A stretch of DNA of 64,000 nt, from assembly GCA_022414725.1 (NCBI GenBank), contig CM039463.1, forward strand, positions 22,143,511 to 22,207,510, in the 5' to 3' direction. Below are positions 1 through 64,000 of the stretch, piece by piece (position 1 is the stretch's first letter; every line of letters starts with the position of its first letter). Origin of the DNA: Microglena sp. YARC. Lineage: Eukaryota > Chlorophyta > Chlorophyceae > Chlamydomonadales > Chlamydomonadaceae. The position numbers and the translations under genes were made by a program. The notes beneath the pieces are model-generated. The model did no database searches, was not told the DNA's origin, and saw only the letters and a list, made by a program, of their open reading frames with translations.

Positions 1-900
1 CAGGTGTCTACAGGTATCTACAGGTATCTACAGGTTCCAGAGCAGTTCGTGATTTTGACTGTCCCTTTATAATATATTTATTAAGTCCACCTTGATAGAT
101 GTCTTGTCGAGGTTGAAGAACTGAATGCGCGCACACACAAGTCGACGATTGGTAGGTAGTAGGATAGGCATGCATCTAGTGAATTCGCAATCTGGCCCAT
201 TCACAAGCAAAGGCAACATGTTTGATTGGGATTCTAAATTGTTGCGGCTTCTTACATTGATTGGCCACCCCAATATTGCCTTTGAATAATTGAATGATTT
301 AATTGTTACATACCGGCTCCAGACTGTTAACACTGCTCGCTGTCTGCGGGAATAATATCTGCGTTCAAACCATTAAAGTATTATAATAATAGGGGTTCAG
401 TTAATCAATGCCTTTTCTTGTTAGCCCTTCCTGTCACGGTTGGGCGAGTCCCTTTAGCCTATTGGAAACCCCTAGACTGTAACATATATACGGTACATTA
501 ATACATACCGTTACTTATCAAAATATAATTTTATTTGTATACAGCACCAAGTCTTCAGATGCGCGCCCTAGAGATGAAAGCTCTGGATTACAAGGACGGA
601 ACAGTGTTGTGCAGGGTAATTCAAAGCGCGCGCTTTTGAGCGCTGACTTTTAAACCCCCTCTGCGCTTTAAGCGCAGTTTTTTGCAACCACCTGTGGGCG
701 CAGCAAGCAATTTTTGCGCTTTTGCACTAAAAAGCGCAGTTGTTGTTGTTTCAAGTGTGCTAAAGCGCTGGCCAATTTGGCCATTTGAAGTACCCTGGTG
801 TTGTGAACAAAACTTCGATGTCCTCATCATGGTATGAGAGTGGTAAACCTGGGATGCCTACTTATCTCATAAAAGACCTACCTCACACACTGGTTTGTAA
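1..900. repeat. Repeat-bearing intergenic DNA, left edge
   Basis: No gene is visible. Bases 1-40 are a short tandem of a CAGGTATCTA-like 10-mer. Bases about 395-490 hold one copy of a dispersed family whose core is GGGCGAGTCCCTTTAGCC followed by a CTGGACTGTAACAT-like end (family R2). The stretch at 620-790 is rich in AAGCGC-type words, with no recognisable protein. Confidence 0.5.
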
Positions 901-938
901 TATGGCTAGATTAATAACTCCTTCCCACAACCGTAAGG

Positions 939-1082
939 TGGAAACTGAAAGAACTTGAAATAGATGGAAGCGACCCATTGTTCCTGTGGAATGATCGATT
1001 GTGTCATCTATGTGACTCTGGAACCGTTCAAGATGAATATCATGTGGTTCTTGAATGCCATATTCCCCACAGCGTAGTGTGA
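939..1082 (+). pseudogene. LINE-type retrotransposon 3' end, RT zinc-binding fragment
   Basis: An open frame of 47 codons reads WKLKELEIDGSDPLF, then NDRLCHLCDSGTVQDEYHVV and LECH. The CHLC...H...C pattern after a basic segment is what follows the reverse transcriptase in many non-LTR retrotransposons (zf-RVT type). No reverse transcriptase is seen upstream, so this is a 5'-truncated fragment. Its end (about 1050-1210) is also found at 44930-45110. Family assignment is by motif only. Confidence 0.6.
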
Positions 1083-1385
1083 GAAATGAAGTATTCTGAT
1101 GACCGACACGGATACCACAGCCGCACCACAAATTTCAAATTCTAAACCCCAAGGTGAAACCGGAAACCCATGCACCGCACATCATCCGCAGTACAGAGCA
1201 CTGTCGCTATTTAATCCGAACGCAGCCGGAATGTAACACCTTTTTGCTGCTCATCTGGTAAGCGCTCGGGTTATTACCAATTTTTCGTCCCCACCACCTT
1301 CCCTCTGTCTCCACAAGAGTTTTCATCATCTTCAGAAGCTACCAGAGCCTCCCAGGGGAAGTAACTCTGTTATTATTTGACAGTG

Positions 1386-1830
1386 GCGACTCGTTTGGTA
1401 GTAGCCCAAAGACAGACCTGTAAGGTCTGGACTTACAAGCTATCCTAATTTAGATGGTGCAGTATATTTATTTTAAGGGACTGTAGCAAGTACAAGTGCA
1501 GTCTGAGGAAGGATCCAGCTCCCCATGTGGGAACAAGGAACACCTCCAAAGAACAAGCACTTTGGGAAAGCTCAAACCCAAATATAATTACTGCACCCCT
1601 ACCAAAAGGGGCCCCATTTGAAGATGCGCTGGGCCTCTAAGGCTGTGTCTTTATGCCCAGCAAGCAGGCCCCTTTACTTGTGCAAACTCAAGTATGACAA
1701 TGATGAAGCCTGCTAACGCTGATTTCCTAAGTCCCTTGGGACTATTGGGCTTGCCCAATTTAATATGTATTCAGGAAATGTGAAAAGGCCTGTAAGGTAT
1801 CTGAGTCAAGTCATCTGAATGTGCTGATTA
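1386..1830 (+). repeat. Retroelement tail shared with 46.8-47.24 kb
   Basis: Starts with TTTGGTAGTAGCCCAAAGAC and continues through words such as GCCCCATTTGAAGAT, CAGCAAGCAGGCCCC and GATGAAGCCTGC to an ATTCAGGAAAT-like end. The same words recur in the same order at 46826-47240, so the two are copies of one element tail. It is non-coding here. Downstream, 1830-2290 shows no gene. Confidence 0.6.
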
Positions 1831-2076
1831 AGCCTCACTGAATTTGAGAAGAAAGTATCAGAAGTTCAGAACCTGATTCCCAATCTGAGAGCGAAATGAT
1901 TCCTTTACACTATCTAGAATTGTAAGGCCGTGCGAAGGCCGTGCAATCTAGAATTGTAAGGCCGTGCGAAGCTACGTCTCTTTATCCATGAATGCATGAA
2001 GAGATTGGATCACATATATTTGTATACAAATGATTTTGATAGATTATTGATTGTTTAATAACGATTTAAAAATCTC

Positions 2077-2465
2077 CGGTAAATATGTTTACTACCAAAG
2101 AGGGCGAGCAGCCAAATTTTCAAGAGATAACTTTTCTACGACACAAACTTTGGAGCTTGCTTCCTATAGTACAGCAACTAGTTTAGGTCATTCTGTCAGC
2201 TGCCGGTAGGGTAGGTCATACCGGCAATTAGCTAGGTGGCGTGTGCACTCGCGCATACTATGCTATGACTAGAGTCATAGCATAACACAAATTGCTGGCT
2301 GGTGCCATGTAACCAAGTTCAAGTTAACAGAAGAACACACAATTCGACCTTGAACTTGGTTTCATGGCTTCAGCGAAAAATAAAATCCAGGAAAATGTAA
2401 ACGCGAACAAATCATTTTTCATTTTTACTTGTGCCATGTAACAGAAGCACACACAATTCAATCTC
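2077..2465. repeat. Inverted-repeat element family R5 (AACCAAGTTCAAG)
   Basis: The pair ATGTAACCAAGTTCAAG (about 2308) and CTTGAACTTGGTTTCAT (about 2348) forms a hairpin. Related pieces with a TACCAAAGAGGGCGAGCAGCC-like end lie at 2090, 3345-3410, 7970-8035, 32690-32760 and 37545-37600. It looks like a small foldback or MITE family. No coding capacity. Confidence 0.45.
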
Positions 2466-2722
2466 TTCATACAATCATTGACCAACAAGGCAACTTCTCA
2501 CGGCCTTCCCCGACAGTACTGCTTGATTGTGTCCTGTTCCAGTATTAATATTTGGCTGCTGAACCTGGACAAGTCTTACTTGATTGGATTGGAAGATGAG
2601 GAGCAGCCCAGAGTTGGCTGGATAAATAACTACGAAATGCATTCAAATTCTTGCCCCCCCGAGTGCCGAACCAGTCCTGCCCCCGAGGAAAATCATTCCC
2701 CAATAATTGGATATTTGAAAGA

Positions 2723-2763
2723 CCCCCCCCCCCCCCCCCCCTCCCCCCCCCCCCCCCCCCCCC
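2723..2763. repeat. Poly-C tract
   Basis: About 40 bases that are almost all C, with one T. The proline-rich reading frames across it on both strands are artefacts of the homopolymer. Confidence 0.9.
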
Positions 2764-2958
2764 GGAATTTAGGTGCGGGCTTGTCTTGGTTCAACGCTGG
2801 CCTGCCTATGACAGATATAATGTAATGCACTACCAACATATCGTTTCTCAAAGCATCGAGATGGCCATAATAGACAGTCAGGAATGCGGCATGCAACAAA
2901 GAAAGTGTGGGCTGACCCTTGAGACACTGGGCCTGCCATCCATATATAGGGATACATA

Positions 2959-3117
2959 TAGGGATCGGCATGATGTTGGCCAACGGTGAGTATGATATCA
3001 TACAAATCGCATCATTTGATATCGTATTTAAATTGCACCTTTAGCCTAGTCAGACTGCTGGCATCATATGATATCATATAATTACATGATATCATATGAT
3101 GTCATATAGCCGTTCCC
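2959..3117. mobile_element. AT-rich palindromic MITE, family R3
   Basis: Ends are TAGGGATCGGCA and (complement) TAGGGAACGGC. The interior alternates ATGATATCATATGAT palindromes with a conserved TTTAGCCTAGTCAGACTGC segment. Other copies are at 5335-5475, 12780-13310 (expanded), 17288-17460, 22035-22195, 40155-40310 and 58313-58438. It is non-autonomous, with no protein. Confidence 0.65.
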
Positions 3118-3619
3118 TTCCCATATCACACTGTTTCCACTGTGGGTTTTTATTTTTATGAAAGGAATTCACCCAGGAGGTAGGTAACCCGACACAAACC
3201 AGCGGCACCGGGAATTCAGTTCGAATGGTGTTGCCACTCCTACAAAAGAGTAGGCACACTTAGGGTCGGCGGGAGATACCGACCCACGGCCAGATGTACG
3301 CGCACCATTACCGTAATATGTACTATGGTGCAGTAAAATGTTTTTTACTGCCAAAGACGGCGTGCAGCCAAATAATTGGCTGGATCCATATATCCAAGTT
3401 CAAGCTTAACATGCAGTAACCAGGCTAGTTGATGCCTTTCTACATATGTGCGTGACATCACACACTGCCCTTGCAAACTGTGTGTGCTTTGGTTTTTGGT
3501 CTCGCAATCACGAGGCTGATAACATGGAGTTCCCCTTCAATTGTGTGTGAAAACATGCAGTGATCCTCAAAATCATGCGTAATTTGGGCCTGTGTCAAGC
3601 ACCAATGCACGTTTATTGG

Positions 3620-3795
3620 CGGAGCCTCCTCTTCAAGGGGGCGGGAGCCCCCAATGTCACCCCGTTGTCTGTCTGTGTGTGTGACTGTCTGACAGAGACG
3701 AAGCCTTACACGTCAGCCAACGGTCTCGTAACTAACTCGCTTCCGTTGCCACCTGTCGCTCCGTTGCGAATGCTCTCCGCCAATTGTTAGCTTCG
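3620..3795 (+). repeat. Dispersed repeat family H
   Basis: Contains GGGGGCGGGAGCCCCCAATG followed by CCCGTTGTCTGTCTG and a GCTCCGTTGCGAATGCTCTC end. Copies or parts lie at 33755-33920, 36640-36815, 47640-47710, 56220-56310 and 56480-56610. Non-coding. Confidence 0.5.
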
Positions 3796-3814
3796 TTTGT
3801 TAAGTAATGTGAAC

Positions 3815-4002
3815 GCCTGGTGGTGGGTGCTATTAAGGGAGCCCCGTCTTACAATGGTAGAGAACGGGCTGCTACTTTACCTGGACAAAGCTACCATGGC
3901 GGTTGACAGCGACCGCGAACACTTAAGCGCACCCATTGGGATTCGAACCCTGCACCTTCATGGATTCAACGAGCTCAACCATAGGACCATTTGTTGAAAC
4001 GG
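3815..4002 (-). mobile_element. tRNA-headed SINE
   Basis: On the minus strand it starts at CCCGTTTCAACAAATGGTCC and has a B-box-like GGGTTCGAATCCC. The tail shared by the family runs through AACCGCCATGGTAGCTTTGT and ends at ACCACCAGG. Its head resembles that of the 32.4 kb copy, not that of the 22.5 kb copy. The head does not fold as a complete functional tRNA by eye. Confidence 0.65.
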
Positions 4003-4089
4003 GATGCACGTTTATAACTAACCTTGGCACTACCCCCCCCCCCCCCCCATCCATCCAAACTCCGAGTTGTTCTCTTGCCTAAATCCAAT

Positions 4090-4220
4090 CCCCTTCTATG
4101 GGAATGTTTAGTGATGCCTGGAGATGTTCTTAAGTCCCCCTTGCCTCTGTCAAGCCGCGGGCACATTTGGAGTCCAGAAGGGACCAGGGAACTGGAACCA
4201 TCATGCATCATCATCACAAG
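4090..4220 (+). repeat. Dispersed repeat family K
   Basis: Core is CCGCGGGCACATTTGGAGTC, CAGNAGGGNACCAGG and a CATCATCATCA end. Related copies lie at 28985-29105, 32195-32300 (opposite strand), 38245-38335 and 55870-55930. Non-coding. Confidence 0.45.
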
Positions 4221-4423
4221 CCTGGCTTTTTGATTCGGTTCTTCTGATCAGCTTCAAGGCAAGCCCTGGGCAGCCCCCGGGCGATCCACTGGGCTACACA
4301 TACACATGTCAACAGTTCTGGACAGCTTTAAGGTGCACTAGGTTGCATCAGGTTAGGCTGAATAGTTGAGCTGCCTAGAAGCTGCAGCCTGCAGCCGAAA
4401 TTAAAAGCACTGTCCACAACCAG

Positions 4424-7400
4424 TTATTGGGTACTGATAGAAAATTTTGCCGCAACTTCTGGGCGGCTTGTTTGTTGATGCTCTGATGCTGTGAGTGCCT
4501 CTGAGCCTCTCGCGTCAGCAAACTTCTGCTTCATAGCTTCAGATGCTCCCCCAGGTGCTTCCCACTCCTGTATCACACTCTGCAGCCACTGCATAACAAG
4601 CCGGTCAGTCCATCGAGGGCCCCATGGAGCCCCCTCTCCTGCAAACCAACCCAGATGGCCTCCAGTCTTCGTCGTCACTAGTGTGCAGTCGGGGTTCTGA
4701 GAGATGGCTTCGTACGGAATTGAATCCTAACACATGCAAGGTGAGAAGGAGCAAGGTTAAGAGGGGAGGTGGAGGGGTTGGAGGGAGAGAGTTGAGGGTG
4801 AGCAAGAGCGAAGGATTTGTGAATTCAATAGTGGGTTAAACGTGAATTCAATAGTGGGGTGAACGTGAATTCAATAGTGGGTTGAACGTGAATTCAATAG
4901 TGGGTTGAACGTGAATATAATAGTGGGTTGGACGTGAATTCAATAGTGGGTTGAACGTGAATTCAATAGTGGGTTGAACGTGAATTCAATAGTGGGTTGA
5001 ACGTGAATATAATAGTGGGTTGGACGTGAATTCAATAGTGGGTTGAACGTGAATTCAATAGTGGGTTGAACGTGAATTCAATAGTGGGTTGAACGTGAAT
5101 ATAATAGTGGGTTGGACGTGAATTCAATAGTGGGTTGAACGTGAATTCAATAGTGGGTTGAACGTGAATTCAATAGTGGGTTGAACGTGAATTCGGAAAT
5201 CGTTACCGGCGACCACTTTTTGGTGGAAACTAAACAAATATTATGTGATGTGGCATAGCGTGGTTTGCAGTAATGCTATCTGTTTGGCACTGTTAATATC
5301 TCCAACAATACCATATGTTACTTTATCCCACGTTAGTAGGGACCAGCATATCATATGATGTTGACCAAAGGCGAGTATGATATCATATGATATCATACAA
5401 ATTGCATCATATGATATTCGTATAGAAATGGTAACTTTGGCCAAGTCAGACTGCCGACATCATATAATGTCTATAATAGCTATTTGGCTACCCCTAGACT
5501 GTAAAACTACATACACCCTCAATTTGATAGACTCGGTAATTTCTTCAACAGTACCAATAACCGTATCCCACGTAAGCAGTTAGAATACCAAGTTCATGAC
5601 ACTATATAATGTATGTTGTGTAATGTGGCATAGCGTGGTTTGCAGTAATGCTATCTGTCTGGCACCGGTAATATCTCCAACAATACCAATTACTGTATCC
5701 CACATTAGCAGCTAGAATCCTGGGTTCATGACAGTAAACAGTAGTGAGTCAACTCTAAACTTGGTGAATCCTGCTTTCATACTCACCTTGATAGACCCCC
5801 CCCCCCCCCCCCCCCCCCCTACCACACACACACAACACACACACACCTCACCTTGATATGCACTATATTATGTATGTCATGCAATGTGGCAGTAGTGAGC
5901 AGTAGTGCTTTCGTCCTCACCTTGATCAACACTATATTATATATGTTATGTTATGCAATGTGACAGCAGTGAGCAGTAGTGCTTTCATCCTCACCTTGAT
6001 CGACACCGGGTCGTTGAGCGCTTGAACACAAAGCAGGGGTACCTTGACATCAGGGATGGAGAGCCGACTGCTCCCTTGTTCATAATATTGCTCAACACTG
6101 TCCCATTCTGCATGTATGACAAGTTTGAAGGAGAGATCGTCAATAAGGTCGGCCTCCTCTGGTCTGTTCTGTTTGAGTCCTTCTGTCCGATTTGAGCTGT
6201 CCTGCTCTGTTTGAGTTGTTCTGTTCTGTTTGGTTTGAGTTTTTCTGTTCTGCTCGGTTTGAGCTGTTCTGTTCTGTGTGAGTTGTTCTGTTCTGTTCTG
6301 TTCAGTTTGAGTGATTACATTCTGTTATGTTTGGTTTGAGTTGTTCTGTTCTGTTCGGTTTGAGTTGTTATGTTCTCTTCTGTTCTGTTTTGCTTTCTTC
6401 AGTTTTGGTGACATAAGTAGCAGTACGTAAAAGTACATGCTGTACACCTTCCCCCTGTTTAGTGCTCGTACTGGGCTTGTATTTTCGGAAGAACACTTCT
6501 ATTGCCTGTAATACATCGATCAAAAATTATGTTATGGGCACGATGACTCAGGAGCACCCATCACACGCAGTGTACTGACTTCAAAGTACTTTGAAGTACA
6601 ACTTCTCAGTGGAATCAAATTATCTAGTAGTACTCGATCTCATGTCCTCCGTCTGGAGTTTTTTTCCGCTACCAGTAGCGATCGCTACCTGAGACCCTGT
6701 TTTGGCCCAACCTTCCACTACCTTGAGACTCGAATCTCAGCCCCGCCCCTGAACTCCCGGGGCCGGCCCTTCCAGCCGTCAATCCACATCCCTACCAGGA
6801 GCCCAACCTTGGAAGATACCAAATCCCTGATCACTACCAGAAGACCTCCTTTTTGAGACTGAAATAAGCTAGGCCTCTGTCGTGTCTGCCGTGTTGCGAT
6901 TTGTTGGGGACCACATCTTGAAGTGCTTGCTTATATAGCCCCTCCTGATAGCCTATAATTATCTTGATTGTTTTAGGTTGGGCAAGTCCCTTTAGCTTAA
7001 TTGGCTGCCCCCTGGACTGGAACATAGATACACACACCACCACAGCAGGGTTGATTTTTAGGCAAGGAACCAGTGTCTTAACGAAGCACGACAGTGCTCT
7101 TATCAGTGTTCGGGTGCTACAAGCAGATTTTTGACCCCCCCACCCCACCCCCCACCCCCCCGAAATAAACCTCAAAAAGCTCTAACTTTGCACCTCAAAA
7201 AGACTAAGGTGTGCATTGTAGCAATTCAATAAAAGCATAATATAATATATAAGTATTAAACTAATACATAAGTATTGTAGCACTTCAATAAAAGCCTGAA
7301 CCGCAGTGAGTGGCCTATCCTCTTACCCCCTGGACTGGAACATGTATGCATACTGAATCCTTGGTGGCGCTGGTTTGTGTAAGGGGTCCCACCTCCTGGG

Positions 7401-10400
7401 GTGAAAATCCTGTCAAAACATTGATTAAAATACACCAACTCAGTGAGTGGCATATCATCTTACCGAAGCTTTAAAGGTCACACGTTAGAGCCTTTTGGGG
7501 TTGCTTTTTAGGGTAAAAACGCTGCCAGTAGCACTTTATAGGCTGCTAGGAGCACCATGGTGCTAAGCAAAGGAAATATCTATTTCCTTGCGAAAAAGCT
7601 TGCAACTCAGTGAGTGGCATACCATGTAATAACTAATAAGTGCTGATATCAATGCCTGCTTGCTGCAATCATTCTTGCTTGCTGCGAAATTGCCTTTTTC
7701 TGAGGATTTGTTGGAAGACCCCTCCCAGATTATGTGGAGCGGGCTTGGCTTGGGCCATTGGTCGGTCGATGACAATGTAATGCAATGTAATGTTATGTAA
7801 TGTAATGTAACGTAATGCAATGTAATATCTTCTTACCGAAGCTTTTGATGGTCACAGCCTCATCAAACTGATCAAGAGTGGTGCAAGCTCGAGCTTTCTC
7901 CATATCGATGCCCTGTGCAAGGGATGGCATTTTTATTGAATTGTTAACGATTACACTTTTCCAGATAAACAGTTTTACCTCCAAAGACGGGGAGCAGCCA
8001 AATTGCTGGCAGGAGTAGCCATGTAATCAAAATAACAAACAATTAAATCTCGAGCTTTCTGTATATCGATGTCCTGTGCAAGGGATGGCAGAATCTCAGC
8101 CACAGGGTACAGAACAAAAGCGGTTGGGTAGGGCTACGACAAGAACCCTCAAGAGAAGCTTCAACAAAGGGGGATAACAAAAAGTAATCGTCAATCCTCA
8201 ACCCCATAGCTCTTCAACCCTCAACCCTTTACCCTAAACCCTGTACCCTCAACTCTGCACCCTCAACCCTGTACCCTCAACTCTGTACTCTCAACCCTGT
8301 ACACTCAACCTTGTACCCTCAACTCTGTACCCTCAACCCTGCACCATCAACCTTGTACCCTCATCCCTGTACCCTGAACCTTGTACCCTCAACCATGTAC
8401 CCTCAACCCTGTACACTCAACCCTGTACACTCAACTCTGTACCCTCAACCCTGCACCCTCAACCTTGTACCCTCAACCCTGTACCCTGTACCCTCAACCC
8501 TGTACCCTCAACCTTGTACCCTCAACCCTGTACCCTCAACCTTGTACCCTCAACCCTGTACACTCAACCTTGTACCCTCAATCCTGTACCCTCAACCTTG
8601 TACCCTCAACCCTGTACACTCAACCCTGTACATTCAACCCTGTACCCTCAACCTTGTACCCTCAACCCTGTACCCTCAACCCTGTACCCTCAACTCTGTA
8701 CCCTCAACCCTGCACCCTAAACCCTGTACCCTCAACTCTGTACCTTCAACCCTGTACCTCAACCCTTTACCCTCAATCCTTTACCCTCAACCCTGTACCC
8801 TCAACCCTGTACCCTCAACCCTGTACCCTCAGCCCTGTATCCTCAACCCTTTACCCTGTACCCTCAACTATGTACCCACAACCCTGTACCCTCAACCCTG
8901 CACCCTCAAACCTGCATCCTCAACCCTGCACCCTCCACCCTCTAATCGCCTCCAATAGCCAAGAGAAGAAATAACTAATGGTGTAAGTTTCACTCAGAAA
9001 GTTAGAAGGAGAGCTCAATAATATTGGATTCCACCACCATAGCTAATATTGTTGGCTATTAGCAGCAGCTTCTAGGCAGCTCCCCTGACAGGCTATTCAG
9101 CCAAACCTAATGCCAGCTAGTCCACCTCAAAGCTGACACAATCAGCTGTCCAAAATGATGGCATATTTGTAGGGGTTGGCTATGTAATATTATATGAGTG
9201 AATAAATAATATTATATAATATTAGTCAGACGAGCCGTCTCACCAGAAACTTGAATTTATTTGAAAAACTTATAATATTATTAGTTCATATTAGTTTTTC
9301 GAACACTAATATTAGTTGCCGTCCCCTACATATTTGGGTGAAGCACAGTGTATGGCGCAGGGAGCTGCCTAGAAGCAACTAAAACAAGCTGAAAAGAAAA
9401 GCCCTGTCCACCACACAAACTCTGTGGCGCAAGATCCACCATGACAGAAGCCAACAATCCATCACGAATCCAATATTATCGAAAGAAAGTTAGAAGGAAC
9501 GCATGACCATATTGGATTCCACCGCACACAAAAAGTGCGCCAACTCTTTGGTAGGAGTGGTAATGCCATTCAAACTGAAACCTCAGTGTCGCTGGTTTGT
9601 GTTGTGAGACCCATCTCCTGGGGTGAAATTCCTTTCACAACTGAAAAACAAAATTGGGGCAGCGGCCTCCATGGCACAAGCCATCAATCCATTATGAAAC
9701 TGTCACGCATAGTTAAATATAGGATTCAATTATCACTATAGCACAAACTCAGGGCCCCTGTTGGTAAAACTATTGTTTGATATTAAGTTCATCAGTGTTT
9801 TTTCTGTTTTAGACCCTTCTGATATCATGGTTGGGCAAGTCCCTTTAGTTTATTTAGCTACCCCTGGACTGTAACAACGTACATACAACCCATACATCCA
9901 TCATAAATCTGCCTCCCAAAGCTCCATCTGCCATGGCTCAACTCCTGACTGGCTTACCTTTGCACAGTTCCACACATTCTCCTGCTTGGCTAGACTTGAG
10001 TTGAATGCCATCCCCACCATCACCGCCGCATGTTGATCTCGATCGCCCTCCAAGGGCTTGGACTGCCTGAAATGGAAAGACCAGTTCCGAGATGGGCTCC
10101 CCCATCCACCCCCACCCACCCACCCAGACCTAACTACCCAACCGCCACCCACTCACCTACCTACCCACCCACTCACCCACCCTTACCTTCGTATTGTTCC
10201 ACATGCTCATGCTTGGCTAGGATAGACTTGAAGGCCAACGCCAGACCCCAGTTGTAGATCTGGCTTCCGAGATGGGCTCCCCACCCCACCCCGACCACCC
10301 CCACCATTACCTTTGTATTGTTCCATCTGGCATGCTTAGAGTAGGCTTGAAGGCCAACGCCACCGTCGCCACAACACACCGCATGTTGCTCTTGATTGTC

Positions 10401-13400
10401 CTCCAAGGGTTTGGACTGCCAGAAATGGCAGGGCCAGTTCCAAGATGGGCTCCCCCACCCACCCCCACCCACCCCACCTCAACCTTGGCACCCAACTCCC
10501 CATCCACTCACCCACCTGCCTACCTACCCACCCGCCCAGCCACTCACTCACCTACCTACCCATGGGCCCCTGCCCCACCCACCCTTACATTTGCATTGTT
10601 CCAAACGTGCTCATGCTTGGCTAGAATATACTTGAATGCCAACGCCACTACCACCACAACCCCACACACCGCATGTTGATCTTGATCTTCCTCCTAGGGC
10701 TTGGACTGCCCGAAATGGCAAGACCAGTTCCGAGATGGGCTCACCCACCAACCCACACAACTACCCACACCTACCTACCCAACCGCCCACCCACTCACCT
10801 ACCTACCCACCCACCCACCCTCACCTTTGCATTGTTCCACACATGCTCATGCTTGGCCATAATAGACTTGAAGGCCAACGCCAAGCCCCAGTTGTAGATC
10901 AGGCTGAAGGTCTGTGTACAGGTTAACCCAAAATAAGTTAGACGGAGTGTGTCTTTGAGTTTGGCCCAGTGACGTGCTGTACAGGTAAACCCAAAATGGT
11001 GTGGGTACAAGTAAATCCAAAATAACTTAGTTGTAGTGTGACTTTTGAGTTTGGCCCAGTAACTTGCTGTACAGCTGAGCCCCAAATAATTAGTTGGAAT
11101 GCGAAATTGAGTTTGACCCAGTGACTTGCCTGGGGAGGCGGCCAGAAGCCAAGATTCACAGCTGAAATTACACAGCCCACAATGGCAGCGTTGCAAGATA
11201 GGTCCAGTAAGGTCCATTTTGATACGATTTAGTGGTCTTAGTAGGATGTTTTGCCGTTTTTCTGGCTGTCGTCTTTGGTTTCTTTCAAGCTGATATTCAA
11301 ACGTGCATATATGATGGTCAGTTTTGAATTAGAATGCACTCCAGGGGGATGACAGCCCCCCCCCCCCCCCCTCTTGATTGGAGGTTGGCCCCAGTGCAAG
11401 CGAACAGGCTGACCCCCCCCCCCTCAACCTCATGCCTCGCAATAAGGCGTAATATTTTTTTAAGCTTGGACTCACTTTGCTGACCCCTAAAGCCTAAAAC
11501 TTGCACTCACTGTGCTGACCCCTAAAGCCTAAAACTTGCACTCACCGTGCTGAGGTACTTCCGCAACATCGTCAGATGGAAGGGCTTGCAACTGGGATTT
11601 ATGAGGGCTGTTGTTATAGCAATTCAGCAGATGATTTGAAATCGACAGACGTAGATCATACTTCGTACCTCAACTTTTCCAGGCAAAACTTACCACAGTC
11701 ATCCCAGATATCTCAAAAATCTTGGAATTCCAGGCCAAATATGTGGTACGATCTACGACCTGTTTCGAAATTTCAAAATCTAAATCATCCGCTGAATTGC
11801 TATAAATACGTTGGCACACACCGTGCTGAAGTACTTCCGCGTTGTGGTGAGATGAAAGGGGTTGCATAGGGACACCGCAGCCTTGATAGGACTCCCATCT
11901 CCCTTTTCTCCAAGATACCTGATGAGTGTAGGTGCATGTGCAGTGAAGGGCAGAGAAGCAGTGGTGGCGAAGCTGGGCTTGTAAAGTTAGTAATGTGAAG
12001 TTTGAAGTCGGTAGTGCAGTTTCGGAGACCTTCCAACCCAATTTCTGGTCCAATTCGGACCACTGGCCGGACGGCTGGCTGATAAGACCAAGATGCCTGA
12101 AAGACAACAAGCCCTTTCAGCCTACATGGCTCATTGTTGTTCTTTGGCAACACAGGGTGAAAAAGTCCCCAGTCAGTGCAACCGGTGCCACCACGAAAAT
12201 AGAGGAAATACCTCATCCATGTGTCTTTTTTATATATTAGCAAGTCAGGGGATGACTTGGAATCGACATTCATAGGTTGTATTTCATACCCCCACATTTC
12301 CAGGCCAAATGTACAACCATTCTCCCAGAATGATCAGAAGTATGGAAATTTCAGGCCAAATTTGAGGTACAAATTAGGACTAGTGCTGCTACTTTGATGG
12401 GACTCGCTTCTCCCTGTTGACCAAGATACCTGATGTGTGTAGGTGTACATATGTTTTAGTCCAGGCGTTGGCAAATAGGGCGTTAGGGACTTGCCCAACC
12501 GTGACAGGTAGGGCTGGAAAGAAAAAGAAATGATGAAGTGAACCCCAAACAATCGTTTTACCAACATGGGCCCTGAGTCCGTGGTACTGTGACAAATTAA
12601 TTCTACAACCAGAAAGGCAACAAGCACATGACAACAAGGATGACAACAGGCACAGGAAACTCTTTCAGCCTACATGGCTGATTGTTAGGGAACGAGGATA
12701 TGATATAATATGCGGGGATGTCAAAAACACGATATTTTCTGGATTACCGAACGATATCGTTGTTATTGTTATTTTACAACCAGGGGACGGCATATCATGT
12801 CATGCTGACCAAAGGCGAGTATGACATCATATGATGTTGACCAAAGGCGAGTATGATACCATATGATGTTGACCAAAGGCGAGTATGATATCATATGATG
12901 TTGACCAAAGGCAAGTATGATACCATATGATGTTGACCAAAGGCGAGTATGATATCATATGATGTTGACCAAAGGCAAGTATGATACCATATGATGTTGA
13001 CCAAAGGCGAGTATGATATCATATGATGTTGACCAAAGGCGAGTATGACATCATATGATGTTAACCAAAGGCGAGTGATATCATATGATGTTGACCAAAG
13101 GCGAGTGATATCATATGATGTTGACCAAAGGCGGGTATAATATCATATGATATTGACCAAGATCCCTGAAAGACAGCAAGCACAGGAACCTCTCTCAGCC
13201 TCCATGGCCCATTGTTAGGGAACGGCAATATGATATCAGAGGACATCATGTCATCATGCAATTTATATAATATCGTTCTCACCTTTGGTCAACACCAAAT
13301 GATATGCCGGACCCTACCCACTCTTGTTCTTTAACAACACATGGCGGGCAAGTCCACAATCGGTGCATGGCTACCGCAGAAAAGGGAAACATAAAAAGGT

Positions 13401-16400
13401 TTCATCCATGTGCTTTCTATACTCAGGGCCCCTGTCGGTAAAACGATTGTTTGGGGTTCAGTTCATAAATGCCTTTTGTTTTTAGCCCTTCCTGTCACGG
13501 TTGGGCAAATCTCTTAAGCTTATTTGGCCTACCCTGGACTGCAACATGTGCACAAACATAGCAATTCAGGGGATGATTTTGAATTGGCAGTCGTAGGTCA
13601 TACTTCTTACCTAGACTTTTCAGGGCAAATTTACGACCATTCTACTGGAATTCTCAGAATGCAGGGAATTTCATGCCACGTTTCAGGCAAAATTTGAGGC
13701 CAAAGTATAGGCCCAGTTTTAAGCCTAATTACGACGTACGACCTGTTTCGAAAATTGAATTAAATTGCTCTTACAACACAGGGTGGGCAAGTCCCCAATC
13801 ATGGCATGGCCACCACGGAAAGGGAAAACGGCTCCTCCATTGTGATTTTTATTTCAGATTTATGTAGGCCAGGATGAGTAGCTACCCAGGCTACTTAAGC
13901 CTGATTTCAGGATTGTTGCATAGCCATCGCATGGTGGAGTGCGAAGCGCAAAGGGTTCGAGTGGGGCAGCGCCAAACCTATGCGTTGCCATGCAACGACA
14001 GAATGGCGACGCAGTGGCGATGCGTTGTTGAAAAATAAAGGACTGCTTATCCATTGTGCTTTTCTTTTCGGCTTTGAGCAGCAGCTTCTAGGTAGCTCCC
14101 CTGACTGGCTATCAATCCAACCTTAACCAGCCTGGAGCAGCTGGAAGCTTGCATAATCAGCTTTTCAGCACTGCTGAAATATTTGGGTGTAGCCTTGTGG
14201 CTGGCTCAGGGAGCTGCCTAGAAGCTTTTTCTATTTCCCAGAGGAGTTAGGTCTCTCTCAGGGTTTTCTTCAAGGTGCTACTTGTAGCACTTGTGCTTCA
14301 TTACTTGCCTTGTTGCTTTGGGAGTGCTACGCTAGAGCCTGCTGGGGGTTCTTTTGGGGGACAAAAAGGCTGCTAGTAGCACTCAGAAGGCTGCTAGGAG
14401 CACCATGGTGCTATGTAACGACACTGGTTTATTTCCTTCGAAACAAACCTCATTTCTCTTCTGTGTTTACGGCTTCAGGCACATGAAGGTCCACACAAGC
14501 ACTGTTGTTGTGGAACGACGCGTCGCAAATTGAGCGAATCGGTGCTACCCCAATACAACGTGCTGCCCCCCGAACCCCCCTAGGCTCTGTGCATCGCGCT
14601 TCGACCTAATCCGTGCTACGCCATAATCCTGAAATCAGGCTTGCGTCGCAACATTTGCTACAAAATTGGACCAACAGAAAGCTGGAAATAAAAACTGCAC
14701 AAAAGCAGCAGCATGTAAACACAATTTATAACTCCTGGCTAGATCTGGGGGAAGCCTGGGGAGAAGACCTAGTAGCAGCACTTTGCAACACTTAAACTAT
14801 GGTTAATACATTGGTTTATACACTGGTTTGTACACTGGTCCATACACTGGTTCGCTCAATGGTTCATACAATTGTGTTTACAATGGTCCATACAATTGAG
14901 TTTACACTGGTTCATGCAATTGTGTATATAATGGTTCAAACAAGAATGCCTACCTGACAAGAATGCTGGCTCCCATAGACCAGGCAGCTGGCTGGTTTGA
15001 AAATATAGGGAAAACATAGCAAAAAGCGTGTAACTGTAGGCAACACATAGCAAAAAGCATGCAAAGTAGGGAAAGCGAGTTTTTTAATACAAGCATGCAT
15101 ACCTGACGAGAATGTTGGCTCCCATAGACCAGCCAGCAGCCATCAACAGCAGCTTGGGAAACTTCTTGCTGATGTGAGTCACAACAGCACTGCCAGACAT
15201 GGTCAGACAATAAACTACGTCAGAGGGAGTAGTTTTTCCGTGCCTTGTGACAGAGTTCATCAGACAAAGGGTTTAGTTTAACAAAATAACAGTTAAGGGG
15301 TTTCGGTATTCAATTAAGCTACTCCCACCTGTTCCAAACTACTCCTTTTTCTACATGGTTGAGATAAAGGAAGTGGTGTAAATGCGACATATAACAGTGC
15401 AACTCAGGCTATCATTTACTTTGAAGGAAAGGGGGTTAGTAAGCCCCCTCCCTTTAAATAATGTGTATGCTGTTATAAAACAAGCTGTTGAGAGAAAATA
15501 CTTGTTTCATTACAAAGTTGAAGTTCAAAGATTGATTATTGGTCGTGCTGCAGGATACGGTGCAAAGGAATGTCACTTTTATGTGAATGCCAGTCCCTAT
15601 CAGACATGGTTGAGAGAATTGAAACAGTGTGGGTGCAATGTATAAGAGTCATGGGGGTCTACGGTGCAAAGGCATGTCACTTGTATGTGAATGTAAGTCA
15701 CAACAGCCCTGCCGAACATGGTTAAAAGTGAAACGGTGTGAATGCGGCATATGGCATATGACATATGACATCCCAGAGAACATATGACTTAACATAGAAC
15801 ATATGACATATGATATAACATAGACAATATAACATATGACAAATAACATATAACATTTAACAGTGCGCAAAGGAATGTCACTATGTGAATGTAAGTCACA
15901 ACAGAACTGTGAGGCATGGTTGAGAGAAGTGAAGCAGTGTGAATGCGACATATAATAACCCAATTGTGGGATACGGTGCATAGAAATATCACAGTTGTCA
16001 ATGTAAGTCACAGCAGCCCCGTTTGACTCAGTTCAGAGGAGCGCCACTCAATTAAGACCTACCCCATTGCATTACACGAAAGTACAACAGTGAGATATGT
16101 CATACGCCACCAGCGCAAGACATTGGTGGTATCTTCAGCCTGACTACAATTGTGATGGTGTTACTTAGGAACTCACCTTAGGTCCCCTGTATATCAGCCT
16201 GAATACAGTTGTGATGTTTTATTGTGGTGTTGTAATGTGGTGTTGTATTGTGGTGTTGTTAAGTGTAGTCTTGTGGTGTTGTGACTGTGTAGTGCCTCAC
16301 CTTAGGTCCCCTGTATAACAGCCTGAGTACAGCTGTGGTGTTGTGGTGTAGTGGTGTTGTTGCGTTGTGACTGTGTAGTGGTATGGTGTAATGGTGTAGT

Positions 16401-19400
16401 GGTGTTGTTGTGTTGTGACTGTGTAGTGCTATGGTGTATAGACTGTGTAGTGCCTCACCTTAGGTCCCCTGTATAACAGCCTGAGTACAGCTGTGGTGTT
16501 GTAGTGTGGTGTTGTGGTGTTGTGACTGTGTAGTGCTATGGTGTATAGACTGTGTAGTGCCTCACCTTAGGTCCCCTGTAGAACAGCCTGAGTACAGCTG
16601 TGGTGTTGTGGTGTTGTGACTGTGTAGTGCTATGGTGTTGTGACTGTGTAGTGCCTCACCTTAGGTCCCCTGTATAACAGCCTGAGTACAGCTGTGGTGT
16701 GGTGGTGTTGTGACTGTGTAGTGCTATGGTGTTGTGACTGTGTAGTGCCTCACCTTAGGTCCCCTGTATAACAGCCTAAGTACAGCTGTGGTGTGGTGGT
16801 GTTGTGACTGTGTAGTGCTATGGTGTTGTGACTGTGTAGTGCCTCACCTTAGGTCCCCTGTATAACAGCCTGAGTACAGCTGTGGTGTTGTGACAGGACT
16901 ATCAGCTGTACCCCTACTGTTAAAGACGACTGCCCGGATGCCGCTCCTACGTGCAGACTCTACCGCCCAACAAATGTAGGATGACTCACTACCCTGGGTG
17001 AGTCCAGGGAGCATGAGCAAGAGGGGGGCGGTGGGGGGCAAGGAATCCTGGGAGGGGTGAATGAGCTTGATGGGGTTGGGGGTTGGGGGGAGTGGGGGCG
17101 GGGGCAGGGGGGGGAGACGTGTATACTACCCATGTTTACTCTGCCTGCAGACGGTGAGCAGTCTGAAGGCTGACAAGACCATGTAGTCAAACAAAATTAC
17201 ACCTATTAATGTTTTGCAACAATGCACTTGCTCACACCTATCAATACCATATTCCAATGCGAATACCTAAGCCTAACAATTGCATATTGTTAGGGACCGG
17301 CATATCATATGACGTAGACCAAAGGCGAGTATAATATCATATGATATCATACAAATTGCATCATATGATACTGTATATAAAATAAACTTTAGCCTAGTCA
17401 GACTGCCGGCATCTTATGATGACATGCTATCATATGGTATCATATTGAGATTCCCTACATATGTTAATGCGGATTGTCAAGCCTATCAACTACACATTTC
17501 AATGTGAATACTCACATCTAACAAACACATTTTTAATGCAGATATTCACACCTATCAATTACATATTTTATTGAAAATACTCACGGCTAACAATTAAATA
17601 TTTTAATGCGGATACTCAAGATTCACGTCTAACAATTGCATATTTTAATGTGGACACTCACGCCTATCAATTACATATTTTATTGCGAATACTTACATCT
17701 AACAATGTCAAATCTTAAAGCAGATACTCACGCCTATCAATCGGATATTTCAATGCGGATACATACACCTATTGATTAGATATTTGAATACGGATACTCA
17801 CGACTAGCGATGTTATGTAGCAATGCTGTATACACACCTATCAATGGCTTACAAGGCATCAATGGTACACATGCCCAGCTGTGTTATGTAGCAATGCAGT
17901 ATACACACCTATCAATGGCTTACAAGGCATCAATGGTACACATGCCCAGCTGTGTTGTAGCAATGCAGTATACACACCTATCAATGGCTTACAAGGCATC
18001 AATGGTACACATGCCCAGCTGTGTTATGTAGCAATGCAGTATACACACCTATCAATGGCTTACAAGGTATCAATGGTACACATGCCCAGCTGTGTTGTAG
18101 CAATGCAGTATACACACCTATCAATGGCTTACAAGGTATCAATGGTACACATGCCCAGCTGTGTTGTAGCAATGCAGTATACACACCTATCAATGGCTTA
18201 CAAGGCATCAATGGTACACATGCCCAGCTGTGTTATGTAGCAATGCAGTATACACACCTATCAATGGCTTACAAGGTATCAATGGTACACATGCCCAGCT
18301 GTGTTGTAGCAATGCAGTATACACACCTATCAATGGCTTACAAGGTATCAATGGTACACATGCCCAGCTGTGTTGTAGCAATGCAGTATACACACCTATC
18401 AATGGCTTACAAGGCATCAATGGTACACATGCCCAGCTGTGTTATGTAGCAATGCAGTATACACACCTATCAATGGCTTACAAGGTATCAATGGTATACA
18501 CGCCTATCAATGGTTTACAAAGTATCCATGGTATACATGTCCAGCTATGTTATGTAGCAGTGCGGATACGAATGCCTCTCAATGGTATGTAGCCATGCAG
18601 ATGCTCATGCCTAACAATGAAAAAAAGTAATGATAACACCTGGTGGGATGTATTAAGGGAGCCCCTCGTATGCGGGCAGAGAACGGTCTACGACCTCAAC
18701 TGGACAAGCTACCATCGCGGTTGACAACGACCTGCAAAGCTCAGGGTGACCGTAGGGGAAAAAAAAACCGACCCCGCTTCGTTTCAACAATTTGGTGTAC
18801 AACTAGACCAATTGTATCACTGAAACGGGCTGCCTAACAATGAGATTTTTGAATGTTGATAATACACCTATCAATGTTATGTTGAAATGGTTTAAACGCC
18901 TTTCAATGGTATACATGGTATCAATGGTTTACACGCCTATCAATGTCATGTATCAATGTCATGTTGCAATGTCATTTACGCCTATCAATGGTATGCAGCA
19001 ATGCTCACATCTAACTCCCAGTCCAGAGTGACGATGCCCCCATCTGCCATGTGCAAGAATTCTCTTGAGTAGCTTAGCTTCGGGGCCCCCATGTACCTGT
19101 TGGCAAAGATGGACTCACAATGCCCTTCGGATAAAAAGGGTGTGGGCTTGTACAGCTCCTTCAGTATGGGGCAGCGGTCAAGAACCCATGTGTTGAACCC
19201 TGTTGCGCTCGCGTACACCTTGGGTCGCTCTGTCTTTGCCCTGGCATCTATCACCGCCCTGACCCACGCTGCACACATGGTGGGGGGGGAACTGGTCAGC
19301 ACTTAGCTGGTCAACACTTGGTTGAAGGTGGTTAAGGTTTAGGTGGTTTAGGGTTTAGGTGGGTAAGGTTTAGGTGGGTTAGGTTTAGGTATTTAGGTGG

Positions 19401-19754
19401 TTTAAGAACATAAGTGCTGACCAGCTCCCCCCTACCTGCACACATGACGGCCAGGGCTATTACAGGCCCTGCTAGAAGATGGACTAGCAGGCTCCAGCCA
19501 ATACCCAGGGGGGTTAGTATAGAAGGGGAGAGTGGAAGGGCATGCACCTGCTGCTGAGCACCCCTCCGACTACTGGAGCATAGGGGGAGGGAGATCACAG
19601 TTCCGAGGCATTGGCCTTGGTGACCCGACCTAGGCATGAGCATGGGCTTGGCCATGACCGAGCCACTTGGGTGTGACAAGGCTGAGTGGGTGTGTCTCCA
19701 TGGTGTAGCAATTGACCCAGGTGAATGCTTGTGGGGGATCAGTTGACTCCTCAT
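4424..19754 (-). CDS. YheT/EMB8-type alpha/beta hydrolase, nine exons
   Basis: Exons in transcription order: 19754-19436, 19268-19009, 17047-16848, 15189-15103, 11918-11822, 10911-10825, 7912-7837, 6107-5995, 4726-4424. All introns are GT-AG, phases agree throughout, and the total is 1542 nt (513 aa). A hydrophobic stretch (LGIGWSLLVHLLAGPVIALA, in the first exon) suggests a membrane anchor, as in ABHD1/ABHD3 proteins. Then follow YKPTPFLSEGH, DGGIVTLDWELD, LLLMLPGLTQGSE, the nucleophile elbow GWSMGAN, RYLGEKGDGSP with AAVSLCNPF, QFDEAVTIKSF, the acid in ALNDPVS and the catalytic histidine in TKTGGHLGWF. The triad Ser-Asp-His is therefore complete. Substrate is unknown; relatives act on acyl lipids. 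The start is the least certain part: MRSQLIPHK is the first ATG after an in-frame stop, and a later ATG (MAKPML) is possible. Most introns are packed with copies of the neighbouring exon edges (see findings). Confidence 0.88.
4830..5195. repeat. 23-bp tandem array with 92-bp higher-order period
   Basis: Unit is GTGAATTCAATAGTGGGTTGAAC. A variant unit (GTGAATATAATAGTGGGTTG) recurs at 4911, 5003 and 5095, exactly four units apart. The array lies in the last intron of the hydrolase gene. Confidence 0.9.
5335..5475. mobile_element. MITE family R3 copy
   Basis: Begins AGGGACCAGCATATCATATG and contains TTGACCAAAGGCGAGTATG and CAAGTCAGACTGCCGACATC. It lies inside the last hydrolase intron. 5480-5780 is unassigned intron with an internal duplication (GTGGCATAGCGTGGTTTGCA at 5250 and 5622). 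Confidence 0.6.
5780..5990 (-). repeat. Copies of the exon-8 donor edge of the hydrolase
   Basis: Exon 8 ends ATCAAG|GTGAGG at 5995. Downstream in transcription, ATCAAGGTGAGG-like words recur at about 5937, 5854 and 5788, spaced by a CTCACTACTGC-type unit. A poly-C run (5797-5820) interrupts the array. Confidence 0.65.
6160..6415. repeat. TTCTG-rich degenerate array
   Basis: Imperfect repeats of GTTTGAGTTGTTCTGTTCTG, intronic (between hydrolase exons 7 and 8). No coding meaning. Confidence 0.7.
6655..6865. repeat. Dispersed repeat family L
   Basis: Starts CCGCTACCAGTAGCGATCGC and continues ACCTGAGACCCTGTTTTGGC to CCAAATCCCTGATCACTACC. A second copy with the same order of words is at 61735-61905. 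It lies in the intron between hydrolase exons 7 and 8. Confidence 0.6.
6955..7030 (+). repeat. Dispersed family R2 copy
   Basis: GTTGGGCAAGTCCCTTTAGC followed by CTGGACTGGAACATA. R2 is the commonest dispersed repeat here. Plus copies lie near 415, 9825, 13485, 22385, 25225, 25580, 30685, 30775, 42475, 43610, 43695 and 49650. Minus copies lie near 12450, 25060, 26755, 28378, 35285, 35630, 55555, 58145 and 63870. 7030-7560 also holds pieces of family G. Confidence 0.65.
7448..7490 (-). repeat. Copy of the exon-7 donor edge of the hydrolase
   Basis: The complement of CTTACCGAAGCTTTAAAGGT matches the end of exon 7 plus its donor (AAAGCTTCG|GTAAGA at 7837). The copied part is short and the coding frame is changed. 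Confidence 0.5.
7770..7830. repeat. ATGTA microsatellite
   Basis: Runs of TGTAATG adjoining the donor of hydrolase exon 7. A much longer array of the same word is at 60795-61085. Confidence 0.8.
8045..8095 (-). repeat. Copy of the exon-7 acceptor edge of the hydrolase
   Basis: The complement reads CCATCCCTTGCACAG|GACATCGATATACAG, nearly identical to the true acceptor and first codons of exon 7 at 7912. It lies upstream of that exon in transcription order. Confidence 0.6.
8200..8945. repeat. 14-bp minisatellite (CCCTCAACCCTGTA)
   Basis: About 50 imperfect 14-bp units, intronic. In the sense of the hydrolase gene each unit reads TACAG|GGTTGAGGG, i.e. an acceptor-like TACAG every 14 bp just upstream of exon 7. 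Apparent 60-215 aa reading frames here are repeat translations. Confidence 0.9.
9058..9401. mobile_element. Foldback MITE R1 with a second element (R4) nested inside
   Basis: Left arm GCAGCTTCTAGGCAGCTCCC and right arm GGGAGCTGCCTAGAAGC plus AGCTGAAAAGAAAAGCC form family R1. Other R1 copies are at 14072-14235, 29953-30146, 33024-33228, 33958-34132, 36888-37050, 42776-42965, 58495-58695, 59778-59978 and 60536-60705, with fragments at 27350, 39157, 52670 and 61590. Between the arms, 9170-9330 is an AT-rich element with AACTAATATTAG words and GACGAGCCGTCTCACC. It matches 57838-58020 (family R4). Confidence 0.6.
9750..9885 (+). repeat. Long family R2 copy
   Basis: Begins CAGGGCCCCTGTTGGTAAAA, runs through a TCATCAGTG segment to TTGGGCAAGTCCCTTTAG and CTGGACTGTAACAACG. 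It is intronic in the hydrolase gene. Confidence 0.6.
9945..10800 (-). repeat. Array of exon-6 copies of the hydrolase
   Basis: The true exon 6 is 10911-10825 (TFSLIYNWGLALAFKS, IMAKHEHVWNNAK). Downstream copies each end in a donor: about 10588 (GTAAGG), 10310 (GTAATG), 10186 (GTAAGG) and 9957 (GTAAGC). The copy at about 10275-10187 is nearly intact (IYNWGLALAFKSILAKHEHV). Copies are separated by CCCACCCAC simple sequence and a repeated GGACTGCCNGAAATGG block. Confidence 0.8.
10912..11135 (-). repeat. Copies of the exon-6 acceptor edge of the hydrolase
   Basis: Upstream of the true acceptor (ACCTGTACACAG|ACC at 10911), the complement shows TACAGCACGTCACTGGGCC (about 10975) and TACAGCAAGTTACTGGGCC (about 11070) in a repeated GTTTGGCCCAGT context. 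About three degenerate units. Confidence 0.6.
11455..11595 (-). repeat. Copies of the exon-5 donor edge of the hydrolase
   Basis: The complement at about 11590-11545 reads TGCAAGCCCTTCCATCTGAC and then AGTACCTCAGCACG|GTGAGT, a diverged copy of the exon 5 end (true donor at 11822). Two shorter donor-only units (CAGCACAGTGAGTG, CAGCAAAGTGAGTC) follow at about 11510 and 11470. Confidence 0.7.
11610..11815. mobile_element. Inverted-repeat element, family M
   Basis: Ends are TAGCAATTCAGCAGATGATTT and its near-complement AAATCATCCGCTGAATTGCT. Related copies: 12235-12400, 13560-13765, 35455-35530 and 35950-36115. It sits directly 3' of hydrolase exon 5. Non-coding. Confidence 0.65.
12400..12450 (-). 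repeat. Copy of the exon-5 acceptor edge of the hydrolase
   Basis: The complement reads CACACATCAG|GTATCTTGGTC and translates RYLGQQGEASPIKVA, paralleling RYLGEKGDGSPIKAA of the true exon at 11918. It lies about 530 bp upstream of it. Confidence 0.75.
12780..13310. mobile_element. MITE R3 with internal 37-bp amplification
   Basis: Begins GACGGCATATCATGTCATGC and carries about ten tandem copies of a unit containing ATGATGTTGACCAAAGGCGAG. A family N segment (GACAGCAAGCACAGGAACC at about 13168) interrupts it, and a normal R3 end follows at about 13215-13310. Unit phase differs slightly between copies (ATACC versus ATATC). Confidence 0.75.
13430..13555 (+). repeat. Long family R2 copy
   Basis: CAGGGCCCCTGTCGGTAAAA through AGCCCTTCCTGTCACGG to GACTGCAACATGTGC. 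It is followed to 13765 by a family M copy. Both are intronic. Confidence 0.6.
13856..14052. repeat. Dispersed repeat family J
   Basis: GTAGGCCAGGATGAGTAGCT, CTGATTTCAGGATTGTTGC and ATGGCGACGCAGTGGCGA. Copies: 14520-14660 and 54475-54610 (complement), 51565-51640 and 53315-53460 (plus). Non-coding. Confidence 0.55.
14072..14235. mobile_element. Foldback MITE R1 copy
   Basis: Arms AGCAGCTTCTAGGTAGCTCC and GGGAGCTGCCTAGAAGC. Intronic in the hydrolase gene. Confidence 0.6.
14805..14945. repeat. 14-bp degenerate tandem array
   Basis: Units of the type TACACTGGTTCATA, about ten copies, intronic. Confidence 0.7.
14948..14995 (-). repeat. Copy of the exon-4 donor edge of the hydrolase
   Basis: The complement reads GGTCTATGGGAGCCAGCATT and CTTGTCAG|GTAGGC. 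It copies the end of exon 4 (WSMGANILVR, donor at 15103) including the nucleophile-elbow codons. Confidence 0.75.
15585..16035 (-). repeat. Copies of the exon-4 acceptor edge of the hydrolase
   Basis: The true acceptor is TGTCTGGCAG|TGCTGTTGTGACTCAC at 15189. Upstream units at about 15700, 15898 and 16010 keep CTGTTGTGACTTACATT behind a CAG, alternating with a GTGTGAATGCGACAT block. A more diverged unit is at about 15595. Confidence 0.7.
16170..16840 (-). repeat. Six extra copies of the exon-3 donor edge of the hydrolase
   Basis: Exon 3 ends GGGGACCTAAG|GTGAGG at 16848. The same junction with about 40 nt of exon (CAGCTGTACTCAGGCTGTTA and on) recurs with donors at 16753, 16659, 16565, 16458, 16300 and 16176, mostly 94 bp apart. 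Each unit has a donor identical or nearly identical to the true one. Confidence 0.9.
17200..17800 (-). repeat. Degenerate donor-containing array in hydrolase intron 2
   Basis: Units of about 36 bp. On the minus strand they contain GTTAGATGTGAGTATTC (about 17530) or close variants (17590, 17640, 17700). The end of exon 2 with its donor reads GAGTTAGAT|GTGAGCATTG (19009), so the units resemble the exon-2 edge. An R3 element copy occupies 17288-17460. Confidence 0.6.
17812..18540. repeat. About 70-bp minisatellite
   Basis: Roughly ten nearly identical units of GCAATGCAGTATACACACCT, ATCAATGGCTTACAAGG and ACACATGCCCAGCTGTGTT, in two slightly different lengths alternating in blocks. It lies in hydrolase intron 2. 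Its TATCAATGG/ACACC words match the start of that intron. Overlapping 60-140 aa frames are repeat translations. Confidence 0.9.
18635..18832 (-). mobile_element. tRNA-headed SINE
   Basis: The complement starts AGCCCGTTTCAGTGATACAA, contains ATTGGTCTAGTTGTACACC, then the GTCAACCGCGATGGTAGCTT tail ending CACCAGGTG. The B-box region is damaged. Same head type as 22470-22674. Confidence 0.75.
19269..19446 (-). mobile_element. Introner-like DNA element forming hydrolase intron 1
   Basis: The element at 19280-19435 (156 bp) has inverted ends GTGGGGGGGGAACTGGTCAG (left, continuing CACTTA) and GTAGGGGGGAGCTGGTCAGC (complement of right, continuing ACTTA). It is flanked by the 11-bp direct repeat CTGCACACATG at 19269-19279 and 19436-19446. 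In gene sense the 5' splice site is the element's own terminal GT and the 3' splice site is the AG at the end of the direct repeat (CATGTGTGCAG). Splicing removes the element plus one repeat copy and restores ATG TGT GCA GCG TGG. The interior is TTTAGG-rich. Confidence 0.85.
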
Positions 19755-20740
19755 TGTGGCCCCCACTGACTTGAGGTGTCAGGTAGTAGTGAAGGCTTGG
19801 CTCAACTGACTAGTAATGAAGTGGACAGATAACTTCGCCTATGCAGTGCCCTGCCATGGCACTAGTCTTCTGGGAGTGGACTAGGAGGGGGCGGGGGTTG
19901 AGCACGCCACTCCTCGGGTGAGTCCGTAGTTAGGTTGCGATGTCTGTCTGGCGAAGCGAGAGGGGACAAGGTAGGGAGAACGAGGTAGAAAGCCTCATGG
20001 GAATATCATGATGATAGTGCAGGCACTCGTGAGAGAGGGTCAACACGCACCCGCGGTCGAAATCGAGGGCTAGACTGGGTCCAGTCACAGATCTATGGAA
20101 AGTCGGAAATCCTTGCTCCCTGCCTTCCACTGCGAGTTACGGGGGAAAACAGGGCTGCCCTGTTCTTCCCTGTAATTAATTGCGTTTTGTCTTTGTATAG
20201 GCTCGCAGTCCGAGGCATGGAATGGAATCCCACCCACGTGGCCACCCCCATCAAATGCTAGTAGCTGGAGTGAGATCAACGGTTGGGGGGCCGGTTGTGG
20301 TCGTTAGCGGGCATTGATTGGGCCGCGTTAGGCCCTCGGACTTACGAGGTGCATACGGCCAGGTGCATATGGCACAACCAGGGTTCTTCAGGGGGACACA
20401 GGGACCTCCAAATCTCCTTCTCGAGACGCAGCCTATTCCAAAAGGACACCGCTATACTACGCCTTTAAATGCCTCTATACCAAGGTAGGACTACCAGTGG
20501 GTCAATCGCACCAACCCCACCACTTTCAGCTCTCTCAATTTGCGCAATTGAAATTCGCGCAGGTGCCAAGTCAACGGAATTCAATGAAGTCCCGAGCTGC
20601 TGCGCTGTGGACCCCCCTTGCGAGGGGGGGTCCGCCCCCCAGCCTTGCTGACGTCAACGATATCGTTTTAGGCGTATAGCGGTGACCATTCCAAAATCTG
20701 CTTCTTGAGACGCAACAGACCTTCCCAAATCTGCGTCTTT
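19755..20740. other. Intergenic stretch, no gene recognised
   Basis: Upstream of the hydrolase and downstream of the LRR gene. No conserved protein is recognised on either strand. A GC-rich block at 20590-20650 has a short hairpin (CCCTTGCGAGGGGGGG). Confidence 0.4.
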
Positions 20741-20749
20741 TTATTTTTG

Positions 20750-21025
20750 TAATAAAATGTATTAGGTTTTTCCATACTTCAAAGGAATCCGGATTCATGG
20801 CCAGCTTCATGCTGAAGTCTTGATCAACCAATTCAGTTTCAATTTCAGTTTATTTGTCAAAGATAAATTTATATCCTCGGCTTATAAAGGGTATTCTGAC
20901 ATGAAATGCATTTCATCTTCCAACACGATTCAACACTGTCATAGCACCTGCAAATTCTACCAAAACGAGAGGTACTCCTATTTGATTCAACATTCAAATT
21001 GTGAGCTCGAAGACGTAGTCTAGCT
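20750..21025 (-). pseudogene. LINE 3' terminal fragment
   Basis: Shares word order with 26935-27240: GAAATGCATTTCATCTTC, CAAAGGAATC.GGATTCATG and CACCTGNAAATTCTACCA. On the minus strand the frames contain KLAMNPDSFEVWKNL and, with frameshifts, the cysteine-rich end. It is a decayed copy of a retrotransposon C-terminus. Confidence 0.55.
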
Positions 21026-22034
21026 ACCGGTATGCATTTAATATCATCCCTATTACCGACATTTTAAAAGTTACTGTATGTGGAACTATGGCTTTGATCC
21101 TCTGACATCATCAAAGTCGCATCCGTAATAGATTTAATATCGATTCCTTGGTTATCATGAAGCTAGCCAGCCACCATGACGGGAACTAACAATATACAAG
21201 GTAGGCACGTCTAGTTGGTGTGATACCTGTACCTAGGCCTACGTTAGGTTGATTCAGATAGGATAGATGGAGGATGGAGCCCCCGGGAGTTGTGGTGTGA
21301 GCTCGTCTTGGATAACATACACTGGCCTGGGCTGCCTAAGGACAATGTAATGTAACATAGAATGTGGGCACGTTGTTCCACTAAATTTAATTTCAAACAG
21401 GAGGAAACATGGTGACTCGCATTACAGCATGCACTTCTATCTGTTCTACAGGTATATTCGAATCGTGGCTGATCCTCGGTTCCTCGTTTTTGTGGATATT
21501 TCTGAAATCTCGATTGTTACAATTTCCAGAAGTTTACTCTGAAAATTAAGACTGAAGGTGAGGAAACACCACTAGAAAAACAGATATATTGGACCCTTAC
21601 TTCAGGCCAATCAATACATGGAGAAATCATATGTAGTCCTGAAACAGTGATGCCCCTGATGCAAAATCACTTCAAAAATCCCAATGCATGCATCAGATCA
21701 TCACATGCTTCATTGCTTTCTTGCTTTTACCCTCTACTTAGTACCATAGTTGACAATTGGGAGGACATTCCCCCCGGATGTTGTAGCGTTGGCTTGTTTT
21801 GGGTCAACAATGGCGTGCCGATGAAAATCTCAAGTAAGATGATGGTCAGAAGGAACCCTTGACTCCATCAAGCCGCAGGCAAATTTGGATTCAAGTATCA
21901 TGTACCATGACTCCATCAAGCCGCAGTATCATGTACCATGTGCTGTTTTCATTTTCATTTTCATCGTCATCCTCATCCATATCCTCATAGCTGCTATTGT
22001 GACTATACTCAAATTCTTTTGGTAACAAATACAT

Positions 22035-22195
22035 AGGCACCGGCAATATGCTATCATCATACGATAGCCTATGATGCTGGCTCTATACCTGACTAGGCTA
22101 AAGTTACCATTTATGTACAATCTCATATGATGCAATTTCTATGATATCATGCTCGCCCTTGATCAACATCATATATTCATATGATATTCCGGCCC
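22035..22195. mobile_element. MITE family R3 copy
   Basis: ACCGGCAATATGCTATCATC, CTGACTAGGCTAAAGTTACC and a CATATGATATTCCGGCCCCT end. 21030-22030 shows no gene; a piece of dispersed family O (GGCTTGTTTTGGGTCAACAA) is at about 21780. Confidence 0.6.
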
Positions 22196-22314
22196 CTACA
22201 TATACAGAAGTGATGCACAGGTCGCACGGGAAGCGAACCTTGCTTCGGAAACAGCCGCTATTTATCTATCACTCACATGAGATCATCCATTCTATTGTAT
22301 AATTAAATTATCTC

Positions 22315-22455
22315 TGTAGCACCAACTCAGGGCCCCCATCAGCGAAACGATTGCTTGAGGTTCAGTTCATCAATGCATTTTTATTGTTAGCCCTTCCTGT
22401 CATGGTTGGGCAAGTCTTTTCAGCCTATTTGGCCTACCCCTGGACTGTAACATAC
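22315..22455 (+). repeat. Long family R2 copy
   Basis: GTAGCACCAACTCAGGGCCC through GTCATGGTTGGGCAAGTC to CCTGGACTGTAACATAC, with the SINE next to it. Confidence 0.6.
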
Positions 22456-22469
22456 ACACATAGGTCATG

Positions 22470-22674
22470 ATAACGCCTGGTGGGGCATGATGCTAAGGAA
22501 ATCCCTCGTACGTGGGCAGAGAACGGTCTACCACCTGGACTGGACAAGCTACCATCGCGGTTGACAACGACCTGCAACGCTAAGGGTGACCATAGGGGGA
22601 ATCGAACCCCCGACCCTTCGTCATCAAAGCGATTTGGTGTACCACTAGACCAATCATATCACTGAAACGGGCTC
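22470..22674 (-). mobile_element. tRNA-headed SINE, best-preserved copy
   Basis: The complement reads AGCCCGTTTCAGTGATATGA, then TTGGTCTAGTGGTACACC, then CGGGGGTTCGATTCCCCC (a clear T-arm/B box), then GTCAACCGCGATGGTAGCTT and a CACCAGGCGTTATCATGA end. This is a tRNA-derived head joined to an unrelated tail, as in SINEs. Confidence 0.8.
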
Positions 22675-22769
22675 ATACACACAAACATTGACAGCAGAGC
22701 TGGGACTAACGCGCGGCAGCACATGGGGAAATCTCCACCTCACCCAATAAGCACATATCAACATAATCT

Positions 22770-23020
22770 GATCAGTTTTGAAGTACAATCCTGATATGGT
22801 CCGGCAACGCTATAGGGCGCATGACATGAGGTGAAAGTCCAGCTCTGAGTTCCGCAGACAGCATAGCTAGTTTGACGTCCTGTGAACCAGCACAGATCAG
22901 GGTAGGGCAGCAACCCAACCCTGATACATCCTCAAGCTGAGTGCACCAGCAGAGATTCATCAATACAGGGTCAGGCGGTGATCCAATACTGACACGTCCA
23001 CGTGGTAGAAATCACAAGGC
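22770..23020 (-). pseudogene. Decayed leucine-rich repeats 3' of the LRR gene
   Basis: After the stop of the LRR exon the minus strand still shows HVDVSVLDH, then in another frame CTQLEDVSGLGCC and QDVKLAMLSAELRAGL. These resemble CTNLQ..LEDVSALG units with frameshifts. The gene may once have been longer, or an alternative 3' end may use part of this. Confidence 0.5.
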
Positions 23021-23024
23021 AAGA

Positions 23025-26000
23025 TCAGGGCTGAGAATCCCTGTATCGTATTTTCAGGTTGGTGCAAGTACCCAGTGCAGAGACATGTGCCAGCTGCCAG
23101 CAACCAGACAGGTCCAGTGCCTGCAGGTTTGTCCAAGCACCTAGTGCAGACACATCTGCAAGCTTGGGGCAACCAGACAGGTCCAATGTCTGCAGGTTGG
23201 TGCAGGCACCCAATGCTGATATATCTGCAAGCTTGGGGCAACCAGACAGGTTCAATGTCTGAAGGTTGATGCAGGTACCCAAGGCTGATATATCTGCCAG
23301 CTTGGGGCAACTAGACAGTTTCAGTGTCTGCAAGCTGGTGCAGGAACTCAAGGCTGATATATCTGCAAGCTTGGAGCACCTAAACAGTTTCAGTGCCTGC
23401 AGGTTGGTGCAGGTGCCCAAGGCTGACACATCTGCAAGATTGGAGCAACCAGACAGGTTCAGTGTCAGCAAGTTCGTGCTCATACACAAGGATGATACAT
23501 CTGACAGCAGGGGGCAACCAGACAGGTCCAGTGTCTGCAGGTTGGTGCAGGTACCCAATGTTGATAGATCTGCAAGCATGTGGCAACCAGACAGGTGTAT
23601 TGTCTGCAGGTTAGTGCACATACCCAACACAGACAACTCCACAAGGTTCCACGAACCAAGTATGAGTAGCGTCTGCAGGTTAGTGCAAGAACCCAATGCT
23701 GACAGGTCCTTTAGGACCCAGCAATGAGATATGTTTTGTTCCTGCAGGCGAGTGCAAGAACCCAATGCAGATACGTCCACAAGCCCTGTACAAGAATTCA
23801 GGTCCAAGCTCTGCAGTTTAGAACAAAAACCCAGTGCAGACACGTCTACAACCAGCTCGCATCCAGATATGTTCAGTGTCTGCAGGTCAGTGCAAAAACC
23901 CAGTGCAGACACGTCTACAAGCGCCTCACATTCAGACAGGTCAAGTGCCTGTAGCTTAGTGCAAGCACCCAATGCAGCCACACTCCTTAGGTGTTTTATA
24001 CCAGACATCATCAATTTTTGCATGTTGGTGCAAGAATGCAGTGGTGACACATCCACAAGCTGCCGGCACCAAGACAGGTCTAGCGTTTGCAAGCTGGTGC
24101 AAGAACCCAGTGCAGACACATCCTCAAGGTTGGTGCAACCAGACAAGTTGAGTGTCTGCAGGTTGGTGCAAGAACCCAGTGCAGACACGTCTTCAAGCAC
24201 CTGACATTCGGATAGGTTCAGTTCCTGCAAGCCAGTGCAAGACTCCAATGCTGACACATCCACAAGCTTCCGGCAAAAGAGCATGTTTAGTGTCTGCAGT
24301 TTGGTGCAAGAACCCAGTGCTGACATATCCACAAGCTGCGGGCAACCAGACAGGCTCAGTTCCTGCAGATTAGTGCAAGAACTCAATGCTGGCACATCCA
24401 CAAGCTGCGGGCAACCAGACAGGTTCAGTTTCTGCAAGTTGGTGCAAGAATGCAGTCCATGCACATCCACAAGCTGCAAGCAGACAGACAGGTTCAGTGC
24501 CTGCAGGTTCGTGCAAGAACCCAGTGCAGGTACAGCTGCAAGTTCCCAACATCCAGATAGGTCCAGTGTCTGCAGCTTAGTGCAAGACTCCAATACTGAC
24601 ACATCCTCAAGCTGCGGGCAACCAGACAGGTTCAGTTTGTGCAGGTTGGCGCAGTTACTCAATGCGGACACGTCGACAAGCCCTTCACAAAGTGTTAAGC
24701 TCAGGGAATCCAGCTTGCTGAAGCATGACATATACGGGGGTATCTGGTGCATCACCCTGCATCTGTTCAACGTGAGTGCCTTCAGCTCTGTGCATTCACG
24801 CAGGGCCTTGTCGCACATGCTCTGGTCCTCAGTAAATGATATTTTGAGTGAGCGTAAATGCACAGGGAAGGGACCTTCGAGGTAGCGGCCATGGAAATGG
24901 CAAATGTCGAGGCTCCTGACATTGGGACACTTGGGGATCGGGATGGACTCCGGGTATAGGGTAGGAGTTTCCTGGAAGAGGCCAAGAGCATTGGGCTAGA
25001 ATGAAAATATGTGCATAACACTCAAACCCAGTCTCTCCATCGTGTACGTGTGTATGTTACAGTCCATGCGTAGGCCAAATAATAGGCTAAAGGGACTTGC
25101 CCAACCGTGACAGGAAGGGCTAACAAGAAAAAGTATTGATGAAGTGTGCATCATGTGAACGATTTGTTCACCAAATGTTCCTCTCAATCAGACCCTTCAT
25201 GAAAACTTAAGTTGATATTGATTGTTTGAGGTTGGGCAAGCCCCTTTAGCCAAAGTGGTTACCGCTGGACTGTACCATACATGCATACATACACACATGC
25301 ATCGGGCACATGGCCGGGGTAGATAATACGGTACGATCCGAAGGTTTAAGGATTAAATTTAAAATGCTCAATGTGCAGTTGGGTGACCTTTTTACAGCAT
25401 TAATCTGGTATCAATACAAATATACGAAGAGTAGTTGGGTTACAGTCCTATGTGGCCTACAATTACCATCCTAGATTGGCATTTTTGGTTGTTGGTTGTT
25501 ACACCTTTACAGTCCAGGTCTTTTAGTGGTTTAGTGCTTGTTAAAAACCCCTCTGGATAATCTAAAATTATCTTGAGCATTTGAGGGTGGGCAAGTCCCT
25601 TTAGCCTAATTGGCTATCACCTGGACTGTAACATACATTTGCATAGCAGGTTGCAAGCAAGATTAGGCAGTGCAGCAAGCATAATTAACACAGCAGGTAT
25701 GCGCCCAAGGACTGTAACATGCATTTGAATGGGCACAACAATACACGGTGAGCAGTGAAACGTGAGCCTAATAAAAATGAGTGAGCCCTGGTGTGCTCCG
25801 TGTGATAAGTCCTCCCAGTTGTCTGCGGCCCAATCCCCAATCCATGGTGTAATGGCTCATGCAGTATACATGTAAATGTTCAAAAAACAGGAAGACAAAA
25901 AAGTTAACAAAACAGACAGGATGCGAATGCAAATGCATAGGCACATGCAAAGATGCAACCCAAGAGGTGCTCCAGTGAGACTAGACTAGTAATGGTCCTA

Positions 26001-29000
26001 CCCGCTGCAGGTTATCGGCTTGCTAGGTTTAATCATCTAGTCTCACATTGCCCTGCAGTACCTCAAGGGTGGAAGTAAAGGAGCCCCAATTATTGGGGGC
26101 ATACACTTCCATGGGAGAAGTAAAGGAGCCCCAAGTATTGGGGGCATATACTTCCATGGGAGAAGTAAAGGAGCCTCAATTATTGGGGGCATACACTTCC
26201 ATGGGAGAAGTAAAAGAGCCCCAAGTATTGGGGGCATACACTTCCATGGGAGAAGTAAAGGAGCCCCAATTATTGGGGGCATATACTTCCATGGGAGAAG
26301 TAAAGGAGCCCCAAGTATTGGGGGCATATACTTCCATGGGAGAAGTAAAGGAGCCCCAAGTATTGGGGTCATATACTTCCATGGGAGAAGTAAAGGAGAC
26401 CCAATTATTGGGGGCATACATTTCCATGGGAGAAGTAAATGAGCCCCGAGCATTGGGGGCATATACTTCCATGGGAGAAGTAAAGGAGCCCCAAGTATTG
26501 GGGGCATACACTTACATGAGAGGATGATCTCCCGGGGGTCCTGGGAAAGCTGCTGGTGGTCCAGGAAAAAACTGGTGGACGAGGAAAATGTCCCTGGGGT
26601 GGACCTGGACTAACTGGTGGACCAGTAAAAAGTCCCTGGGGTGGACCAGGAAAAGGTCCGAGGGGCCTCACGCACCGAGGAAAAGGTCCGAGGGGCCTCA
26701 GCATACAAACATACAGTCTGGGGATAGGCATGTAGACATATGTGTATGTATGCCACAGTCCAGGGGTAGGCACAATAGGCTAAAGTGACTTGCCCAACCA
26801 TGACAGGAAGGGCTAAAAATAAAAAAAATTGATGAACTGAACCCCGAACAATCATTTCACCGACGGGAGTTTAACCTGAGTTCGTACTACAGTGATAATT
26901 TAATTCTACAATATTACGAAATCATCATCCCATATGAGATGATTTAATTGTGCGATTCTTATCGCATTTTCAAATAAAAAATTTAAGGTTTTCCATCCTT
27001 CAAAGGAATCAGGATTCATGACCAGCTTGATGCTGGAGCCTTTGTCAACCAATTCATATTCAATTTTCAGTTTCTTAAAATATATTTTCTATCCTCGGCG
27101 TATAATGGACGTTCTGACATGAAATGCATTTCATCTTCTACCACTCTTCTACCATCAACCACCTTATCAAAGCACCTGTAAATTCTACCAGAATGAGAGT
27201 TACTCCTATCTGATTCAATATTCGAATTGTCTTATATATATTACATCACATTGTCATAGACATGCCGTAGATGACCCAGGACAAGCCTGCTATTTGCAAA
27301 CACAAACAAGTTCAAGGTCATCAGTCATATTGTGTTGGATAATCTCCAATAGCCTGTCAGGGGAGCTGCCTAGAAGCCATTGCTCGTAGCTGCAAACAAA
27401 AGCCCTGGGGCGAAGGGACTGATTTGATTGGAACTACTTCTAGTGATGACCTAGTCTTCAGTGGTAACGCATTCGAACTCTTGGAGTGAAATTCCTTTCA
27501 CACTTTTTTTGAACCAGAAGCATATGAAATAACAGCAGACCCGAGTTAAAATGAAATGGAATTATTTTTATTTTACACCATGTCCGGGAAGTAGCATCCT
27601 CCATGAAAAGTTGATTCAAGCCGATCGATTTATTCCGAGTATAGGTTGTAAGTGGCATAGTTATTTGCGATTTATTGAGCATGTTTTCAGATTTTTCTGG
27701 GCACTTTATTTGGGGGGGGGAAGGGGGGGTCAGCCCTCATTTATTTTTTTGCTAACTTTTTACTCAGACCTCCAAATGCAATTCTGAGACCACCCATGAG
27801 TAGTCCTTGGTAAGGGCAGTCCATTGGTACCACTTTGGACCTCGTGCGATAAGTATATACCCCCCCCCCCCCCCCCCCCCAAACCCAAACCCACCACCCC
27901 ACACATAACCCATTACATCCGAATGCAATTATAAGACCACCCATGAGTAGTCCTTGGTAAGGGCAGTCCACTGGAACCACTTTGGACCTCGTGCAATAAG
28001 TGTACTCCCCCCCCCCCCCTCTCAACCCCAACCCACACACACACACACCGACAGCAACCGAATTGAATCGAAACGCTGCCAACTGGACAACCTGGAGTTG
28101 GGGGGGGGGGGGGGGGGGGGGGGGCAGAACTGTTTTTTTATTATCGTGCGATCCCTGCACTACAAAACCGAGGAAGCCATTGTGTGCGCCATACTGTAAA
28201 CCCTCTGACTCCATATCTAAGTTGTAAACAAAAAGTATTTCTATTTAAAGGGGGGGGGGGGGGGGTCAGGTTTTTTAGGCTCGACGTTTGCAGTTTTTTT
28301 TACTCCTGCCATATATGATGTCAAAATTGAAAATTGAAAATAAAAATTTGAAAATTGAAAAAGTATGATATATGTTATGTTACAGTCCAGGGTTAGACCA
28401 AATAGGCTAGAGGGGTTTGCCCAACCGTGACAGGAAGGGCTACAAAGAAAAGGAAGTGATGGACTGAACCCCAAACAATCGTGTTTACTGACGTGGGATC
28501 TGAGTTATTGTTACAGTATACCATACATACAAACAACAACCGTCTAGAGATCCATCCTTTTGCAAATCATTTCATTTGAAAACTTTACAAGTATTCTCCT
28601 CCAGGCATTATGATCCGTTACTTCTCCAGGAACTTCACTTCCTGTGAGTAACTGCATTACACGGATGTAACAATTTCAATTTCAATCCCCAGGAACGCAC
28701 CTTCAAGGATTTCTGTCTCAAAGTTGAGGTTTTGGCATCAACGATCTGTCGAAAACCCCTGCTCACGGCCCGAAAGGTTAGTCGAGTCTCAGAGTCCAGG
28801 GCTGTCAGCAGATGGTCGGCACAGAAATAGAGGACGTCCTCACTGAGCCCAATCTCAGGCGAGTGCCCAATATCCTGCACATAGACAAATGGTGTATATA
28901 ATATTTTTTCGTATTTTTAAAGACGGATTTTCGCCTCGAAGGGTGGGCCCCTGCACTTGTCCTAGACTGGGAGGATTAGATGTGATGTGGCGGAGCCTTT

Positions 29001-29151
29001 CCTACTCAGAACGTGAGTCCCCCCTTGACCCGGGTACTGTATGCTCTGGGCACATTTTGAGTCCAGTAGGGCATCAGAAAAATAAAAAAACGTCATCATC
29101 GTCATAGGGACCAACCTGCAGCTCGGGTTCTTGCAAGTCCACGAGCATCAT
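23025..29151 (-). CDS. F-box-like / cysteine-type LRR protein, three exons
   Basis: Exons 29151-29116, 28874-28701 and 24995-23025, all joined in phase 0 through GT-AG introns; 726 aa. Exon 1 encodes MMLVDLQEPELQ. Exon 2 has an F-box-like helix pair (LSEDVLYFCADHLLTALDSE, then FRAVSRGFRQIVD). Exon 3 starts PNALGLFQETPTLYP and carries about 25 tandem 23-residue repeats of the form CTNLQTLNLSGCPKLADVSA with LG between units. The repeats hold one conserved Cys at the start and one after LSG. This repeat type with an F-box is typical of substrate-binding subunits of SCF ubiquitin ligases, but no substrate can be named. The last repeats (residues about 600-710) are more uniform than the first, suggesting recent expansion. 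Exon 1 is short and rests on ATG, phase and donor only. The open frame in exon 3 is certain. Confidence 0.82.
26060..26520. repeat. 45-bp minisatellite, open in several frames
   Basis: About ten units containing GAAGTAAAGGAGCCCCAAGT, ATTGGGGGCAT and ACTTCCATGGGA. The unit is a multiple of three, so both strands give long open frames (EVKEPQVLGAYTSMG in one). The array is intronic, so these frames are unlikely to be genes. The flank at 25975-26050 (GAGACTAGACTAG...CTAGTCTCACATTGCC) recurs at 54125-54210. Confidence 0.85.
26935..27240 (-). pseudogene. LINE 3' terminal fragment
   Basis: The minus strand reads SGRIYRCFDKVV, EDEMHFMSERPLYAEDRKY and, after one frameshift, VMNPDSFEGWKTLNFLFEN and IAQLNHLIWDDDFVIL. 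EDEMHF...C/RPLY is the pattern found at the C-terminus of many LINE polymerases. It is a second copy of the element at 20750-21025. Confidence 0.65.
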
Positions 29152-29526
29152 CCTGCCGGCTCAACCCGAATATATTATAATCTCAGCTTGGGTGCACAAT
29201 CCGGAATTCTGAGAGAAGGATTCTGCTCGACAGGACATTTCTAGGCCAAGCTCGAATATCACGGTCCAAGATTGATGGGTCCAAGATTGATGGTTTTGAT
29301 TGGCCCCCCTCAACCTAGAAAACAGGGGAGCTGGTCCGGCCCCAATAGCCCAAGGCAAGCGCCAAGCCAGGCTGGCAAGCGCAAGCGTCGAAATCCACGA
29401 ACCGATCCCAACCGATTCGCAAGACTCCCCTTCCGACCTAATGCGCCTTGGACGTAACGAAGCCTGCAACATATTTACGCAACTGCAAGAAGCAAGGGAG
29501 CGTGAAATTACAAGTAGACAACCACC
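29152..29526. promoter_or_regulatory. Head-to-head intergenic region (LRR gene / P4H)
   Basis: Only 375 bp separate the two divergent start codons, so the stretch must hold both 5' UTRs and probably a shared promoter. Visible elements: a perfect 15-bp direct repeat GTCCAAGATTGATGG (29264 and 29279) and an inverted CCAAT word (GATTGGCC, 29298). It lacks the simple repeats found everywhere else in the window. Confidence 0.55.
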
Positions 29527-31023
29527 ATGCGTCTCAGCCCTGTGTTGGCATGCGCACTGTGTTTGTGTTTGTGCTTCACATCTGTCTATGCATTTGATGC
29601 TAGCGTGACTGGATCTGGCCATTCTGTTGGCTTCGGAGAGCTCGAGGTGAGCTCTAGGAGCATCTCTGTCACCTGGAAACAGCGCGAGCCAATTTGGGGA
29701 TGTAATTGCTCTAGCCGATGCTTCTGATTTGACTTTGACGTTGATACGCGACTTGCAGGAGGAGTGGCGAGGCGAGGTAATTCACCTGTCATGGAACCCC
29801 AGGGCGTTCCTGTTGAAAGGCTTTTTGTCGGAAGAGGAGTGCGACCACATCATAGAAACTGTGAGTGACTGTGTTGGATGAACTTGCATCATACTTCTGT
29901 TCATTAAGTTGTTTTGCTTAAGCCAGTCAGGACCTTGGTAAATCGCCTCGTAGCTTTTCTTTTCAGCTACCAGCAGCAACTTCTTGGCAGCTCCCCTGGT
30001 TTGCTACCCAGCGATACCTTTAGTGCAGCTTGAAGCTGGCAGAATCAAATTTCTAGCAGTATTGAAATCTTGGTACTTAGCCCAGTGGTTTGCTCAGGGA
30101 GCTGCTTAGAAGCTGCTGCTCGTAGCTGAAAAGAAAAGCCAAGAAGTGCCTTACCTCAAATGTTGTACTACTATGCAAGGGGAGAGTTGGCAATGCTCAT
30201 GTTGCTGTTTCATAGGCTGTAGCAGCTATTTCATCACTATTTCGTCTTGCGCTGTTGTCTTGCTGTCATGCTGGTTAACGCTCACAACTTGAATAATCCT
30301 GACAAAGAGTAATCAGGTGGAGAAGCCTAGTTATCAGAGCACTTGCTGGGAACTTCCTGGATTTTGAAATAATGCGGCGGGCTCGTTGAATACTGATTTC
30401 AGTATGATTAGCAGTATGGTCGCAGCTGATAACATGGTTTGTGCAGCTTGGACTGACTACTTTGTAGAGGTAGTGGTGAAAGTCACAATTGGCAGTGGTC
30501 TGGCATGCCCCGCCTTTCCAACGTGAACTTCCTAATTATTTAGGACTTTATCCGCCTTTCTTTCTGAATCCTCTGTGGGCGCTGGGTCCCACTTCCTGGG
30601 CTGAAAATCCTTCCAACAAATAGAAAGGTTATTTTTACATGTTGGGTACTTCCATGCTAAACATATACAAACTGTATTTTTCTTGCCCCTCCTGTCACGG
30701 TTGGGCAAGTCCCTTTTGCATATTTGGCCTACCCTCGGACTGTAACAACATACAAATACACACGACCCATCTGTCACGGCTGGGCAAGTCCCTTTAGCCT
30801 ATTTGGCCAACCATATATCATGAAGAGTTCTGGCTGGCCTGTGAAAGCATGCTGCACTGTTGGAATGTATGTAGGCTTGTCAAGTACTAGATCGTACTAT
30901 ATCATTAGTGCTAGATCAATCGTACCAGATCGACAGTACTAGATCGACAGTACTATATAGAGCTAGATCGATAGTACTATATACGGGGTGCGGCAAATAC
31001 ATATTTCTGGAGCAAATAAATAT

Positions 31024-31055
<32 letters not shown>

Positions 31056-31073
31056 GTAGATAGATAGATAGAC

Positions 31074-31110
<37 letters not shown>

Positions 31111-31165
31111 TAGATAGATAGATATAGATAGATAGATAGATGGATAGATAGATAGATATAGATAG

Positions 31166-31198
<33 letters not shown>

Positions 31199-34100
31199 TA
31201 TAGATAGAGAGATAGAGAGATAGATAGATAGATGGATAGATAGATAGATAGATAGATAGATCTATGTACGCATTTTTTGAACATCTATAATATATGTAGT
31301 TACATCAGATAGACATACAAAATCCATAGTCATTTAAAATCGGCCTGCAATATGATATGGTGCACTTTGCCCTTACCGTACAACCATACTTTGATTTTGT
31401 AAAGGTGTCATATGCCCCTTTTCAAAAACCCAGCTTCACCCAGATATATCTATATAGATCTATAGGGTCTTCGCCTCACCCTAAGTATATAGTGCTAGAT
31501 CGATATTTCAAGATATTTTGTACAATATCTTATGACCATTCTGAGAACCAGTACAATATTGATAACCCTAAGCATATGATAATCCCCGTTGTTTGCTATC
31601 TCTTTGTCAGTTTGTTTACAGGCCAAACCTAAAGTGGGGGATACATCCTCCGAGTGTCAACACACGCGCTCCATAAACCAACCATAATTTGTTTACATAA
31701 ACAATTTGTTTTTACATAAACCATAATTTGCTCCATAAACCATCATTTGTCTACTGCCCAAACCTAACCTGGGTGGGACCTCCTCAAAGGATAAACGCAC
31801 AAGCTCCACCGCATCAATCATGACCAAGCATGATGATAGCATTGCAAAGGTTGAAAGCCTTCCCACGTCTTCTCCCTTTCCACTGTCTCCCTCCGCCCCA
31901 GCTCTCTCCTCCTTTCCCCTCCCACCCTGTCTGTGTTAGTCCCAGTTCTTAGCTCTCTCTCTACCAATTCCTTTACAGGCCAAACCTAACCTGGGTGAGC
32001 CCTCCTCCGAGGGTAAACACACGGGCTCCATGGCATTAATCACGACCAAGCATGATGAGATCATTGCAAAGATTGAAAACCGAGTGGCGCAAATATGCAT
32101 GATTCCAGAAGGTATGTGTAACACAGGGTGAACAAACTGTGGTGAGCACTCGTGTGCAGGAAGGAGGTCAAGCCATGGAAAGCTTTCTCAAAGAATATTC
32201 TGCTGGTGCTGATGATGATGATGATAACATTTTCCTGGTGCCCTTATGGACTCCAAATGTGCCCGCGGCCTGTCGTAGGCAAGGGTGACTTGTGAGCATC
32301 ACATAATATTTATGTTGATTGTTTGACAAACTGTCCAGTGAGAAAGCGTAGACTGCATTCAGGAAGTAAGCATACAATGATCCAAATTTTAGCCTGTTCA
32401 GTTGTTTTATCTAGTTTAGTACCATCCCGTTTCAAAGAATGGCTCACTGGTTGAGCTCCTTGAAGGAAGGAGGTGTCGGGTTCGAATCCCGTTTGCGCAC
32501 CAGTGTTTGCGGTCTCTGTCAACCGCCATAGTAGCTTAGTCCAGGTAAAGTAGCAGCCTGCTCCCTACCGCCGTAAGACAGGGCTCCTTTAATATCCGGC
32601 CCCACTAGGCGTTATCATTAATATAGTACCCCCAAAGTCTGCTGATACCAATCCCACACGTCGACTGCTGCACATGAATTCTCGAGCGAGACAACTTGAT
32701 CTTGAACTTGGTTACATGGCTCCAGCCAGCGATTTAGCTGCTCGCTGTCTTCGGCAGTAAAAGCAAAATTATTGAACAGGTATCAGTGTATTCAAAATAT
32801 TGTTCTTCAAAGAAACTAAAGCACATCATGCTATGTGAGAGACTACACGCTCTACCCCCCGTCCCCCCCGTCCCCGTCCCCGTCCCATTGCAGGTTTGTA
32901 TGTATTGTAGGGAGGGCAAGAGGAAAGGAGGCAATTTAATCAAATGCAATGCAATGTTAGTTCCTGCGAGCCTGTGTATGATGGACAGCATGGGATGATT
33001 ACTACAGCGTGTGCTAGTCCTCATAGCTTTTCTTTTCAGCTACCAGCATCAACTTCTAGGCAGCTCCCCTGGCTTGCTACGCAGCCAAACCTACAGCAAC
33101 GTAGTGCATCTGGAAGTAGACATAACCAGCTTTCCTGAATTGCTGGAATATACAGGTGTCCCCCAGTGGCTGGCTTGGGGAGCTGCCTAGAAGCTGCTGG
33201 TTATAGCTAGAAAGAAAAGCTATGGCACTGCACTATCCCAACTTACCCTTGTACTATCTTAGTTTACCCTTGTACGAAGAGCAATAATCCCAAAGCTAAG
33301 ATTGTGTTATTTGTACAACCGCAGAGAACCAGGAGAAGATGCATGTAATGCATTGGAGCAAGGGGCAGGAGTACAAGCCACACACAGATTTCTTCATGGA
33401 AGATGGCCAGACTATTGCCAAGAACAACGCACAGCGCGCTGCCACTTTACTCATGTACCTGTAAGTGAAATAAAACTGTGTACAGGGAGGCTATGTTGAA
33501 ATATGGTCCATACAGTGTACATTAATGTCGGTATACGCATACAAAGTGCGTGGACATGTTAAATATGAAAAAATAAATAGTACGCTGTATTACAAGGGGT
33601 GACATGAAGGGGCCAGCCCGTTTGCTTACACTGAGGCCAACCACCAATACTGTTGTTAAACTACCTTCCTACCAAGTTCATCCGATGGCCACTTTTACTG
33701 TTCCATCATGCTGAAGTCTTCTTGTTGTTCCCCTTGGCAACTACAGTTTTTTTTTGCGGAGCCCCCCAGAAGGGGGGCGTAAGCCCCAGGATCACCCTGT
33801 TGTCTGTGTTTGAGTCTGTGCGTGCATACAACCACACAGAGCCAACTGTCTTAACTAACTGTCTCTTAACTCGACTGCGTTGCCACCAGTCGTTTCAATA
33901 GCCAACACTCTCCAACATTTTCCGCGTCGCTTGCGCCGCCGCCTAGGACTTGTTTCTTCTGCAAGTAGCAGCTTCTAGGCAGCTCCTTTTCTCCGTCCTT
34001 GAACCAAACCTGATGCTAGCTAGTGCGTGTGAAAGCTGACATGACAGACAATCCAATGCAGCTGAAAGCGTTGGGCTTGACCGAGTGTCCAGCAAATGGA

Positions 34101-34236
34101 GCTGGATAGAAGCTGCTATGTGCAGCCCAAACAAGAAACAGGGTTCGAAATATGTAGAGAGGGTGGATTGTTGAGATGTCTTTTCGAGAGCCTTCTGGGT
34201 GGGCCCTTCCGCTTTGAGCTACCACATACAAAGAGG

Positions 34237-34270
<34 letters not shown>

Positions 34271-34319
34271 AAAGAATAGCAGCAACAACAACAACAACAA
34301 CAAAAAGAACAGCAGCAGC

Positions 34320-34360
<41 letters not shown>

Positions 34361-34664
34361 CGTGTACATGAGTGTATGATGTATCCCGATGAATTGCGTA
34401 GGACTGCATCCGAAGAAGGAAGCGGTGGCGAGACAATTTTCACGAAGTCTGAAGCCAAGCCAACCTCTGGCAGCTGGTCTGAGTGCGCTAAAAACCACTT
34501 CGCCTTGCGCCCACAGCGAGGTGATGCTGTGCTCTTGTACGCTTTGAAGCCAACTGGAGACAGGGACAACGACAGTGAGCATGCTTCTTGCCCCGTGCTA
34601 AGTGGAGAGAAGTGGACCGCCGCCAAGGTACGAGTTATTGCTGAAGTGGGCCCCCCCCCCCCCC

Positions 34665-34695
<31 letters not shown>

Positions 34696-36442
34696 AGGTA
34701 GGTAACACTGAGGGGTCACTAGCGAGTTGATGCTGTGCTCTTCTACGCTTTGAGGCCAACTGGAGACAGGAACAACGACAGTGAGCATGCTTCTTGCCCC
34801 GTGCTAAGTGGAGAGAAGTGGACCGCAAAGGTGCGAGTGGTATCACTGAAGTGGGGCCCACACACACAAGGCAACAGGTGCTATGAGGGAGGGGGGGGGG
34901 GGGGGGTACAGTTTGAGAGGGGGGAGGCAGGGGGAGGGAGCGACAGTGAGCATGCTTCTTGCCCCGTGCTAAGTGGAGAGAAGTGGATAGCCGCCAAGGT
35001 ATGATTGGTATCGCTGAAGTGGGGCGTGTTAAGAGGTTACATAGGCAACCCTGAGGGGTCACTAGCAAGGTGATGCTATGCTATTGAACGCTTGGAAGCC
35101 CATTGGAAACAGGGACAGTCTGCACAGCGGCTTGCCACCACCACCTTCTCAGATTAGCTTGGAGTCTATGTCAAGAGGTTACACAGGCAACCCTGAGGGA
35201 TCACTAGCGAGGTGATCCTGTGCTCTTGTACACTTTGAAGCCCACTGGAGACCTGCATGCCTCTTGCCCACTCCTGTATGCATGTATGTTACAGTCCAGG
35301 GGTAGGCCAAATAGGATAAAGGGACTTGCCCAACCGTGACAGGAATGGCTAAAAGATAAGAAATATAGTTGAAGTGGAGAGAAGTGGACAGCTGCCAAGG
35401 TGTGAGTACCGTAGTATCGCTTTGTTAAGCCATTATAGGGTGAGCAGATGGCTTATAGCAATTCAGGGGATGATTTGGTTTTGGATCTCATAGTTTGTAC
35501 CTCCATTTTTCAGGCCAAATTTCCAGATGGGGTGCGGAGGGGTGTGGTTGGGTCCTCAGTGGAGAGAAGTGGATTGCTTCCAAGGTACGGAGTAGTGTGT
35601 TTGTGTGTGGCAGTGTGTGTGTTTTTACAGTCTAGCCGGTTAATGCATAGCCAAATAGGCTAAGTAGACTTGCCCAACCTCAATTTTTGGAAGGTATGTG
35701 TATAAAACAAGCACTCGTGAACTGAACCTAAAAGAGAAGTGAATTGCTGCCAAGGTATAAGTAGTGTCGCTGAAGAAATTGATTTTTGAATTTTAATCGT
35801 TACATGGTTTGTCAGCCAACTCAGGTCTGCTCACTGTCTTCCAATTCCAAGTCTCCCCGTGCGATACCCACGGAAACCAGGGAGCACACTTAACGGAAGG
35901 AACACTGAAGTGGTAGGAGTAGTATCGCTGAAGTGTTGTTGCATGTTGTTTGTTGTAGGCATTCAACGGATCATTTGGGAATTGAATTTTCGAAACAGGT
36001 CGTTTTTCGTAGTTTGTGCCTCAGATTTGGTCCGGAATTCTGAGAGTCATGGGAGTTCTAGGAGAATTGTCTTAAATGTGACCTGAAAACGTCATGGTAC
36101 GACCTGTCGACCTCGATTCCCAAACCCGTTTCAGAATCTGTGTCGGAGACGCAACGGAGCCTCGCGACAACGCGTCTGCAATGCAGGAAGCAGCGTTCTG
36201 AACAACCCTGGTTGCACACATCGGAGTAGCTGCAAGACCAGTCATTCCCTTTTTCATTCATTCGCTTCATTTCTTACCAGCATATTCCCTTATTTTATTC
36301 CTGCCTTCGTTCCTGCATATTCCCTTATTTCATTCCTTTGCTTCATTCCTGTAGAAACCAATTTACTCTTCTCTCCTATGTTCATCCCACGCAGTACATC
36401 TACACCAAGAAGTTCGAGCCTTTCATGCGAGAGGATGAATAA
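29527..36442 (+). CDS. Prolyl 4-hydroxylase alpha-subunit-like, six exons
   Basis: Exons 29527-29646, 29759-29860, 31979-32111, 33325-33460, 34402-34627, 36395-36442; GT-AG introns, phases agree, 765 nt, 254 aa. Residues 1-22 are a signal peptide (MRLSPVLACALCLCLCFTSV, YA). Then WRGEVIHLSWNPRAFLLKGF and LSEEECDHIIET (start of the P4H fold). Exon 3 has KHDEIIAKIENRVA. Exon 4 has ENQEKMHVMHWSKGQEYKPH, TDFF and QRAATLLMYL; the HTD pair gives two iron ligands. Exon 5 has GGETIF, the distal His in SEHASCPVLSGEKW, and the 2-oxoglutarate-binding Lys of that GEKW. The protein ends YIYTKKFEPFMREDE. It is a Fe(II)/2-oxoglutarate dioxygenase hydroxylating proline in secreted proteins. In green algae the likely targets are hydroxyproline-rich wall or flagellar glycoproteins (family knowledge). 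No ER-retention signal is seen at the C-terminus. Introns hold copies of exons 3 and 5. Confidence 0.93.
29953..30146. mobile_element. Foldback MITE R1 copy
   Basis: CGTAGCTTTTCTTTTCAGCT at the left and CTCGTAGCTGAAAAGAAAAG at the right form clear inverted ends. It lies in P4H intron 2. Confidence 0.7.
30485..30810 (+). repeat. Dispersed family G plus two R2 copies
   Basis: Family G: CAATTGGCAGTGGTCTGGCA, GGGTCCCACTTCCTGGG and GAAAATCCTTCCAAC. Other G copies: 7340-7430, 9570-9640, 37245-37390, 49785-50165 (tandem), 55945-56100 and 61515-61560 (complement). R2 copies follow at 30685 and 30775. 30150-30480 is intron with nothing recognised. Confidence 0.55.
30994..31262. repeat. TAGA microsatellite
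   Basis: About 265 bp of TAGA repeats with GATA/GAGA interruptions, P4H intron 2. Confidence 0.95.
31622..31862 (+). repeat. Two decayed copies of P4H exon 3
   Basis: Copy 1 (31622-31672) keeps the acceptor TTTACAG|GCCAAACCTAA and starts AKPKVGDTSSE. Copy 2 (about 31755-31857) reads PNLGGTSSKDKRTSST and MTKHDDSIAKVES; its acceptor AG is lost (CTGCCCAAACC). The functional exon starts at 31979 (AKPNLGEPSSEGKHTGS). Confidence 0.8.
32423..32630 (+). mobile_element. tRNA-headed SINE, second head type
   Basis: CCCGTTTCAAAGAATGGCTC, ACTGGTTGAGCTCC (A-box region), GTCGGGTTCGAATCCCG (B box), CTGTCAACCGCCATAGTAGC and a CACTAGGCGTTATCATTA end. The tail matches the other SINE copies but the head is a different tRNA-like sequence. 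P4H intron 3. Confidence 0.75.
33024..33228. mobile_element. Foldback MITE R1 copy
   Basis: CATAGCTTTTCTTTTCAGCT and AGCTAGAAAGAAAAGCTATG are inverted ends. It sits about 95 bp upstream of P4H exon 4. Confidence 0.7.
33590..34135. repeat. Family F, family H and R1 copies in P4H intron 4
   Basis: 33590-33655 is family F (complement; GGCCAGCCCGTTTGCTTACA). 33755-33920 is family H. 33958-34132 is R1 (GTAGCAGCTTCTAGGCAGCT...GGAGCTGGATAGAAGCTGC). Other F copies: 11380, 39035, 39745, 43075, 44545, 55025, 57120 and 62270, several ending in a TTTA run. Confidence 0.5.
34222..34362. repeat. CAA microsatellite
   Basis: About 140 bp of ACA/CAA repeats just before P4H exon 5. The long frames of one residue on either strand are not genes. 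Confidence 0.95.
34727..35760 (+). repeat. Array of P4H exon-5 copies with intact donors
   Basis: The true exon 5 ends GCCGCCAAG|GTACGAG (donor 34628). Further copies of the exon end have donors at 34831 (GTGCGA), 34999 (GTATGA), 35400 (GTGTGA), 35585 (GTACGG) and 35755 (GTATAA). The first copy covers GDAVLFYALRPTGDRNNDSE onwards; later ones keep only GTGGAGAGAAGTGGA...CAAG. An R2 element has been inserted into the fourth copy (35285-35350). Confidence 0.9.
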
Positions 36443-37640
36443 GGCGTACATCCACATGCACGCTCTTCTCACCCAAGCAACCATTACCTCGTGTGGTAAC
36501 GGAAGCCTCTGCAATTGAAACGTTTCCTACACAGACCACAAAGATTAGATGTGTGGAAATTATTATGGCCTTCAAGGTACTGCCCCCCTCTTCTCATGCC
36601 ACTCCAAGTGTCAGCCTGCACGTTGTCAAGTCCTTGAAAAATTGGCGAAGAGTGTTGGCTATCGGAGCAACAGGTGGCAACATACAGCAGCCAGTCAGTT
36701 GCGAGACAGTTAGTTGAGGCAGTTGGCTGCGGGCTTCGGGTGGTCGGTCGCAAGCACAAACGGACAAGGGGGTGACCCTGAGGGCTACCGCCCCCCAGAA
36801 TGGGGGGCTCAGCCATAGCATGTACGTAACTCGTGATTCACATCCATTACAAGGAGAAGCCGACACTGTTTCATTTTTTGACTATGCTTTTAGGCAGCTC
36901 CTTTCCTTCACCCTTCGCCCAAACCTGTAGCTAGCACCAGTGTCTTCAAGCTGACATGATGGGCATTCTAATGCAGCTGACAGCTTTGGGCTTGGCCCAG
37001 TGTCTAGCTAATGGAGCTGGTAGGAAGATACCCTACGTAGCCCCCAAAGGAGCAGTGGATGCCGTTCCCTAAAGGAACTTGTATCTCTCAGGCTACTACC
37101 GTATTCACTGATACAGCAGTAGCAACGTTTGTTTGCATTCCTGCGGTTTCTCGGTCCTGAAGCTCGTGAACATTTTGGCTCATCTGTCTAGGCTGCCAGG
37201 GTAAGTGGTGAAAGAAGAAGAATTGGCATAAGGTCTGAACGGTTTGGTGGTGAAAGTTACGATTGGCAAATAGACTGGCATGCCGCGTCTTATAACGTGT
37301 GCCTATTTATGTAGGAATATCTGAATCCTCGGTGGCGCTGGTTAGTGTACAGGGTCCCACTTCCTGGCGTGATAATCCTTTCAATAAAAAATACAAATAA
37401 GATACGGCTTTGATGAGCGATAGCATCAAAAGCTTCTGCTGTTGTTGGCAGGTGTGACATGTTCGACTACGTTATTATTTGATGACAAGTCTTCAATCTG
37501 AATCTGACTTCTGAAACACTGTAATGACTTACCCTACTTTATTGAACTTGGTTACATGACTCCAGTCTCTGAAGGCTGCTCACCATCTTCGGAAGTAACC
37601 TATTCAATTTAACCGAAGGGGCCTAAAGCTCCCTCTAGGA
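36443..37640. repeat. Convergent intergenic repeats
   Basis: Contains family H (36640-36815), R1 (36888-37050), family G (37245-37390) and an R5 piece (37545-37600). No gene is recognised. Confidence 0.5.
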
Positions 37641-37654
37641 GGTTAGTCACTGGA

Positions 37655-38062
37655 ATGGCTGGATCCCCTCCTTCCTCTTTTTCGTCACAGCCGGAGGCTG
37701 AAGGACCTGCTCACCTGCCGACTCTATATATAATTGTTACATGGGATTTCGAACGAGCGAACTCTGGGCAGCTCACCATCTGCTCCCCCACCCCCTGTGC
37801 AAACACGGAGCAAACTAAGCGTCGTAGACAACTGCCAACCGTGACTGTCACCAGAACAGATGGCAACGAATATTTCGCGACCACACCAAGTACACCCGTG
37901 CATGTTGCCTTCTTGCTGCAACAGCGCCTTTCTTTTCTGAGGATGTTAGATGACCCCTCCGATAGTCCGATGTTGTGTAGCGGGCTTCTTTTGGGCAAAC
38001 AATGGCCTGTCAATGACAATGAATATATTAGCACACATAGTACAACTAATATTCTGTCATGA
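37655..38062 (+). CDS. Doubtful 135-codon open frame
   Basis: ATG-initiated frame beginning MAGSPPSSFSSQPEAEGPAH, with LPTVTVTRTDGNEYFATTPS in the middle. No family is recognised. Its last third (about 37930-38030) overlaps dispersed repeat O (GTGTAGCGGGCTTCTTTTGG), also at 2770, 7710 and 21780, which argues against a conserved gene. Confidence 0.2.
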   Translation: MAGSPPSSFSSQPEAEGPAHLPTLYIIVTWDFERANSGQLTICSPTPCANTEQTKRRRQLPTVTVTRTDGNEYFATTPSTPVHVAFLLQQRLSFLRMLDDPSDSPMLCSGLLLGKQWPVNDNEYISTHSTTNILS

Positions 38063-39530
38063 GGGGACAGTATTCGGAATGGCATAGCTAAGGCTCCTGT
38101 CCTGGCGGGCGCCCAGTCCGTGAGGCAGTAAGTATAAGTACGCAGCACTACAACGAGTGACCTGAAGGGAATTCCCATCATCACGTCCTTAAGCACCAAA
38201 ACAAGAAGAGCGAATCAATGTGCTTTGCTATCCAAATTTTCATGATGCTTAGGTTCCCCTTGGTTCTGTTAGGCCGCGGGCACATAATGAGTCCAGTAGT
38301 GCATCAATAAAAATGTAACCATAATCATCATCATGAGTACCGTATCAAACAGAGGTTTGAGCTTTGTTTTTTTAAGCTACTTGAAAAGGCAGTCTAGCCG
38401 AAGCTGCTAAGTTGCTCCATAATTTAACTCCCAAACTGTTAAGGGTTTAGGGCCCAGGTCTCGTAAGGGTCTAGAGTACCCATTGGGGCCAAATTCTACC
38501 ACGAAATCGTGGATCGGCCACCACAGGTCTCAAGGAGTGAATGGTGAAAACAAATACGAAGGTTGAATACAGCCAGGTCGTTAGTCTGGCACACGGACAA
38601 CTCAACATACAGAGGCTCTTCCAAACAGGCCAAGATTTTGACCCCTGTCACACTCCCTGATTTCCATGGCTATCGCGCGAGGGGGAGTATTGCATTATGC
38701 AGACGGTTAGACGTCGAATTGCCGGCGCATGGAACCTTGTAAGAAATATTAATAAACATGCAAACATAAATCTTATGAGACAGCAGAAATGTTGCCACAC
38801 TTGCCGTGGTAAACCACTGATGCAGCAATGCAATGATATACTACGGTTAAGGCTACTTAAACATGTTGGGATTTATGACACCCCTGGAAGTTGAGGAGGA
38901 CTATCTTCGGGGAAAAAACAATCAGACATGTGCCCGTGATTTGACATGTGCCCACATTCGTGTAGACTGGGGCCTGTTCTTGCAGTTCTTCTAGAAAAAT
39001 GTCAAGCTTACGGTGGAGCCATGATCCATTGGTGGTTGGACACAGTGCAAGCAAACGGGCTGGCCTCCTCAACCTTACGCATCGTAATAATTCGTAAAAA
39101 TTATGTACTCATATTATCCCGCCCCCTTGAATTAGATCGCTCTGCTCCATGTCATAGCTTTTCTTTTCGGCTGCTAGACAGCTCCCTGAGCTGGTCACTG
39201 GTAGGGAACGTCTATGTTAGTCAACAGTAGTGAATATTAGTTGATATTAGACGGCCCGGCCGTCCAGCACTAGTAGGATTTGTACTGCCTGTACTATTTC
39301 CCCCCTTTTCAGCGCTCTGCGTTTAGGTTTTCCCTCCACATTTTGATTTATATTGCTCATCTGAAAGCTCTACCTACCTACCTACCTGCCCCGAAACCCC
39401 CACGAAACATGCTACACTGCTCGTCATCGCACAGGGGGACTTGGAATTGGAAGGCGGTGAGCAGCCCAGAGTTTCCCGAAAAATATTTAACAATTCAAAT
39501 TCAAATTCTTCAATTAAATCGCTGTGCTCC
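38063..39530. other. Convergent intergenic, no gene
   Basis: Family K piece at 38245-38335, family F at 39035-39105, R1 half at 39157-39200, an R4-like piece at 39203-39265 and family I (GGTGAGCAGCCCAGAGTTTC) at 39425-39500. Family I also occurs at 35825, 53650 and 59580. Confidence 0.4.
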
Positions 39531-39533
39531 GTG

Positions 39534-42150
39534 TCATCCTGATTGTTGAAGATTAGTTGGATCAATCTTGTTGTGTGATACAACTGTTGTCCTGTCCTCT
39601 TTCTTGATTTCAGTGACCCAGTCTATGGCTGTGTTGGAGAACACTGCGTCCATCTCGACATTTGTGACAACCAGCCCAACTATCTTCACCTGCGTACACA
39701 CAACACGGTGGCAGCTTGATACATAAGCAGTATTATGCTGTTGGCCCCACCGCAAGCAAACAGGCTGGCCCTCTCAACCTCAACTTCGTCATAATGCATA
39801 ATATTTATTTACATATTTAAGTAGTCGTATGGATTGGACACCTACATGCACCACTTTGCTCTGTTAGCCATAGGTTTCCTTTGAACCAATACAAAACAAA
39901 AGGGCAACAAAATGCAAGAAACACTAGGAGGCTGCATACGGCTATATATAATGTATCTGCTACCAAAACCCCAACGGATATATATAATGTATATGTTACT
40001 GAAAACCCGCTGCCTAACCCCTCCCCCCCTGTTTGGTACTTGGCCGCAACCTCTGGTGAACGGTCTGGTTCCCACAACTTCCCAAGTAACTGCTCCTTCC
40101 GTGCCCGAATCACTTCTGCTTCAGAAAGAACCAACTCCAATAAAACAAATATACGTAGGGAGCGGCAATATGATATGATATGATATCATATGATGCTGGC
40201 AGTCTGACTGGGCTAAAGTTACCATTTATATACAATATCATATGATGCAATTTGTATATCGTACGATATCATACTCGCGTCAGGTCAACATCATGTAATA
40301 CGCCAGTCCCTAAATATACCACAAATGGCACAGCCACCACCAACACCATGATTTGAGCCAGGGACAAACTATAAACTGGCAGGATTCGTGTGTCTACCGT
40401 TGTCCGTATCAGTGCCTGTGTCAGTTAGTACTACCTAGTTGTGTTCGTAGTACAGTCAGTTATTTCTGCTAGGGTTTACCTTATGGTTTACACATCTCTT
40501 TTCTGTGTCGGCTATCCATGATTTCCTTTACATCGTGGACTCAGTTAACACTGATTAGAGACACAGACATACTTTCAACAACTGAAACAACAAAACCAGA
40601 TCATCTCGACTATCACCAAAAACTTGTTTGTATCCTCCTATCGATCCTGCCCTCCTCCCCCTAACAATACTGACCACCATGCTCCAGCTCAGAATCAGCA
40701 TTGTGTCATCTTTGTCAGGGACAATCTAGCTATCCCTGGGCTGGTAACATAATAATAATAATAGTAATAGTAATAGTAATAGTAATAATAATAATAATAA
40801 TAATCTATATATATATAAAGAAATCATGGGCGGGGTGTTGCGAGTTGAGTGTACAGAAAGTCGGTTGGCAGTCGGTTACACTTCGCACGCCCATGGCACG
40901 TGGGTACGCGATGATGACACCACCACGAAATTTTCAAATGCCGAAAATGCAGATGCGCAAAGCTAAGCGCGCGCGCTCATTTCATTCCCACATTTGCCTC
41001 CCATACTATGACTGCAAGCAATTTAGATCCAGAAGATCCTCTCCTCGGAGGTCATCTGCTGACCCTCGCTTTGCATGTCGCTCAGAATAATCGTTTCAGT
41101 TCACTGCTTCTTCACGGATCATGCGACCATGATGCATGCCAACGGTCCTAATGGACAGGAGGGTCCGCAACACCGCCATCCAGCGCTCAAAGCGAGCTTG
41201 CATGAGCAAGGAAGAACTGGACAGAGCCGGGCAGAGCCAACAAGAGTCGACGTGTGGCCCACGCTGCCCGACCCGAGGAGTTACACCAGGCTCACAATCA
41301 AGCCGGACGTGAACAACGCGATCCCATGCCTCAGGATGAACGCGAGGCTGCTCTTAACCAAGCCAGGCGTGAAGACTTTGCTTTCCAACCTCAGGAGTTA
41401 CGCCAGACTCATAATCAAGCCAGACCTTCAGATCGTCATGCTTTTTTTCTCCGCCCGCGAGCGTTGCCACCGTTCATCTCACGCATGCGCACTTCAGCCA
41501 TGCCATCGCATCGCCTTCGTCATGGTTGGCTGGTTGTTGCGATTAATTCGACTCTGTTCAGATCGCCACGGCCATTCCGTCCCTCTGCACACTCTCGCGC
41601 TTGCACCTCTCATCCCATATTTGAAAGCTCTTTTCGTTGTATCGAATATCGTGAAATATGATTTGTGCTGTTCCAAGAGTTGACCGAGTATCAACTGGGG
41701 CACTGCACGAGAAGATAAAACTGCAAGTTTGTAGCTTTGGAATCGCACTGGTCCGGTGTTCTCGGGGTGATCGGGATCTGAGCGTTCCCAAGTTGTTGGT
41801 CTGCACTTTCCCCTCTTTCTGCAAGATTAAATCCCACAGCTGGAGTGAAGGGTATCGGTAGGGAGGAGGAGAGTGCGTGTTGGTGGTTGGGGGAAGGGAG
41901 GCTTTTGGGGGCAAAGGTGAGAGAAAGAGAGTGTGTGTGGATTGGATAAGAAGAGGCCGGGGGAAGTAGAGGATACTGTGGGTCTGTTTGTGTGTGTGTG
42001 TGTGAGGGGGGGGGGGGGGATACGTGTATGACAGGGGGGGAGGCCACAACTGAAGCAGAAGGGGGAAAGGTAGAGAGAAGAGGTGTGCGTCTGAGAGTGC
42101 GGGGGGAGAGGGAGTGTTGGTGAGGCCACCGGCCACACGGGCTACCGTAC

Positions 42151-42182
<32 letters not shown>

Positions 42183-43934
42183 GCAACATTATCACCTTCC
42201 TCAACAACAACAGTGAGTGAAAGAAACTAACCTTGTGACCGCCTTTGTCTGTGCCTTCGTCTACACGAAACGTTAACACGCACTTCTCCCGGGAAATCAG
42301 TGTGATTTTCACCATATGCGGAAGGATCAATGACAAGTGATCATGGTAATTGCCGTTGATGACGTTGTGGTTGCAGCCACAGCCTGCAACACACATCAGT
42401 TCAAGGAATGGTCAGTACGGTGGTGGAATTTAAAACCAGCCCATCTTGATCAAAGAGAGTAAATCATAATTATTCGAGGTTGGGCTAGACCTGTTCGCCT
42501 ACTTGGCTACCCCTGGACTGTCAATCCATCCATCCATCCACCCAACCATGCATCCACCTATCCATCCATCTATAAACCCATCCATTTACCCATCCATCCG
42601 CCTATCCATCCCTCCCACCGACCCATTCATCTATCCACCTATCCATCCATCCACGCGTTTATCCATCCTCCTTTCTCTCCAAAGTATCTCCTGCAAGGGA
42701 CAGAGGGCATTCCTGCTCATGTGTTACAGCCACAAGCGCAACTTCCTCATATCACAACACTACTACAAGTTTGTTTTCCAGCTATGAGTAGCAGCTTCTA
42801 GGCAGCTCCTCTGTTAGGCTATTCAGCCAAAGCTAATTCAACCAGGAGTGTCTGGAAGCTGATAGAATCCGCTGTCCAGAACTCTTGACATAATGGGGCT
42901 TGGCCCAATGGCTGGATTAGGGAGCTGCCTAGAAGCTGCTGCTCGTAGCTGAAAAGAAAAACTATGACTACTACCCTCCTGTCATGACCCACCATGTAGG
43001 AGAATCCCTCTCAGTATTAAGCATTAGGTGAGGGAATCCATTAAAAAATAAGTCGAATAGGAAGAATCTTGGTGGTTGGCCTTAGGTTAAGCAAATGGGC
43101 TGGCCCCCTCAACCTCACTCCTCGTAATAAGGCAAACTATGAAGGTAGGAATAATCTTGGTCAGGACTAATGCTGGTCTAGAAGAGTATCACCCCATGCC
43201 CATCTATTGAGCTACATACTATTTAACGAAACCGCATTTGTCAGCGCTGATGCTGGACATGAAACAGCGAACAACAAACGATGTATAACTGTACGAGGGT
43301 CCAACACACCAAATTGCTTAAACGAAGAAGGGTCGGGGGTTTGATTCCCCCTACGTTCGTCCTTGGCATTGCAGGTCGCTGTCAACCGCGATGGTAGCTT
43401 GTCCAGTTGAGGTGGTAGACCATTCTCTGCCCGCGTATGACGGGTTCCCTTAACACCACGCCCCACCAGGCGTTCTCATTACTTTATGAGGGTCCAACAC
43501 AGACCGCGCGTTAGTCTGAGCTCAGCCATAGGAGCGGTATGTGAAAGCATTTTCTTCCTATTGGGTACTTGCATGCTGAACATTTTGATGTCATGCAAAA
43601 CGTTTTTTTTGCAGCCCAACCTGTCGCAGTTGGGCAAGTCCCTTAGCCTATTTGGCCCACCCTTGGGCTGTAACAACATAGAAATACACCCGACCCATCT
43701 GTCACGGCTGGGCAAGTCCCTTTAGCCTATTTGGCATTCCCCTGGACTGTAACAACATATATCATGGATAGTCTGAGCTCAGGCATAGTAGCGGGAAGTG
43801 AAAGCAAAAGCCACTGTTACCTTTCCCAGTACAAGCGAACAGTAAGGTTCCTTCACCCTCAAGCCCCGTGGCAAGGCGTAATAATTTCAAAACATTATGA
43901 GGGTCTAACAGAGATGACCTACGAGAAACTCAAG

Positions 43935-43998
<64 letters not shown>

Positions 43999-44021
43999 GG
44001 TGGTGGTGGTGGTTGTAGTAG

Positions 44022-44059
<38 letters not shown>

Positions 44060-47000
44060 GTGATGGTGGTGGTTGTGGTAGTGATGATGATGATGATGGT
44101 GGTGGTTGTGGTAGTGATGATGATGATAATGGTGATGGTGGTGGTTGTGGTAGTAATGATGATGATGATGATGATGTTTGTGGTAGTGATGATGATGATG
44201 TTGATGATGATGATGATGGTTATGGTGGTGGTTGTGGTAGTGATGATGATGATGATGATGATGGTGGTGGTTGTGGTAGTGATGATGATGATGATGATGA
44301 TGATGGTGGTGGTTGTGGTAGTGATGATGATGATGATGATGATGATGGTGGTGGTTGTGGTAGTGATGATGATGATGGTGGTGGTGGTAGTGATGATGAT
44401 GATGATGGTGATGATGATGGCGGTGATGATGATGATGATGATGATGATAATGATGATGATGATGATAGCCTTCAGTCTCAATGTAAAATCACCAACACTT
44501 GAGTTTCTACGAGCACTACACAACTCAATGTCCTTCTCACAATAAAAAATAAATCATGCGCCATATTACGAGGCGTGAGGTTGAGGAGGCCAGCCGTTTG
44601 TTTACACTTGGGCCAATCACCAACGTCCTTCCCACATGAAACTCGAAGCATTCATGGCCCCACCCCTCATTCCAACAGCAATGCTATTAACAGCATACTA
44701 CTTCACATAAAAAGCACTCTCCACTTACCGCCACTGCATGCAATAGTTGCTCGGCCCATGCCCTCGTAGCTTCGAAGGTACATGACTTGAATCTGGGTGC
44801 GAGAAAGGAGGTGGATGAAAGGGGGCTAGTGGCAGTTCTGAGTGATTGGTCAAACTGCATCCTTCACCAACATTCACAACAATGATCAAGTATTGAGGTG
44901 TTGGGTTCAAAAATGTTTTTGTTTGTTTTTCAAATGCCGTATTTCCCACACCGTAGTGTGAGAAATGAAGTATTCAGGAGCGCGGCTCAGATTCGAACAG
45001 TCGCAATCAAATTTTGAATACTCTGAACCCCAGGGCGAAACCAGGAGTAGCTGTGAGCCGTGAATTCAAACAGTACCCTGATCTCTGCCGGTATTTAATC
45101 TAAGCCAAGCAATAGATCAGCACAACAAGTGCTCAACCTTGCAAAAGCAATCAGATTTTTGCCAACTCCAGTCAGATTTCTCGCCACGCTCATCTACTAT
45201 TCCTCGCACCGGAACGACTGCACGCATGTCGACCGGCGGTAATCCGCACACGGCCAAGATCAACAAGCAAGACCCAAAGGCCAAATCCGCGGCCAAGAAG
45301 ATTGCTGCGCCCAAGCCTCCGCCCAAGGTTGCTGCGCCTCCCAAGACCTCCGCACCACCCAAGGCTGCTGCTCCACCCAAGAACCCCCACAAGAATGCCA
45401 AGGGCACGACCAAGACCAAGGCCTCCATGCCAGGAGAGTCCCTCTCTTCCAGGTCAGTGGCTTCTGGATCCAAGCGCCCTCACGAAGAACAGGCAACGTC
45501 ATCCTTTGTCAACTCAGCACTGGAGCAGCAGCTGGCCAATGCCAACGAACGCATCGCGGCACTGGAAGCCCAGATATTGAGCAAGGGTCAGGATGGTGAG
45601 AGTATCGAGTTGCCTGCCCCCTGAGCTCCCCCTCGCTCTTTGCGCTTTTAAGCTTCCGTTTTCTCCCTCCTGTTTGTTGGCTAGGGCTAGTCCCCTGTTT
45701 TGCTAGCCTGCCCTCTCACGCCTTCAGGGCACTTCAGATCTCCGGCCTGTTCTTGTCCTGCTAGCGCTTTCCTTCTCCTGCCTTCTCTTGTCCTGCTAGC
45801 ACAGACTAGGCTTAGGTCGCGGGTATGCCCCCTCTCTCTCTGTTCATCTCTGAAGCGCTTTTAGCTTACGAGCTTACGCCTACCTGCCAGCCCTCTCAGC
45901 CTTGACAGCCTTTCTAGGCTAAGTCTCTGCCCCCTCTCTCTCTTGTCCTGGCAGCCGCACTTTTATTTTTCAGGCTTACGCCTACCTTGACAGCCCTTCA
46001 GCCTTGGCAGCCCTTCTCCCCAGCACTCAGTCCTCTGTTAGGCCAGCTTGTAGACTAGTTCTCCCTTGCCTATAGTACTGTCACTCTTGTTCTCTCTTGC
46101 AGTTCCACCTCAGCCTACCAACCCACTACTCTACCCCCCCCCCCCCCCTCCCCTTTTTAACACAGGTCCCCATGGCACCATTCCACCCACCACTTTGGAA
46201 AAGAAGACAACCCCGATCAAAGCTCGCTCTGGTCCCCATCGTAACGGCCAGCCATCGAAAGATGACTGGCTGACGGATGGTACGACCATCGACCTATCGG
46301 GCGTCCCCGACAAGGCTTTTGCCGACCAACACAACAGGCTCGAGAGCCCTACGGCACTCTAGAGACTGCGTGTCACCCGGCTGGAATTGTTCAACCAAAT
46401 CCAGTCGGCTCTCGGAGCAAAGGACCTGGGTATGCGCTCCCACATCACCTACCAACACGTTGGTAGGCTGCTGCAGGATTATAAAGATAATCCAGGTACC
46501 TTCGAGATGCCGACAAACCTGGTTGACACAATCCACCACCTCAACTCACCCGAGGCCACTCAAAATAAGTCAAGGGCAAGATCTTTAGCCTTATTCACCA
46601 GTGCGCCTCAAGTGAAGGTAAGTCGGATGACATCATGTGGGGAGCTCTGAGGATGTGCTCATTCGACACTCCGAACAACCTTATCAAGTCCATGCAGGAC
46701 ACGATGTGGACCCTGAACCTCCTGACCACGAAAGCCCATGCAAACAAGGATTTTAAAACCCTTGTTTGCATGGGCTTTCGTGGTCAGGAGGTTCAGGGTC
46801 CACATCCTGTCCTGCATTGTTTTTGAGTTTTTTTTGGTAGTAGCCCAAAGACAGCCCTGCAAGGTCTGGAGCTTACAGGCTAGATGGTGCAGTATATTGA
46901 TTTATTTAAAGGTAATACAGCCCAAGGACAGAAATGGCTATAAAAAGGATGTGATCCAAACCTTAAAACAAGGGAACATGGATCACATCCCAAGACTAAA

Positions 47001-50000
47001 GCCTTCCAGTGCCAGCTCATACCTAAATAAATTAATGTACTGCACCTGTACCAAAAGAAGCCCCATTTGAAGATCGCTGGACCTCTCGGGCCCTGACTCT
47101 ATGTTCAGCAAGCAGGCCCCTTAACTTATGCAATATCAAGTTACTGACAACGATGAAGCCTGCAAGTGCTTATTTCCTAAACCCTTAAGGGTTAACTTTT
47201 GCATTCAGGAAATATGAAAAGCAACTGTAAAAGGAAAATGAGTCAACCTCCTAAATGCTATTTTTTTATTTTAATTTCTGTGCACACTTGCTGTCTTTCT
47301 TCACGCGGTCGTCACATGCATAAATGTTATACAAGGAGTGGAAAGAGAGGCCTAGCCCACACAGCAGCGAACTATTTCCAACTTTGTACACACACATATC
47401 GTGGTGCACATGTGATTGGTTGTGGGTCGGCATCTCCCGCCGACCCACATGTGCCTACCATGTAGAATTGACTCCGCCGATCACATCGACACAATCCTTG
47501 AGCGTATACTTCAGCGCGTAAGTTCTAGGCACGTCCAAAGCGACGCGGGAAATTTGCGGAGATTGTTGGCTGTCTGAGGTTTGGAAGACTGTAGAGTGGG
47601 TTTAGGACAGGGCCAGGGGCCAGTTAGGCCCAGGGTTGGAACGTGACGGATAAACGCTTGGACAAATGGGTGACCCTGGGGTCTCCCAACCCTCAGAAGG
47701 GAGGGCTCCGCAAAAAAAACAAAATCTAGCGCACGGAGACCCACCCTTCGAATAAAGGCCAAAATCCTTCTTGCAAAAAAATACATACGCCCACTTCATG
47801 TCCACCCTCCGAGGAAACAATGACTTGCCCACCTTCAGCATGGGTAGGATCTCTGGTCCTCCCACTCCCACAGCCCCATACCCACAACCTCACACTCACA
47901 GCCCCAGACCCACAACCTCACACTCACAGCCCCATACCCACAACCTCACACTCACAGCCCCAGACCCACAACCTCACACTCACAGCCCCAGACCCACAAC
48001 CTCACACTCACAGCCCCATACCCACAACCTCACACTTACAGCCCCATAACCACAACCTCACACTCACAGCCCCATACCCACAACCTCACACTCACAGCCC
48101 CATACCCACAACCTCACACTCACAGCCCCATACCCACAACCTCACACTCACAGCCCCATACCCACAACCTCACACTCACAGCCCCAGACCCACAACCTCA
48201 CACTCACAGCCCCATACCCACAACCTCACACTCACAGCCCCATACCCACAACCTCACACTCACAGCCCCATACCCACAACCTCACACTCACAGCCCCATA
48301 CCCACAACCTCACACTGACAGCCCCATACCCACAACCTCACACTCACAGCCCCATACCCACAACCTCACACTCACAGCCCATACCCACAACCTCACACTC
48401 ACAGCCCCAGACCCACAACCTCACACTCACAGCCCCATACCCACAACCTCACACTCACAGCCCCATACCCCCAACCTCACACTCACAGCCCCATACCCAC
48501 AACCTCACACTCACAGCCCCATAACCACAACCTCACACTCACAGCCCCATACCCACAACCTCACACTCACAGCCCCAGACCCACAACCTCACACTCACAG
48601 CCCCATACCCACAACCTCACACTCACAGCCCCAGACCCACAACCTCACACTCACAGCCCCAGACCCACAACCTCACACTCACAGCCCCATACCCACAACC
48701 TCACACTTTCAGCCCCATACCCACAATCTCACACTCACAGCCCCATACCCACAATCTCACACTCACAGCCCCATACCCACAACCTCACACTCACAGCCCC
48801 ATACCCACAACCTCACACTCACAGCCCCATACCCACAACCTCACACTCACAGCCCCAGACCCACAACCTCACACTCACAGCCCCATACCCACAACCTCAC
48901 ACTCACAGCCCCAGACCCACAACCTCACACTCACAGCCCCAGACCCACAACCTCACACTCACAGCCCCAGACCCACAACCTCACACTCACAGCCCCATAC
49001 CCACAACCTCACAATCACAGCCCCAGACCCACAACCTCACACTCACAGCCCCAGACCCACAACCTCACACTCACAGCCCCATACCCACAACCTCACACTC
49101 ACAGCCCCATACCCACAACCTCACACTCACAGCCCATACCGACAACCTCACACTCACAGCCCCATACCCACAACCTCACACTCACAGCCCCATACCCACA
49201 ACCTCACACTCACAGCCCCATACCCACAACCTCACACTCACAGCCCCATACCCACAACCTCACACTCACAGCCCCATACTCGCAGCCCCGCGCCCACAGC
49301 CGCACACCCTATATCAAAATCCTGGAGTCTGGGGCTAGCGCAAGGAGACCCACCCTTTGAGGTGAAAATCCTTCTTGCAAAAAAAACAAATACGCCCACT
49401 TGATGCACATCCTGTATCACACCTGCATGGTAGGGTCCTCCGAGGAAACAACGACTTCTCCTGGTTGAACACCTCCAGCAGGAGTATGGTCTCTGTCCCT
49501 GGACGACCGATTGAGCTGTGCTGGATTCATGACGCTGAAAACATCAATCTGCACAGGGTGTAGGGTTTAGGGTTGTGGGGTTTTAGGGGTTTTAAGCTGC
49601 ACATGGAGGAAAAACGAATGGTTGGGGTTCCTCAATGCTTTTTTTTCTTAGTCCTTCCTGTCACGGCTGGGCAATTCCCTTTAGCCTATTTGGCTTACCC
49701 CTGGATGCTCAACATCTCAGAACACTTGGCACTTAGTTCCTTTCCAACAGGTGCCTACGCAGTATGCATTTCCCTGTATTTTTTCTGAATCTTTGGTGGG
49801 TGCTGTTTTGTGTACACGGACCCACTTCCTGGGGTTAAAAGCAAGGGCAGTTGGCTTGGCACCAAACTGGCCAGGCCTGGGTTGCTGTTTTGTGTACACG
49901 GACCCACTTCCTGGGGTTAAAAGCAAGGGCAGTTGGCTTGGCACCAAACTGGCCAGGCCTGGGTTGCTGTTTTGTGTACACGGACCCACTTCCTGGGGTT

Positions 50001-53000
50001 TAAAGCAAGGGCAGCTGGCTTGGCACCAAACTGGCCAGGCCTGGGTTGCTGTTTTGTGTACACGGACCCTTTTCCTGGGGTTAAAAGCAAGGGCAGTTGG
50101 CTTGGCACCAAACTGGCCAGGCCTGGGTCGCTGTTTTGTGCACGAGGACCCACTTCCTGGGGTGAAGACCCTTAACAATACATAACAATAAGAAGAAGAA
50201 GAAAACAAATAGACAATAATATATAATATAATATGTATTCATGTACAACACAATTAATAATAATAATTACAATTTCAGGTTGCACTGACATCACGAGGTC
50301 GCCTCATTTTGGCTTTGAAATTCTTTTTTGTTTTTCTATGCCTTGCCACGGGGGAAGTTGAAGGAACCTTTCATTTTGCTTGCACTGGGGAAGGTTACTG
50401 TGGTGGCTTTTGCTTTTGCAGACCGCTACTGTGCTTGAGCTCGGACTACTGCGCAAAAGCACGGAGGAAAGTTCCGGGCCTCATTTAAGGCGGCAAGTCG
50501 GAAATTGTGAAGCTAGCAACGGCTTCTAACCCCCAACCTGTCAGTTAAAGCTGGCACTACTGTCAACCAGTAGGGGGAAGGCAGCCCCCACTTAAGTTAG
50601 CCTCCACTTACCTAAACCCTGAACCCACCTACACCCTAAGCCCTAAAAACACCTTAAACCTTGAATCAAAACCTATATCACTAAACCCTAACCCCCCTAA
50701 ACTTAAGTGGGGGCTAACTTAACAGCTTGTTTCCAACCAGTTAGGGGTCCGGTGAAGGATTGTGTTTTGGAGGGTTTAGACTAGACCTCTAACCAGGACT
50801 CAACTTTAGGGATGGATGGAAACATTGCACCAGTTAAGCAGTCTTTTGCATCTGGCCAGGTCAGCTCAAAATGGATCAACGTGGCAAATGCGCTGCAGCA
50901 CTTTCTCACGATTCAGACACTGCTTTCATTGTTTATTCCGCTTCTTCCCAATGCTGCCCGCTTCAAGAACATGAGAAGGAGGCAGCGGGAGGATGTCCTG
51001 GCTAGGGTTCACGAGATCGAGAAGGTAAATCCCTTCGAGTCCGCTTCGAATCTAGTCCTCGTCTGGGCCAATGAAGATTAAACGGCAGTGTTGTTGCGGC
51101 AATTGACAACTTCAGAAAATAATTGCAGCTCTTGCACACGCATCTGCACCTTCCCCATCAGGATGATTAATCAAAAATTGTGTGCCCTGAGATTTGTGCA
51201 GAGAAGGCGCTTGCCAACTCCATGACGTCACCAGATCAAATTCATTAACCAAACTTAACCGCCTCTTAACTTTCTTTAATTGAGGGGGGAAGAGGGGAGG
51301 GGCATTGCACTAACCGGGACGGTTGGTCATTAACCACTATTTTTGTTTCCGACCAAACACTGGTTAACGGCCTTCCCAACGAATTTAATTGCCGCTTAAC
51401 CAGACCCTTAACTGGTTGGGAACAAGGCTACCTTCTCCCCACTGTACCAACCAAGTCTGAGCTCCCTTGGCTTTACTTGGACTTGGAATCTGTTGTTGCG
51501 ATTTTATGTTGCTGCTCTCTATCACTAATCGCTACCTTGTGGACAATGTTTGTATTATTATTATTTATGTAGGCCAGGTTGAGTAGCTCCTTGAGCTACT
51601 AAAGCCTAATTTCAGGATTCTTGTGTAGCCATCGTAAGGCATAGTTGAAGGTATAGTTGAATCCAATGTGGCAACCTACCGAGAACTTGACCTCAGAGCC
51701 AGGAGTGGTTGCAACGTAACCCCATCGAGCTCTCTCCTGCTTCGCTTCATTGATGTACTCAAAGCCCTGTGTGTAAGGCATGCATGTTTGTGTGGGTGGG
51801 TGGGGGCAGCGGGCAGAGCCTCACTGACAAAATCAAAGCCCTGTGGGTAAGGCATGCATATTTGTTTGTTTGTTTGTTTGTGTGTTTGTATGTGTGTGTG
51901 TGTGTGTGTGTGTGGTGGTGGTGGTGGTGGGGGGGGGAGCAGCGGGCAGAGCCTCAGGATAATTCGCTTCATTAATGAACTCAAAGCCCTGTGGGTAAGG
52001 CATGCATGGTTATGTGTGTTTGTGGGTGTGTTTGTACGTGTGTGTGTGCGTGTGTGCCAGGCTTGCATGTTTATTTTTATGTCATGGATTTTATCAGTGT
52101 TTGAAGACGCTGGGTGTGAAAAGTCTGGTTATATTCTAACTGCTCTTGTCAGTATACCAATGAATGATTTGATAAGACAAAAGACTATCCTGCGACATAA
52201 TGAGTATTATGATGTTGAGAGAAAACACGAATCAAGCATTCAAGCCAGCAGTTAGCTGCAGCACACAAGCAAGGGCATGACATTAGATGCTCTGTCACTA
52301 TTTAAATTTGGGGCTACTCATGGCAGCTTCCCGCCAGCTATAATATTCATCCACTAAGTCAAACCATACCTCGGGCCACAAACACAAACACTCACCCACC
52401 CCACCCCACCCACATACACCACCACTACCCAACCACACAGCCAGCCACATGCCAAACAGCCTATATATCCACCAGGTGCATCCACCTTACCAGGCTGTGA
52501 TGCAACACTCACACACAGGCACACACGCCCACACCCCTACCCATACCCAGACACACAGCCACACACGCCCACATACCATATTCACCCACTTGGTCTAGTG
52601 GTGCACCACGCCCCACCAGGCGTTCTCATTACATTACTATTCATCCACTGGGTTAAACTCAAAGCTTGGAGCTGCATTGGAATGCCTGCCATGTCAGCTG
52701 TCAGACGCGCTAGCTATCTTCAGGTTAAGCCAAAGGACTGGTAAAGGGAGCTGTCTGGAAGGTGCTACGCATAGCCCAAAAAAGAATCAGTGTGCTCTGT
52801 GTTGGAGTACAGTGACCTGTGATCATTGTTTTATTCACAAACCTGAACTTCCCCAATGGTCGCTCATGCAACAATGTGACCAACAGGGCCTTTTCTAACA
52901 ACAGGAACCAGTGTTTCTTTACCACACTACCTACCTGGTAGGTGAAGGGGTGGGCGGTGGTAGGTGGTATGGTAGAGACTAAGAACAGGAACCAGTTTTT

Positions 53001-55769
53001 CTTTACCATGGTGCTCCTAGTAGCTTTCGGGGTACTACTAGCAGCTTTTACATGCTTCTCATGTATCACAGTACAGACAAAATCACGTATCAACCATTCA
53101 ACCCAGTTGCTTTGGGTCCAATTCCTGATGGTACTACTCCCAGGTTACCGCGGGTATCGCAACGGGGGTATACATTTCATTATGCAGATGGTTAGATGCC
53201 TGAAGGCGTGTAGAACCATGTTAAAATTACAATTACAATTAAATCAAGCATTCAACACGGTTGGATAAATGTAGCATCAATGTATCTGTCCCAGTGTTTT
53301 TCTTTTTAGATATCTGTAGGCCAGGTTGAGTAGCTGCATGGGATACTCAAGCCTGATTTCATGATTATTGCGTAGCCATCGCATGGCAGAGCGGGAAGAT
53401 CATGGGTTTCATGCACCACCATGCAACAACGGAATGGCAACACAGTGGCGACGTCGAAAAGAAAAAAGGTAATATATACGCCCTTGTGCTGAGAAATTGC
53501 TTGCCAGAAAAAGGTTAGACATTAGGCCCAGCATTCCATTCTGCTTGTTTGCCTGGGTGCTTGTTTTTGAGCGTGTGAGTGTGTGTCAGTCTTCCCAACC
53601 AACTGTCCCTTTCAGCATACATGCTCTCATCCATGCCCTGGAAAAGTCTTTAAACTGTCTAATACGCATACTTGGCTCCCTGGTCCCCGTGTGTATCGCA
53701 TGGGAGGACTTGCCATTGAAAGACAGTGAGCAGCCCTGAGTTGGCTGAAAAAGCATGTAACAATCCAATCCAATCCTGACAGACAAACCATGTAACAATT
53801 GGCTGAGAATGCATGTAACAATCCAATCCAATCCATATAGGCAATTTATCTTTACGGACCCCGCCCAACCTCCCACCGAGCCACCAAGGGGCGGGAACAC
53901 AAGCACTCCACCCACTACCCCAGCCTGAAAGAACAGGTAACAATCCAATCCTGGCAGAAAAAGCATGTAACAATCGGCCGGAAAAACATGTAACAATCCA
54001 ATCAAGTCCTGGCAGAACAACCATGTAACCAACAGCCGGAGAATGCATGTAGCAATCGGCAGAAAAAGCATGTAACAATCCAATCCAATCCTGGCAGACT
54101 AACCATGTAGCCCAGGAGGTGCTCGAGTGAGACTAGACTAGCAATGGTCCTAACCACTGCAGGGTACCGGCTCAATAGGTAGGCAACATCTAGTCTCACA
54201 TTGCCAAGTGCTACATTACGTACCTTGGCGTTTTGGGGGTGCTACGCTAGAGCTGTTGGGGGTGTGACAAAAATGACACAAGAAAGCTGCAGGTAGCACC
54301 CCGGAGGCTACTAGGAGCACCATGGTGCTACATAAATGCACCAGTTCCTTTCCCGAAGCTAAACTTAACTTCAAAATCAAAAGAAAAGAAAATAAAACTG
54401 ATTCCCACCTTGTAAAAAAAAACTGATTCCTACCTTCTCGACAATGTGAAATGCATTCAGGTTCGTTGCATGGCGACACATTACCCCCCCCCCCCCCCCC
54501 TCCCTGGCTCCGTGCTTCACCATGCTCTGCCCTGCGATGGCTACGTTACAACCCTAAGATCAGGCTTGAGTAGCAAAAGTAGCTATTCAACCTGGCGTAC
54601 ATAAATTCGAAATAAACAACTTATTCACACCTTCTTTTCCAGGACGAGGGGATTCAGCTTATCCATAAAGAAGCAGCTTTGTGACAACGGCTCCCTACAA
54701 AGGGGCGGGTGTTGTGGTGGTGATGTGCATGTGTGCATGGGATGTGTGATTGTGGGGACAGGTGTCACCAGAGCTGGGGGAGGCGTGGACTTGTTCTGCC
54801 TGAGTGACGGGGAGGTGGTAGAGTGTGGGTGTTTGGGTGTTAGGGTGGGTGGGAGGTGGTGGTGGTGGTGTGGGTGTGTGCATGGGATGTGGGTGATTCG
54901 AGCGGTTTGGTGCCACCAGACATAAAGAAGCAGCTCTGTGCCAACGGCTTTCTACAAAGGATAATTCGCGAGAAAGATGGTAAATGTGCGATTGGTAACC
55001 ACTGCCTCTTACGTGTGTGATTGGTGGTTGGTCCTAGTGAAAGCAAACGGGGTGGCCCCCTCAACCTCACGCCTCTTAATAAGGCGTACTATTTATTTAT
55101 TGATTCATATATTTATGTGCAATGTGCACAAGTGTGCATTGTATCTGCATAATGGCCCAAACAGAAAGTGAGGAAGCATAGACAGCGAATGCTTCGTTTT
55201 TCAACTTCCTGTACGTCTGGTTAGGTGGCAAAATGTCTATTCATGGTGCTGAGGCCAAGAAAATGCTTCTGTGCTGTCACGCTGTAGTCCAACTCAGCAC
55301 TACAACCGGCGCAAGAGCGTTTTGCGTAAGCAAAACCCACAGTTACCTTCCTCAGTGCAAGCAAACAGGAAGGTTCCTTCAACCCCTCACACCCCGTGGC
55401 AAGGTGTATCAATTCCCAATTGTATATTTCGTCGTGCCATCCCAGTGCATGATTAGGCTTGTACATCTTCTGTTCTGACTTAACCATATATTTGTGACAA
55501 GTATGTGACTGCGTAACTAACTAACTAACTAAATAACTGCTAAGTGTGTATGTCGCTACAGTCCAGGGGTAGCCAAATAGGCTAAAGGGACTTGCCTAAC
55601 GAGGATAAACCAGACTTTGACCGCTAAACTGTTTATTAGTGTTTAGTAACGCTGTCTGCATCACACCAATCACAATGCAAAGACATGAAATATACAGCCC
55701 ACCAATCCTGCCCCAAGCTGACGAGAGTAGGGCTAAGGGAAGTTCAGTAACGAACTGACACACACACAG

Positions 55770-55800
<31 letters not shown>

Positions 55801-56708
55801 TCACACACATACACACAGCCCCTACCTCCCCCGCCTGAACTGCCTCATCACTGAAATGTCAAAAGTCCGCTTTATGGCGCCAGCACATTTGGAGCCCAGT
55901 AGGGCACCAGGAAAAATGTAATCATCGTCACCAGGGGCAGTGGTGCCAGTCAGGATTGGCAGTGGTCTGGCACGCCTAGTCTTTCCAACGTGATCTTTCT
56001 GCTTCTGTAAGATATTCTCTGCCTTTCTTTCTATCTGCTGTCAGCACTGTTTTATGTACAGGGCCCCACTTCCTGGGGAGAAAATCCTTTCAATACACAA
56101 ATCCAGGGCCGTCACTTCCGAATTGGCAAAATGGCGTAAATGGAGGGTGGCACCAGAATCGAGTGCAGTGGACTGAAGCCAGGGTTTACAACATAGTTAG
56201 GGGAAGGTTTTGTGCCGAAAACACGACAACACGACCAAATGCCAGACAAACAACTAGACAAAGGGTAACTCTGGGGGCTCCCACCCCCCTGAGGGGAGAG
56301 GTCCACAAAAAAAACTGTTTTATTTACGGGGTCCCACTTCCTGTTTTCTCTTTTCAATTAAAAAACCTAGCCTCACCACCACCACCACCATTCTTTCAAT
56401 AACAAACAAAAAAAAGATTAAAAATACATTAAAAAAACATCGTCATCAATACCAGTTCTTTGGGAATCATGGGCCTTGGTATCCGACAACACGACAAAAC
56501 GACAAACAAACAAAATGAACAAACAAACAAAACGAACAAACAAACAAAACCAACGGACAAAGGGGTAACTCAGGGGGCTCCCGCCCCCCTGAGGGGGAGG
56601 GGGGGGTCCACCAAAAATCATCATCATCATCATCATCATCACAATCACAATCACCACCTCAACCATCACCACCACCATCATCATCCTTTCAGTACAAAAT
56701 AAATAAAT

Positions 56709-56742
<34 letters not shown>

Positions 56743-59700
56743 TACCAGTTGTTGGGAATCATGGGCCTTGGTATCTGACAGGTAATGAATGGCATCTCAT
56801 GTGATTCAGAGAAGGGCCTCTCGTGTAACGACTTGGCCACACGTTGGATATAGTGGATGGCAAGCTCAGCCGTAGCTCTGAAAGGGGCAAAGAGGAAAAA
56901 GGTGTTAGGGAGTAAGAAGAAAAAGGTGTTTGGGGCAAGAAGGAGAAAAGTGGTATAAGATGAGCCGCAGCTCTGAAAGCGGATATGGGGTGAAAGGTGT
57001 TAAGGGGCGAGAAGGTGAAAAGTTTTATAACATGAGCCGTAGCTCTGTAAGGAGCAAAAAGGAAAAAGGGGCAAAGGGGAAAGAAGAAGAAAGGTGTTAA
57101 TAAATCAATGTTTAATTAAAATAAATACATGTTACGCCTTATGATGAGGTGTGAGGTTAAGGGGGCCAGCCCGTCCGCTTGCGCTGGAGCCAACCACCAA
57201 TGAGAAAGGTGTCCTGAGTTGAGGAGCAATATTCTTTGAGAGCGTGCTGGGCTTGTGAGCCATGTACACTACACCTCTTACACACTGACTGAGTGATTGA
57301 CTGACTGACAGACGTACAAATACCCTCATACATACTGGTACATTGTTGCTCTCTACCTTTGAACATAGTTACCTAAAGGGTAACCAAAGCAAAAACAGCA
57401 TGTCCACCTGTCCAACCATACCACCAACACACCCATTCCTCCATCCATCCGTCCGTCCCCCCCATCCAAGCCCATCCATCCATCCATGCATCCGTCCCAC
57501 CAACCCATCCATCCATCCGACCCAACCACCCACTCATCCATCCACCCATCCATCCAACCATATATCCGTCTTTCCCACCCATCCCACTCATCCCCATCCA
57601 ACCGACGTACTTGCTGCCGGCATGACCAAGATGAACCCCATCAGGCAAGTAGAAGTGGTCTTGACGGGTCTCCAGACCAGGAGTGTAATTACGAAAGTTG
57701 TCCATTGACAATTTCTCAAAACCTAGGGGCAGGAGAGTTGTTGGATGAGCAGCTCAACGATGATTGCACTGCTTTTTATTTTATTTATGCGTTTGTGTTT
57801 GATAAACATCTGTATGTGCATCTGTGTGTACGGAACGGCAACTAATATTAGTGGTTGAAAAACTAATAAGAACTCATATTATTATAGTTCCACAATAATA
57901 TTAGTTTTCCCCTGGTTTTTCAAATAAATTCGAATTTCTGGTGAAACGGCTCGTCCGACTATATTATATACGAATATATAATATTATGTATTCACTAATA
58001 TTATAGAACATAGGCGACCCCTAGATATGCGTGGCATGTCGAACTGTTGTAGCATTGAGGCTGTACACTTTTGCATTGCCATTCAAATACACCCGAGGTT
58101 CAAACCTAGCTCACCCTTGCTCAGTATGCTGTGTATGTACGTAGTTTTAAAAGTCCAGGGGTATCCAAAAAGACTAAAGGGACTCGCTCGACCTTAAAAA
58201 TATGACAGTCAGTTTAAGAAACAAGCACTGGTGAACTGAACCCCAACAAATTGTAGACGACGGGGGCCTGGACTTCATGATTTCCAGATAATTTAACTTC
58301 AGTATTTATAGGGAACGGCAATATAATATCATATGATGCCGGCAGTCTGACTAGACTAAATTTAGCATATATATAATATCATATGATATCATACTTGCCT
58401 TTGTTCAACATCATATGATATGCCGGTCCCTAAGTATTTATCAGAGACCATGGGAAGCCAGGTTGGCTATTGCAGACTGGCCATGCTCGATACCATAGCT
58501 TTTATTTTCCGCTTCGAACAGCAGCTTCTTATCAGCTCCCCTAACTGGCTATTCAGCCAAACCTAACCCAACCTACTGCACCTTGAAGCTGTCACAATAT
58601 AATGTCCAAAACTGCTGATATATTTTGGGTGTAGCACAGTTCCTGGCTAAGGGAGCTGCCTAGATGCTGCTACGAAAATCTAAAAAGAAAGGCCCTGCTC
58701 AATATAATTATTTTGACCTGGCCCCACAGAACCGTGCTCACCATTTCTCAGTAAGTGAAACGTAGCTGCCTTGACTGAAATGACTGGCAGCTCGTAATAG
58801 GTTGCAAATTCAACAAATTCTCTTTCTGCATTCTCCCAGTAAGCATCTGGCATGGGAGAAGCATAAGTATACATTTAAGTAAGGTGGGATAAGTATAAGT
58901 ATAGGTAAGGTGAGATAAGGAGAACTATGAGTATAAATAAGGTGGGATAAGTATAAGTATAAGTAAGGTGAGATAAGGAGAACTATGAGAATAAATAAGG
59001 TGGGATAAGTATAAGTCTAAGTAAGGTGAGATAAGGAGAACCATGAGTATAAATAAGGTGGGATAAGTATAAGCATATGTTAAAGTAAGGTGGGATAAGT
59101 ATACGTTTCAGTCGGGTAAGATAAGTATACGTATACATAAGGTGAGATAAGCAGAACCATGAGTATCAGTAAGGTGGGATAAGTATAAGTATAAGTAAGT
59201 TGAGATAAGCAGAACCATGAGTATAAGTAAGGTGGGATAAGCTAAAGCTTAAGTAAGGTTTGGCATTACTCAGAGTTGTCGTCATGAGTGTTATGGTAAG
59301 TGTTATCATGAGTGTTGTCATGGAAAGTGGTCATGGTAAGTGCTATGGTCATGAGTGATATGTTAAGTTGTATGGTAAGTGCTATCATGAGTGTTGTCAT
59401 GGAAAGAGTTGGGGATTGCGATGGAATAGGATGCAATGGAATGCATTTGGCACCAAACTTGAGAGCATCAGTAAGCAGGAGCATAAATCAGCACGTCATA
59501 TATTTATTTGGTGTGTTCATTAGCGTAGTGTGAATGACGTATGCAAAATTCTCGAGTCCCACAGACTTAAACCTGAACAAGTCTTCAAACTATCTAATCC
59601 ACATAGCATGCTCCCTGGTTTCCGTGGGTTTAGTACGAGGGAACTGGGAATTAGAAGACGGTGAGCAGCCCAGAGTTGGCTGAAAAAACATGTAACAATT

Positions 59701-61329
59701 CAAAAATTCAAATTCATGTCCCAAAGTGTTGAGCGTTTAGGGTTCGCAAAAGTCCTCGACATTTTTCGTCAGCAGGTAAGAGCTTTTCTTTTCAGCTTCG
59801 AGGAACGTCTTCTAGGCAGCTCCCCTGACTTGCTATTTGGCCAAATATAACGCAGCATAGTGCACCTTGGCGCTAGCACAATAAGCCTCTCATAATTGCT
59901 GAAATATTTGGGTGCATCACAGTGGATGGCTCAGGGGGCTGCCTAGAAGCTGTTGCTCGTAGCTCAAAAAAAGGCCTGGAGCAAGTGCTGTGGCACGTAT
60001 TGTGGCATGGGTATTGGCTATGGATTGTCCATCCGAATAATAATTCGAGAAGTTGTATTACATTTAAATAGTATACAACTTCTCGTAAACATTTTTTTTT
60101 TACCATTTTGACTGATTTGGAGAAAATTCCCTTTAAAATCCCTGTCTGATACTAAAAAATACTAAACTCATAATATGCACAATAGAAGAGAGCTCCAGCA
60201 TGAACATTAGCATCTTGCAACATCTTTTCATTGTTTGGTTTGATGTACGCATTATTTGGTTTGATGTGCGCATGGTGGGATGGGTATCAGGTATGGATTA
60301 ATCTAAGACAAGCAAGGGCGAGAGAATGAGTACCTCACAACATGTGATGAATTCTTTGTATGCTTCTTCCTCACTTATGTAGGAATGACTCTGCCGATCA
60401 CATCAACACAATCCTTGAGTGTAGGGCTAGTGCACGGAGACATACCCTTTGCAGCGGAAATTCTTGACGTAAAAAACAAAAAGCTTTGCAGCGTGTTTTG
60501 TGACATGGCTGTTAAACGTGGATGCACTGTTTCATTTTGGGCTACCTATGGCAGCTTCCCGCCAGCTCCGATATCCAGCCCGGGAGGCCTTGGGCCATTT
60601 GAATGCCTGTCATGTCGGCTTCAAGACGCACTAGCTAGCATCAGGTTTATCCCAAGGACAGGGAAGGGGAGCTGCCTAGAAGCTGCGACGCGTATCCCTA
60701 AAAGGAAACTGTAATAGTCATTAATCGTGAAGATTTACTAAACTACATATTCAGGACGGCCAGGCAAAGAAGATCTAATTCATTCATGCTTACAATAATG
60801 TAATGAAATGAAATGAAATGTAATGTAATGTAATGTAATATAATATAATATAATGTAATGTAATGTAATGTAATGTAGTGTAATGTAATGTAATGTAATG
60901 TAATGTAATGTAATGTAATGTAATGTAATGTAATGTAATACAATGCAATGTAATGCAATGTAATGATATGTAATGATATGTGATGATATGTAATGATATG
61001 TAATGATATGTAATGATATGTAATGTAATGTAATGTAATGTAATGTAATGTAATGTAATGTAATGTAATGTAATGTAATGCAATGTATTGCTGCACCTAC
61101 GGTTTCTTATTATCTCTGGGTGTGTCCATCGGAATAGGTTGAGAATAACTACAGCTGGGCGATTGGGGAAATTCATCAATCTGCGAAGGAGGCGCTCAAA
61201 GCCAGCCCGGGGCTTGTTGAGAAATGGAGGAAGTATCTGGAGCAGGATTGTGTTGGGGGGTGGGGGGGTTAGAGTTGTGTCGTGTTGTGTTGGGGTTTTT
61301 TGAGTTGTGTTGTGTTGTGTTGTGTTGTG

Positions 61330-61367
<38 letters not shown>

Positions 61368-63559
61368 CTGATCCCTATAGTTGGTGACATAGCAAAATTT
61401 GCTCATCTGATCCTACACCACGTCACCAGCATGACATGGTCAAGCAAATGCCCAAGCCTTGTCCTTCCTTGGATCAGACACACATGTGGAGCAAAGCAAA
61501 TCCCTTATGCAGTTTTGTTTTTTGAAAGGATTTTTACCCCAGGAAGTGGGACCACATAACAGCGCACACCGAGGAGTCAGAGAGAAAGGCGGAGCAAGTC
61601 CAACAGAACTTTGGGAGGGACCCAATACCTGGATAATGGAGCTGGCTGGAAGCTGCCATGCGTAGCCCCAAAAGGAAACGGTGGAAGTTATATATATGGA
61701 ATAGAGGTGTAATCCACCATAGCAAGCCTTTTTCATCCGCTACCTATAGCGATCGCTACCTCAGACCTTGTTTTGGCCAAAACTACCGTTACCCTGACAC
61801 ACCCAGGGCGGCCCTTTGGGCTACCCTATCCAAATCACTACCTGAATCCCAGCCATGGAAAGTGCCAAATCCCTGAAAGCTACCAGACGACACCCTTTCT
61901 GAAACAGAAAAAATGCACTCCACCATACACAAACATATCTGTAAGGCATATTCCCAGGTGCCCAAGTGCCTTCGCTAGGAGCCCCGCAAGAGGTTGGAAG
62001 TAGAAGCTTGAGAGCAAGCTAAGTCGAAGAGAGGGGCTGTACGTAGAAGCATGAGAAATGTGCGTAGAAGCATGAGACAGGTATGTAGAAGTGTGAGGCA
62101 TGCACGTAGAAGTCTGAAGCCTGAAGCATATGCTTGAATGCAAGTAATGCACCAAAGTGTATAGTATCTAAGAGGGCTACTTGCTTTCCACAAAGGCAAG
62201 GTTGACTGGAAGTGCTACGCCTACATGATAACAGCCCCCCCACCCACACACCCATCCACCATATTTGAGGTTGGCCCCAGTGCAAGCAAACGGGTTGGCC
62301 CCCTGAACCTCACACCTGGAAATAAGGCCAACTATTTATTTATTTATTTGTTTGTGTATTTATTTATTTATGTATCTCATATTTATTTATTTGTTTATGT
62401 GTTCATTTGATTCCTTTTTATTGATTAATTTATGCTACACCTACATGGCTGCTCTTGCACCAGTTTGCCACATGTCCCAAGCTGCAGACAGGGATTTCAG
62501 GTTTACGGCTTGGCCTGGTTGGGGTTGATGCTACAGGAGTACACATCAAAAAATTGGAATGCTGACAGATTGGTGGAAAACTAGGGCGTTCAAGTTGTGT
62601 TCATGCGTACACCCGTACAGATGTGTACATCAGAGGCCCCCCAAATGGTCCCAAATAGCCCCCCAAATACAAGTATGCCCATACACTTCCCCACCAACAT
62701 TGCCAGCTTCCTACAAACATCCCCAATTGCTAGGTACTTTGCCACAAGCATGAGCTCAACTGTCGTACACATGCCAAATTGTGTGCATCCGCTTCAGATC
62801 AGCTTCACAAGATGGTGTGTCCCAAATATCCATGTGTCACATGTTGGTTACTTACTAGGGATGGGTCGTTTACAGCAAACTCCACCTGCAGGGTGTAGTC
62901 AGAATGAGCATGGATAAGCGTGGCAAGGCATAGGGTGGTACGGGTATTGGGTGGGTTAAGGGGTGGTATGGGGAGTGGGGAGTGGGGAGTAGTGGGTTGG
63001 GTAGTGGGGTGGGTAGTGGGGTGGTATGGGAAGTGGGGTGGGTAGTCGGATGGTGTGGGGAGAGGGGAGTAGTGGTGTCGGGAGTAGGGCACCATGGGGG
63101 AAACACTGTGTGAATTCGAGCGCTTGTGACATTCAACATAAAACGTGCACATTTATGTATCTGGTGCGTCCTTCATAATGCCTTTAGGGATGGTGTGTGG
63201 TACTTGAATGGAAAAAAATGAAGATGGGATTATCTAGAGAAAAATGTCCGTTAGTCCGTTAGTCCGTTAGTCACAAAACAACATTTTCGAGTTTCATGAA
63301 AAACAACAAAACATATGAACAGGTTGGGCAAAAAAGCTACAATTAACGGTTCACTATTTGATATAAGGGTGCCTTGAGCTGACAATTCAAATTTGAACCG
63401 CAAGTGCAATAACTTTAATGCTTCCACTCAACTGTTTGGCGTTTCCGCCGACCTTGGTGCTTGCGCACTGACTGAGATCAGAGCGGCCTGGTGGACATGA
63501 CAAGCGCAGCGAATATCCGCCAGCGTGGCAGCCTGGCGGCCGTCCAGTCCAGACCTGAA
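39534..63559 (-). CDS. SGNH/GDSL hydrolase-domain protein, 5' end outside the window
   Basis: Twelve exons join in phase (1227 nt, 408 aa seen): 63559-63473, 62885-62856, 61212-61101, 58846-58742, 57722-57611, 56877-56746, 54694-54631, 51766-51680, 49548-49423, 44792-44729, 42383-42232, 39689-39534. Key parts: [19 protein letters not shown] (SGNH block with Asn), [40 protein letters not shown], and [13 protein letters not shown], which supplies the catalytic DxxH. A C-terminal region follows: [68 protein letters not shown] and [12 protein letters not shown]. This SGNH plus Cys-rich beta-type C-terminus recurs in chlorophyte proteins, probably secreted glycan O-acylesterases or acyltransferases (inference). 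The GDS nucleophile block must lie to the right of the window. The first exon is tentative; the rest are supported by motif and phase. The gene covers at least 24 kb. Confidence 0.82.
40155..40312. mobile_element. MITE family R3 copy
   Basis: TAGGGAGCGGCAATATGATA, CTGACTGGGCTAAAGTTACC and a GCCAGTCCCTAAATA end, in the last SGNH intron. 40740-40820 next to it is an AAT/AGT microsatellite. Confidence 0.65.
41105..41690 (+). pseudogene. Degenerate charged coding stretch, possibly transposon-derived
   Basis: Across shifting frames: [20 protein letters not shown], then [20 protein letters not shown], then [20 protein letters not shown]. Arg/Gln/Glu-rich internal repeats of this kind precede the N-terminal domain of Helitron proteins in some eukaryotes, but no helicase or Rep motif is visible. 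It lies antisense inside an SGNH intron. Confidence 0.35.
41860..42135. repeat. G-rich low-complexity stretch
   Basis: GTGTG and GGGGG runs; the proline-rich frames on the minus strand are artefacts. A short AAT run (42150-42180) adjoins the SGNH exon at 42232. Confidence 0.7.
42515..42670. repeat. ATCC-type microsatellite
   Basis: Degenerate CATCCATC repeats following an R2 copy. A similar array is at 57425-57600. Confidence 0.85.
42776..42965. mobile_element. Foldback MITE R1 copy
   Basis: AGCTATGAGTAGCAGCTTCT with GGCAGCTCC, and CTGCTCGTAGCTGAAAAGAA at the right end. Confidence 0.7.
43275..43483 (+). mobile_element. tRNA-headed SINE
   Basis: AACACACCAAATTGCTTAAA, GTCGGGGGTTTGATTCCCCC (B box), CTGTCAACCGCGATGGTAGC and CACCAGGCGTTCTCATTAC. 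First head type, with part of the 5' end diverged. Two R2 copies follow at 43610 and 43695. Confidence 0.75.
43936..44466. repeat. ATG/GTG trinucleotide array
   Basis: 530 bp of GATGAT and GGTGGT triplets with an internal pattern of about 40-60 bp (GTGGTGGTTGTGGTAGTGAT). Poly-Met and poly-Ile frames here are not genes. Confidence 0.95.
44930..45115 (+). repeat. Retroelement end shared with 1050-1210
   Basis: TTTCCCACACCGTAGTGTGA, GAAATGAAGTATTC, then CCCCAGGGCGAAACC. The same words in the same order follow the LINE zinc-binding fragment at 1.05 kb. Confidence 0.6.
45226..46680 (+). pseudogene. Retroelement ORF1/gag-like gene, with intron and in-frame stop
   Basis: Exon 1 starts at ATG 45226 ([15 protein letters not shown]), is Lys/Pro/Ala-rich and ends in a coiled coil ([20 protein letters not shown]) at 45595. 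A pyrimidine-rich GT-AG intron (45596-46102) joins in phase to [17 protein letters not shown] and [24 protein letters not shown] at 46360 then interrupts the frame, which continues [20 protein letters not shown] and [21 protein letters not shown] frameshift near 46620 is needed to reach [18 protein letters not shown]. Basic N-terminus, coiled coil and position between element ends suggest an RNA-binding ORF1. No database check was possible. Confidence 0.5.
46692..46817. repeat. Near-perfect 58-bp inverted repeat
   Basis: Left arm from ATGCAGGACACGATGTGGAC to GCCCATGCAAACAAGG; right arm is its complement with one mismatch (ACAGGATG); the spacer is about 11 bp (ATTTTAAAACC region). The arm duplicates the end of the ORF1-like frame ([15 protein letters not shown]) in inverse orientation. 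Confidence 0.93.
46826..47245 (+). repeat. Retroelement tail, second copy
   Basis: TTGGTAGTAGCCCAAAGACA to ATTCAGGAAATATGAAAAGC, matching 1386-1830. Internal segment 46910-47000 has a small inverted pair (GGATGTGATCC / GGATCACATCC). The adjoining 47395-47520 contains ATCACATCGACACAATCCTT, which recurs at 60395. Confidence 0.6.
47795..47866 (-). repeat. Copy of the SGNH exon-9 end
   Basis: The complement reads GAAGGTGGGCAAGTCATTGT and TTCCTCGGAGG, echoing GGTGTTCAACCAGGAGAAGT, CGTTGTTTCCTCGGAGG of the exon at 49548-49423. The 100 bp outside (GCGCACGGAGACCCACCCTT, ATCCTTCTTGCAAAAAAA) are also duplicated, at 49335-49400. Confidence 0.75.
47867..49290. repeat. 28-bp minisatellite, about 51 units
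   Basis: Unit CACAGCCCCATACCCACAAC plus CTCACACT, with a CAGAC/CATAC variant. It is intronic in the SGNH gene. On the gene's strand every unit contains GTGAGTGTGAG, a donor-like word. The 234-codon frame here is a repeat translation, and there are no unique spacers, so it is not a CRISPR array. Confidence 0.95.
49785..50165 (+). repeat. 82-bp tandem array grown from family G
   Basis: Four to five units of GCTGTTTTGTGTACACGGAC, CCACTTCCTGGGGTTAAAAG and CAAACTGGCCAGGCCTGGGT. The first unit is preceded by the usual family G start (CTGAATCTTTGGTGGGTGC). The interior GGGCAGTTGGCTTGG part is absent from other G copies. SGNH intron. Confidence 0.85.
50583..50715. mobile_element. Small TIR element with CCTAAACC interior
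   Basis: Ends AGCCCCCACTTAAG (50583) and CTTAAGTGGGGGCT (50702), perfectly inverted, 133 bp. The interior is CCTAAACCCTGAACCC-type sequence, recalling the interior of the introner at 19280-19435. No target duplication is evident. Confidence 0.55.
50812..51081 (+). CDS. Doubtful 89-codon open frame
   Basis: Starts [20 protein letters not shown] and ends [14 protein letters not shown]. Composition looks protein-like (amphipathic middle, basic RRRQRED run) and it is not a simple repeat. No family recognised. It lies antisense in an SGNH intron and may be a transposon remnant. Confidence 0.3.
   Translation: MDGNIAPVKQSFASGQVSSKWINVANALQHFLTIQTLLSLFIPLLPNAARFKNMRRRQREDVLARVHEIEKVNPFESASNLVLVWANED
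51820..52015 (-). repeat. Two copies of the SGNH exon-8 acceptor edge
   Basis: The true exon starts ACACACAG|GGCTTTGAGTAC at 51766. Copies in the intron upstream read CACAG|GGCTTTGATTTTGTC (about 51840) and CACAG|GGCTTTGAGTTCATT (about 51985), translating GFDFVSEA and GFEFINEA against [13 protein letters not shown] microsatellite separates them. Confidence 0.85.
52591..52634 (+). mobile_element. Internally deleted SINE
   Basis: TTGGTCTAGTGGTGCACC is joined directly to ACGCCCCACCAGGCGTTCTC, i.e. the SINE A-box region fused to the last bases of the tail. Confidence 0.6.
52640..54625. repeat. Repeat-filled SGNH intron
   Basis: R1 fragment (52670-52790), family J (53315-53460 and complement 54475-54610), family I (53650-53765), a set of CATGTAACAATCC repeats (53755-54110), the palindromic GAGACTAGACTAG element (54125-54210) and a poly-C run (54485-54500). 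No gene. Confidence 0.45.
54910..54960 (-). repeat. Copy of the SGNH exon-7 acceptor edge
   Basis: The complement reads CTTTGTAG|AAAGCCGTTGGCACAG and CTGCTTCTTTATG, i.e. [10 protein letters not shown] against [10 protein letters not shown] of the true exon (54694). The acceptor is intact. Confidence 0.8.
55020..56440. repeat. Repeat-filled SGNH intron
   Basis: Family F (55025-55110), R2 (55555), poly-C (55770-55797), family K (55870-55930), family G (55945-56100) and family H pieces (56220-56310). No gene recognised. Confidence 0.45.
56445..56485 (-). repeat. Copy of the SGNH exon-6 donor edge
   Basis: The complement reads ATACCAAGGCCCATGATTCC and CAAAGAACTG|GTATTG, matching the true end (CCCAACAACTG|GTAATG at 56746). 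A CAT microsatellite lies between them (56615-56745). Confidence 0.8.
56960..57060 (-). repeat. Two copies of the SGNH exon-6 acceptor edge
   Basis: True acceptor CTTTCAG|AGCTACGGCTGAG at 56877. Copies CAGAGCTGCGGCTCAT (about 56968) and CAGAGCTACGGCTCATG (about 57042) follow upstream, in units with an AAAGGTGTT word. A family F copy follows at 57120-57210. Confidence 0.75.
57425..57600. repeat. ATCC-type microsatellite
   Basis: CCATCCATCC repeats running up to the donor of the SGNH exon at 57611. Confidence 0.85.
57838..58022. mobile_element. AT-rich element, family R4
   Basis: AACTAATATTAGTGGTTGAA, TTCAAATAAATTCGAATTTC, TGGTGAAACGGCTCGTCC. The complement-oriented copy is nested in R1 at 9170-9330; a piece is at 39203-39265. 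Ends about TAGGGG/ACGGCAACTAATA. Confidence 0.6.
58313..58438. mobile_element. MITE family R3 copy
   Basis: TAGGGAACGGCAATATAATA and CATATGATATGCCGGTCCCT are inverted ends around CTGACTAGACTAAATTTAGC. Confidence 0.7.
58495..58700. mobile_element. Foldback MITE R1 copy
   Basis: CATAGCTTTTATTTTCCGCT and CTAAAAAGAAAGGCCCT as ends. It lies within 50 bp of the donor of the SGNH exon at 58742. Confidence 0.65.
58865..59425. repeat. Two adjoining tandem arrays upstream of an SGNH exon
   Basis: 58865-59255: units of AAGGTGGGATAAGTATAAGT alternating with GAGATAAGGAGAACCATGAG. 59270-59420: units of ATGAGTGTTGTCATGGAAAG and GTAAGTGCTATGGTC. Both are in the intron before exon 58846. Confidence 0.85.
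59778..60705. mobile_element. Two R1 copies in an SGNH intron
   Basis: 59778-59978 (GCTTTTCTTTTCAGCTTCGA to TGCTCGTAGCTC) and 60536-60705 (GGCTACCTATGGCAGCTTCC to GAGCTGCCTAGAAGCTGC, shorter type). Between them only AT-rich DNA with no gene. The piece 60375-60470 matches 47475-47520 and 47720-47770. Confidence 0.55.
60795..61088. repeat. TGTAA microsatellite
   Basis: About 290 bp of TGTAATG repeats, starting 13 bp from the donor of the SGNH exon at 61101. Confidence 0.95.
61327..61368. repeat. 42-bp poly-G tract
   Basis: An uninterrupted run of G following GTGTTGTGTT repeats, about 115 bp from the acceptor of the SGNH exon at 61212. Confidence 0.95.
61735..61905. repeat. Family L, second copy
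   Basis: CCGCTACCTATAGCGATCGC, CCTTGTTTTGGCC and AATCCCTGAAAGCTACCAGA, as at 6655-6865. A family G piece (complement) is at 61515-61560. 61910-62580 holds a short GAAGCATGAG array (62000-62110) and family F with a TTTA run (62270-62400). Confidence 0.6.
62945..63095. repeat. G/T-rich (minus: C-rich) array before an SGNH microexon
   Basis: GTGGGGTGGGTAGTGGGG units. On the gene strand this is a roughly 150-bp C-rich tract with almost no AG, ending at the acceptor CTGCAG of the 30-nt exon at 62885. Confidence 0.7.
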
Positions 63560-63854
63560 CTGTATGTTTCGCCCAGCCCAAACATGCAATACATTGTAAC
63601 AATCCCTAAAACCAACCAGACCTCTGATTGGTCTCATTTTTTGTGCATCAATTTTGTTAAAATAAAGCTGACCTACATATATGCTTTTTATAACACTGCA
63701 AGCACCTTACTGATTAAAAGTCAACAACCCTGCAAAATGACTTCAATTATGTTCCATTAAATTAAAACAAATTAAAATGTATTCAACTCAGAACTCAGTT
63801 TATTCATTACTTACTTACTTACTAAATTTTCATTCAGGACGCGCCTCCAAGCGT

Positions 63855-64000
63855 TCTTAATGTGTTTGTTACAGTCCAGGGGAAGGCCCAATAGGCCTTA
63901 GGGACTTGTCCAACCGTGAAAGGAAGGGCTGGAACGAAAAGGCATTGATGCACTGAACTCCAAACAATCGTTTTACCGACAGGGGCCCTGAGTTTGTGCT
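63855..64000 (-). repeat. Long family R2 copy, cut by the window edge
   Basis: TTACAGTCCAGGGGAAGGCC, GACTTGTCCAACCGTGAAAG and a CGACAGGGGCCCTGAGTTTG end, complement of the long R2 form at 9750 and 22315. Confidence 0.65.

Follow-up and report, generated by a model that had tools for sequence, protein, structure and literature searches.

Exon-edge copies in the introns of Microglena sp. YARC: probably the exon-anchored part of a general local duplication

Partial copies of exon edges, here called echoes, are found in the adjoining introns of genes of the green alga Microglena sp. YARC. They were analysed in a window of 64,000 bp, which is the whole stretch of DNA considered here (bases 22,143,511–22,207,510 of contig C2, in a genome of 568,105,699 bases and 2390 contigs). 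According to the explanation that we regard as very probable, each echo stems from a local direct duplication, and exon-intron borders are hit about as often as other intron points; the duplications likely reflect a genome-wide tendency to duplicate in tandem, by replication slippage or unequal exchange, and are filtered by selection on exons. Since borders are copied at the rate of introns, the echoes are best described as the exon-anchored part of a general local duplication.

Three genes of the window were modelled, with all exon borders resting on homology, reading frame and splice consensus, not on RNA:

4424–19655, minus strand: EMB8/YheT-like alpha/beta hydrolase gene, nine exons modelled from tblastn with green-algal relatives and P0001, splice consensus and frame
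19655–19444, 19274–19009, 17047–16848, 15189–15103, 11918–11822, 10911–10825, 7912–7837, 6108–5995, 4726–4424, minus strand: hydrolase exons
29527–34627, plus strand: P4H gene (PF13640), modelled from P0121 and relatives
29527–29646, 29759–29860, 31979–32110, 33325–33460, 34394–34627 (start of this last exon approximate), plus strand: P4H exons
57611–62885, minus strand: gene that we take to be SGNH-hydrolase-like, four exons modelled from open frames and splice consensus, its 5' part lying beyond the window
62885–62856, 61212–61101, 58846–58742, 57722–57611, minus strand: SGNH exons

The hydrolase model is approximate at both ends of exon 1, at the start of exon 2 and at the end of the last exon. 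It matches the EukProt protein P0001 over the common exons, whereas P0001 skips exon 7, includes intron sequence and has a different 3' end; the next relatives listed include Pleodorina, Volvox, Astrephomene, Chlamydomonas and Haematococcus. The P4H gene matches P0121, whose gene number is next to that of P0001. The SGNH exons are the weakest models, because the homology search for this gene gave no matches. A search for exons by codon usage, with the LRR frame as training set, and motif scans were taken as leads only, and an Rfam search gave 0 matches. The window also contains, at 23028–24995 on the minus strand, a 656-codon open frame in which a 69-bp leucine-rich unit is repeated about 24 times, a tandem duplication within likely coding sequence, as well as open frames at 45082–46800 that are possibly part of a mobile element.

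To search for echoes, simple sequence was masked and each edge (up to 120 exonic plus up to 120 intronic bases) was aligned with the intron next to it. From a total of 68 matches, the 20 with at least 10 exonic bases were kept and the 48 with fewer were set aside. The kept matches, with identities of 77–96%, belong to hydrolase exons 3–8 and P4H exons 3 and 5, and 15 of them cross the border by at least 8 bases on both sides. The following copies were catalogued:

16136–16892, minus strand: array of 94-bp units in which the final 44–45 bases of hydrolase exon 3 are joined to the donor GTGAGG (TRF, alignments)
14940–14982, minus strand: copy of the exon 4 donor edge, 29 exonic and 14 intronic bases, 91% identity (alignment)
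15691–15722 and 15889–15920, minus strand: two copies of the exon 4 acceptor edge (alignment), the remaining unit being similar too
11530–11590, minus strand: copy of the exon 5 donor edge, 80% (alignment), with an interspersed element with inverted ends between copy and exon 5
12394–12445, minus strand: copy of the exon 5 acceptor edge, 87% (alignment)
9953–10647, minus strand: the exon 6 end with its donor, copied four times at irregular spacing, 79–88% identity (alignment)
8046–8090, minus strand: copy of the exon 7 acceptor edge, 91% (alignment), separated from the exon by an interspersed repeat
7452–7482, minus strand: copy of the exon 7 donor edge, missed by the edge alignment and passing in the probe-based tests
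5909–5932, minus strand: copy of the exon 8 donor edge, within a 74-bp tandem duplication at 5864–6006 (TRF, alignment)
31577–31674 (AG kept) and 31752–31856 (TG), plus strand: two copies of the P4H exon 3 acceptor edge (alignment)
34723–35584, plus strand: degenerate copies of the P4H exon 5 end, the best at 34748–34937 with the donor (alignment)
58103–58126, minus strand: weak 24-bp copy of the donor edge of SGNH exon S3, with the border crossed

In the exon 3 array, which has at least five copies, exon 3 is itself the first of the units, the junction is AAG/GTGAGG (the slash marks the border), and the far end is more decayed. The end of hydrolase exon 4, TTCTCGTCAG/GTATGC, recurs 149 bases further on, and the start of exon 7, GCACAG/GGCATCG, recurs 161 bases upstream of the exon, while the longest exonic part copied in the window amounts to 102 bases (P4H exon 3). 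The first-pass annotation, made on the sequence of the window, had claimed echoes at hydrolase exons 3, 4, 5, 6, 7 and 8 and at P4H exons 3 and 5; copies were indeed aligned for each of these hydrolase exons and at the P4H exon 3 acceptor and exon 5 donor. Its description of the copies as local direct duplications across exon-intron borders is likewise borne out by the alignments. For hydrolase exon 2, claimed as less certain, the match involves intron sequence alone and fails to span the border, which fits the doubt expressed. The echoes claimed for SGNH exons 6–9 are mostly unconfirmed on the modelled exons: among the eight SGNH borders examined, exons S1 and S2 showed no echo, the matches at the S3 acceptor and the S4 donor do not cross the border, and the weak S3 donor copy is the one that stands.

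Local copying in the window goes beyond chance, with 549 direct matches up to 1 kb apart (score of at least 36) against 60 inverted ones. A set of 269 local pairs falls into 39 clusters spanning 26,263 of 64,000 bp, and the middle 80% of local pairs are 73–95% identical. Furthermore, 15 ten-kilobase stretches were sampled at positions fixed beforehand on contigs C1–C5, five of them being retained despite runs of N. In these stretches, direct copies up to 1.5 kb apart take up a mean of 38.0% of the non-simple bases (median 33.7%, range 0–99.6%) and inverted copies a mean of 1.8%, while six pieces of the window gave 15–52% for direct copies by the same measure. Local direct duplication is therefore widespread, and the window is not unusual. 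Because a substantial fraction of the hydrolase introns consists of such copies, the idea that they are a source of intron growth can be retained as likely.

In probe test 1, which relied on 70-base probes, a flank of 1.5 kb on each side and a threshold of P ≤ 0.01 against far segments, local copies were found for 9/16 donors, 6/16 acceptors and 7/18 exon centres, compared with 45% of 276 random intron points and 31% of 276 intergenic points; masking had removed one donor and, from each control, 24 of the 300 points. In probe test 2, based on 60-base probes and using border sets shifted along the introns as the null, 15 of 33 window borders had a local direct copy, against 12.46 ± 3.75 expected (P = 0.26), with 9/17 for donors (P = 0.135) and 6/16 for acceptors (P = 0.62). 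The background in this second test was 0.588 for hydrolase introns (619 points), 0.116 for P4H (173), 0.249 for SGNH (181) and 0.254 outside these genes (1580), and exon centres had a copy in 2/9, 2/5 and 0/4 cases, respectively, for the hydrolase, P4H and SGNH genes. The proposal that copying is special to exon edges thus fails: borders do not rise detectably above arbitrary intron points, either in the window or in the two paralogues described below, and, with all copies counted, edge copies were not detectably commoner than copies of arbitrary intron segments in both the probe comparison and the shifted-border test, an outcome that the first-pass annotation had itself named as counting against its claim.

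The same picture emerges from the share of bases covered by local direct copies (score 32, within 1 kb). This coverage is 0.227 in hydrolase exons and 0.507 in hydrolase introns, 0.000 and 0.133 in SGNH exons and introns, and 0.196 outside the three genes; inverted copies cover 0.000 of exons, 0.023–0.076 of introns and 0.014 outside. The P4H gene shows the reverse order (exons 0.300, introns 0.113), which counts against reading the echoes as part of a general duplication. Going into the exon, coverage passes from 0.41 to 0.23 at donors and from 0.31 to 0.00 at acceptors, with ups and downs, and no clear peak was found at the exon-intron borders of the three window genes. With border copying at the intron level and no such peak, a process aimed at the junctions, which had been offered as a possible mutational signature, is unsupported.

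Further copies of the hydrolase gene were found in the genome in a search with P0006. Three of them are long, one being at C6:5.91–5.95 Mb, and two long paralogues were analysed, namely A (C1661:30501–46500, the gene of P0006) and B (C2:21157001–21171000). The pattern is strong in both. In paralogue B, 11 upstream copies, mostly in steps of 157 bases, repeat the first half of the exon that corresponds to window exon 2, and six downstream copies repeat the end of the one that corresponds to exons 7 and 8. In paralogue A, the start of the exon 2 equivalent also recurs upstream, and exon 5 is present in three open copies bearing both splice dinucleotides and a broken fourth. As in the window, borders with a local copy in A and B (18/24, two masked borders having been dropped) are at the level expected (18.62 ± 2.73, P = 0.68); intron points have a copy at rates of 0.751 (450 points) and 0.796 (465), and exon centres in 5/14 cases. 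Across the hydrolase and its two paralogues, 59–80% of intron probes have a local direct copy. An echo with a score of at least 30 is present at 16 of 28 flanks of the three genes, and the gene's own edge outscores the paralogues' edges in 16/16. Because the own exon edge is always the best match, these echoes probably arose after the three genes separated, although later homogenisation could also yield the best match to the own exon. Exon 3 of the hydrolase (17047–16848), which is in one piece in the window, is split by an intron at the identical place in A and B, an intron having been lost here or gained there. Two extra copies of the end of the last hydrolase exon, each with an additional tandem piece, lie about 0.5 Mb off, at C2:22654107 and 22678089; the region C2:22.65–22.69 Mb was rejected as a paralogue locus, since only pieces of the last exon are present there.

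From a mechanistic perspective, a general local duplication filtered by selection could account for the sidedness of the copies. If a duplicated unit spanned a donor, the first exon-intron junction would stay in use and the extra exon end would turn into intron, so that donor copies would lie downstream; if it spanned an acceptor, the last junction would stay in use and acceptor copies would lie upstream. Where a duplication fell within an exon, the protein would be altered and selection would mostly eliminate it. Extra copies left in the intron would then decay as intron, re-amplify into arrays or be split by inserted elements, and the introns would lengthen. The claim that donor copies lie downstream of their exon and acceptor copies upstream of it holds as an observation: in the window, donor hits score higher downstream in 9/9 cases and acceptor hits upstream in 5/6, with one tied, and in the paralogues the best donor copy is downstream in 9/9 and the best acceptor copy upstream in 8/9, the exception being the repeated whole exon. 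This is the pattern that selection on exons would leave. Moreover, substitutions between exons and copies, counted by codon position (34/303, 23/304 and 43/301, with copies within one array being non-independent), fit a constrained exon next to a freely decaying copy.

An alternative is that duplication starts preferentially at exon edges, for instance because of breaks or slippage associated with splicing or transcription, and that selection then keeps the number of copies low. Its basis is a subset test in which only copies spanning the tested point were counted: borders spanned by one or two copies number 9/33, against 3.34 expected (P = 0.004, post hoc). In the paralogues, the same subset comprises 5/24 borders against about 2.9, an expectation summed by hand. 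When all spanning copies are counted, however, the window has 12 borders against 9.54 expected (P = 0.20), and array cases with three or more copies are found at 2/16 hydrolase borders, against about 34% of intron points. The slow change of exons also makes copies anchored in them easier to detect; under an assumed detection advantage of 1.5 the P value of the excess becomes 0.05, and under an advantage of 2 it becomes 0.20. The simulated bias, with evenly spread ages, is only 1.24-fold, and the remainder of the excess is therefore unexplained; it is treated as a lead, because points with one or two copies were split from arrays after the data had been seen. With total border hits at the intron level in both the window and the paralogues, and coverage without a clear border peak, preferential seeding at exon edges appears unlikely. 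It is similarly improbable that junctions are true hot spots, shedding one or two copies into the intron time and again and doing so independently for each copy of the gene, with a spliceosome that obeys a strict nearest-to-exon rule and ignores many perfect sites.

Some isolated echoes might instead be target-site duplications, left by mobile elements inserted at exon edges, with the intervening DNA being the element. In fact, an interspersed MITE-like element with inverted ends (TATAGCAATTCAGC...) is found at 11591–11805, between the exon 5 donor and its echo, and has relatives near 12238, 13558, 35453 and 36102; similarly, the interspersed repeat between the exon 7 acceptor and its echo (7930–8045) is common to 2044–2118, 3343–3384 and 32708–32762. 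On the other hand, about 24 extra bases separate the first element from the exon 5 echo, at 45–64 bp a target-site duplication would be very long, and the echoes at the donors of exons 3, 6 and 8 and at the acceptor of exon 4 are arrays, so that this origin is quite improbable. The rest of the duplicated unit is also similar at the exon 8 donor, the exon 4 acceptor, most copies of the exon 3 donor and 3/4 copies of the exon 6 donor; no such similarity was found at the exon 4 donor, the exon 5 donor, the exon 7 acceptor, the P4H exon 3 acceptor and the P4H exon 5 donor, and inserted elements explain two of these five echoes, not all. The elements lying between exons and echoes therefore make duplication followed by insertion and decay likely as the general course of events. 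A further interspersed element, a stretch of about 90 bases at about 5333–5424, has at least about 40 copies in the genome, mostly 92–100% identical.

The idea that selection maintains the echoes as functional splice sites (decoy, reserve or recursive) draws on the preservation of the splice dinucleotides, as GT or AG is kept in 17 of the 18 copies that cover it. The claim that the copies usually keep these dinucleotides is thus correct as a count, but retention is not significantly better than in the flanking bases (P = 0.35 for intron columns and 0.17 for exon columns). The donors of some copies are closer to the consensus than the real ones, with GTGAGT against the real GTGTGT for exon 5 and GTAAGG against GTGAGG for exon 6; nevertheless, each of the 15 echo sites tested would, if used, introduce one or more in-frame stops, and ordinary intron points are copied equally often. 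The earlier suggestion of buffered or alternative splice sites therefore finds no support, and selection for a splicing function is very unlikely; from the reading frame, the exon-proximal site is inferred to be the used one. It is extremely unlikely that the copies are assembly artefacts: although tandem arrays are hard to assemble and runs of N occur in the sample as noted above, the local pairs have the divergence given above and are often irregularly spaced, and a similar pattern is seen at two further loci of the same assembly.

Among known systems, the closest parallel is a human one. Turri and colleagues are said to have described, in 1995, a minisatellite giving multiple splice donor sites in the transcript of the human interferon-induced gene 6-16 (IFI6). 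The likeness consists in a tandem unit that holds a splice donor and is present in several copies per intron, as in the 94-bp array of exon 3; by its title, however, the human case is a single array with used donors, while in the alga many borders per gene, donors as well as acceptors, are involved in a copy-rich genome with no sign of use. Minisatellite units are arranged head-to-tail, measure about 10–100 bp and vary in number between individuals. The 94-bp array at the exon 3 donor and the 74-bp duplication at the exon 8 donor have this layout and unit size and span a splice site, as candidate minisatellites, whereas the spacing of the other echoes is longer or irregular. Tandem exon duplication, in which a whole exon is repeated with both splice sites, is found at exon 5 of paralogue A and differs from the window, where only partial exons are repeated. 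Introner elements are near-identical introns inserted in many unrelated genes; the echoes match their own exon best at every flank with an echo.

A model of intron gain by tandem duplication of a segment with AGGT, in which the intron ends derive from the duplicated exonic AGGT, is outlined in PMC4974935. It shares with the present case a tandem duplication that includes coding sequence and is made harmless by splicing; in the form outlined there, it differs in that the similarities it predicts were not found in 15 introns of the window (30 tests, lowest P 0.033). For relatives of Chlamydomonas, growth of satellites and long introns of unsettled cause are mentioned in passages of PMC8226300. 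As far as those passages go, the likeness lies in algal genomes enlarged partly by tandem repeats and in long introns without a settled cause, while the window units differ in being local, in deriving from neighbouring sequence and in taking in exon edges. A literature search, limited to titles and abstract openings of open-licence papers, gave no description of exon-edge copies of such a kind. What looks new is the extent of the phenomenon, with many borders per gene, both types of site, the presence in each of three gene copies, and about a third of the sampled DNA consisting of local copies.

Local duplication provides a concrete and countable likely cause of intron growth in algae, for which long introns without an agreed cause are noted in passages of PMC8226300. 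The echoes are also a warning for gene prediction, which can mistake them for exons, because P0001 includes as coding the sequence 9959–10069, from the intronic exon 6 array, and P0006 has three copies of one exon end. Finally, many look-alike splice sites would have to be ignored by the cell, and the echoes thus offer a natural test of how the spliceosome chooses one donor among several identical ones in series.
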